This document shows positions 1-34,671 of a stretch of DNA of 34,671 nt, piece by piece. This DNA comes from an uncultured Oscillospiraceae bacterium. Its GTDB lineage: Bacteria > Bacillota > Clostridia > Oscillospirales > Oscillospiraceae. Under the pieces are notes generated by a model. The model was not told where the DNA came from and ran no database searches. It saw only the letters and a list, made by a program, of their open reading frames with translations. A program made the position numbers and the translations under genes. The first letter of the stretch is position 1. Every line of letters begins with the position of its first letter. Where the stretch lies: positions 1 to 34,671 of the forward strand of contig CALWVZ010000017.1 in the NCBI GenBank assembly GCA_944385125.1. Reading direction: 5' to 3'.

Positions 1-140
1 TTCTTTGCCCGGCTCACCATTATGGCGCCCATTATCATCATAACTGCCATCAGCATCACAAGGCCGATGAATACCACCACATAGCCCAGCAGGGTAACTA
101 TCCCCGCATCGGCAAAGGAAATGTTTATCAGATCGTCCAT
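1..140 (-). CDS. OadG-like sodium-pump decarboxylase gamma subunit (partial)
   Basis: Only the first 46 residues are in the window; the gene runs off the left edge. The translation starts MDDLINISFADAGIVTLLGY and continues as one strongly hydrophobic membrane segment rich in V, M, I and L, ending in a short basic stretch (SRAKK). A short N-terminus, a single membrane span and then a soluble tail is the layout of OadG/MmdD-type subunits, which anchor and assemble sodium-translocating biotin-dependent decarboxylases. It is the last visible gene of the long minus-strand catabolic series, which also encodes the carboxyltransferase and biotin carrier. The beta subunit that would pump sodium is not in the window and may lie just beyond the edge. 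The assignment is inferred from topology and neighbours because the diagnostic C-terminal part is missing. Confidence 0.6.
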   Translation of the reverse strand, partial: MDDLINISFADAGIVTLLGYVVVFIGLVMLMAVMMIMGAIMVSRAK

Positions 141-195
141 ATTTTTCTCCAATGTTGTAGAGGAATTTTACATGCGGCTCAATAACTGAGACGCT

Positions 196-1467
196 TCAAA
201 ATAAATTTCCGTTTTCATCAAAGCTCATGCATTCCGGCTCAGACAGGATCTCTATCTTTGGATTCTGCTCTGCCTCGGGCAGCAAGGCCTCGGATATCAT
301 AAGTTCTGAAACCTTAAGAGTGTTTTTGGCCCGGATGATCTTCGGATTGCTGCGGTCGCCGTCAACACAGAACTTTATTGAGGCCTGTATTGCTACCTTG
401 TCGCTCTCCAGTATCATTGGCATGGCAAACGAATGGATACTGAGGGCCGTTAAGGGATTGGCATAGGTAGCAGTAAAATCAATCTTGTCAAAGAACCTCT
501 TGGTCGCAATGTTCGCCAGCCCCATTCCATGGGCGTTCCCGTGGCTTTGCTCTGAGATATCCAGCACTGTGATTATAGTCTGCCTGGGGTCCGGCGGTAT
601 TCCCTCTGCCGGATAACGGGAGACTATATTGCAGTCCATGCCCGGGCCGGCAATATTCTTCCCCATTTCGTCAAGTATCAGCACATCATACTTTGGAAAA
701 TATATTTGGGGCATCAGCTGGAAGGCCCGCTTCAACAATTCCGGCTCTCTGGATAATATTTCCTCCGGGGCCAGGCAAACTATCTCGCTGGTCTCATCAT
801 AGGCATTTTCCAAAATACCTATTCCGAAGGCGACATTCATGTGTCTGTAAATATAGTCGGACATCTCCATAATATTTGCCGACATATTTCTCATGGAAAA
901 TGAATGGCACTGGTCGGCGCCCTTCTGTTTACCAACGCCTATCACCGTCATCTTAGCCAGTCCGCTCTCCACAGGGCCACGGAAAGAGGTATGGGGTTTG
1001 ATGCGGTTGATTATAACCAGGGCGTCCGCCGAGGCTGCATACTTGTCCACATTCACCGGGATGCCGTGGGCCTCGGTCCGGCCCAGCACCACGGTCTCCA
1101 TAGTTGCCCTTATGGGACAGCCGCAGGATTCCTCCGTAAGCCCCAGGCTTTTGAGCACAAGGACCTGGCCTTCTGCTGTAGCTCCGCCATGGCTGCCCAT
1201 AGCCGGGAAAATAAAGGGCTGTGCTCCCCGCTCCTTTATAAGGCTGATAAGCTCCCTGTACATAGGAACGCAGTTGGCTATGCCCCTTGAGCCAAGGGCC
1301 ACCGCAACGGTTTGTCCCGGCTTTATTCGCTCCAGATATCCCGACTCAAGGGTAACTCGCCTGAGTTGCGCAGCAGGGTCTGCTATCTTGTCTCCGGGAA
1401 ATTTTTGCCTGATGCGTGCCATTCTGGGTATCTCGTATCCGGCTACAAGCTGAGATAATACGCTCAT
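196..1467 (-). CDS. LarA-like nickel-dependent 2-hydroxyacid racemase/epimerase homologue
   Basis: This 423-residue protein is about the length of lactate racemase LarA (424) and has the DUF2088 N-terminal domain (GSRGI at 59-63, GSHGGAT at 91-97). LarA from Lactiplantibacillus uses His108 and His174 for catalysis, Lys184 to hold the nickel-pincer cofactor and His200 to bind nickel. Here H93, H159, K172 and H188 are natural counterparts: H93 to H159 is 66 residues and K172 to H188 is 16, both the same as in LarA, with three extra residues between H159 and K172. The ATG at 1467 is chosen over a longer frame because TTGGAG lies six bases upstream. The likely role is inverting the alpha carbon of a 2-hydroxyacid, fitting the Ldh2-type dehydrogenase nearby. 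The cofactor genes larB, larC and larE are not visible. The actual substrate is unknown. Confidence 0.75.
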   Translation of the reverse strand: MSVLSQLVAGYEIPRMARIRQKFPGDKIADPAAQLRRVTLESGYLERIKPGQTVAVALGSRGIANCVPMYRELISLIKERGAQPFIFPAMGSHGGATAEGQVLVLKSLGLTEESCGCPIRATMETVVLGRTEAHGIPVNVDKYAASADALVIINRIKPHTSFRGPVESGLAKMTVIGVGKQKGADQCHSFSMRNMSANIMEMSDYIYRHMNVAFGIGILENAYDETSEIVCLAPEEILSREPELLKRAFQLMPQIYFPKYDVLILDEMGKNIAGPGMDCNIVSRYPAEGIPPDPRQTIITVLDISEQSHGNAHGMGLANIATKRFFDKIDFTATYANPLTALSIHSFAMPMILESDKVAIQASIKFCVDGDRSNPKIIRAKNTLKVSELMISEALLPEAEQNPKIEILSEPECMSFDENGNLF

Positions 1468-1502
1468 GCTGATCTCCAAGTTGATTATCCGGGCCTGTGC
1501 CC

Positions 1503-1534
1503 AGCCGGGCAGCGGTATTCCCACCCGCCCGGCT
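1503..1534 (-). other. Intercistronic hairpin between the LeuA-like and LarA-like genes
   Basis: AGCCGGGC (1503-1510) and GCCCGGCT (1527-1534) are perfect 8-bp inverted arms with a 16-nt loop. They lie in the 90-bp gap between the two minus-strand genes. No T-run follows on either strand, so this looks like an RNA-processing or stability element rather than a terminator. Confidence 0.35.
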
Positions 1535-1557
1535 CAGGCCTGCCAGGCTTTTCTAAA

Positions 1558-2760
1558 TCAGTGTTTGCACTCTTCAACTATTTTCCTGAACTCATCCACA
1601 GTGAGCAGGCGTTTCTCTGCCGAGCCTTTTTCCTTGACCATTGTCAACATATTTGCCACCTGCTCGTCGCTGGCTTCCTCACCGATCTCATTGAGGAAAT
1701 ACTCTATTGAGGCCTTGCCGCTCTTTTTACCCAGAGCTATATCGCCTTTACGGTTGAATATCGCAGGGTTGGTAGCAAACATGGCCAGTGGCTTTTCCAC
1801 CACAAGGTTAACGCCTATTCCTGATTCTCTTGTATAGTTGCGAACTCCGGAGACTGGTTTGTTCACCGCAAAGTCCACCCCTGAGATCTTTGCCACCTCT
1901 GCGCAAAACTCCGGCAGCTTGGCAATGTTGTAGTGCTCGTTCACACCGTATAGTATCTTCAGGGAAACCATCAGCTCTTCCAGAGCTGCGTTGCCGGTCC
2001 TTTCACCCAAGCCGTTGAAGCAGGAGTGGACGCAGCTTGCGCCGGCGGCAATTCCCGCCAGCTCAGTAGCCACAGCCATGCCGAAATCGTTATGGGTATG
2101 TACCTCTATGGGCAGGCCGTTAGTGAGCTTCTTCATTTTGCGCACCAGATATGCCACAGCCTGGGGCGTGGCGCAGCCCATAGTGTCTACAACGCCGACA
2201 GAGTCGGGTACTGCATCCCTCATAAGCGCCCCCATCAGGTTTTCCAGGTCCTCGGCTCTGGCACGGGTGGTATCGTATGGGAAATAGCAGGCATAGAGGC
2301 CTTTTTCCTTTGCGTAGTTGATGCACTCTGCGCTCTTTTCATAGACCTTCTCCCAGGTCCAGTTGAACTGATATTTCAGCTTGGGATAGCCGATGGGTAC
2401 CTCGATGACCACACCGCTAGCCCCCAAGTCAGCAGCCATATCGATATCAGCCTTCATGGCCCGGGCAAAAGTAAATATCTTGCTCTTCAGGTTGCGTTTG
2501 GAGATCGCCTCTATTGCAGCCTGGTCCTGTTTTGATACAGCAGGCATGCCGGCTTCTATTCTCTCCACACCCAGCTCATTGAGCATCTCGGCAATTCTGA
2601 CCTTGTCGTCAATGCCGAATACAACGCCCGGAGTCTGTTCGCCGTCACGTAGAGTAGCGTCATGTATCTCTATCTTCCCGGCAAGCTGCATCTGTGCCTG
2701 TACTTCGGGCTCCTCATTATAGGGACTGGCCCACCATTCGTTTTCTTTGAAGTAACTCAT
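1558..2760 (-). CDS. LeuA/homocitrate-synthase-like (DRE-TIM metallolyase) enzyme
   Basis: This 400-residue protein belongs to the HMGL-like/DRE-TIM metallolyase superfamily, which makes or breaks a C-C bond between a 2-oxoacid and an acyl group. The family signature HDATLRDGEQ is at 33-42, the metal-binding HTHND at 221-225, and the synthase-type GLGERTGNA at 250-258. A GKKSG stretch in the C-terminal third resembles the LGKHSG motif of isopropylmalate, homocitrate and citramalate synthases. It lacks the long regulatory C-terminal domain of biosynthetic LeuA, and no leuBCD genes are nearby, so a catabolic role is likelier than leucine synthesis. It sits between the Ldh2-type dehydrogenase and the LarA-like protein, suggesting that it acts on the 2-oxoacid made by that dehydrogenase. 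Start ATG has GGAGG at good distance. Substrate and direction of reaction are unknown. Confidence 0.8.
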   Translation of the reverse strand: MSYFKENEWWASPYNEEPEVQAQMQLAGKIEIHDATLRDGEQTPGVVFGIDDKVRIAEMLNELGVERIEAGMPAVSKQDQAAIEAISKRNLKSKIFTFARAMKADIDMAADLGASGVVIEVPIGYPKLKYQFNWTWEKVYEKSAECINYAKEKGLYACYFPYDTTRARAEDLENLMGALMRDAVPDSVGVVDTMGCATPQAVAYLVRKMKKLTNGLPIEVHTHNDFGMAVATELAGIAAGASCVHSCFNGLGERTGNAALEELMVSLKILYGVNEHYNIAKLPEFCAEVAKISGVDFAVNKPVSGVRNYTRESGIGVNLVVEKPLAMFATNPAIFNRKGDIALGKKSGKASIEYFLNEIGEEASDEQVANMLTMVKEKGSAEKRLLTVDEFRKIVEECKH

Positions 2761-2825
2761 AATCGTCCTCCGTTTAAATTTATAATATGATTTTTTGCCC
2801 TTATCCTAAGACAAAGCCATGCAAA

Positions 2826-3890
2826 TCAATTACAAACAGTTTCGATCAGCTGTTCAAAGCTAGTACCCTGGGGGACAAGACCATTGAATGCGGCACGCTC
2901 TGCCAGCTCCTTGCTGAGATTTTCGGGGACCTCTATCCCCGTCTTCATATTCTTCTCCAGCTTTTTAAACTCTATTTCCCCGGGCATAAAAATTTCGTTG
3001 AATCCGGCAGCTTTTTTGCTGCCCTTCAGCATACGGATGTAGTCGTCGGCCTCTGCCTTGAACTGTTCTATATCTCTGAATTTTGAGATATCTATAAGGA
3101 TGCAGGCAAGGCCCGTATCCTCTATTCCTCCGGTATAGGGCACGCCTATGTTCCTGCCGTATTTGGCCCCGGCCAACAGAGCCGACAGCACATCCACGAT
3201 TACCGCAAGCCCGTATCCCTTGTATCCTGCCGCTGGCAGCAGGGCAAAGGATTTTGTTGGGTCTGTGCATGGATTTCCGTCCTTGTCCAGCGCCCATCCC
3301 TGGGGTATAGGAGTTCCTTCCCTGGCGGCAGCCTGGATCTTGCCGTTTGCCACAAGACTTGTGGCCATGTCCAATATAATGGGGTATTCCTCGCCTGAGG
3401 GGACCCCAACTATTATCGGGTTTGTGCCCAGCAGCTTTTCACAGCCTCCATAGGGGGCCATAACGCAAACTGTATTTGCTACAAATATGCCTATCATATC
3501 GTCCTTTGCGGCTCTCAGCGCATAGTAGCTGCCGCAGCCGATGTTGGTGGAGTGGTTTGCCGTTCCCACTGCCACCCCATACTTTTTGGCCTTTTCCACC
3601 AGCTGGGCGTACAGCCTGTTCATCGCAACTACCCCGGAGCCGTAGTCGGCATCCATCTTTACCGTTGCCCCCTGCTCGCCGGCGACCTTCATGTCTGCAT
3701 CGGCTTTGTAGACATGGTTGTTAAAATGCTTGATATAATTTGCAAATCTTGAGAGTCCGTGGGAATAAACGCCGGTAAAATCCGAGTGCGTCACAACTTC
3801 GCTCAGGCCGGCAGCATCTTCCTCATTCATGCCCACCGCAGCCAGCATAGCACGGCACAGCTTTATCTCCTGTTCATAGCTGATAGTCAC
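2826..3890 (-). CDS. Ldh2/malate-sulfolactate-ureidoglycolate dehydrogenase family NAD(P)-dependent enzyme
   Basis: This 354-residue protein is full length for the Ldh2 family, Rossmann-unrelated NAD(P)-dependent 2-hydroxyacid dehydrogenases that include L-malate, L-sulfolactate and ureidoglycolate dehydrogenases. Visible signatures are SHG at 43-45 (conserved His), the central NIGCGSYY and LGTNP segments, and GYKGYGLA in the C-terminal half. It starts with GTG at 3890, preceded by AGGAGG nine bases upstream. It is soluble and probably cytoplasmic. The gene lies 14 bp below mobA and 65 bp above the LeuA-like gene in the same orientation, so co-transcription is likely. The LarA-like racemase homologue two genes downstream would supply the right enantiomer of its hydroxyacid. 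Which hydroxyacid is used cannot be read from the sequence. Confidence 0.85.
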   Translation of the reverse strand: MTISYEQEIKLCRAMLAAVGMNEEDAAGLSEVVTHSDFTGVYSHGLSRFANYIKHFNNHVYKADADMKVAGEQGATVKMDADYGSGVVAMNRLYAQLVEKAKKYGVAVGTANHSTNIGCGSYYALRAAKDDMIGIFVANTVCVMAPYGGCEKLLGTNPIIVGVPSGEEYPIILDMATSLVANGKIQAAAREGTPIPQGWALDKDGNPCTDPTKSFALLPAAGYKGYGLAVIVDVLSALLAGAKYGRNIGVPYTGGIEDTGLACILIDISKFRDIEQFKAEADDYIRMLKGSKKAAGFNEIFMPGEIEFKKLEKNMKTGIEVPENLSKELAERAAFNGLVPQGTSFEQLIETVCN

Positions 3891-3904
3891 TTTTGAAGGC
3901 CTCC

Positions 3905-4519
3905 TTACTTCTGTAAATCTGTCATGCCCTTCCGGGCCAAAGGTGATCTTATCTTCTCAAAGTCTGCCTTGAAATTCATGTTGTAGAAAGCATGCCGGCA
4001 GTTTTTACTGCTGAGCCATTGGCTGCATTCCAGCAGCTTTGCGCCGGGATAGTCCAGCAGGCGGAGCATACTGAACTTCCCTTTCTCCAACAGCTCTGTC
4101 ACCATCGGGAGCACCTCTCTGCGATACATTGCAAACAGCGGCTCAACCTTTCCTTCTGCGCAGGGCAGGCACAGGGGACATCCCTCCCCCTCCGCAAGTA
4201 TGTGTTCCGCCAGTTCCACGCTGAAAAATGGCATATCGCAGGCCATGATGAACAGGGTATCGTTCCTTGCACAGCTCAGAGCCGCATGAAGTCCGCCCAT
4301 TGGCCCTGCGTCGCAGTATATATCCCCTATCTCCCGTATTCCCGGAATAGAAAATTTGGGGCTGCCACTACCGCATATGAGGATCTCATCAAAAAGGGAG
4401 GCGCACTTGTGCACCATCTCTTCAGTGACGGTAGCGCCGTTTATCTTTACAAGGGCCTTGTCTTCCCCAAAGCGTCTGCTCTTTCCTCCGGCTAGGATCG
4501 CCAGCGTCGCTCTTTCCAT
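3905..4519 (-). CDS. mobA: Molybdenum cofactor guanylyltransferase (MobA-like)
   Basis: This 204-residue nucleotidyltransferase has the MobA N-terminal loop LAGGKSRRFGEDKAL (9-23), which binds GTP, and an ACDMPF segment near the middle that supplies the metal-binding Asp. MobA adds GMP to molybdopterin to make the bis-MGD cofactor of the DMSO-reductase superfamily. Its place inside the catabolic series, about 2.6 kb downstream of the Mo/W-pterin enzyme, indicates that this enzyme carries a guanylylated cofactor. The gene begins 16 bp after the biotin-carrier stop. Other cofactor genes in the window are the THEP1-type NTPase and MoeA on the divergent side. The C-terminal part (about 165-204) is less typical. 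MobA function is well supported; CTP-using relatives (MocA) are the main alternative. Confidence 0.85.
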   Translation of the reverse strand: MERATLAILAGGKSRRFGEDKALVKINGATVTEEMVHKCASLFDEILICGSGSPKFSIPGIREIGDIYCDAGPMGGLHAALSCARNDTLFIMACDMPFFSVELAEHILAEGEGCPLCLPCAEGKVEPLFAMYRREVLPMVTELLEKGKFSMLRLLDYPGAKLLECSQWLSSKNCRHAFYNMNFKADFEKIRSPLARKGMTDLQK

Positions 4520-4535
4520 ATTTTGTACAGCGCTC

Positions 4536-4826
4536 TTAGCCTGTCACCATAACCAGGAAGTCGTCCTTGCCAACGGTCTCTCCCTCCGGGACCATGACCG
4601 CTATCTTTCCGTCGCAGGGAGCCAATATCTCCTCCTGGGTCTTTACAGCCTCCAGCACCATGATGCATTCCCCGGCCTTCACCCGCTCGCCTTGCTTTTT
4701 CTCTACGCTGAGGACCCGGCCTTCCATGGGGGAGCGCACCTTGTTTCTCTCTGCCCTTACAGGCGAGGTTTCCTCCACCTCGCAGTCATAGGCTTTTCCA
4801 TCTATCTTTACTGTAAAGTTTCTCAT
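4536..4826 (-). CDS. Biotin carboxyl carrier protein with atypical AVKT biotinylation motif
   Basis: This 96-residue protein is a biotinyl/lipoyl-type swinging domain preceded by about 25 residues. The fold signatures RSPMEGRVLS (31-40) and GERVKAGECIMVLEA (46-60) are clear. The expected biotin acceptor is K62. The usual tetrapeptide around it is AMKM; here it reads A60-V61-K62-T63, so both flanking methionines are replaced. As part of a biotin-dependent decarboxylase or carboxylase it would carry CO2 between the carboxyltransferase encoded just upstream and a partner not in this window. The ATG at 4826 has GGAGG eight bases upstream and lies 41 bp inside the end of the preceding small gene. 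There is no proline/alanine-rich linker like that of many OadA or MmdC proteins. Confidence 0.85.
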   Translation of the reverse strand: MRNFTVKIDGKAYDCEVEETSPVRAERNKVRSPMEGRVLSVEKKQGERVKAGECIMVLEAVKTQEEILAPCDGKIAVMVPEGETVGKDDFLVMVTG

Positions 4827-5046
4827 TTCTGTTGCCTCCGTCGGTGTTTAAATATACTGGTCTTTCCTCCAGCTCCTCTTCCCGCAGCTCCCGATAACTT
4901 ACCAGGCGGAAACTCTCCGGGTCCAGTCCCATGTACTTGGCCAGGGCGGCTTTAAGGATCTTTTCCGTCTCTGCGGAAGCCTGAGCCGAAGCTGAGCCAA
5001 GGCCTTTCCCAGAGTCTTTCTTGCCTTTGACAGATCTGCTGTTCAT
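4786..5046 (-). CDS. Small soluble protein resembling the C-terminal tail of OadG subunits
   Basis: This 86-residue hydrophilic protein has no membrane segment or signal peptide. The first 25 residues are low-complexity (K, S, G, A). After this comes ETEKILKAALAKYMGLDP and a basic-acidic stretch. That segment resembles the C-terminal tail of OadG-type subunits, where a helix is followed by a YLG-S/D-P-like turn. It is encoded between the carboxyltransferase and the biotin carrier, the position of the small assembly subunits in Mmd/Oad/Gcd operons. I therefore infer a small decarboxylase subunit without its own membrane anchor. The ATG at 5046, with GGGAGG upstream, is preferred over an upstream TTG. 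The end overlaps the biotin-carrier gene by 41 bp. The function is inferred, not shown. Confidence 0.6.
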   Translation of the reverse strand: MNSRSVKGKKDSGKGLGSASAQASAETEKILKAALAKYMGLDPESFRLVSYRELREEELEERPVYLNTDGGNRNEKLYSKDRWKSL

Positions 5047-5066
5047 TGAACTCTGGCCTCCCTCTC

Positions 5067-6590
5067 TCAAAGCGGAATATTGCCGTGGAATCTTTCAGTC
5101 CGGCTGCGCTTTTTGCTCTGCAGCATTTCAAAGGCAGCGATGATCATTTTCCTTGTGTCCGCCGGGTCAATTACATCGTCCACCAGGCCTCTTGAGGCAG
5201 CAATATAGGGCGTTGCAAACTTTTCCTTGTATTCTTCTATTCTCTTTTTCCGCTCCTCGCCATCCACATCACGGAAAATTATATTGGCGGCCCCGTCGGG
5301 GCCCATAACGGCAATTTCTGCATTGGGCCAGGCATAGACAATATCTGCTCCCATATCCTTGCAGCACATCGCCAGATATGCACCGCCGTATGCCTTTCTG
5401 ACTATAAGGGTCAGCTTTGGCACCACAGCCTCACTGTATGCATACAGCATCTTTGCACCGTGGCGTATGATGCCGTTATACTCCTGATTCACGCCGGGCA
5501 GAAAGCCGGGAACGTCAACAAGAGTCAGCAGAGGAATACCAAAGGCGTCACAGAAACGTATAAACCTGGCCGCTTTATCAGAGGCATCCACATCAAGACA
5601 GCCTGCCAGCTTGGACGGCTGGTTTGCGATGACTCCCACGGTCCTGCCGTGGATATGGGTAAAGCAGGTTATCATGTTGGTGGCAAATCTTTCCATTACG
5701 TCCAGGTACTCGCCGTTGTCGGAAATGCCTTTTATGATGTCATACATGTTGTATGCCTTATTGGGGTTATCCGGAAGAATGTCCCTGAACTCAAGGTTAA
5801 GGCGGTTGGAATCATCGTTGAGCGGACCGGCGGGCGGCTCTTCCAGATAGTTTGACGGCAGGTATGACAGAAGTCTGCGTATATGCTCTATGCATTGCTG
5901 GTCGGTGTCATCCATGAAGGAGGCCACTCCGCTCTTGGTATTGTGGGACTTGGCACCTCCCAGCAGCTCAGCGGATATCTGCTCGCCGGTCACTGTCTTG
6001 ATTACGTCCGGGCCGGTTATAAACATTTTACTTGTCTTGTCCACCATGAAAATGAAGTCGGTCAGCGCCGGAGAATAAACTGCACCGCCGGCGCAGGGGC
6101 CCATTATGGCAGTGATCTGGGGTATTACCCCGGAGGCTCGGGTATTGCGGAAGAAGATCTTTCCATAGCCTGCCAGTCCTTCTATGCCTTCCTGTATCCG
6201 GGCTCCGCCGGAGTCGTTCATGCCCACCACAGGAGCTCCTGTTTTGCAGGCCGTGTCCAGGATCTTGCAGATTTTGTTTGCCTGCATCTCTCCCAGAGAG
6301 CCGCCCAGCACGGTAAAGTCCTGCGCATAGGCAAACACTATCCTTCCGTCGATACGCCCATAGCCGCCAACAACGCCGTCTCCGTCATAGAGCGTCTCCT
6401 CCATGCCGAAATGATGGCAGCGGTGGGTAATAAAGGGGTCGATCTCAACAAAGCTGTTGGCATCGAACAGCAGCTCCAGCCGCTCCCTTGCAGTGAGCTT
6501 CCCGGAGGCATGCTGCTTGAATATCTTCATTTTGCCGCCGCCCTCCAGGAGCTTTTCTTTCTTATACTGAAGTTCTTCCAATTTATCCAT
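5067..6590 (-). CDS. Biotin-dependent carboxyltransferase (MmdA/PccB-like alpha subunit)
   Basis: This roughly 507-residue protein is a complete acyl-CoA carboxyltransferase of the PccB/MmdA type, with two crotonase-like halves. Typical segments are KLTARERLELLFD near the N-terminus, MNDSGGARIQEG and GPCAGGAVYSPA in the first half (an oxyanion hole), and VDVPGFLPG, RKAYGGAYLAM and AEIAVMGPDGA in the second half. MmdA moves carboxylate from a beta-carboxylated acyl-CoA to biotin, and PccB does the reverse. With a biotin carrier, a small subunit and an OadG-like membrane protein in the same series, and no biotin carboxylase in the window, the decarboxylating direction is favoured. The start at 6590 is chosen because GGAG lies 10 bases upstream; the longer frame would begin inside the ferredoxin stop region. 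The acyl-CoA substrate (methylmalonyl-, glutaconyl- or another) is undetermined. Confidence 0.85.
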   Translation of the reverse strand: MDKLEELQYKKEKLLEGGGKMKIFKQHASGKLTARERLELLFDANSFVEIDPFITHRCHHFGMEETLYDGDGVVGGYGRIDGRIVFAYAQDFTVLGGSLGEMQANKICKILDTACKTGAPVVGMNDSGGARIQEGIEGLAGYGKIFFRNTRASGVIPQITAIMGPCAGGAVYSPALTDFIFMVDKTSKMFITGPDVIKTVTGEQISAELLGGAKSHNTKSGVASFMDDTDQQCIEHIRRLLSYLPSNYLEEPPAGPLNDDSNRLNLEFRDILPDNPNKAYNMYDIIKGISDNGEYLDVMERFATNMITCFTHIHGRTVGVIANQPSKLAGCLDVDASDKAARFIRFCDAFGIPLLTLVDVPGFLPGVNQEYNGIIRHGAKMLYAYSEAVVPKLTLIVRKAYGGAYLAMCCKDMGADIVYAWPNAEIAVMGPDGAANIIFRDVDGEERKKRIEEYKEKFATPYIAASRGLVDDVIDPADTRKMIIAAFEMLQSKKRSRTERFHGNIPL

Positions 6591-6613
6591 TTGCTGCGTT
6601 CTCCACTTTTGAA

Positions 6614-7156
6614 TCATTCATAAAGTTTTGTCATCTTGCTGGACATATATACGGTATGCCCGACGGACCACTTGTTCCGTCCCTGTGTTCTGCTTTCAAG
6701 TTCTGCCCCCGTGCAAAGAGTGATAGCCTGGCCCAGGCAGTGCTGCACACAAGCCGGCTCCATTCCTCTTCCCCTGCGTTCCACACACAGGTCGCACTTG
6801 ACAGCTTTTACAGACTCTGCCATCTCGGCTACTGTGACCGCACCGTATGGACATGCCGCTTCACAGGAGCCGCAGCCTATGCATTCCTCCCCAGAGATCT
6901 GAACAAAGCCGTTATCGTCCCGGGTGATGGCCCCGGCGGGGCATGCCTTCATACATTCCGCTTCGCTGCAATGAAGGCACACCGTAGGCACGAAGTCGCA
7001 CTGAAGCTTGCCGGAGCCGTCCCGGCGCTCATGTCGCAGCGGTTCAATGCAGCTTTGCACTCCTACCGGCAGCCCATGTTCCATTTTGCAGGCTGTCTGG
7101 CACACCTTGCAGCCGTAGCATCTGTCCAGGTCTATGAGCAAATACAAATTTTCCAT
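6614..7156 (-). CDS. Four-cluster ferredoxin subunit (DmsB/HycB-like) of the Mo/W enzyme
   Basis: This 180-residue protein has sixteen cysteines in four [4Fe-4S] motifs: CYGCKVCQTAC near residue 14, CLHCSEAECMKACP near 60, CIGCGSCEAACP near 92, and a last set CDLC...C..HC near 120-140. This is the arrangement of the electron-transfer subunit of DMSO-reductase-superfamily enzymes. It has no signal peptide or membrane segment, so it should act in the cytoplasm. It begins 15 bp after the stop of the catalytic gene, so the two are almost certainly a translationally linked pair. An electron-transfer partner suggests that the pair performs redox chemistry, or at least needs reductive activation, unlike single-subunit acetylene hydratase. 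The partner that accepts or donates electrons is not visible. Confidence 0.9.
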   Translation of the reverse strand: MENLYLLIDLDRCYGCKVCQTACKMEHGLPVGVQSCIEPLRHERRDGSGKLQCDFVPTVCLHCSEAECMKACPAGAITRDDNGFVQISGEECIGCGSCEAACPYGAVTVAEMAESVKAVKCDLCVERRGRGMEPACVQHCLGQAITLCTGAELESRTQGRNKWSVGHTVYMSSKMTKLYE

Positions 7157-7171
7157 TTCTTCGACCCCCTA

Positions 7172-9415
7172 TTATTCCTCTGCCGGGCTGACTCTGCACA
7201 GATAACCCCTGCAGCTTACCGAGCCGATCCCCTGAGAGTACTGTCCCCAGGGGACAGTCTTGTTAATGTTGAATTCGTACCACCAGCCGGAGATACCCAT
7301 TACTACTTCCGGCAAAATACCGTAGGTACATCTGGCATAGGCAAAGGCCTTTCCGGCAGGACTTTCCACCAGGACCTTCTGCCCGTCGGAGATGCCCAGT
7401 TTGGCCGCCGTGTCGGCGTTTATCTCCAGATAAGGCTTGGGTACCAACTCCTTCAGGTAGGGGTTGAGCCGGTTCTCCGAGATACGGAAAGCGTTCTCAT
7501 GCCGCCCCGTAGTCATTATAAGAGGATACTCAGCGGCCAGCTCCGGGGTATCCTGGATGCTCTGGAAGGAGGGGGTGTATCTGGGCAGCGGGTCGCAGCC
7601 CTTTTCCTCCATAAGCTTGGAGTACAGTTCTATCTTGCCCGACGGAGTTTTGAATCCTTTCTTCCTGTACACTTCGTACTCCAGCGGAGCATACAGCCTG
7701 CGCTCTTTCACACATTCCCTGTATGTTTTCCCCGTGGGACTGAGAAGATAGTCGTACAGAGCTTCCGGGGTCTCCCAGAAGCGGTCTTCAAATCCCAGCC
7801 TCTTCGCCAGAAGATATAGTATCTCAATATCGTTTTTGGTCCCCGGCGTATGGGTCACAGGCTGCTGGAAGAGCGTATGGGTATTGTCAGTCTGGAAATT
7901 GCTCAGGATATTTTCCCTCTCCAGCCAGGTGGAAACAGGGAATATGATATCTGCATACTTTGCCGTGGGCGTGATATACATGTCTGCCACAGCGAGAAAT
8001 TCCAGTCCGCTGAGAGCTTTTTCCACCACGTTGGAGTTTGTATAGCTCACGATGGCATTGCTGCCGAATATCATTGCGCAGGGTATGGGGTATGGCTCCC
8101 CGCTGACCACCTGCTGCCAGAACGTGGGCATGTGGGCGGAGGGGATGGTACAGGGTCTGCGTGTGAGGAAAGGGAATTTATCATATCCGCATCTCAGCTT
8201 TTGAACTTCCTCGGGTATCTGATAGTCCCGGATGAAATCAAAAGTATTTTGAGAGATCTCTCCTCTGGAGGAGCCCACTACGTTGCAGCCCGGCTTCCCC
8301 ACATGGCCGGTAATGGATATGAGGATGGAGGTTGCCCGACACACCTGCAGGCTGTCATGCACCTGGTCCAGCGCCATACTGCGGCACAGGGATGAGGCCG
8401 GGCATTTTGCATAGACTCTCGTGGCTTTCAAAAGCAGCTCCTTATCCACTCCCGTCTTCTCTGCGGTCCATTCCGGGGTATATTCTTCAATGGATCTACA
8501 CAGCTCGTCAAAGCCCACTGTCCACTCGTTTATGAATTTTTCATCGTAAAGTTTTTCTTTAATGATTATATGGAGCATACCCAGAGCCAGAGCCATGTCG
8601 GTATCCGGCCTGATTTGCAGCCAGATATCCGCTTTGGCGGCGATCTCTGAGAGATAGGGGTCCACAACGATAAGCGCTGCGCCGCGCTGCCTCGTCTCCA
8701 TAATATCGTTTGCCCGTACAGGCCAGGATGTGGGAGGATTGCAGCCCCACACCAGAATGCACTGGGCGTTTGGATAGTCCTGGGTCTCGCTGTAAAGAGC
8801 TCCCGGGCCAAAGGTTATATTGCACTCCGTTGTTCTGGGCAGGAAGCACTGGGCCCATCCGGCGGCGCCGTGATTCGGGGTGCCAAAGGCATAGGCGAAT
8901 CTGCTGAAAACCCGGCTCCACCCCCGCTTTGTACCCTCCAGGATGGCTACTCCCTGAGGGCCGTACTCGCTGCGGTATTTTTTGAGATTTTCCGCTGTTG
9001 TATCCAGGGCCTCTTCCCAACTTATTGGTTCAAACTTCCCCTCTCCCCGCTTTCCGACTCGCTTCAGGGGAGTCAAAATGCGCTTTGGATTGTAGCAGAG
9101 ATCGGGTGAGGCCAGGCCCTTTGAGCAAATAATGCCCCTGGTCTGAGGAGAGTCCGGGTCACCCTCCACCCTCAGCACCCTGTGGGTCTCTTTGTCCCGA
9201 TAAGCAATACACTCGCAGGTGGTGTGGCAGGACTGGCAGACGGTAGGGACCGCCTCCTCACCCTCTTTAGGAGCCGCCTTGCACGGAGTCTTCCTCTGCA
9301 AGGGAGCAAGCTTGTGAGTGCCGTTCAGGATGCTGTCCAAAATATCCCGGCGGTAATCCGGGTCACATTCCGTACCCAGCAGTTTTACTGCAAACTCCCG
9401 TCTTCTTGTGTTCAT
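7172..9415 (-). CDS. Mo/W-bis-pterin enzyme, acetylene-hydratase-like member of the DMSO-reductase superfamily
   Basis: This 747-residue catalytic subunit holds one N-terminal [4Fe-4S] cluster, C60-x2-C63-x3-C67-x29-C97. That spacing is the same as acetylene hydratase (Cys9, 12, 16, 46). K99, two residues after C97, matches the conserved Lys48. C191, in WAQCFLPR, is the likely metal ligand (Cys141 in acetylene hydratase). The residue after the second cysteine is H64, where acetylene hydratase has the catalytic Asp13. Pterin-binding stretches follow (ILVWGCNPPTSWP, GSNAIVSYTN, and TPSGKIELYS towards the C-terminus). About 55 extra residues precede the cluster; their RRREFAVKLLG is not followed by a hydrophobic core, so I see no Tat signal and expect a cytoplasmic enzyme. 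The substrate is unknown: hydration, transhydroxylation or redox chemistry are all possible. The start has GGAGG about five bases upstream. Confidence 0.85.
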   Translation of the reverse strand: MNTRRREFAVKLLGTECDPDYRRDILDSILNGTHKLAPLQRKTPCKAAPKEGEEAVPTVCQSCHTTCECIAYRDKETHRVLRVEGDPDSPQTRGIICSKGLASPDLCYNPKRILTPLKRVGKRGEGKFEPISWEEALDTTAENLKKYRSEYGPQGVAILEGTKRGWSRVFSRFAYAFGTPNHGAAGWAQCFLPRTTECNITFGPGALYSETQDYPNAQCILVWGCNPPTSWPVRANDIMETRQRGAALIVVDPYLSEIAAKADIWLQIRPDTDMALALGMLHIIIKEKLYDEKFINEWTVGFDELCRSIEEYTPEWTAEKTGVDKELLLKATRVYAKCPASSLCRSMALDQVHDSLQVCRATSILISITGHVGKPGCNVVGSSRGEISQNTFDFIRDYQIPEEVQKLRCGYDKFPFLTRRPCTIPSAHMPTFWQQVVSGEPYPIPCAMIFGSNAIVSYTNSNVVEKALSGLEFLAVADMYITPTAKYADIIFPVSTWLERENILSNFQTDNTHTLFQQPVTHTPGTKNDIEILYLLAKRLGFEDRFWETPEALYDYLLSPTGKTYRECVKERRLYAPLEYEVYRKKGFKTPSGKIELYSKLMEEKGCDPLPRYTPSFQSIQDTPELAAEYPLIMTTGRHENAFRISENRLNPYLKELVPKPYLEINADTAAKLGISDGQKVLVESPAGKAFAYARCTYGILPEVVMGISGWWYEFNINKTVPWGQYSQGIGSVSCRGYLCRVSPAEE

Positions 9416-9487
9416 GCTTTCCTCCTTGCCGAATGGTTTTATGTTCTTGGACTGTGCATATCACAGTGCAGGTATGTTCACAATTAT

Positions 9488-10426
9488 TCACAGATAATTG
9501 AGGTATTTCAAAACAAAGATCAGTACAAATAAGGTGGGCGAAGATACGGCGGAACCAATGACTGTCAGCTGGCTTGCAAGTTCGCTGTCAGCGCCCATTT
9601 CCTTGGCTATTATGTGAGCGCTGGTAGCCGGCGGGGCTGCCAGCATAATAAGCGTGGACATGAGGGACGAGCCTCTGAGTCCGAAGGCCACTGCCAAAGG
9701 CAGGAGGGCAGCGGGCATCAAAAGCATCTTTATCAGCACGCCCCAAATGATGTCTTTTTTATAGTCCTTCATGCTCTTAAAGGACAGGGAAGCTCCCAGG
9801 AGAAGCAGAGCCATCGGCGTTGCAGCTTTTGCCAGGTTGCTCACGGTCTGCTCGACTATTACGGGCAGCTTGATCCCCAGCAGGTTGACGGCAAATCCCA
9901 GGGCGCCTCCCAGGAAAAAGGGGTTTTTAAGCACATTGAGCGCCAGATCTACTGCGCTTTTTTTCTTGCTGCATGCCGCCGACATGTCGGCGACAATGAT
10001 CAGGTTTTTAAGGGGCACTATAAGGGCGGTCATCATGGACACCATGCCGGTGCTGCCGGAACCATAGGCGGCAGAGACCATGGGCACGCCAAAGGTGATG
10101 TAGCTGTTTTGGAACATTCCCTGTACCAGGGAAGCCTTCCTTTTTTTGTCTTTCTGCAGAAAAGCAGCTGCTGCGAGAGCTATTATGAAATTCAAAGCCA
10201 TGAGGAAAATGTTTATCAATACCTCGCGGCCGTCCCAAACCTGGGCCAGGTTGCAGGAATATATGTTGCTGAAGGTCTGAGTGGATAAAAAAATCCTGAA
10301 TGTAACTGTGCTCATTCTGGCCGTGGTCTGCCCGTCCAGCATATCAATACGGCGAAGAAAGAAGCCCACAGCCATAAGCAGGAAAAGGGGCCCTACAACT
10401 TGCAGGGATAAGGTTAAACTCTTCAT
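9488..10426 (-). CDS. AEC-family permease (auxin efflux carrier/malonate-type transporter)
   Basis: This is a 312-residue integral membrane protein with about ten hydrophobic helices in two halves, as in the AEC family (auxin efflux carriers, MdcF malonate transporter, MleP-like carriers). The segments MAVGFFLRRIDMLD at the N-terminus, the FQNSYITFGVP-like motif near residue 110 and the duplicated second half support this. AEC proteins move mono- and dicarboxylates, often as exchangers. In this operon it may export an end product or exchange it for substrate, complementing the TRAP importer. The ATG at 10426 with GGGAG upstream is used because the longer frame runs through a stable hairpin at 10445-10485. 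It lies between the amidohydrolase and Mo/W-enzyme genes. Confidence 0.8.
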   Translation of the reverse strand: MKSLTLSLQVVGPLFLLMAVGFFLRRIDMLDGQTTARMSTVTFRIFLSTQTFSNIYSCNLAQVWDGREVLINIFLMALNFIIALAAAAFLQKDKKRKASLVQGMFQNSYITFGVPMVSAAYGSGSTGMVSMMTALIVPLKNLIIVADMSAACSKKKSAVDLALNVLKNPFFLGGALGFAVNLLGIKLPVIVEQTVSNLAKAATPMALLLLGASLSFKSMKDYKKDIIWGVLIKMLLMPAALLPLAVAFGLRGSSLMSTLIMLAAPPATSAHIIAKEMGADSELASQLTVIGSAVSSPTLFVLIFVLKYLNYL

Positions 10427-10444
10427 TTTAAACACTCCCGCTAT

Positions 10445-10485
10445 GGGAAAGGCCTTCATCCTCCATAGCCGATGAGGCCTTTCCC
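10445..10485 (-). other. Strong intercistronic hairpin upstream of the AEC permease
   Basis: GGGAAAGGCCTTCATC (10445-10460) and GATGAGGCCTTTCCC (10471-10485) pair over about 15 bp with one bulged T and a 10-nt loop. The hairpin lies in the 71-bp gap between the amidohydrolase and AEC genes. No T-run follows on the minus strand, so it is more likely a message-processing or stability element than a terminator. Confidence 0.5.
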
Positions 10486-10497
10486 TTTCCGACACTT

Positions 10498-11382
10498 TTA
10501 ATCCAGCGCCAGCATCCTTGCCGGGTTCACCTTCATCATAAGGTCCAACTCACGGGTGTCGCAGCCAAAGCGCCTCATCAGCGCCCTGAACACACGAAAT
10601 CCTTCTATGGGCGAGGGGGAATATACCTGGCCGAAGTCCGTTATCATGGTACAGTGCTCAGCGCCCACATACTTGATCATGTCTACGAGATAGCTGGGGT
10701 GCACGCCGCCATTGTGGGGAAGAGTGCAGCCATAAGCGATGGACAGCGTGGCTCCCAGTTCTGTAAGCTCCCTGAGCTTCTCAAACGTAAATTCGCTCCA
10801 GATATTTGGATGGGTTACTTCATATTGGGTATATCCTATTTCATGGGCATATTTTGCGACCTGAAGAGCTTCCTCAGGGGAAATGTGGCCGGAAGCAAGG
10901 CAAACATTATTCTCCTTGCAGATATCTACGATATCCCGGACTTCGTCTTTAAGCTCCCCTGCTTCGTCGGTGACGGTCATATATTCGATCTCACGGTTGA
11001 AGTTTCCGCCGCCATTGTAGTTTTTTATCCAGTGCCCCTCCAGGGCCTTTTTATATCCGAAGGCCGCATCAATGGTGGGCAGCCAGAACACCTTTGCCCC
11101 TGCCTTGATATTTGCGATCACCGTGCGGGGGTTAAGTCCCCCCGCAGGTGCATTAAGGGCTACAGAGCCGAAAATTGTCGTTTCAGGTACGATTTCATTT
11201 GCCAGTTGTGCAGATCCTATGGTGGGGATCAGATGTGATTTGATAACCAGCCCTCTCATCCCCGCCTCGGCAGCCTCCTGTGCCAAAGCAATAGCGTCGC
11301 CATACCGGGGGACATAGTCAGGCATACAATGCACATGCATATCAATGGCTCCCACAAGTCCCTGGGTCTCAATGCCTTTCAT
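10498..11382 (-). CDS. HxH-type amidohydrolase (DUF6282-like)
   Basis: This 294-residue protein has the metal-dependent hydrolase signature DMHVH at 14-18 after strand beta 1. Later histidines (ASGHISPEE, VTHPN) and a late aspartate (TMITDFGQVYSP) could complete a TIM-barrel metal site. The size and the MHVHCMPDY opening resemble DUF6282 proteins of the amidohydrolase superfamily. Known members of that superfamily cleave amides and lactones or decarboxylate; nothing in the sequence selects one. It sits directly after the TRAP importer genes, consistent with an early hydrolytic step on the imported compound. The start is preceded by GGAGG at good distance. There is no signal peptide, so it is cytoplasmic. 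The function is unknown beyond superfamily. Confidence 0.75.
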   Translation of the reverse strand: MKGIETQGLVGAIDMHVHCMPDYVPRYGDAIALAQEAAEAGMRGLVIKSHLIPTIGSAQLANEIVPETTIFGSVALNAPAGGLNPRTVIANIKAGAKVFWLPTIDAAFGYKKALEGHWIKNYNGGGNFNREIEYMTVTDEAGELKDEVRDIVDICKENNVCLASGHISPEEALQVAKYAHEIGYTQYEVTHPNIWSEFTFEKLRELTELGATLSIAYGCTLPHNGGVHPSYLVDMIKYVGAEHCTMITDFGQVYSPSPIEGFRVFRALMRRFGCDTRELDLMMKVNPARMLALD

Positions 11383-11413
11383 ATAAAATTCCTCCGTCTA
11401 TATTGTTTTCGCC

Positions 11414-13330
11414 TTATGCTTCTGCCGGAGTCTGGGGATTCTCCTTTTTTGCACGGATCACGTTGATGGCTGCCATTGCAGCGATTCCGGCCAGGCCTAT
11501 CACATCCGTGACCAGGCCTTCAAGCACCATGAAGAAGCCGGCAATAATAAATATTACCCTCTCTACAGGTTTGACTGTTGTTCTGAAATATCCAACTATA
11601 CCCAGGGCTATTCCAAACACACCCACAACGCTGGCAACAATGGTGAGCAGTATAGCGGAGAAGGCACCTTCCATGAGCAGGCTGGGACCGTACACGAACA
11701 TATAAGGAAGCACAAAGCTTACAAGCCCGTATTTGACGGCCAGCCAGCCCACCCTGTTTAGTGTGCCGCCTGCAATTCCTGCCGCCACATAGGAAGCCAG
11801 GGCAACAGGGGGGGTAATGGTGGAGATGCAGCCGAAGAAGAACACGAACATATGGGCCGTGAGAAGAGGCAGCCCCATCTTGGTCAGTGCGGGAACCACA
11901 ACAGAGGCCAGCACCAGATATGCAGCGGTGGTAGGCAGGCCCATACCAAGGATAATGGATACTATCATGGTGAGGAACAGAGCCACAAAGACCTTGCCGC
12001 CGGAGATAGTAACTATCAGGGTAGAGAGCTTGGAGCCCAGTCCGGACAGAGAGAGGATGCCCACGATTATGCCGGAAGCGGCACAGGCAACAGCCATTGT
12101 GGAAGTGTCCTTGGAGCCGCTGACTATGGCGTGGATTATCTTGTTCACCGTGTCCTTCACAAAGGGTTCCTTACGAATAATCTTTGCAACGATGTAAACC
12201 AATATAAGGGAAATGGCGGAGTAGTATGCAGACTTAATAGGCGAATAGCCGATGAGCAGCATCACCACAAGCAGGATAACGGGGACCAGATTGTACCAGC
12301 CTTCCCTGAGTATATCTTTCATATATCTGTACTCGCCGCTGCCGGCCTGGTCGATGTTATCCTTCTTTGCTTCATAGTGAACAACAAAGGTAAGAGACAG
12401 GTAGTACAGAACAGCGGGAATGATTGCCGCTTCCATAATCCTGAGGTAGGGATATCCTGTCATCTCGGCCATTATAAACGCCGCAGCGCCCATGACAGGT
12501 GGCATGATCTGTCCGCCGGTAGCGGCCACAGCTGAGATCGCACCGGCTTTATCGGTATCGTATCCCCTCTGTTTCATCATGGGGATGGTAAGAGTGCCGG
12601 AGATGGCTACGTTGCCTGCTGCGGAGCCGGAAATCATTCCGACCAGCGCCGCAAACACGATGGAGGTTTTTGCAGTGGCTGCGGAGAGCTTCTTTGTCAC
12701 TACGGAGGAGAACTCAAACAGGAACTTTGCCGCACCGAACTCGCTGAGGAAAGCTCCATATATGCAGAACATGATAATGTACTGAGCGGATACGCTTATA
12801 GGAATGCCGTAAAGTCCGTCGCTGGTTATAAAGAGGAAGGTGAACACCCGCTTGAAGGTGTATCCCCTGCCCATGAGTATTCCGGGGAGGTAGGTGCATA
12901 TAAACGGATAGATAAGGAATACTACGCATATCACAGACAGCACGGCGCCCACCCGGCGTCTGGTAGCCTCCAGCACCAAGAGCACCATAATCAGTCCGAA
13001 AACTGCATCCATCATCGTGCTCACACCGCCGCTGTTGGAGATATCCTCCCAACGGGTCAGCATATACACGGAGCACGCTACAGACAGCGCAGCATATATC
13101 ACCTTCAGGGTCTTGTTAAGGGGGGTCCTCTTCTCTCCCTTGGTGAAGCTGAGAAAGCAGATGACCATCATGGCCATCAAATGCACGCAGCGTATAGTGG
13201 TTGAAGAAAGCAGCAGAAGGCCGGCCACATTGAGTATGTGCATCAGGCCAATCGCAAAAGCAACAACAAACACTATTTTGTCTGTGATCTTATCGAAGCT
13301 GCTCTCTTTTTTTACAATATTTTCACTCAT
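11414..13330 (-). CDS. TRAP transporter fused permease (4TM-12TM), TAXI type
   Basis: This 638-residue polytopic membrane protein fuses the small DctQ-like and large DctM-like TRAP subunits, the usual form in TAXI-type systems. The first 130 or so residues hold about four helices. The remainder has the DctM pattern, including GSAAGNVAISGTLTIPMM, ATGGQIMPPVMGAAAFIMAE and GMGLPTTAAYLV, the conserved loops of the elevator domain. Transport is driven by a sodium or proton gradient, with substrate delivered by the TAXI receptor encoded just upstream. If the biotin-dependent decarboxylase pumps sodium, it would power this importer. The start has GGAGAC upstream. A 127-bp gap with a terminator-like hairpin separates it from the receptor gene. 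Confidence 0.92.
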   Translation of the reverse strand: MSENIVKKESSFDKITDKIVFVVAFAIGLMHILNVAGLLLLSSTTIRCVHLMAMMVICFLSFTKGEKRTPLNKTLKVIYAALSVACSVYMLTRWEDISNSGGVSTMMDAVFGLIMVLLVLEATRRRVGAVLSVICVVFLIYPFICTYLPGILMGRGYTFKRVFTFLFITSDGLYGIPISVSAQYIIMFCIYGAFLSEFGAAKFLFEFSSVVTKKLSAATAKTSIVFAALVGMISGSAAGNVAISGTLTIPMMKQRGYDTDKAGAISAVAATGGQIMPPVMGAAAFIMAEMTGYPYLRIMEAAIIPAVLYYLSLTFVVHYEAKKDNIDQAGSGEYRYMKDILREGWYNLVPVILLVVMLLIGYSPIKSAYYSAISLILVYIVAKIIRKEPFVKDTVNKIIHAIVSGSKDTSTMAVACAASGIIVGILSLSGLGSKLSTLIVTISGGKVFVALFLTMIVSIILGMGLPTTAAYLVLASVVVPALTKMGLPLLTAHMFVFFFGCISTITPPVALASYVAAGIAGGTLNRVGWLAVKYGLVSFVLPYMFVYGPSLLMEGAFSAILLTIVASVVGVFGIALGIVGYFRTTVKPVERVIFIIAGFFMVLEGLVTDVIGLAGIAAMAAINVIRAKKENPQTPAEA

Positions 13331-13363
13331 TGTTGTCTCCTGTCGAAAATCGGTGTATCAGAA

Positions 13364-13388
13364 AAGGCGGCGAATATCTCGCCGCCTT
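13364..13388 (-). terminator. Attenuating hairpin between TAXI receptor and TRAP permease
   Basis: AAGGCGGCGA (13364-13373) and TCGCCGCCTT (13379-13388) form a perfect 10-bp stem with a 5-nt loop. On the minus strand the stem is followed by a short T-rich stretch (TTTTC). This fits a partial terminator letting the receptor be made in excess over the permease, or a stem protecting the receptor message. Confidence 0.6.
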
Positions 13389-13457
13389 CTCCGTCTGTAC
13401 AATTTGAGTTTAAATAATATGCAGCGAATTATTTAAGTTGGGGCTTGGGCTCCTATC

Positions 13458-14498
13458 TCAGCCCACTTCGTATCCATGCTCCTGGAAATACTTGGCCGCA
13501 CCGGGGTGCCACTCAATACTCATGGAGCTGGCATTTTCCATGGAGAGGTCTCGGGCATTGGCGTTGGCTGCCTGGAACTCCTCAATGTTGTCAAAAATAG
13601 CCTTAGTCACTGCATATACCACATCATCATCAATGCCGGGGCGGACCACCAGGACGTTGGGAATGCCTATGAGGTAGCAGTCCTCTTCGCAGTTGTAATA
13701 ATCCTTGGTTACCAGAGTCTTGCTGTAGTAGGGATAATCTTCAATGAACTGGGTCCAGATTTCCTCATCTATGGGGATGAGCATGATATCCTTAGTGGCA
13801 GAAGCCTCCAGAACGGCGGAGTTGGGGTAGCCGCCCAGAGCGATAGCTGCATCCACATTGCCGTCGGACAGCTGAGTCAGGCCGTCGGTGTAGGGCAGGT
13901 AGGAAGCCACGATATCATCAATGGTCATGTCGTAGTAGGGGAACAGCTGGTTGAGAACAGGCAGGGTGCCGCCGCCGGCAGGGCCAACAGCAACTCTCTT
14001 GCCCTTAAGGTCGGCAATGCTTTCAATGCCGCTGCCCTCAAGAGCCACGATGTGGAAAACGGAGGGGTAAAGTCTTCCCATGCCATACATCTCTATCTGG
14101 GTGCCTTCAAAAGCATCCTCGCCATTGATGGCATAGACAGCCACGTTTTCATTGGTTATAGCAAAATCGCAGCTTCCGTCAGCCAGCAGGCGGGGATTTT
14201 CCGTTGCGCCGCCGGTCACTTCAGGAACCATGTTCAGGTTCGTGTAGGCTCCAACAAGGTTTGCGATCTCCTGACCAAAGGGGTAGAAAGCTCCGCCGAT
14301 GGAGGCAGTGCCTATATTGTAGGAACCGCTAACATCGGGCATAGCGCCATCCTCTGTGGTTTCGGCCTCTGCGGCGGGGGCTTCATCAGCAGCAGCCTCA
14401 GTGGCTTCGGGCTCGGCAGCCGGGGCTTCGCTCTGACCGCAAGCGGCCATTGCGAATACCATGAGGAATACCAAGCACAATGCGACTAATTTTTTCAT
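13458..14498 (-). CDS. TAXI family TRAP transporter solute-binding lipoprotein
   Basis: This 346-residue secreted lipoprotein has a basic N-terminus, a hydrophobic core and the lipobox AMAAC with the modified Cys at 20. An Ala/Glu/Thr-rich linker runs to about residue 50. The mature part has the TAXI hallmarks NIGTASIGGAFYPFGQEIANLV and KGKRVAVGPAGGGT, and a C-terminal VSMEWHPGA-like motif (MSIEWHPGAAKYF). TAXI receptors bind small anionic organic molecules and pass them to the fused TRAP permease. The ATG at 14498 with AAGGAATGAGG upstream is chosen over an upstream TTG. It is the first gene of the long minus-strand catabolic series and has its own leader. The ligand cannot be told from sequence. 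Confidence 0.92.
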   Translation of the reverse strand: MKKLVALCLVFLMVFAMAACGQSEAPAAEPEATEAAADEAPAAEAETTEDGAMPDVSGSYNIGTASIGGAFYPFGQEIANLVGAYTNLNMVPEVTGGATENPRLLADGSCDFAITNENVAVYAINGEDAFEGTQIEMYGMGRLYPSVFHIVALEGSGIESIADLKGKRVAVGPAGGGTLPVLNQLFPYYDMTIDDIVASYLPYTDGLTQLSDGNVDAAIALGGYPNSAVLEASATKDIMLIPIDEEIWTQFIEDYPYYSKTLVTKDYYNCEEDCYLIGIPNVLVVRPGIDDDVVYAVTKAIFDNIEEFQAANANARDLSMENASSMSIEWHPGAAKYFQEHGYEVG

Positions 14499-14535
14499 AT
14501 CCTCATTCCTTTCCAAAATGTATAGGTATTCGATT

Positions 14536-14557
14536 TCAAATATCTTCTGATATTTGA
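14536..14557. promoter_or_regulatory. Perfect 9-bp inverted repeat in the TAXI leader
   Basis: TCAAATATC (14536-14544) and GATATTTGA (14549-14557) are perfect inverted arms with a 4-nt spacer. They lie about 40 bp upstream of the receptor start and downstream of the proposed promoter. This could be an operator for a dimeric regulator or a small leader hairpin. Confidence 0.5.
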
Positions 14558-14623
14558 TTTGATTTTATTCTAACGGTATCTCAAGAAATATTATTGTATT
14601 TAACTGCACATAAATAAAATAAT

Positions 14624-14652
14624 ATTATAGAAAAATAATGCTATTGTTAAAA
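14624..14652 (-). promoter_or_regulatory. Candidate promoter of the catabolic operon
   Basis: Reading the minus strand there is a consensus -10 TATAAT (14624-14629), with a weak AT-rich -35 element TTTTAA 17 bp upstream (14647-14652). A poor -35 would fit dependence on an activator such as the adjacent AraC-type protein. Confidence 0.45.
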
Positions 14653-14690
14653 AAGCAATTATCCCCAAAATGTGTGACCTGTGAAGGCAT

Positions 14691-14746
14691 AAAAAAGAAC
14701 AGAGCAGAAATATTCAACAATACTCCGCATCTGTTCTGTTTAAAAA
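14691..14746 (-). terminator. Rho-independent terminator after the AraC-cupin unit
   Basis: On the minus strand, AACAGAACAGATGC pairs with GCTCTGTTCT (8 bp AGAACAGA/TCTGTTCT plus two pairs after a bulge) and is followed directly by TTTTTT. It lies 22 bp after the cupin stop, separating the regulator unit from the transport/catabolic operon. Confidence 0.7.
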
Positions 14747-14768
14747 GACAACAAATTGTACAATTATG

Positions 14769-15164
14769 CTATTCTGCCTGTTCCGCTTCCCGCAGCCTTT
14801 CCACGGCTCTGCGGTAATCCTCCGCTCTGTCTGGCCGGGTAGGTGTCGCCACGTCCATCATAAGGCAGGGCTCTCCCTCCTCGTGGACATAGATAAAGTG
14901 GGATACACCTGCCGGGATCACTATCCAGGCCCCCTCTTCCATAGCATAGGGCTTACCGTCCACATAGTAATCGCAGCGCCCCTTAAGGCAGACAGACATC
15001 TGTTCATTTGGGTGGCTGTGGGGTCTGAGTGCGTGTCCCATGGTGTATTCTCCAATCTCATAGCTTGCCAGTTTTGAGCCCATTGCAAAAACTATCCTTC
15101 TAACTCCTTCTCTTATCTCCACCCACTGCATTTGATTCCAGTTACCGCTTTCAATTTTTGACAT
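14769..15164 (-). CDS. Small cupin-domain protein
   Basis: This 131-residue single-domain cupin has motif 1 with H49-S-H51 and possible ligand E54 or Q55, and motif 2 with PAGVSH (H89), so the usual metal-binding set looks intact. Small cupins of this kind act as isomerases, dioxygenases or sugar/ligand-binding proteins; oxygen use is unlikely in this anaerobe. The gene starts 17 bp below the AraC-type regulator in the same unit, which suggests either an accessory sensor role or a catabolic step on the same compound. The ATG at 15164 with GAGAGG eight bases upstream is preferred over the GTG at 15173. The C-terminal 25 residues are charged and probably helical. Confidence 0.8.
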   Translation of the reverse strand: MSKIESGNWNQMQWVEIREGVRRIVFAMGSKLASYEIGEYTMGHALRPHSHPNEQMSVCLKGRCDYYVDGKPYAMEEGAWIVIPAGVSHFIYVHEEGEPCLMMDVATPTRPDRAEDYRRAVERLREAEQAE

Positions 15165-15181
15165 GTACCGCACCTCTCTTA

Positions 15182-16135
15182 TTATTTTACCGTCTGCCTG
15201 TAATGCAAAGGCGTAGTGTTTTCAAATTTTTTGAATGATTTGATGAAATGCGAGCTGTCGCCAAATCCCGCATCAAACCCTATCTCGGCAATGCTTTTAT
15301 CGGTGGTAGATAGCTGCTGTTTTGCATATGAGATGCGCAGCTTCAATATATAATGCGGCAGGCTTTCTCTGGTCTCCTTGGCAAACTGCCGGCTGAAATA
15401 GCTTGGGCTGATATGGCACAGGTCCGCAAGATATTGGATGGAGATCTTTTCTCTGAAATGTACTGCTATATAATCGAAAGCGGGAAACAGAAGGCTCACA
15501 TCCCCATAGGAGCCTCTTGCAGTCTCCGTCCCTTGCCGAGCCGTTTTCTCGTCTGGCCAGTGTTCTTTTGGGCTCTCCGGGCTCTCCGGCTTAAACGCAT
15601 CCGCCTTCATAGATTCCGAGATAGCATATCTATTTATATTCTCAAGCATTTCCACTATTTTTCTGAACTTTTCTGTTGAGACAGGGGTCATGCCGTGTTT
15701 TTTGCTTATCAGGTTTTTTGATTCTCTGGGCCTGGTTTCCCCCTGGGAGAAGGGATATATGGGCTCCACTTTTTCAAAGTCTGCATCCCCTTCTGCACAT
15801 CGGGCGCAAACCACGCTGAAGCCCAGATAATTGTCGCCGGCGAATAAAGGGACGGCTGCATTGAGCAGTCCCATATGGCATTTATATATATAAGTTGCTT
15901 CTCTGGTAAACGCCTCATAGCCGCCCAAAGCCCTGCATCTGAAGCACATGTCGTTGAGCACGGAAAATTCCATGACCGCCGAGCAAAATCCACAGGGATT
16001 GCTGTTGGTCAGGACCGGCTTGCCTTTGGAATCGCAGACGATTATATAGGCTCCCGTCACGTCAGTGATGGAATCCTGCATCTTCTGCCAATTATCCACA
16101 TTTATCAAGTCCCTTATATTCTTTGACACAATCAC
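15182..16135 (-). CDS. AraC-family regulator with PocR-like sensor domain
   Basis: This 317-residue protein has an N-terminal domain (about 5-165) that resembles the PocR ligand-sensing domain, with clustered cysteines (NPCGFCSAV, CFRC, YKCHMG, CARC) that may bind metal or sense redox state. A charged linker follows (about 165-205). The C-terminal AraC DNA-binding domain has both helix-turn-helix parts, SIQYLADLCHISPSYFSRQFAKE and the signature IAEIGFDAGFGDSSHFIKSFKK. It starts with GTG at 16135, preceded by GAGGG. It is divergent from the hydrolase/moeA unit and upstream of the catabolic operon, so it probably activates both, in response to the pathway substrate or an intermediate. Repeats in the intergenic region are candidate binding sites. 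Confidence 0.88.
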   Translation of the reverse strand: MIVSKNIRDLINVDNWQKMQDSITDVTGAYIIVCDSKGKPVLTNSNPCGFCSAVMEFSVLNDMCFRCRALGGYEAFTREATYIYKCHMGLLNAAVPLFAGDNYLGFSVVCARCAEGDADFEKVEPIYPFSQGETRPRESKNLISKKHGMTPVSTEKFRKIVEMLENINRYAISESMKADAFKPESPESPKEHWPDEKTARQGTETARGSYGDVSLLFPAFDYIAVHFREKISIQYLADLCHISPSYFSRQFAKETRESLPHYILKLRISYAKQQLSTTDKSIAEIGFDAGFGDSSHFIKSFKKFENTTPLHYRQTVK

Positions 16136-16224
16136 AACTATGGTCCCTCGCTTTTAAAAAACAGGCCTTGGCTTTCTATAAAAAGCCCTTTCTTGTAAGT
16201 CTTGCTCATATAGATATTATAATA

Positions 16225-16297
16225 TTTGTGCAAAAAAAGCAACAGCAATATTATCTTTTTGCACTGTAGTAATATAAATTGCCATTTTTTGTACTAT
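16225..16297. promoter_or_regulatory. Candidate AraC-type operator array in the divergent region
   Basis: TTTTTGCACTGT (16256-16267) and TTTTTGTACTAT (16286-16297) are 10/12-identical direct repeats exactly 30 bp apart. An inverted copy (GTGCAAAAA, 16228-16236) is a perfect 9-bp mirror of TTTTTGCAC. Copies on one DNA face upstream of a promoter are typical of AraC-family activation, and the inverted copy lies beside the regulator's own promoter. Confidence 0.55.
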
Positions 16298-16324
16298 CGC
16301 TTACAAAGTCTGCGTAAAAATCCA

Positions 16325-16353
16325 TTGAAAATGATCCAGTTCTTATCTATATT
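16325..16353 (+). promoter_or_regulatory. Promoter of the hydrolase-NTPase-moeA unit
   Basis: TTGAAA (16325-16330), a 17-bp spacer and TATATT (16348-16353) form a good sigma-A promoter on the plus strand, 77 bp upstream of the hydrolase start. The nearer direct repeat ends 27 bp upstream of the -35 element, a suitable place for an activator. Confidence 0.6.
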
Positions 16354-16430
16354 TACAATCAGGTAAGAGTCGAAAAAATCAAAGGCTATTATGTATCCAA
16401 ATCCTATTGTCACAGAAAGGAAAAATTATT

Positions 16431-17261
16431 ATGAAAAGAGAATGGCCCCAGGGCAAGAATATTGCCGTCACATTCAGCGTTATGTTTGAAGGTTGGGAGG
16501 ATACCTCCGCCCCTGGCATCGGCCCTATGGGCAATCCGCTCAAACCCGGATACCTTGACACAGCCAACCAGGGCTGGGCAGAGTATGCGGCCAATGACGG
16601 TTTGCCCCGTCTGCTGAGGATATTCAAGGAAGAGGGGCTGGTAGGAAGCATTTTTGCCAGCGGCATCATGGCTGAGCGCCACCCCCAGCTGCTGGCCCAA
16701 GCAGCTTCTCTGGGCCACGAGATAGGCATTCACTCCTATGCTCAAAATATCCTCCCTGTCTATCTTGATGAGGCCACAGAGCGGGAGCAGATGAAGCGCT
16801 GCATAGACCTTATAACTGAGGTCAGCGGCAAACATCCTGTAGGCTATGGCAGCCCCCGCTGCACCGGCAGTCTCATCACCAATCAGCTGCTGGTAGAAAA
16901 CGGCATCAAATACACCTGGGACTGGATGGGTTCCGATATGCCCATGATCCAGAAGACCCACAAGGGCGATCTCTGCCTCATGCCTTTTACCATGAATGTA
17001 AACGACATGCCCATCTATGTGCGTTACGGCAATCAGGCTGACTTTTATTACAAAGCCCTGGTGAGTGAATTTGAGGGCTGGTATGCAAATCATCCCGAGG
17101 AGAAGGCTGTGTTCTGGATAACCGTACATTCCCATGTCTTTGGTCGTCCCTTTGGCGCCGTACAGTACCAGAAGGCCATGCAGTACATCAAGTCCCTTCC
17201 CTACGTGTGGATAGCCCAGCCTTACGAGATAGCGTCCACTGTGATTGACGTAGAATACTGA
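16431..17261 (+). CDS. PuuE/polysaccharide-deacetylase-like amide hydrolase
   Basis: This 276-residue protein has the NodB-type (polysaccharide deacetylase) barrel; the C-terminal motif WITVHSHVFGRP is typical of the PuuE allantoinase/cyclic imidase/HpPgdA branch. In zinc-dependent members the ligands are an Asp, a His and a second His four residues on. Here the matching residues appear to be E20 (in FSVMFEGWED), H101 and Q105 (HSYAQ), so two of three ligands are changed, as in metal-independent PuuE, which has Glu and Trp there. I infer cleavage of a cyclic amide or imide. The ATG at 16431, preceded by AGAAAGGA, is used; an in-frame TTG at 16407 is less likely. It is first in a plus-strand unit with the NTPase and moeA and has a good promoter. 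Confidence 0.8.
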   Translation: MKREWPQGKNIAVTFSVMFEGWEDTSAPGIGPMGNPLKPGYLDTANQGWAEYAANDGLPRLLRIFKEEGLVGSIFASGIMAERHPQLLAQAASLGHEIGIHSYAQNILPVYLDEATEREQMKRCIDLITEVSGKHPVGYGSPRCTGSLITNQLLVENGIKYTWDWMGSDMPMIQKTHKGDLCLMPFTMNVNDMPIYVRYGNQADFYYKALVSEFEGWYANHPEEKAVFWITVHSHVFGRPFGAVQYQKAMQYIKSLPYVWIAQPYEIASTVIDVEY

Positions 17262-17323
17262 TATTGCCTTTGCGGACCATTGGTCCTGCTTTGGCTCATC
17301 CTAAGCGCAGGTAGTTTTTCGAT

Positions 17324-17848
17324 ATGGAAAAAAAGCACCTTCTTATCCTGGGAGACAGGAATTCAGGTAAAACGGAATTGATCCTGGAGCTTCTTTCTCA
17401 CAGCACCAGACCTGTCTATGGCTTTTATACCTATTCGGATCAGCCGGATTCCAGCGGGCGGCACAATATATATATCCGCTCCGCCCGCTGCCCGGGAACA
17501 CCCATGTCCCCGGCAAACCATATCGGCAGCTGCAACGGCAGGCAGCGCAGTGTCAATTCCCGGATATTCGAGACTCTCGGCATTGAGTATCTGAAAAGCC
17601 GGCCTGAAGGAATAATCCTGATGGACGAGCTGGGCTTTATGGAGGCATCCTCCCCCAAGTTCTGCTCCGCCGTTCTGTCCTGTCTTGAGGGTGACACTCC
17701 TGTGCTTGCAGCCGTGAAGAACCACCGGGGCACTCAATTTCTGGAATGCGTCATCAATCACCCCAAGGCCGCCGTTTACCCAATCGAGTTGTGCAGCCGG
17801 GAGGATATTCACAGAATGCTGCTTGCCCAGGTGGAGAGCTGGAACTGA
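17324..17848 (+). CDS. THEP1-like nucleoside triphosphatase
   Basis: This 174-residue P-loop protein has Walker A GDRNSGKT at 10-17 and a Walker B-like IILMDELGFMEASS near 95-108, the DEhG-ME pattern of the THEP1/DUF265 NTPase family. Family members hydrolyse NTPs in vitro; in bacteria they are often found beside molybdenum-cofactor genes, and a role in cofactor handling is suspected. Here it is followed 16 bp later by moeA, supporting that link. Its ribosome-binding site is weak (CAGGTAG far from the ATG), unlike those of its neighbours, so expression may be low or depend on the upstream gene. A MobB-type function (GTP binding for guanylylation) is an alternative, though the sequence fits THEP1 better. 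Confidence 0.75.
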   Translation: MEKKHLLILGDRNSGKTELILELLSHSTRPVYGFYTYSDQPDSSGRHNIYIRSARCPGTPMSPANHIGSCNGRQRSVNSRIFETLGIEYLKSRPEGIILMDELGFMEASSPKFCSAVLSCLEGDTPVLAAVKNHRGTQFLECVINHPKAAVYPIELCSREDIHRMLLAQVESWN

Positions 17849-17864
17849 TGAGGGTAGAAGCCTT

Positions 17865-19058
17865 ATGATTGATCATATTGAAGCGGAGGCGGCAAGGGAC
17901 ATTCTCCTTGCCCTTCCCTGCGTTTACAGAACAGAACAGATATCCCTATACTCCGCTTTGGGCCGCACACTGTCGGAGGACATCTATGCCTCCTTCCCTG
18001 TACCCCCTTTTCCCAAGAGCCCTTTTGATGGCTATGCTCTGAGAAGCACCGACTGCCCGGGGCAGCTTTCTGTCAGCGGGAAAGTCGCCGCAGGCGCCGC
18101 CGCCGGAGCTGTCGCTCCGGGTGAGGCTGTGAGGATCTACACCGGCTCCCCAGTCCCAGAAGGGGCGGACCTGGTGGTAAAGCAAGAGGACGTGGAACTG
18201 CTGGACGGGAAAATCTTCGTCGGCTTAAACTACGCCCCCGACACCAACATAATCCATGCCGGAGAAGATTATGAGCGGGGAGAGCTGCTGGCAAGTGCCG
18301 GCAGAGTTCTTTCCCCGGCGCTTCTGGGCGTGCTCGCATCTCAGGGCCTTTCTCTGCTGCCTGTATTTTCAAAGCCCGTAGTTTCTCTCATCTCCACCGG
18401 CTCCGAGCTGAGGGAGCCGGGAAAGGTCAGAGACGAATATTCCATTTACAACAGCAGCGCTGCCGCTATCGGTGCTTTTCTTCAAAGCGAGGGGCTGGAT
18501 TTCCGTTATCTTGGCATCGCTCCTGATGAGTCCTCTGAAATACTTCAGCTAAGCGCCCAGGCTCTTGAGAGCTCCGACCTTGTCATAAGCACCGGCGGCT
18601 CCTCTGTAGGCGATTACGACTATGCTTTGAGCACGGCCAAAGCTTTGGGAGCAGAGATCCTGTTTTGGAAAGTAAATATGAAACCTGGCGGGGCAATACT
18701 TGCCTCGGTAAAAAACGGCAAGCTGCTGCTCAACCTGTCAGGGAATCCCGCCGCTGCAATCATGGGACTGCTGCTGCTTGCAATGCCCTATATCAGGAAA
18801 CTCTGCGGAAAGTCCCAGCTGCTGCCGGAAAGAATCCGTCTTCCAATCAAATATCCCCTGCCCAAGGAGAGCTCCGTTCTCCGTCTGCTGCGTGGACATA
18901 TTGAGGTCGACTGCGGCAGGGCAGTATTTGCAGAGCATTCAGGGCGGGGCAACGGCAACATCTCATCCTTTGATAATTGTGATCTCATCGGCCTTGTTCC
19001 TCCAGGCAGCGGCCGTCTGGCAGCCGGAGACTATATTGACGCCGTTAGAATACTATAG
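17865..19058 (+). CDS. moeA: Molybdopterin molybdotransferase MoeA
   Basis: This 397-residue protein is full length for MoeA, which inserts molybdate or tungstate into adenylylated molybdopterin. Visible signatures are PPFPKSPFDGYALRS near residue 45 (canonical P-x-S-x-x-DG-Y/F-A), YTGSPVPEGAD near 90, STGSEL near 180, the MoaB/MogA-like STGGSSVGDYD near 245 and NLSGNPAA near 290. The start at 17865 is preceded by GAGGG, and the gene follows the THEP1-like gene by 16 bp. It ends about 80 bp before a strong bidirectional terminator. With mobA in the divergent operon it supplies the bis-MGD cofactor for the Mo/W enzyme. Whether it prefers molybdenum or tungsten cannot be told from sequence. Confidence 0.92.
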   Translation: MIDHIEAEAARDILLALPCVYRTEQISLYSALGRTLSEDIYASFPVPPFPKSPFDGYALRSTDCPGQLSVSGKVAAGAAAGAVAPGEAVRIYTGSPVPEGADLVVKQEDVELLDGKIFVGLNYAPDTNIIHAGEDYERGELLASAGRVLSPALLGVLASQGLSLLPVFSKPVVSLISTGSELREPGKVRDEYSIYNSSAAAIGAFLQSEGLDFRYLGIAPDESSEILQLSAQALESSDLVISTGGSSVGDYDYALSTAKALGAEILFWKVNMKPGGAILASVKNGKLLLNLSGNPAAAIMGLLLLAMPYIRKLCGKSQLLPERIRLPIKYPLPKESSVLRLLRGHIEVDCGRAVFAEHSGRGNGNISSFDNCDLIGLVPPGSGRLAAGDYIDAVRIL

Positions 19059-19137
19059 TCGTTCTGTCCCTGGCTCCGGCCTGCGTATCCAGCCCGACTA
19101 TGGCACAAAGCATATCTCTTGAGCGACCAAACCGCTA

Positions 19138-19179
19138 AAACAGCCGGTTTTCCGTTACTTCACGGAAAACCGGCTGTTT
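19138..19179. terminator. Bidirectional terminator between moeA and the ABC operon
   Basis: A perfect 17-bp stem (19138-19154 with 19163-19179; AAACAGCCGG... mirrored by ...CCGGCTGTTT) has an 8-nt loop. It is followed by TTTCTGTTT on the plus strand and by CTGTTTTAG on the minus strand. It serves moeA (plus) and the ABC ATPase (minus). Confidence 0.9.
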
Positions 19180-19193
19180 CTGTTTGCCTGTAT

Positions 19194-20834
19194 TCAGTCC
19201 TCAAACACGCTGTCTATACTGCTGCTCACATAGTCGGAGATACGCAGTTCCTCCAGCCTCCTGTCCTTCAGCAAAAAGCAGCGGTCCGCCACCTTCAGGG
19301 CGCTCTCCAGATCGTGGGTCACCAGCAGCATGCTGAAGCCGTAGCTGTTTTGCAGGCTCTTCAAAAGCCGCAGGAGATTTGCCTTGCTGGAGGGGTCCAA
19401 CATGGAGGTGGGCTCGTCCGCCAGCAGCACCGCCGGCTCCATGGTCAAAGCCCGGGCTATGGACACTCTCTGCTTCTGGCCCCCGGAGAGGGTCTTTATC
19501 TTCTTTTTCAAAAAGCTCTCCTCCGTGGGCAGGCCCACGTCGGCCAGAGCGGAGAGGGCCGTCTCCTCCTCCCGGCCCAGCTTTGCCAGCAGCCGGGGCT
19601 CCGACACCGCCTGGAGCACTGTCATGTGGGGGTTCAGGGCGGTCTCGCTGTCCTGGAACACCATCTGCACTCCCCCCTCCCGGCGGTGGAGGGTCTCCAT
19701 GTCCGCAACCTCTTCCTGGAACAGGAGACTGCCCTTCTCAAAGTCTGTGAGGTAGCCCCCCAGTATCCCCGCCAGGGTGGTCTTGCCGGAGCCGGAGCGG
19801 CCCACCAGGGCCACCACTTCTCCGCTGCGCACCTTTATGGACACATCCTCCAGCACCTGCTGGCGGCCGTAGGCCTTGGATATGCCCCGGCCCTCCAGCA
19901 AGGTGATGATGCCCCCCCGCAGGCAGGCCACCAGCCGCCCGTCGCCCCAATCCTTCAGCTCCGGGGCCTCCCGGCCGCACAGGGGCAGGCTCTGGGTGCA
20001 GCGGCCGTAAAAGGGGCAGCTGTGATGGGGCTTGTCCACCTTGAGCTCCGGCCGTATGCCCCACACGTCCCGGACGATGTTCAGCCCGGTGGATGCGTTT
20101 ATCAGCCCTCGGGTATAGGGGTGCCTGGGATAGTCCAGGATCTCCGCCGTGCTGCCCATCTCCTCCACATGGCCGTTATACAGCACCATCATGCGGCTGC
20201 TGAGCATGGCGGCCAGCTTCATGTCGTGGGTGATTATCAGGAAGGCTATGCCCTTTTCCCGGTTCAGCCGCTTTACCAAAGCGGCAAAGGCATCCCTTGC
20301 CGCCACGTCCAGGGAGCTGGTGGGCTCGTCCAACAGCACCAGCCCGGGCTCCAGGGCGATGGCCGTAGCCAAAAGGAAGCGCTGGGCCATGCCCCCGGAC
20401 AGCTCCCTGGGATAACGGCCCAGGTCCTCCGGGCTCAGTCCCACGGTCTCCATCAGCTCTCTCATCCGCCCCGGCTGCTCCCTGGTGGGGTAGCCCCGGT
20501 GGAGCACCTCCTTCAGCTGCTCCCTGAGGGTCATGCTGGGGTTCAGCCAGGCAGCGGAGTTCTGGAAGGCCACGGCAAAGGAGCTCATGCGCAGCTGCCT
20601 GCGCTGGGCCTCTTTCATGCCCAGCAGCTCCCGGCCCTCCAGCAGCACCTGGCCGGAGACCTTCACGCCCTCCTCCCAGAGGCAGCTGAGGCCCTTCAAA
20701 AGAGTGGTTTTGCCGGAGCCGGACTCTCCTACCACCGCCATTATCTCTCCCTTGTCCAGGCTGAAGGACAGGGGGTGGAGGCTGAACTCCGGGTAGGACA
20801 GGCTTAAGTTTTTAACTTCCAGCAGCTTGTTCAT
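19194..20834 (-). CDS. Double-domain ABC transporter ATPase (DppD-DppF/NikD-NikE fusion type)
   Basis: This roughly 546-residue protein holds two complete ABC ATPase domains in one chain. Domain 1 has Walker A GESGSGKT at 36-43, signature LSGGMAQ and Walker B VLLDEPTSSLD. It is followed by the C-rich oligopeptide-family extension SCPFYGRCTQSLPLCG. Domain 2 has Walker A GRSGSGKTT, signature LSGGQKQR and Walker B VLLADEPTSMLD. It energises uptake through the two permeases encoded immediately upstream. The start at 20834 is chosen because GGAG precedes it and homology begins there; the longer frame reads across the permease gene. It is 5 bp below the permease stop. Peptide/nickel-type ATPases are commonly two separate proteins; the fused form is also common in bacteria. 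Confidence 0.9.
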   Translation of the reverse strand: MNKLLEVKNLSLSYPEFSLHPLSFSLDKGEIMAVVGESGSGKTTLLKGLSCLWEEGVKVSGQVLLEGRELLGMKEAQRRQLRMSSFAVAFQNSAAWLNPSMTLREQLKEVLHRGYPTREQPGRMRELMETVGLSPEDLGRYPRELSGGMAQRFLLATAIALEPGLVLLDEPTSSLDVAARDAFAALVKRLNREKGIAFLIITHDMKLAAMLSSRMMVLYNGHVEEMGSTAEILDYPRHPYTRGLINASTGLNIVRDVWGIRPELKVDKPHHSCPFYGRCTQSLPLCGREAPELKDWGDGRLVACLRGGIITLLEGRGISKAYGRQQVLEDVSIKVRSGEVVALVGRSGSGKTTLAGILGGYLTDFEKGSLLFQEEVADMETLHRREGGVQMVFQDSETALNPHMTVLQAVSEPRLLAKLGREEETALSALADVGLPTEESFLKKKIKTLSGGQKQRVSIARALTMEPAVLLADEPTSMLDPSSKANLLRLLKSLQNSYGFSMLLVTHDLESALKVADRCFLLKDRRLEELRISDYVSSSIDSVFED

Positions 20835-20839
20835 CTCTC

Positions 20840-21643
20840 TCACTCCTTCTCCAGCCAATAGCTCTCCAGCGCCCTGGTGAGCAGGCGCAGCAGCAGCGTG
20901 GACAGGACCAGGGCCAGCACCGGGGGCAGCAGCCACCAGGTCCAGAAATTTGTAAAGTATATGCCCTTGAAGGCGGTGCAGCGGGCTATCATCAGTCCCC
21001 AGGACTTTGCCAGGGGGTCGGACAGGCCCAGGAAGGCCAGGGAGGACTCCTGGACTATTGCCCGCCCCGTCACCGCCAGGGCGCTTATGGCCAGCAGGGG
21101 CAGGATGTCCCTGCTCATATGGGTCTTGAAAAGATACCACAGTCTCCCGCCGTAGCTTTTGGCCAGCACCAGATAGCCGCTCTTTCTCAGGGACATGGTC
21201 CTGGCCCTCACCTGCTTTGCTATTGGGGCCCAGGAGAAGGCGGCGATGATGCAGATGATGTTCAGGCTGCTCTGGCCGAAGAAGGCCCCGGCAACTATCA
21301 TTATGGGCAGCTGGGGCACGGAGAGGAAGAGATTGATAAGAAACTCCACCAACAGGTCCGTTCTTCCCCCGGCGTAGCCCGCCGCCACTCCCAGAGCGCC
21401 TCCTATAAGGAAGGCGGTCAGGGCCGTGGCCAGGCCTATGCTCAGGCTGTGGAAAAAGCCGCTGGACACCTGGGCAAAGATGTCTATGCCCAGGTTGTCG
21501 GTACCCAGCCAGTGTTCTCCTGAGGGGGCTTCCAGGGAGGCCCCGGAGGGGAGGCGGGAGTCCATGGGGTAAAACAGCAGCCCCCAGGCAAAGAGCAGGC
21601 TCAGCAGCAGAAGGGCCAGGGAGATAAGGACTATCCTTTTCAC
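20840..21643 (-). CDS. ABC transporter permease, DppC/NikC type
   Basis: This 267-residue membrane protein has an N-terminal helix, the EHWLGTDNLGIDIFAQV motif typical of DppC/OppC/NikC, and about five further helices. The cytoplasmic EAA-like loop is visible as VLAKSYGGRLWYLFKTHMSRDILP. Residues SSLAFLGLSDPLAKSWGLMI are also a family hallmark. It forms a heterodimer with the DppB/NikB-type partner, whose gene overlaps its start by 4 bp. Substrate is not set by this subunit. Members of this family carry peptides, nickel or nickel-chelates, and opine-type metallophores. The context (FmdE-family protein and methyltransferase across the promoter region) favours a metal or metal-chelate but does not prove it. 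Confidence 0.9.
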   Translation of the reverse strand: MKRIVLISLALLLLSLLFAWGLLFYPMDSRLPSGASLEAPSGEHWLGTDNLGIDIFAQVSSGFFHSLSIGLATALTAFLIGGALGVAAGYAGGRTDLLVEFLINLFLSVPQLPIMIVAGAFFGQSSLNIICIIAAFSWAPIAKQVRARTMSLRKSGYLVLAKSYGGRLWYLFKTHMSRDILPLLAISALAVTGRAIVQESSLAFLGLSDPLAKSWGLMIARCTAFKGIYFTNFWTWWLLPPVLALVLSTLLLRLLTRALESYWLEKE

Positions 21644-22611
21644 AGGCTCTCCCCCCTTCTCCTGTCGCCGGCAGCGTTTATCAGGTCTGCGGCAAAAAGG
21701 CTCAGCAGCACCAGAAGGGTGCTGAGCAGGAAGACCCCCTGGATAAGGGGATAGTCCCGGTACTTCACCGCCTCCCGCATCACGGTGCCCAGACCCGGGT
21801 AGGCAAAGACGTTTTCAACCAGCATGGTGCCGCCTATGGCAGAGCCCACGCTTAAAAAGAAGCGGGCCACGATGGGAGGCAGGGCGTTGCGGAAGATGTA
21901 GTGCCGCCGGATGCGCCCCTCTTTGAGCCCCTTGGCCTTGGCGGCCAGTATATAAGGCCGCTCCAGGATACTGAGGAAACTGGCCCTGGCGGTGAAGTAA
22001 AAGCCCGGCGCCGTCACCAGGGTCATGGCGGCAACAGGCAGCAGGGCGTGGAGCAGCACATCCTCTATCCAGTCCCACTCGCTGTAGTATATGCCGAAGG
22101 CAGTCACCGCCCCGGAAAGGGGGAGCCAATCCACCCGGGCCGCCACCAGAAACAGCAGCAGTATGCCCACCAAAAAATGGGGCAGCTCACCCAGTAGGGA
22201 TAGCAAGGCATAAAGACCGCCCTCCAGCTTCTTCCGCCGCAGGCCCAGCAGGGCCAGAGACGTGCCCAGTATAAGGCTCAGCGCCAGGGCCGAGAACATT
22301 ATCAGAGCCGTCCAGGGCAGGCGCTCCAGCAGCAGGGCGGACACCGCCTTCTTATAGTGTATGCTGTAGCCCAGGTCCCCCCGGAGGTTGGCCTTGATAT
22401 TCTCCCACAGCTGGGTGAAAAAGGGCTTGTCCAGGCCGTAGTAGGAGCGGAGGTATTCCTTCAGCTCCTCCGTCATCTCGGTGCTGCTCTCCTCCCCGGC
22501 GGCGGCGCTTTGATAATCAAAAGGGTCCCCAGGCATCAGCCTGGGGATCGTGAAGTTCACCAGATAGATCACCGCAAAGGAGCAGAGCAAAAGCAGTATT
22601 TTCTTTTTCAT
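21640..22611 (-). CDS. ABC transporter permease, DppB/NikB type
   Basis: This 323-residue membrane protein begins with the family-typical KKILLLLCSFAVIYLVNFTI helix followed by PRLMPGDPFD, then YYGLDKPFFTQLWENIKANLRGDLGYSI, both hallmarks of DppB/OppB/NikB. The EAA-like loop is near ILAAKAKGLKEGRIRRHYIFRNALPP. About six helices are seen. It pairs with the DppC-type protein encoded next. The stop and the next start overlap by 4 bp, indicating translational coupling. The gene follows the substrate-binding-protein gene by about 40 bp. There is nothing unusual in length or motifs. Confidence 0.9.
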   Translation of the reverse strand: MKKKILLLLCSFAVIYLVNFTIPRLMPGDPFDYQSAAAGEESSTEMTEELKEYLRSYYGLDKPFFTQLWENIKANLRGDLGYSIHYKKAVSALLLERLPWTALIMFSALALSLILGTSLALLGLRRKKLEGGLYALLSLLGELPHFLVGILLLFLVAARVDWLPLSGAVTAFGIYYSEWDWIEDVLLHALLPVAAMTLVTAPGFYFTARASFLSILERPYILAAKAKGLKEGRIRRHYIFRNALPPIVARFFLSVGSAIGGTMLVENVFAYPGLGTVMREAVKYRDYPLIQGVFLLSTLLVLLSLFAADLINAAGDRRRGESL

Positions 22612-22653
22612 TTTGCCTGTCTCTCCTCCTTTGCGGTCTTGTTCTCCCGGCTC

Positions 22654-24249
22654 TTACCGGGCCATATAGGACAGGCGGTTCTGCTCCGCCTGCTGATAGG
22701 CATAGGTCTTCATCCAGCCGTCGTAATAGTCCTGCCTGTACATGGAGTAGGAGGACTGGTTGGCCAGGACGATGAGAGGTATCTCCTCACTCACCAGCAG
22801 CTCCAGCTCCTGAAACATGGCTTTGCGTTTTTCAAAGTCCGTCTCCTTCAGCTGGCCCTCGGCAAGGGCGGTCATCTCCTCATTGCTGTAGCCCCTGGGG
22901 CCCATGGAGGCGGGGCTGGTGCTCAGGTACTTGGAGCTGTCGGAGAACAGGGTGCGCATGTAGCTGGGGGGGTTATTCCCCCAGCCGCCGTTGCCCACGA
23001 TGGCAAAGTCATAGTCCCCGGTGTTTATCCTGTCGTCCCGGCCGGCGGAGTCCACCGCCACCACCGTGACCTCCATCCCCGCAGCCTCCAGGCCGTTCTT
23101 CACTATCTCGGCTATGCTTATTCCGTCGGCGGAGTCGTCGGTGAGCAGGCTTATCTCAAAGCCCCCGTCCCCCAGCGCATCCTTTGCCGCCTCCGGGTCG
23201 TAGTCGTATTTCACCACGTCCTCGTTATAAAACAGGCTGCTCTCCGGCACATAGCCGGCGCTGCCCACGCTGCCCATGCCCCGGAACACATTGTCCACTA
23301 TGGACTGGCGGTCAATGGCGGCGTACACGCCACGGCGAAGGGAGATGTCCAGGAAGTCCGGCAGCCGTTCAAAGTTAATGAGCATTTTATAGCCCATGTC
23401 GTCGGCCTTCTCCACAAAGCCTATTTCAGGGTCGTTCATATACTTGTCCTTCAGGTCGGCGGGCATGGAGGCTATGTCTATCTCCCCGTTTTCAAAGGCC
23501 AGCAGCTCGTCGCTGACAGGGACAAAGAGTATGCGCTGCGCCGCCTGCTGCCCGTTCACCCAGCCGGTATAGGCTGTAAACTCATAGCTGCCGGTGGCGC
23601 TCTCGTAGCCGGTACACATATAGGCCCCGCTGCCCACCAGGCAGTCCGGCACATTGTAGGTGTAGGGGTCCTCCACCTTTTCCCAGATGTGCTTTGGCAA
23701 TATCACAAAGCTGCCCAGGTTGGAGAGGGTGTCGGCGTCGGCCTCCTTCACGGTGATGGTGATGGTATAGTCATCCAATATGGAATAGCTATCGATTATA
23801 AAGCTCTCCCCCACCCCCAAAGTGTTGGTCACCGGGGGGTACTGCCGGAAATAGTCTATGGTAAAGGCCACGTCCTCCGTGGTGAGGGGCTCCCCGTCGT
23901 GGAAGCTCAGGCCCCGGAAGAGGGTGAAGGTATAGTCATTCCCTTCAAAGCTCCAGCTCTCCGCCAGCCAGGGCAGGTCTCCCCTCTCGTCCTTCTCCAG
24001 GAGGCTGGCAAAGACCAGACGCATCTTGGCCTGGCCCGGACCCCGGGACACGTTCAGGTAGGGGCTGGGCGTGCCCCAGTCGGTGCCCCCGGCCAGCTTC
24101 AGGGTCTCCACGGCATAGGGGCTCTCCGCCCCTCCGCCGCTCTCCTCCCCGCTGAGTTCCGGGGCGTTCACATGGCTTTGGCAGCCGCCAAGCAGGCTCA
24201 GGGCAAGGCATATTATTAATAACAATGAAAGAAGTTTCTTCTTTTTCAA
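22654..24249 (-). CDS. Family 5 solute-binding lipoprotein (peptide/nickel-type ABC receptor)
   Basis: This 531-residue lipoprotein has four lysines at the N-terminus, a hydrophobic core and the lipobox LLGGC with Cys at 23, then an acidic-Gly/Ser linker to about 45. The mature region matches bacterial solute-binding protein family 5: LAESWSFEGNDYTFTLFRGLSFHDGEPLTTEDVAFTIDY near 95-135 and VYAAIDRQSIVDNVFRGMG in the second lobe. The translation start appears to be TTG at 24249, since AGGAGG lies ten bases upstream and no suitable ATG exists. It is the first gene of the minus-strand ABC operon, and its promoter is in the symmetric divergent region. The ligand may be a peptide, nickel, or a metal-chelate; the neighbours favour metal-related cargo. 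Confidence 0.88.
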   Translation of the reverse strand: MKKKKLLSLLLIICLALSLLGGCQSHVNAPELSGEESGGGAESPYAVETLKLAGGTDWGTPSPYLNVSRGPGQAKMRLVFASLLEKDERGDLPWLAESWSFEGNDYTFTLFRGLSFHDGEPLTTEDVAFTIDYFRQYPPVTNTLGVGESFIIDSYSILDDYTITITVKEADADTLSNLGSFVILPKHIWEKVEDPYTYNVPDCLVGSGAYMCTGYESATGSYEFTAYTGWVNGQQAAQRILFVPVSDELLAFENGEIDIASMPADLKDKYMNDPEIGFVEKADDMGYKMLINFERLPDFLDISLRRGVYAAIDRQSIVDNVFRGMGSVGSAGYVPESSLFYNEDVVKYDYDPEAAKDALGDGGFEISLLTDDSADGISIAEIVKNGLEAAGMEVTVVAVDSAGRDDRINTGDYDFAIVGNGGWGNNPPSYMRTLFSDSSKYLSTSPASMGPRGYSNEEMTALAEGQLKETDFEKRKAMFQELELLVSEEIPLIVLANQSSYSMYRQDYYDGWMKTYAYQQAEQNRLSYMAR

Positions 24250-24315
24250 GGCTGTCTCGCCTCCTTTTTATGGTCTGCCGCAGCAAGTTTATTGTATATT
24301 AACCAAAAAGTCTCT

Positions 24316-24400
24316 GCAAGCCCCCGGGGGGGATATGATAATTATACAATTTATCGCCATGTGTATAAGTTTTAATGAACTATCCCCCCGGGGGGCTTGC
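24316..24400. promoter_or_regulatory. Symmetric divergent promoter region with paired C-tract/G-tract operators
   Basis: GCAAG-C5-G7-ATA (24316-24335) is mirrored by TAT-C6-G6-CTTGC (24381-24400): a 20-bp inverted repeat differing only at the centre, each arm nearly palindromic itself. The 45-bp AT-rich spacer holds two overlapping, opposed promoters: plus TTATAC (24342-24347), 16 bp, TATAAG (24364-24369); minus TTATAC, 16 bp, TATAAT (24341-24346 on the plus strand). Each arm falls near a start point. C/G-tract operators with A/T flanks are known for CsoR/RcnR-type metal repressors. Confidence 0.65.
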
Positions 24401-24459
24401 GGCGGAGGGCCGCCTTTGTTATGCTCAATACACTCAGACGTATATAAGGAGGCCGCTTC

Positions 24460-25242
24460 ATGGAGGCTGCAAGATGGGACAGGCTTGCCGGAGACTACCA
24501 GCGGGTATTTGAATCCGGGATAAGTGAATACAACCGCAGGCTCCTGGACTTTCTTTTAAGCTCCGGCATGCTGTACCCCGGCTGCAAGGTGCTGGATGTG
24601 GGCTGCGGCGTGGGGAAATACGGCACATATTTTGCCGCTCTGGGCTGCGATGTGACTCTGACGGACATTTCCGGGGAGATGCTGCGCCGGGCGGAGGAGA
24701 ACCTGCGCCCCTTCACCGCTCCCTGGCGCACAGTAGTCGGAGACTTTGAGACTTTGGAGCCCTCCCTTCTCTCACCCTCCGGGCCCCACGACCTGGTCAT
24801 ATCCACCATGAGTCCCGCCGTCCACGACATGGCCACGGTGAAAAAGCTCAGCTCTCTCAGCCGGGACTGGTGCCTGCTCACCAACTTCGTCTCCTGGCGG
24901 CAGCCTCTCCGGGACCGCTTCTATACCGCCCTGGGCTTCGACCCGGTCCTGTCCCTGGCCGGGGGCCTGGACAGTCTGGCCTCTCTGGAGAAGCTGGTGG
25001 AGCAGGCGGGCTATGAGCCCCACGTCCGCTATGAGAACTACAACTGGCAGGATGAACGCAGCGCGGAAGAGGCGGCCCGCTATCTTATACGGCGGCACCC
25101 CGCCATGGATAAGGAGGACCCGGAGCTTTTCAAACGGGCCCTGGAAGTGGCCGCCGGGCTCTGCAATGAAAAGGGTATATTCCCGGACCGGGTCTTCACC
25201 CGGGTGGCCTGGCTCAGCTGGAAAACCAAAAAGGAGGACTGA
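24460..25242 (+). CDS. Class I SAM-dependent methyltransferase
   Basis: This 260-residue protein has the Rossmann-type SAM site VLDVGCGVGKYGTYFAALG (about 46-64), an acidic residue after strand 2 (VTLTDISGEML) and VVGDFE in motif II. The motif-IV region is HDLVISTMSPAVHD rather than the NPPY of N6-adenine or N5-glutamine methyltransferases, so a small-molecule target is possible. Strong AAGGAGG precedes the ATG. It shares a transcript with the FmdE-family gene (2-bp gap) and is divergent from the peptide/nickel-type ABC operon under mirrored operators. A role in making or altering a chelator or cofactor for the transporter is conceivable; no direct sequence evidence fixes the substrate. Confidence 0.8.
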   Translation: MEAARWDRLAGDYQRVFESGISEYNRRLLDFLLSSGMLYPGCKVLDVGCGVGKYGTYFAALGCDVTLTDISGEMLRRAEENLRPFTAPWRTVVGDFETLEPSLLSPSGPHDLVISTMSPAVHDMATVKKLSSLSRDWCLLTNFVSWRQPLRDRFYTALGFDPVLSLAGGLDSLASLEKLVEQAGYEPHVRYENYNWQDERSAEEAARYLIRRHPAMDKEDPELFKRALEVAAGLCNEKGIFPDRVFTRVAWLSWKTKKED

Positions 25243-25244
25243 AC

Positions 25245-25754
25245 ATGGATATACATGGATACTATAAGCAAGCCGGAAATTTCCACGGCCACCTCTGCCC
25301 CGGCCTTGCCATAGGGGTGCGGGCAGCCTTCGAGGCCGGGCAGGCCCTGGGCAGCCAAATGGCTGACCGGCACAACCACATCCAGTGTCTGGCGGAGTCC
25401 GCCGCCTGCTGGCTGGACGGCATACAGTTCGTCCTTGGCTCCACCTTTGGCAACGGAGCTTTGAAGATAGATGACACGGGCAAATCCGCCTTCAGCTTCT
25501 ACAACCCGGAGACCGGGGAGAGCCTGCGCTACTACCTCTTGGATCTGCCCAGGGAAAAGCCCCGGGAGGAGCTGATAGACTATATCCTCAGCGCCCCTCT
25601 GGAGAAGGTCTTTTGCCGGACCCCGGTGCGCCGGCCCTTCCCGCCCAGAGGGGAAAAGGCGGCGGAGCTTATCTGCCCAGGCTGCGGAGAAAAGTTCAGA
25701 GCCGACAGAGCCCTTTATCGGGAGGGCCAGGCCCTCTGTCCCCACTGCGGCTGA
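25245..25754 (+). CDS. FmdE-family protein with C-terminal zinc ribbon
   Basis: This 169-residue protein belongs to the FmdE family, named after a protein of the tungsten/molybdenum formylmethanofuran dehydrogenase operon. The signature HGHLCPG is at 14-20, followed by a conserved helix; ESAACWLDGIQFVLGSTFGNGAL near 47-69 is also typical. The C-terminus adds a four-cysteine ribbon C144-x2-C147 ... C165-x2-C168. The biochemical role of FmdE proteins is not established; metal binding or delivery is suspected from conserved cysteines and genomic links to Mo/W enzymes. Strong AGGAGG precedes the start. Co-expression with the methyltransferase and mirrored control with an ABC importer point to metal or metal-chelate handling. 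No terminator is evident before the pyrB promoter. Confidence 0.85.
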   Translation: MDIHGYYKQAGNFHGHLCPGLAIGVRAAFEAGQALGSQMADRHNHIQCLAESAACWLDGIQFVLGSTFGNGALKIDDTGKSAFSFYNPETGESLRYYLLDLPREKPREELIDYILSAPLEKVFCRTPVRRPFPPRGEKAAELICPGCGEKFRADRALYREGQALCPHCG

Positions 25755-25793
25755 GTGGTCTAAAAAAGTATAAGGTATTACCGTTTTTGTATC

Positions 25794-25823
25794 TTGACAG
25801 AATGCTCTTTCCGGGATTAGAAT
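25794..25823 (+). promoter_or_regulatory. pyrBI promoter
   Basis: TTGACA (25794-25799), an 18-bp spacer and TAGAAT (25818-25823) form a good sigma-A promoter about 75 bp upstream of pyrB. The leader of about 65 nt shows no PyrR-type anti-terminator/terminator pair. Confidence 0.65.
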
Positions 25824-25896
25824 AAGTGTTTGGGTAACGTAAATTTCCATGGTGAAGCCGCAGCCCCACAATTCTATAGAGATACAGGAGCGTCCA

Positions 25897-26814
25897 ATGA
25901 GAAATCTTATTGACATTACAGATCTCTCTGTGGAGGAGATCGACCGGCTGATAGCCACAGCCGAGGACATCATTGCCAATCCCGCCAAATACAGCCAGGT
26001 CTGTGCAGGCAAGCAGCTGGCTACGCTGTTTTTCGAGCCCTCCACCCGCACCAGGCTAAGTTTCGAATCCGCCATGCTCTCTCTGGGGGGCAGCGTGCTG
26101 GGCTTTTCCGAAGCCGGCTCCAGCTCCACCGCCAAAGGCGAGACCGTGGGGGATACCGTCCACACCGTCAGCTGTTATGCAGACATAATCGCCATGCGCC
26201 ATCCCAAGGAGGGCGCTCCCTACGCCGCCGCCCAGGTGGCGGAGGTGCCCATCATCAACGCCGGCGACGGCGGACACAACCACCCCACCCAGACTCTCAC
26301 CGACCTGCTCACCATCCACCGAGAAAAGGGCAGGCTGGACAATTTCACCGTGGGCTTCTGCGGCGATTTGAAGTTCGGCCGCACCGTCCATTCCCTGGTG
26401 AACGCTCTCAGCCGCTATGAAAATATCAACTTCGTGTTCATCTCCCCCCTGGAGCTGAAGCTGCCCAGGTATGTGAAGGAGGAGGCCCTGAAGAAAAAGG
26501 GCATCCCCTACACCCAGACCACCGATCTGGAGTCGGTGATGCCCCAGCTGGACATCCTGTACATGACACGTGTCCAGCGTGAGCGCTTCTTCAACGAGGA
26601 GGATTATCTCCGTTTGAAGGACAGCTACATCCTCACTCCGGCAAAGCTCTTAAACGCCAAGGCCGACCTGTCCATCCTCCACCCCCTGCCCCGTGTCAAT
26701 GAGATCCAGGTGGCCGTGGACAAGGACCCCAGAGCCGCCTACTGGCGCCAGGTGAAAAACGGCAAGTTCATCCGCATGGCCCTTATCATGATGATGCTGG
26801 GCCTTGAGATATGA
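25897..26814 (+). CDS. pyrB: Aspartate carbamoyltransferase catalytic subunit
   Basis: This 305-residue enzyme condenses carbamoyl phosphate with aspartate in pyrimidine synthesis. It has the carbamoyl-phosphate site [15 protein letters not shown] (STRT at 49-52), [12 protein letters not shown] near 130 and LHPLPRV near 260. Length is normal for PyrB. The ATG at 25897 with AGGAG seven bases upstream is chosen; a longer frame from 25849 adds 16 residues with no homology. It is followed 17 bp later by pyrI, so the organism makes the two-subunit PyrB-PyrI holoenzyme, regulated by nucleotides at the protein level. No other pyr genes are close. A housekeeping gene of high confidence. Confidence 0.97.
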
Positions 26815-26831
26815 TGGGAGGAGACGAGCTC

Positions 26832-27251
26832 ATGAATATAGACAGCATTCAAAACGGCGTGGTCCTGGACCACATCCAGGCGGGCAAGAGCATGGACATC
26901 TACCGTTATCTCCATTTGGACAAGCTGGACTGCTCCGTGGCCATTATCAAGAACGCCCGCAGCGCCCATCTGGAGCGCAAGGACATCATTAAGATCGACT
27001 CTCCCCTGGAGCTGGATCTGGATGTGCTGGGCTACATCGACCCCAACATCACCGTGAACATTATAAAGGACGGAGAGCTGGTGGAGAAAAAGCACCTGGA
27101 GCTGCCTAAGCGGCTCACCAATGTCATCCACTGCAAGAACCCCCGCTGCATCACCGTCTCCGAGCCCCAGCTGGACGCCATCTTCCTGCTCAGCGACAGG
27201 GAGAACCGCCGCTACCGCTGCGCCTACTGCGAGACTGAGTTCCACAAATAA
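26832..27251 (+). CDS. pyrI: Aspartate carbamoyltransferase regulatory subunit
   Basis: This 139-residue subunit carries the allosteric nucleotide-binding domain in the N-terminal two thirds. The C-terminal zinc domain has C101-x4-C106 and C130-x2-C133, the four cysteines that hold zinc and contact PyrB. It is somewhat shorter at the N-terminus than the E. coli protein (153). The ATG at 26832 has GGGAGGAG eight bases upstream; a slightly longer frame overlapping the pyrB stop is less likely. Both subunits share the promoter at 25794 and the terminator at 27267-27308. Confidence 0.95.
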   Translation: MNIDSIQNGVVLDHIQAGKSMDIYRYLHLDKLDCSVAIIKNARSAHLERKDIIKIDSPLELDLDVLGYIDPNITVNIIKDGELVEKKHLELPKRLTNVIHCKNPRCITVSEPQLDAIFLLSDRENRRYRCAYCETEFHK

Positions 27252-27266
27252 AACCCGGAATTTTAT

Positions 27267-27308
27267 AAAAATGCTTGAGCCGCCTTTTACGACGGCTCAA
27301 GCATTTTT
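27267..27308. terminator. Bidirectional terminator after pyrI and the B3/B4 gene
   Basis: AAAAATGCTTGAGCCG (27267-27282) and CGGCTCAAGCATTTTT (27293-27308) form a perfect 16-bp stem with a 10-nt loop. T-runs follow on both strands, so it serves pyrBI (plus) and the converging B3/B4-domain gene (minus). Confidence 0.92.
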
Positions 27309-27327
27309 ATTGCTCCCGGGCTCTCTA

Positions 27328-28032
27328 TTAAAATTCAAAACTGTTGTTGTCCTTATCCACAAAGCCGGTGAAGACCTGACAGCCGAAGTCCTCCTTCAGC
27401 AGCCGGGCCAATTCGTCTCTGGCCCTGATGACCGCCTCCTCGTTGACGCCCTTGAAGCCGTCTATGGGGAAGAACACATTGCAGGTCTCCGCTCCTATCT
27501 TCCCGTCCTCGCTCTGGCGCCATATCCAGCGCCGGGTCTTTACGGTGTTGCCGCTGACATACACCGGCTCCCCCTCGGGCATGGTCTCGGTCTCCGTCTC
27601 CCCCATGGGCCGGAAGTGGTCGGCGGAGGTGGAGAAGCGGATCTCCATGTCTCCCTCCATCTTGTCCACGTCGTGGGCCCCCATGGGCAGCATGTAATTC
27701 AGGGAGAAGGCGTTGCCCAGGTCCACCACGGTGTTGATATGGGGCAGGGCGCCGCTCTTCTGCACCCGCTTCATCAGGGACTCTATGGAACACATGAACT
27801 TGTTGGGGTTCATGCCCAAGGTCTGAAAGGCCTCCCGGCAGGCCTTCACCCCCGTCAGCTCCCTTATATTGGTCTCCTTATTGGCGGCGGCAAATTTGGC
27901 CGCCGCTTCATCCAGCAGCTTTTCCAGGGCCTCATTGTGCTCCCGGTTGTCCAGCCCCAGGGCCGCCACCACGCCTACGCAGTAGTCCGGCAATTTTTCA
28001 AACAGGGCTTTATCTACGGTAAAACGCTTCAT
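27328..28032 (-). CDS. B3/B4 tRNA-binding domain protein
   Basis: This 234-residue protein matches the free-standing B3/B4 domain family, related to the editing domain of the phenylalanyl-tRNA synthetase beta chain. Features are the KACREAFQTLGMNPNKFMCSIESLMKRV-like stretch (about 63-90), NTVVDLGNAFSLNYMLPMGAHDVDK (about 100-124) and the C-terminal FFPIDGFKGVNEEAV region. Stand-alone members are thought to act in trans on mischarged tRNA or a modified substrate, but most are uncharacterised. The gene follows trxB by 12 bp in one minus-strand unit. No catalytic residue can be assigned with certainty. Confidence 0.85.
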   Translation of the reverse strand: MKRFTVDKALFEKLPDYCVGVVAALGLDNREHNEALEKLLDEAAAKFAAANKETNIRELTGVKACREAFQTLGMNPNKFMCSIESLMKRVQKSGALPHINTVVDLGNAFSLNYMLPMGAHDVDKMEGDMEIRFSTSADHFRPMGETETETMPEGEPVYVSGNTVKTRRWIWRQSEDGKIGAETCNVFFPIDGFKGVNEEAVIRARDELARLLKEDFGCQVFTGFVDKDNNSFEF

Positions 28033-28044
28033 TTTTTTGCCTCC

Positions 28045-28950
28045 TTATCTGTCCAGCCAGGCGCAGGCCGCCAGGGCGGCGGCGGAACCGTCGGCAACGG
28101 CGGTGGTCAGCTGGCGCACGGTCTTTCTGCGGCAGTCCCCGGCCACGAACACCCCGGGGCTCCTGGTAAGGCAGTCCTCCCCGGAGACGGCGTAGCCGCT
28201 GCCGTCCAGCTCTATCAGGGGACCAAAGGCCCCCAGGTCCGGGGCGTGGCCTATGGCCACGAAAAGGCCCTCCACCGGCAGCTCCCGGCTCTCCTCCCCG
28301 GTCTTTACCACTATTCCTCTCAGCTCATCCTCCCCTAAAATGGCGGTGATGCTGCTGTTCATAATAAACTCCAGGTTCTCTCTCTGCCTCAGGGCCTCCA
28401 CCAGCTTTGCCTCTCCCCGGAAGCTGTCCCGCCGGTGGATGAGATAGACCTTGCTGCACTTCTCGCTGAGGAGCAGGGCGTCCTGAAGGGCGCTGTTGCC
28501 CCCGCCGTTCACCGCCACGGCCTTGCCCTTATAAAAGGCCCCGTCGCACACGGCGCAGTAGCAGACCCCGCTGCCCACCAGCTCAGCCTCCCGCTCTATG
28601 CCCAGCATACGGGGCTTGGCCCCGGCGGCTATTATCAGGCTGCGGCCCCGGAACTCCGCTCCCGAGACGCAGCGGACGGTCTTCACGTCCCCCTCGGCTC
28701 TCACGGAGACGGCTTCCTCCAGCTCTACCCCGGCTCCCTGCTCCATGGCCTGCTCCATGAACCTGTCTCCCAGCTCCGCTCCGCTTATGGAGACAAAGCC
28801 GGGGAAGTTCTCCACCTTGGGGGACCAGGTGATCTGGCCGCCGAAAGTCTCCTTTTCCAGCACCAGGACGCTCTTCCCCGCCCGGCAGCCGTAGGTGGCG
28901 GCAGTGAGGCCCGCCGGGCCCCCGCCGATTATGACTATATCGTATATCAT
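28045..28950 (-). CDS. trxB: Thioredoxin-disulfide reductase
   Basis: This roughly 301-residue flavoprotein has the FAD-binding GGGPAG near the N-terminus, the redox-active CAVCDG (C-x2-C) near 130, the NADPH-binding GGGNSALQDALLLS and the C-terminal FAD motif GDCRRKTVRQLTTAVADG. Length is normal for low-molecular-weight TrxB. The start at 28950 places MIYDIVIIGGGP at the N-terminus; GAGGAG lies about 12 bases upstream, and an alternative ATG at 28971 has no well-spaced site. No thioredoxin gene is beside it, but the nrdD gene upstream encodes a redoxin domain fused to ribonucleotide reductase. A hairpin at 28983-29006 separates the two. Confidence 0.93.
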   Translation of the reverse strand: MIYDIVIIGGGPAGLTAATYGCRAGKSVLVLEKETFGGQITWSPKVENFPGFVSISGAELGDRFMEQAMEQGAGVELEEAVSVRAEGDVKTVRCVSGAEFRGRSLIIAAGAKPRMLGIEREAELVGSGVCYCAVCDGAFYKGKAVAVNGGGNSALQDALLLSEKCSKVYLIHRRDSFRGEAKLVEALRQRENLEFIMNSSITAILGEDELRGIVVKTGEESRELPVEGLFVAIGHAPDLGAFGPLIELDGSGYAVSGEDCLTRSPGVFVAGDCRRKTVRQLTTAVADGSAAALAACAWLDR

Positions 28951-28982
28951 ATCGTAATTGAATCTCCTCATTCCTATTGGAA

Positions 28983-29006
28983 AATGCCCGGCATATGCCG
29001 GGCATT
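28983..29006 (-). terminator. Hairpin terminator after nrdD
   Basis: AATGCCCGGCAT/ATGCCGGGCATT is a perfect 24-bp palindrome, giving a 10-bp stem with a 4-nt loop. On the minus strand it is followed by TTTTCC, a short T-run, so termination may be partial and allow some read-through to trxB. Confidence 0.6.
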
Positions 29007-29039
29007 GGTTCTATACTGCTCGGCTCCTGGCTGAGCTTC

Positions 29040-31427
29040 TCACTGGCTTACGTAGCTTCTGATGGCGCCGGCCCCGGCGTACTTCTCAAAGCCGCCGTCC
29101 TTGGTGACAACCAGGGTGGGGGCCTGCTTTATGCCGTACTGCTTCACCAAGTCCGCATTGTCCTCGGCCATGAGCTTTTCATACTTGAAGCCCGCCTTGT
29201 CCATGTAGGAGCAGGCCAGGCGGCAGTTGGGGCAGGTGGGAGTGGCAAAGAGGATGGCCCGGCTCCCGGCAGCTGCGGGGACAGAGCCGGCGGGAGCGTC
29301 GGCCTTGGGTACCTGCTCCCCCTCCTTCATAGGGCCGTTGTGGCGCAGCACAGAGCGGTCAATGACATACTCCTTGCGCTCCTTATACTCCTGGGTCTTG
29401 CCCACGTTCCAGTTCTGCACCGGACGGTAGTAGCCGGTGATGCGGCTGTAGACCTCGGCGCTCTCCCCACACTCGGGGCAGGTGAACTGCTCGCCGGTGA
29501 GGTAGCCGTGGTTCTTGCACACGGAGTAGGTGGGAGAGAGGGTGTAATAGGGCAGCTTGTAGTTCTCGGCTATCTTCCGCACCAGGTTTGCCGCAGCCTC
29601 CCAGCTGGGCAGCTTCTCGCCCAGGAAGGCGTGGAACACGGTGCCGGAGGTGTAGCGGGTCTGGAGGTCGTCCTGGATATCCAGAGCCTCAAAGATGTCC
29701 TCGGTGTAGCCCACGGGCAGGTGGGAGCTGTTGGTATAATAGGGGTCTCCGCCGGGCTGGGCGGCGGTGATGATGTCGGGGTAGGTCTCCACATCGTGCT
29801 TTGCCAGACGGTAGGCGGTGGACTCGGCAGGGGTGGCCTCCAGGTTGTACAGGTCGCCGTAGAGCTCCTGGTAGTCGCTGAGGCGCTCCCGCATGTGGTC
29901 CAGCACCTGCTTGGTGAACTCCTGGCACTTGGGGCTGGTCATGTCCGCCCGTATCCACTTGGCGTTCAGGCCCGCCTCGTTCATGCCCACCAGGCCGATG
30001 GTGGAGAAGTGGTTGTCAAAATTGCCCAGGTAGTACTTGGTATAGGGGTAGAGACCGGCGTCCAGCAGCTTAGTGATGACGGTGCGCTTCACCTTCAGAG
30101 AGCGGGCCGCCAGGTCCATCAGCTTGTCCAGACGGGCGTAGAAGTCCTTCTCGTCCTTGGCCAGGTAAGCCAGGCGGGGCATATTCAAAGTGACAACGCC
30201 GATGGAGCCGGTGCTCTCGCCGGAGCCGAAGTAGCCGCCGGACTTCTTCCGCAGCTCCCTCAGGTCCAGACGCAGGCGGCAGCACATGGAACGCACGTCG
30301 GAGGGCTCCATATCGGAGTTGATGTAGTTGGAGAAATAGGGGGTGCCGTACTTGGCGGTCATCTCAAAGAGGAGCTTGTTGTTCTCCGTGGGGGACCAGT
30401 CGAAGTCCCGGGTGATGGAGTAGGTTGGTATGGGGTACTGGAAGCCCCGGCCGTTGGCGTCGCCCTCGATCATGATGTCGATGAAGGCCTTGTTCACCAT
30501 GTCCATCTCGGCCTTGCAGTCGCCGTAGGTGAAGTCCATCTCCTTGCCGCCCACGATAGCGGGCAGGTCCTTCAGGTCGGCGGGGACGGTCCAGTCCAGA
30601 GTGATGTTGGAGAAGGGAGCCTGGGTGCCCCAGCGGGAGGGGGTGTTCACGCCGAAGATGAAGGACTGGACGCACTGCTTGACTTCCTTGTAGCTGAGAT
30701 GGTCCACCTTCACGAAGGGGGCCAGGTAGGTGTCAAAGGAGGAGAAGGCCTGAGCGCCGGCCCACTCGTTCTGCATGATGCCCAGGAAGTTCACCATCTG
30801 GTTGCACAGGGTGGACAGGTGGCTGGCGGGAGAGGAGTTTATCTTTCCCGGGATGCCCAGGCCCTGCTGGATCAGCTGCTTCAGGCTCCAGCCGGCGCAG
30901 TAGCCGGTGAGCATGGACAAATCGTGGAGATGCAGGTCGCAGTTGCGGTGGGCATCGGCTATCTCCTGGTCATAGACCTCGCTGAGCCAGTAGTTGGCGG
31001 TGATGGCGCCGGAGTTGGAGAGGATGAGGCCGCCTACGGAATAGGTGACGGTGGAGTTCTCCTTCACCCGCCAGTCCTCTATGTTCAGGTACTTGTCCAC
31101 GGTCTCCTTGTAGTCCAGGTAGGAGGACTTGGTGTTGCGCAGTTTCTCCCGCTGCTTGCGGTAGAGGATGTAGGCCTTGGCCACGGCCTCATAGCCGCCT
31201 CTGGAGAGCACCGCCTCCACGCTGTCCTGGATGTCCTCCACGGCCACCTTGCCCTCCTTTATCTTGGGCAGGAAGTCGGCGGAGACCTTAAGGGCCAGAA
31301 AATCTATCACATCGTCGTTATAATCCGTTTTTGTGGCCTCAAAGGCCTTCTTTATGGCGGCGGCTATCTTCTGGATGTCGAAGTCCACTATCTTGCCGTC
31401 CCGCTTTACTACCTGATACATATCCAT
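29040..31427 (-). CDS. nrdD: Anaerobic ribonucleoside-triphosphate reductase with fused C-terminal redoxin domain
   Basis: This 795-residue class III reductase makes dNTPs anaerobically. It has an ATP-cone domain (about 1-95; VVKRDGKIVDFD, RGGYEAVAKAY), the glycyl-radical enzyme body with the paired-Cys segment RSMCCRLRLDLREL, a zinc site with CKNHGYLT and CPECG, and the radical motif RITGY with the glycyl residue at about 665. Typical NrdD proteins end some 30 residues after that motif. Here an Ala/Pro linker (about 711-721) leads to a redoxin-like domain with C732-P-N-C735 and a probable cis-Pro at 770. This suggests electrons come from a dithiol rather than formate. It follows nrdG by 27 bp, and trxB lies just downstream. 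Confidence 0.95.
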   Translation of the reverse strand: MDMYQVVKRDGKIVDFDIQKIAAAIKKAFEATKTDYNDDVIDFLALKVSADFLPKIKEGKVAVEDIQDSVEAVLSRGGYEAVAKAYILYRKQREKLRNTKSSYLDYKETVDKYLNIEDWRVKENSTVTYSVGGLILSNSGAITANYWLSEVYDQEIADAHRNCDLHLHDLSMLTGYCAGWSLKQLIQQGLGIPGKINSSPASHLSTLCNQMVNFLGIMQNEWAGAQAFSSFDTYLAPFVKVDHLSYKEVKQCVQSFIFGVNTPSRWGTQAPFSNITLDWTVPADLKDLPAIVGGKEMDFTYGDCKAEMDMVNKAFIDIMIEGDANGRGFQYPIPTYSITRDFDWSPTENNKLLFEMTAKYGTPYFSNYINSDMEPSDVRSMCCRLRLDLRELRKKSGGYFGSGESTGSIGVVTLNMPRLAYLAKDEKDFYARLDKLMDLAARSLKVKRTVITKLLDAGLYPYTKYYLGNFDNHFSTIGLVGMNEAGLNAKWIRADMTSPKCQEFTKQVLDHMRERLSDYQELYGDLYNLEATPAESTAYRLAKHDVETYPDIITAAQPGGDPYYTNSSHLPVGYTEDIFEALDIQDDLQTRYTSGTVFHAFLGEKLPSWEAAANLVRKIAENYKLPYYTLSPTYSVCKNHGYLTGEQFTCPECGESAEVYSRITGYYRPVQNWNVGKTQEYKERKEYVIDRSVLRHNGPMKEGEQVPKADAPAGSVPAAAGSRAILFATPTCPNCRLACSYMDKAGFKYEKLMAEDNADLVKQYGIKQAPTLVVTKDGGFEKYAGAGAIRSYVSQ

Positions 31428-31454
31428 ATCCTCCTTCTGTCTCTCTGTATCTTA

Positions 31455-32150
31455 TCATACTCCCCTGACCAGGACCGTGGGGACCAGGTCCCTCAGGCCC
31501 TCGGCCAGAGCATGCATTTCCTTTTCATCGAAGGCCTCCAGGCCCTCTATCGCCAGCACGTTTCCCGAATCCTTGAACTGCTGGAGGTAATACTCCTTTG
31601 CCCCCTGTATCCACCGGGCAGCCTCTCTCAGGCTCTCCAGGCTGTGCAGGCCCTTCACCACCGTGGTGCGGAACTCATAGTCCACGCTGCCCTCCAGAAG
31701 GAAGTTCTTGGACCGCTCTATGGCCGTCATATCCGGCTTCTCCAGACCTGCGGTACGGGCATAGAGCTCTGGGGAATTCTTGATGTCCATGGCCACCCGG
31801 TCCACCAGGCCCTCTCTCACCAGCTCCATGAGCAGCTCCGGGAAGGAACCGTTGGTGTCCAGCTTCACGCTGTAGCCCAGGGCCTTCACCTTGGCCAGAA
31901 AGGCGCCGATATCCTTATGGAGCAGGGGCTCTCCGCCGGTGACGGCCACCCCGTCCAGCACGCCTACCCGCTTTTTCAGAAAGCTCAGCACCGCCTCCTC
32001 GTCCGTGTCCTGCGCCAACTGCTCCGGCAGCACCAGAGACGCATTGTGACAGAAGGGACAGCGGAAGTTGCAGCCCCCGGTGAACACCGTACAGGCCACC
32101 CGTCCGGGATAGTCCAGCAACGTGAGTTTTTGAAGTCCTGATATAAGCAT
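31455..32150 (-). CDS. nrdG: Anaerobic ribonucleotide reductase activating protein (radical SAM)
   Basis: This roughly 231-residue radical-SAM protein has C27-x3-C31-x2-C34 (GGCNFRCPFCHN), which binds the [4Fe-4S] cluster, then VAVTGGEPLLHKD and LDTNGSFP. It generates the glycyl radical on NrdD using SAM and reduced flavodoxin or ferredoxin. This longer type, with LQKLTLLDYPGRVACTVFTGGC at the N-terminus, is common in Clostridia. The ATG at 32150 is chosen because GAGAGG lies seven bases upstream; 32156 is an alternative. It precedes nrdD, the reverse of the E. coli order. Two NrdR-box-like sites lie upstream. Confidence 0.92.
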   Translation of the reverse strand: MLISGLQKLTLLDYPGRVACTVFTGGCNFRCPFCHNASLVLPEQLAQDTDEEAVLSFLKKRVGVLDGVAVTGGEPLLHKDIGAFLAKVKALGYSVKLDTNGSFPELLMELVREGLVDRVAMDIKNSPELYARTAGLEKPDMTAIERSKNFLLEGSVDYEFRTTVVKGLHSLESLREAARWIQGAKEYYLQQFKDSGNVLAIEGLEAFDEKEMHALAEGLRDLVPTVLVRGV

Positions 32151-32170
32151 AGGCATACCTCTCTTTTTCG

Positions 32171-32199
32171 TGCTCAACCAGATTACCACCATATGGGCC
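32171..32199 (-). promoter_or_regulatory. Candidate nrdGD promoter
   Basis: On the minus strand, a consensus TTGACA is followed after 17 bp by TAATCT, a poor -10, about 25 bp upstream of the nrdG start. A second possible -10 (TATAGT) lies inside the first NrdR-like box. Which one is used is not clear from sequence. Confidence 0.4.
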
Positions 32200-32215
32200 C
32201 CTTGTCAATAGGAAC

Positions 32216-32273
32216 TCACTATATATTGAAAGAAAGACAGGGCTGTAACCGTTTTGACCACAAAATATAGTGT
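32216..32273. promoter_or_regulatory. Paired NrdR boxes upstream of nrdGD
   Basis: TCACTATATATTGAAA (32216-32231) and CCACAAAATATAGTGT (32258-32273) both match the NrdR consensus (acaCwAtATaTwGtgt). They are 42 bp apart, about four helical turns, so on the same DNA face as usual for paired NrdR boxes. The repressor NrdR, which senses ATP/dATP, is expected to control nrdGD. Confidence 0.75.
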
Positions 32274-32433
32274 CGGGCTGCATACAGCCGCAGCCCGGCA
32301 CCGAGAGTTATTTTACTTCATGCCGCCGGGGATTTCAAGTGTTGAGTCCCCCTTTTTGTAAATCTTGTTGATTTATCCAAAAATACGGCAAAAATTTCTA
32401 CATGGTATTTTCTTCCACGGCAAAAGATACCGT

Positions 32434-33729
32434 TTATTTCTTTCCCGCAGCCGCAGCGGCCAGTTTGCGCTGTCGGCGTTCCAGCACCTCTCGGCTCTTA
32501 GGCTGGATATCCCCGGCCTGGGTCAGGGCCCATTTGGTCATGGAGGGTCCTACCAGCTCATACACCAGCACCGCAAACAGCACGATGTTCCTGATAAGGG
32601 CCCCATCCTTGGGAAGTGTGGATGCGGTGACACACATGCCCAGAGCCACCCCCGCCTGAGGCAGCAGGGTTATACCCAGATATTTCACTACCTTCTCGCC
32701 GCAGCCGGCCAATCTGGCCGAAGCCCTGGCTCCAAGATACTTGCCCAGAGAGCGGGATATTATATATATGAGTCCTATGACGACGCTGCTCAGCTGCTGG
32801 AAAACTCCCAGCTCCAGCTCCGCCCCGGATATCACGAAAAACAGCACCAGCAGAGGAGCGGTCCAGCGGTCGGCGTTTTCCATTATCTCCCCTGACAGAG
32901 GGCAGAGATTGCAGAACACCGTGCCCAGCATCATGCACACCAGCAGAGAGGAGAAGCTCAAAGTCATCGGTCCTATGGGAATGCTCAGCATGGACAGGGC
33001 CACGGTCAAAAACACAAAGCCTATAGTCATGGCCAGGCGGTTGGTATTGGAATGGAAAAATTTCTCTATGTGGGTCAGGGCCAGGCCTGCCAGCGCCCCC
33101 AGCGCCAGAGAGGCCGTTATCTCTATTATGGGGTTTGCTACTATTGTATATATGTCCACTACCCCGGAGCCCAGAGCCTTAGCCACTCCAAAGGAAATGG
33201 CAAAAAGCACCAGACCCACTGCGTCGTCCAGAGCCACTATGGGCAGCAGCAGATCGGTAAGAGGTCCCTTGGCCTTGTACTGGCGCACCACCATCAGAGT
33301 TGCGGCAGGAGCTGTGGCGGCAGCTATGGCTCCAAGAGTGATGGCCGCAGGAACACTCAACGCCTGGGGCAGGGCCAGGTGGAACAGCAGCAGCGCCCCA
33401 TCCACCAGAAGCGTTGCGGCTGCCGCCTGGAGCACCCCTATGGTGAAAGCCTGCCGCCCCGTCTCTTTCAGCTGGGACAGGCGAAACTCGTTTCCTATGG
33501 AAAAGGCTATGAAGCCCAGGGCCACGTCGCTTATAAGCCCCAAGCCTTCCAGCTGCTCATAGCTGGAAAATCCCAGGCCCGGGACCTTCAGCGCACCTAT
33601 AAAGCAGGGGCCTATGAGCACCCCAGCTATCAGATAGGCCGTCACGTCCGGCAGGTGCAGATTTTTTACCGCACGGGTCATCATCAGCCCGGCAAACATC
33701 GCCACGGATAGGGACAGCAGACTAGCCAT
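32434..33729 (-). CDS. CPA2-family cation/proton antiporter
   Basis: This 431-residue membrane protein has about twelve helices, the KefB/NapA-like fold, and no C-terminal RCK/TrkA-N domain. Key segments are PDVTAYLIAGVLIGP near 27-41, AAATAPAATLMV near 135-146 and VALDDAVGLVLFAI near 164-177; the DD pair corresponds to the ion-binding acidic residues of electrogenic sodium/proton exchangers such as NapA. The C-terminal 30 residues are basic and end in an Ala/Lys-rich tail. It would exchange Na+ or K+ for protons. A GGAG-containing ribosome-binding site lies eight bases before the ATG. It has its own promoter and is divergent from the ArsR-type repressor. If sodium pumping occurs in region 1, such an antiporter could help balance sodium and protons. 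Confidence 0.9.
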   Translation of the reverse strand: MASLLSLSVAMFAGLMMTRAVKNLHLPDVTAYLIAGVLIGPCFIGALKVPGLGFSSYEQLEGLGLISDVALGFIAFSIGNEFRLSQLKETGRQAFTIGVLQAAAATLLVDGALLLFHLALPQALSVPAAITLGAIAAATAPAATLMVVRQYKAKGPLTDLLLPIVALDDAVGLVLFAISFGVAKALGSGVVDIYTIVANPIIEITASLALGALAGLALTHIEKFFHSNTNRLAMTIGFVFLTVALSMLSIPIGPMTLSFSSLLVCMMLGTVFCNLCPLSGEIMENADRWTAPLLVLFFVISGAELELGVFQQLSSVVIGLIYIISRSLGKYLGARASARLAGCGEKVVKYLGITLLPQAGVALGMCVTASTLPKDGALIRNIVLFAVLVYELVGPSMTKWALTQAGDIQPKSREVLERRQRKLAAAAAGKK

Positions 33730-33758
33730 TTTAACATCTCCTTTTTTTCAGCCGACTC

Positions 33759-33787
33759 ATTATAGGACGAAATTTCCGGGATTTCAA
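33759..33787 (-). promoter_or_regulatory. Promoter of the cation/proton antiporter
   Basis: On the minus strand TTGAAA (33782-33787), 17 bp and TATAAT (33759-33764) form a near-consensus sigma-A promoter about 30 bp upstream of the ATG. Confidence 0.75.
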
Positions 33788-33810
33788 CTCGAAATTACTA
33801 CCAAATCCCG
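33777..33810. promoter_or_regulatory. Inverted repeat over the antiporter -35 region
   Basis: CGGGATTT (33777-33784) and AAATCCCG (33803-33810) are perfect 8-bp inverted arms with an 18-nt spacer. One arm overlaps the -35 element, so this may be an operator; no regulator is identified. Confidence 0.35.
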
Positions 33811-33839
33811 CCGAAAAACAGCAGCCTCTTTTTTGCTGC

Positions 33840-33868
33840 TTGACAAGGGAGCCGAAGCTGGCTATAAT
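33840..33868 (+). promoter_or_regulatory. Consensus promoter of the arsR-sdpI-like operon
   Basis: TTGACA (33840-33845), a 17-bp spacer and TATAAT (33863-33868) form a perfect sigma-A consensus promoter. Such strength suggests tight repression in the resting state. Confidence 0.9.
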
Positions 33869-33872
33869 ACAA

Positions 33873-33895
33873 TTAACAATTAAGTTAATTGTTAA
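33873..33895. promoter_or_regulatory. Palindromic operator of the ArsR-type repressor
   Basis: TTAACAATTAA (33873-33883) and TTAATTGTTAA (33885-33895) are perfect 11-bp inverted arms around a single G. The palindrome covers the expected transcription start of the perfect promoter and ends 14 bp before the ATG. ArsR/SdpR dimers bind sites of this kind, so autorepression is expected. Confidence 0.8.
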
Positions 33896-33909
33896 GGGAG
33901 CTGATGTAC

Positions 33910-34185
33910 ATGGGCCTGCAAAACACGCTTCGGGCGCTGGCCGATCCCATACGCCGGGAGATACTCAGCCTGCTGAAGGCCGGGCCCCTGACCGCCGGGG
34001 ACATATGCAGACACTTTACCGTGACGGCGGCAGCGGTGTCCCGGCACCTGGCGGTGCTGAGAGAGGCGGACCTGATACGGGACCGCCGGGAGGGGAAGTT
34101 CATCTACTATGAGTTGAATACCTCCGTTCTGGAGGAGATAATGTTTTGGATCACCGAGCTGAAAGGAGACGGGGATGATGCTTAA
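33910..34185 (+). CDS. ArsR/SdpR-family autorepressor
   Basis: This 91-residue winged-helix protein matches ArsR-family repressors of the SdpR branch: LRALADPIRREILSLLKAGPLTAGDIC, recognition helix TAAAVSRHLAVLREADLI and wing RDRREGKFIYYELN. It lacks the CxC metal-binding pair of metal-sensing ArsR proteins. In Bacillus, SdpR represses sdpRI and is sequestered at the membrane by SdpI when toxin is present. The next gene here encodes an SdpI-like protein with overlapping ends, so the same logic is likely. The ATG at 33910 is chosen since GGGAG lies nine bases upstream; the ATG at 33904 is too close to that site. Confidence 0.88.
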   Translation: MGLQNTLRALADPIRREILSLLKAGPLTAGDICRHFTVTAAAVSRHLAVLREADLIRDRREGKFIYYELNTSVLEEIMFWITELKGDGDDA

Positions 34186-34671
34186 AAAGAATTTGAGAGC
34201 AATAATAATCAGCAGCCTTATCATCCTGCTGCCCATGCTGGCAGGGCTTATACTGTGGCGGCGGCTTCCGGAGCAGCTGCCGATGCACTGGAACGCTGCC
34301 GGGGAAATAGACGGCTGGGGCAGCCGGGCCGCCGTGGTATTCGGGGAAAGTCTGGGTTTGCTGGCCATACACTGGCTGTGCATCGTCGTTTGCTTTGCCG
34401 ACCCCAGGAATAAGGTCCAGAGCGGCAAGGCTCTTGGGCTGGTGCTGTGGATCTGCCCAGCCCTGTCCGTGCTGATGGGTGGCGTCACCTACCTCACTGC
34501 CCTTGGGCTCCAGCCCTTCAGCATGGATAAGATCATGTTTATATTCATGGGCCTGCTGTTCATTGCCATCGGCAACTATCTGCCCAAGTGCCGCCGGAAC
34601 TACACCATAGGCATAAAAGTGCCCTGGGCCCTGGACAATGAGGAGAACTGGAACGCCACCCACCGCTTTGC
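34175..34671 (+). CDS. SdpI-like DUF1648 membrane protein (partial, cut by window end)
   Basis: The first 165 residues are visible. It begins with a hydrophobic helix (IIISSLIILLPMLAGLILW), followed by the DUF1648 signature LPMHWNAAGEIDGWGSR, then three further helices and a loop NYLPKCRRNYTIGIKVPWAL that is typical of SdpI/YfhL proteins. SdpI gives immunity to the SDP toxin in Bacillus subtilis and relays a signal to SdpR; many homologues in other Firmicutes have no known toxin. No sdpABC-like toxin gene is visible here, but the downstream side is outside the window. AGGAG precedes the start, and the gene overlaps the repressor by 11 bp. ATG at 34178 is an alternative start. Confidence 0.88.
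   Translation, partial: MMLKKNLRAIIISSLIILLPMLAGLILWRRLPEQLPMHWNAAGEIDGWGSRAAVVFGESLGLLAIHWLCIVVCFADPRNKVQSGKALGLVLWICPALSVLMGGVTYLTALGLQPFSMDKIMFIFMGLLFIAIGNYLPKCRRNYTIGIKVPWALDNEENWNATHRF

Follow-up and report, generated by a model that had tools for sequence, protein, structure and literature searches.

A probably horizontally acquired genomic island carrying a putative catabolic operon with a LeuA-like protein in an uncultured Oscillospiraceae bacterium

The left part of the window (the whole stretch analysed here, a single contig of 34,671 nucleotides from a genome that is 76% complete) is most of a genomic island, probably acquired horizontally, which occupies positions 1-19140 between an ABC-transporter operon and rny. 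We slightly favour the reading that this island is a mobile catabolic operon that would degrade a carboxylic acid via 2-hydroxy and 2-oxo acids, with a LeuA-like enzyme acting as a lyase and decarboxylation by a Na+ pump as the last step. The exact gene set did not occur a second time in the genomes and loci searched, but a smaller core recurs, which consists of a TAXI-TRAP importer, a Mo or W oxidoreductase, a metal hydrolase and the LeuA-like protein.

Results

Insertion site of the island

The GC content of the left 19.1 kb is 51.7% compared to 59.4% beyond it (about 52% versus 59%). In congeners the ABC-transporter operon directly adjoins rny, whereas the island separates the two in the source genome. 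The empty site with both flanks adjacent was detected as ORFs in genomes G419 and G406 and by alignment in G393. The island is bordered by an exact 39-bp direct duplication of a hairpin repeat, which is present as a single copy at the empty site in G406. On contig C77, the C-terminus of an OAD_beta subunit is followed by the hairpin, rny and a clpC-like gene, and the OAD_beta end lies inside this second hairpin, i.e. on the island side. The right part of the island reaches position 19140, while its left part continues beyond the contig end. An assembly gap lies between window position 1 and C77, and contig C58 also begins in the same beta-subunit sequence.

The grouping of the island genes is not due to chance, as they were inserted as a discrete block into a site whose two sides adjoin each other in congeners. 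The contig is correctly binned, since NrdD is 97-98% identical in G393, G406 and G419; together with the match of the 19.2-34 kb block of the window to congeners, this rules out a mis-binned contig. Among 60 relatives, including 36 other genomes of the genus, the Mo enzyme was detected at E 1e-110 solely in the source genome itself. The same holds for the carboxyltransferase at E 1e-100 (1 of 36 relatives, with 22 others belonging to the genus).

Gene content

The minus strand carries the nearly unbroken gene series that the earlier note had described. It comprises 15 genes, spaced by -41 to +252 bp, and the cut start of a sixteenth gene at 140-1 (Table 1). Family searches recovered all gene families named in the note in their places, its HxH amidohydrolase being the DUF6282 protein. 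The MobA-like protein and the AEC-type transporter are additions to its inventory, and the block extends beyond 17261 up to 19140. For the Ldh2-type protein, L-sulfolactate dehydrogenase was the best NCBIfam model, with 264.4 bits below the cut-off of 500. An NTPase_1-family protein also adjoins MobA in G287. Consensus scans returned 35 promoter-like sites compared to 17.3 expected from shuffles and 33 terminator-like sites compared to 19.3, which decides nothing on transcription; both kinds of site are located inside as well as between genes, and one terminator-like site is positioned between the genes for the TAXI binding protein and permease.

Table 1 Features of the island in the window, with the family or structure matches on which their assignments are based.
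Feature	Position	Strand	Match or remark
OadG/MmdD-type delta subunit start of Na+-pumping decarboxylase	1-140	-	46-residue translation; PF04277 OAD_gamma 28.5 bits, cut-off 27; cut by contig end
NPN 2-hydroxyacid isomerase, LarA group 22 (LarA-22)	196-1524	-	NF052515 501.8 bits, cut-off 400
LeuA-like DRE-TIM metallolyase, probable lyase or aldolase	1558-2760	-	HMGL-like domain 213.9 bits
Ldh2-type NAD(P)-dependent 2-hydroxyacid dehydrogenase	2826-3890	-	PF02615 357.4 bits
MobA-like molybdenum cofactor guanylyltransferase	3905-4519	-	PF12804; MobA models best, under their cut-offs
Biotin carrier protein (gamma subunit)	4536-4826	-	PF00364 46.7 bits
Small ORF between carboxyltransferase and biotin carrier	4786-5070	-	no family match
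Carboxyltransferase (alpha) subunit, MmdA/PccB type	5067-6617	-	MmdA model TIGR01117 833.6 bits, under cut-off 998.8; PDB 1vrg E=1e-208
DmsB-like ferredoxin subunit of Mo enzyme	6614-7156	-	PF13247 and other 4Fe-4S families; DmsB model best, under cut-off
DMSO-reductase-family Mo/W oxidoreductase	7172-9415	-	PF00384, PF01568, PF04879
AEC-type transporter	9488-10495	-	PF03547
DUF6282 metal-dependent hydrolase-like protein	10498-11382	-	PF19799 202.9 bits; function inferred from HxH motif and context
TAXI-TRAP fused permease	11414-13330	-	TIGR02123 590.5 bits, above cut-off
TAXI solute-binding protein	13458-14516	-	TIGR02122 247.7 bits, above cut-off
Small cupin protein	14769-15173	-	PF07883
AraC-type regulator with PocR sensory domain	15182-16135	-	PF10114, PF12833
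PuuE-like polysaccharide-deacetylase-fold hydrolase, divergent	16407-17261	+	PuuE allantoinase model TIGR03212 116.1 bits, under cut-off 424.6
NTPase_1-family P-loop protein	17324-17848	+	PF03266
MoeA-like molybdotransferase	17823-19058	+	PF03453, PF00994
Hairpin, core of 39-bp duplication, island right border	19141-19176	.	second copy on contig C77, 222-257

Conserved core at other loci

The earlier note had proposed a search for conserved gene neighbourhoods. The whole set did not co-occur at any other locus searched, while the smaller core did. We compared 14 non-window LeuA-like loci (G287 and G447 found via the Mo enzyme, 12 via the LeuA-like protein) within a radius of 10 kb around the LeuA-like gene. 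A TAXI permease was present at 9 of the 14 loci, a Mo or W enzyme at 7, a hydrolase (DUF6282, cyclase or amidohydrolase-2) at 7, a 2-hydroxyacid dehydrogenase at 7 and LarA at 3, counts that are rough and include self-matches (1 of 4 cyclase, 2 of 5 AOR, 1 of 7 dehydrogenase and 1 of 3 LarA loci, and the only amidohydrolase-2 loci), because the test loci themselves supplied the query sequences for cyclase, GntR, AOR, dehydrogenase, LarA and amidohydrolase-2; for TAXI and DUF6282 the window proteins served as queries. Genes for MmdA-like, PuuE-like and LarA-22 proteins were each found at 0 of these 14 loci, which rules out the PuuE-like protein as a core member. In nine control stretches (272 kb), TAXI was detected once, AOR never, a hydrolase once, a hydroxyacid dehydrogenase once and a Mo enzyme in two, a rough count given that the controls are non-random and three of them, including both with a Mo enzyme, were picked via Mo-enzyme or LarA matches.

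G287 and G447 share the gene order cyclase, TAXI, Mo enzyme, ferredoxin, GntR and LeuA-like, and their Mo enzymes match that of the window at 59-64% (63% in G287, 59% in G447). As these two loci were found via the Mo enzyme, the loci to which the LeuA-like protein itself led include an AOR-type (W-type) enzyme in only 5 of 12 cases. At four sister loci without the Mo enzyme, the AOR was confirmed by Pfam. Within the same class, four TAXI loci linked to AOR (in G022, G056 and G134) resemble the window in combining TAXI-TRAP with a LeuA-like gene, and three of the four also have a core-type hydrolase, but AOR replaces the Mo enzyme and neither carboxyltransferase nor LarA-22 is present. The hydrolases at sister loci belong to three families, which suggests that the module serves different substrates.

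LeuA-like protein

For none of the 25 NCBIfam families listed did the LeuA-like protein reach the cut-off. TIGR02090 was the best curated model among the matches listed (338.4 bits, cut-off 484.75), and the cut-offs for isopropylmalate and homocitrate synthases were not reached. It shares with these synthases the fold family, the Arg-Asp-Gln site and the metal ligands Asp, His and His as well as the substrate Arg (R38, D39, H221, H223; LRDGEQ motif intact), and homocitrate synthase 6ktq is its best solved relative. In contrast to them, it has catabolic neighbours and lacks the probable general-base His and the stacking Tyr of the second subdomain, whose roles are taken from work on MAM synthase (PMC11532901) and which are replaced by Gly and by Met or Ala (alignment-dependent), respectively. 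The clade, which carries a RESGIG...PL(A/S)MFA motif, retains the metal site and has lost the His and Tyr of acetyl-CoA (Claisen) condensation. Its members are therefore probably neither isopropylmalate nor homocitrate synthases, and the C-C synthesis that the earlier note had considered for this protein is unlikely. Structure prediction gave no usable model (pLDDT 37.7). Ten plasmid records matching the LeuA-like protein looked ordinary and were dismissed as relatives of the system; seven of them are annotated, as synthases or nifV, and nothing relevant was present in the single neighbourhood examined.

Molybdenum enzyme and decarboxylase

The best PDB match of the Mo enzyme was acetylene hydratase 2e7z (E=3.8e-91), and it may belong near this and related Cys-ligated DMSO-reductase-family enzymes, as the aligned Cys, the presumed metal ligand, is retained. 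The Asp beside the Fe-S Cys of acetylene hydratase, which we take to be the catalytic residue, is, however, replaced by His in the window and in G287 and by Asn in G447, and a DmsB-like ferredoxin subunit is encoded adjacent to the window enzyme. The formate dehydrogenase alpha model TIGR01591 reached 315.8 bits (cut-off 666.25). Plasmid matches (3 records, 31% identity) were set aside, since the one neighbourhood examined showed a different context.

The last genes of the operon probably encode a Na+-pump decarboxylase, because the delta subunit begins at the cut end (first 46 residues) and the 38-residue end of the beta subunit is located on C77, past the assembly gap; alpha subunit and biotin carrier are encoded in the window. 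This strengthens the earlier proposal of a sodium-coupled biotin decarboxylase. These subunits and subunit parts resemble those of methylmalonyl-CoA, glutaconyl-CoA and oxaloacetate decarboxylases, but here they are embedded in a Mo/Ni catabolic operon and the carboxyltransferase does not reach the TIGR01117 cut-off.

LarA-22 and the hydrolases

The window protein is assigned to the LarA superfamily (NPN-dependent hydroxyacid racemases and epimerases) by its NCBIfam group and by its cofactor and catalytic residues. R80, H112, H178, K191 and H207 were invariant in all 27 aligned LarA-type proteins (the window, 23 of 30 LarA-22 loci and 3 other LarA proteins). Spacing and alignment to LarAH6-like proteins relate them to the LarA residues R75, H108, H174, K184 and H200 given in PMC7583248. 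With larC, a gene of NPN biosynthesis (PF01969), on contig C40 of the same genome, this is in line with the 2-hydroxyacid isomerase predicted earlier. Homologues were found in 25 of 391 class genomes, including the source genome. As no LeuA-like, Mo, carboxyltransferase or DUF6282 gene was detected next to LarA-22 at any of 30 non-window loci (most flanks about 1.5 kb), it was rejected as a general anchor of the pathway; at five loci (L002, L003, L005, L006, L007) its neighbours are sugar-acid or hydroxyacid genes. Group 22 is unnamed in the main texts of the LarA literature searched, and sequence comparison gave no convincing solved relative.

For DUF6282, too, no convincing solved relative was found by sequence (best E 0.1), and literature searches gave no paper. 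Its predicted structure is a weak TIM-barrel-like model (pLDDT 50.9, pTM 0.57) that matched aldolases, Rubisco, epimerases and PTE-like lactonases in the PDB at TM of about 0.4-0.5, which is too weak for use. Plasmids contained 45 DUF6282 records; in the six neighbourhoods examined, the gene lies near TAXI or TRAP permeases or other catabolic genes.

Discussion

In the route that we propose, the PocR-type regulator would switch on uptake of a carboxylic acid via TAXI-TRAP, and the DUF6282 protein would hydrolyse the imported acid by opening a lactone, cyclic amide or diketone. LarA-22 and the Ldh2-type dehydrogenase would convert a 2-hydroxyacid to the 2-oxoacid, which the LeuA-like metallolyase may split by a retro-aldol type reaction. 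The cytoplasmic Mo enzyme and its ferredoxin subunit could catalyse a low-potential redox step, as aldehyde:ferredoxin oxidoreductases would at sister loci, and the resulting acyl-CoA may be decarboxylated by the biotin enzyme, pumping Na+. The order of reactions in the earlier note is a guess. Its view of a catabolic locus matching no described pathway agrees with the literature searched, in which titles and abstract starts contained no description of this gene set. Hallmark genes of nicotinate, phloroglucinol, glutaconate and malonate fermentation did not surface in the general family scans of the window.

The data do not establish that all genes serve one pathway, since the MmdA-like, LarA-22 and PuuE-like genes are missing from all 14 other LeuA-like loci. 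The island might accordingly be one acquired operon for modular salvage, in which transport, hydrolysis and Mo redox chemistry, hydroxyacid isomerisation and oxidation, and decarboxylation of malonyl- or methylmalonyl-CoA form no single linear pathway. LarA-22 homologues with other catabolic partners (DHDPS-type and HpcH aldolases and a 2-hydroxyacid dehydrogenase among the neighbours at four loci) are consistent with this. The close spacing, the overlaps, the shared orientation and the transfer of the genes between the hairpins as a unit speak against it, as does the position of LarA beside a LeuA-like gene and a 2-hydroxyacid dehydrogenase at three other loci, and we regard it as rather unlikely.

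We also consider it improbable that the Mo enzyme belongs to the acetylene hydratase branch and hydrates or reductively dehydroxylates an acid that is aromatic or unsaturated, with the other genes serving ring opening and beta-oxidation-like clearing. Its best solved relative and the ring-opening type metal hydrolases at core loci (cyclase, DUF6282) would suit such a role, and PMC7028382, on Mo-dependent catechol dehydroxylases, names acetylene hydratase 12 times. However, the exchanged Asp argues against it, and aldehyde/acid redox chemistry fits better because AOR takes the place of the Mo enzyme at four sister loci. Least of all would we expect the LeuA-like protein to still condense a 2-oxoacid and an acyl-CoA to a 2-alkylmalate, using a different residue as the base, in an operon for chain lengthening instead of cleavage. 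The intact metal ligands and LRDGEQ motif would allow this, and the H388N variant of MAM synthase retained part of its activity (PMC11532901). The H388A variant was inactive, though, and the window protein carries Gly instead of His and Met or Ala instead of Tyr in a catabolic gene context.

Returning to the lyase reading, we tentatively suggest, with somewhat more doubt than trust, that the LeuA-like clade represents a catabolic branch not previously recognised among the DRE-TIM metallolyases. Its members would be 2-oxoacid lyases feeding a W (AOR) or Mo oxidoreductase. The resulting anaerobic route would be undescribed so far, would spread among bacteria on islands and would draw its energy from reduced ferredoxin, supplemented here by a sodium pump. 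This route is testable, and the TAXI binding protein, the LeuA-like lyase and the Mo enzyme are concrete candidates for tracing the substrate. One transferable operon brings together enzymes that depend on nickel, on molybdenum or tungsten, and on biotin, and a 'leucine synthase-like' family that is annotated as biosynthetic would be catabolic.

Gene content and layout of a probable catabolic island

The window is the entire contig C17 of a 2.02 Mb genome in 86 contigs with a completeness of 75.9%. Family scans recovered all enzyme types that the earlier note had named from the sequence, and added MobA, an AEC transporter, MoeA, an NTPase_1-family protein and a small unassigned ORF. Based on gene spacing, the minus-strand series is likely expressed as a single transcript; promoter-like and terminator-like sites were also detected inside it in a consensus scan. 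The truncated sixteenth gene matches OAD_gamma, the family to which the delta subunits of sodium-pump decarboxylases belong. The carboxyltransferase is of the MmdA/PccB type according to family scan and solved-structure match. The biotin carrier contains EAVKT in place of the usual biotinylation motif EAMKM, with the lysine retained, and the 94-aa ORF could encode an accessory subunit.

Positions of features in the window (contig C17) and on contigs C58 and C77 of the same genome
Feature	Position	Strand	Remarks
Probable catabolic island (part in the window; runs off the left contig end)	1-19140		
Minus-strand series	15182-16135 (PocR-type regulator) to 196-1524 (LarA-like gene, LarA-22)	-	15 genes, gaps -41 to +252 bp
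Sixteenth gene, delta-subunit start	from 140, off contig end	-	46 residues match OAD_gamma
LeuA-like gene	1558-2760		
Biotin carrier gene	4536-4826		
94-aa ORF	4786-5070		shares bases with the carboxyltransferase gene and with the biotin carrier gene; no family match
Mo enzyme gene	7172-9415		
Hairpin core, window border	19141-19176		
Hairpin core, C77	222-257		
Methyltransferase and FmdE-like pair	24460-25754		upstream of pyrBI; also in congeners G393, G406 and G419
OAD_beta C-terminus, C58 (L064)	1-117		near-identical to that on C77
OAD_beta C-terminus, C77 (L065)	1-117		near-identical to that on C58

Neighbourhoods of the LeuA-like and LarA-22 genes

A LeuA-like profile search of 321 class genomes (E 1e-95) identified 14 places in 9 genomes, 12 of which lie outside the window and genome G287. 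Neighbours were counted within 10 kb (E 1e-15) at 14 non-window loci, i.e. these 12 together with G287 and G447. A TAXI permease gene was present at nine of the 14, and a Mo or W enzyme (two Mo, five tungsten-type aldehyde:ferredoxin oxidoreductases, AOR), a hydrolase (DUF6282 2, cyclase 4, amidohydrolase-2 1) and a 2-hydroxyacid dehydrogenase at seven each; LarA occurred at three. MmdA-like, PuuE-like and LarA-22 genes were each found at 0/14 loci within 10 kb, some absences being uninformative on the short contigs of G111 (5.4 kb), G157a (8.5 kb) and G157b (7.1 kb). Some queries came from test loci and match themselves there (cyclase and GntR from G287, AOR from G056a and G134a, dehydrogenase and LarA from G083, amidohydrolase-2 from G134b); the counts for TAXI, DUF6282, MmdA, PuuE and LarA-22 are free of such self-matches. 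AOR was Pfam-confirmed at four loci and identified at the fifth (G056c) by tblastn at 33% only. The dehydrogenases were Pfam-confirmed at two loci, with another confirmed in G157b, and one locus holds acetokinase, a galactarate/altronate-dehydratase-type protein and LarA, all Pfam-confirmed. As a rough control, nine non-random stretches (272 kb), retrieved for different purposes, contained TAXI, hydrolase and hydroxyacid dehydrogenase genes once each, AOR in none, and the Mo enzyme twice and LarA-22 once in stretches picked for those genes.

Alike clusters of 2-hydroxyacid dehydrogenase, LarA and LeuA-like genes were observed in three genomes (L107-L109), together with a SAF-like small protein and a BCAA-type ABC transporter identified by eye; acetokinase and a galactarate/altronate-dehydratase-type protein were Pfam-confirmed in L107. 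Possibly, these clusters represent another uncharacterised 2-hydroxyacid pathway. On plasmids of two haloarchaea (L078, L085), DUF6282 adjoins an FAD-linked oxidase-type gene and an amidohydrolase gene.

LarA-22 scores above the curated cut-off of its family and retains the cofactor and catalytic residues in an alignment of 27 rows, which includes 23 of 30 LarA-22 loci; larC is present in the genome. Homologues occur in 25 of 391 class genomes, our own counted, 24 of them above the cut-off. Co-occurrence of the whole set was not borne out: LeuA-like, Mo enzyme, carboxyltransferase and DUF6282 genes were near LarA-22 at none of 30 non-window loci, for which the flanks comprised 10 kb in an uncultured Oscillibacter genome (L002) and about 1.5 kb or less in all others. 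Genome G132 carries a LeuA-like/TAXI locus (L104) and, on a separate contig (L014), LarA-22 beside an AEC-like transporter (23% identity).

Active-site residues of the LeuA-like protein

The LeuA-like protein lies below every family cut-off among those listed (best 338 vs 485 bits). Solved homocitrate/isopropylmalate synthases carry HESGIH-type motifs, whose second histidine aligns with glycine in the window protein, and a following tyrosine, which the window protein lacks. None of the 14 aligned rows (the 12 loci, G287 and the window) has either residue, nor does the separate G447 piece. RESGIG and PL(A/S)MFA are common to eight members (window, G287, G447, G111, G022a, G056a, G157a and G132). 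For the related MAM synthase, PMC11532901 describes the equivalent histidine as the most likely general base (H388A inactive, H388N of low activity). The site there is lined by three metal ligands, Asp90, His288 and His290, together with Arg89 and Gln93. According to our own mapping by motif spacing, the counterparts R38, Q42, D39, H221 and H223 are kept. We regard the protein as a putative lyase or aldolase.

The Mo enzyme

Acetylene hydratase is the closest solved protein. The cysteine aligned with its presumed metal ligand is kept; its aspartate beside the Fe-S cysteines is replaced by histidine in the window and G287 and by asparagine in G447. No obvious signal peptide was seen by eye on the alpha and ferredoxin subunits, and the enzyme is therefore likely cytoplasmic, with a soluble electron carrier.

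Apart from our own genome, the enzyme was found at 59% identity or more only in G287 and G447 among the genomes searched. Searches returned two of 391 genomes (own counted), two of 32 and the same two of 33. A phylum sample of 398 genomes contained 17 with a match at E 1e-110, at most 39% identical outside our own genome, and three plasmid records matched at about 31%. G287 and G447 share the order cyclase, TAXI binding protein, TAXI permease, Mo enzyme, ferredoxin subunit, GntR, LeuA-like, with MobA nearby in both. In G447 (contig C16; L052/L053), the LeuA-like and TAXI permease genes are each split into two ORFs, by decay or assembly error. Since AOR occupies sister loci that lack the Mo enzyme, a role in low-potential aldehyde/acid redox is indirectly suggested.

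Origin of the island

Right of 19.19 kb follow ABC transporter, methyltransferase, FmdE-like, pyrBI, B3/4 domain, reductase, nrdD and nrdG genes, an arrangement that congener G419 shares, as do G406 and G393 within the reach of their contigs (nrdD identity 97-98%). In G419 and G406, an rny-like gene directly follows the ABC operon, with a clpC-like gene farther on (names we presume from sequence, not from family scans); alignment revealed the same junction in G393. In our genome the rny-like gene lies on C77, where its neighbours are a hairpin and the terminal part of an OAD_beta gene. Two identical 39-bp copies of the hairpin region exist, one at the window border and one on C77. The region is single-copy in the 15 kb fetched from G406, where flanks match on either side; an exact copy of the whole core is absent from the G419 and G393 stretches compared, G393 having the first half. 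C77 may thus be placed as the far side of the island by synteny and hairpin rather than by a gap-spanning read.

The first 77 bases of C77 are identical to those of C58 and lie within an OAD_beta gene on either contig, which implies two near-identical beta-subunit ends in the genome. The assembler probably broke there, and a second Na+-pump locus probably lies elsewhere, upstream of C58.

GC content is 51.7% in the island vs 59.4% to its right. A search of relatives, many of them incomplete genomes, gave a match to the Mo enzyme (E 1e-110) in one of 60 (36 others of the genus) and to the carboxyltransferase (E 1e-100) in one of 36 (22 of the remainder of the genus), each time only in our own genome. 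Given synteny, hairpin duplication, GC and absence from sampled congeners, gain as one block is the simplest reading; loss from every sampled congener is less likely. No integrase was among the gene families found in the assembled part, and the missing piece may hold more genes.

Working model

A search of open-access literature, at the level of titles and abstract openings, found no description of the gene set; the main texts of the LarA papers covered do not mention group 22. PMC11532901, PMC7583248, PMC11770544, PMC12611868 and PMC12961565 were drawn on.

A looser reading, somewhat unlikely but of real weight, is that the operon bundles separate functions rather than a single pathway. In the single pathway that we propose, with its steps in a tentative order, TAXI-TRAP would take up a substrate acid and DUF6282 would hydrolyse the imported compound. 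LarA-22 would then isomerise and Ldh2 oxidise a 2-hydroxyacid, and the LeuA-like lyase would cleave the resulting compound. With ferredoxin, the Mo enzyme would carry out redox chemistry on one cleavage product, and an acyl-CoA decarboxylation coupled to Na+ would be the last step. Uptake, the first step, and the Na+ pump are the best supported parts of this model.
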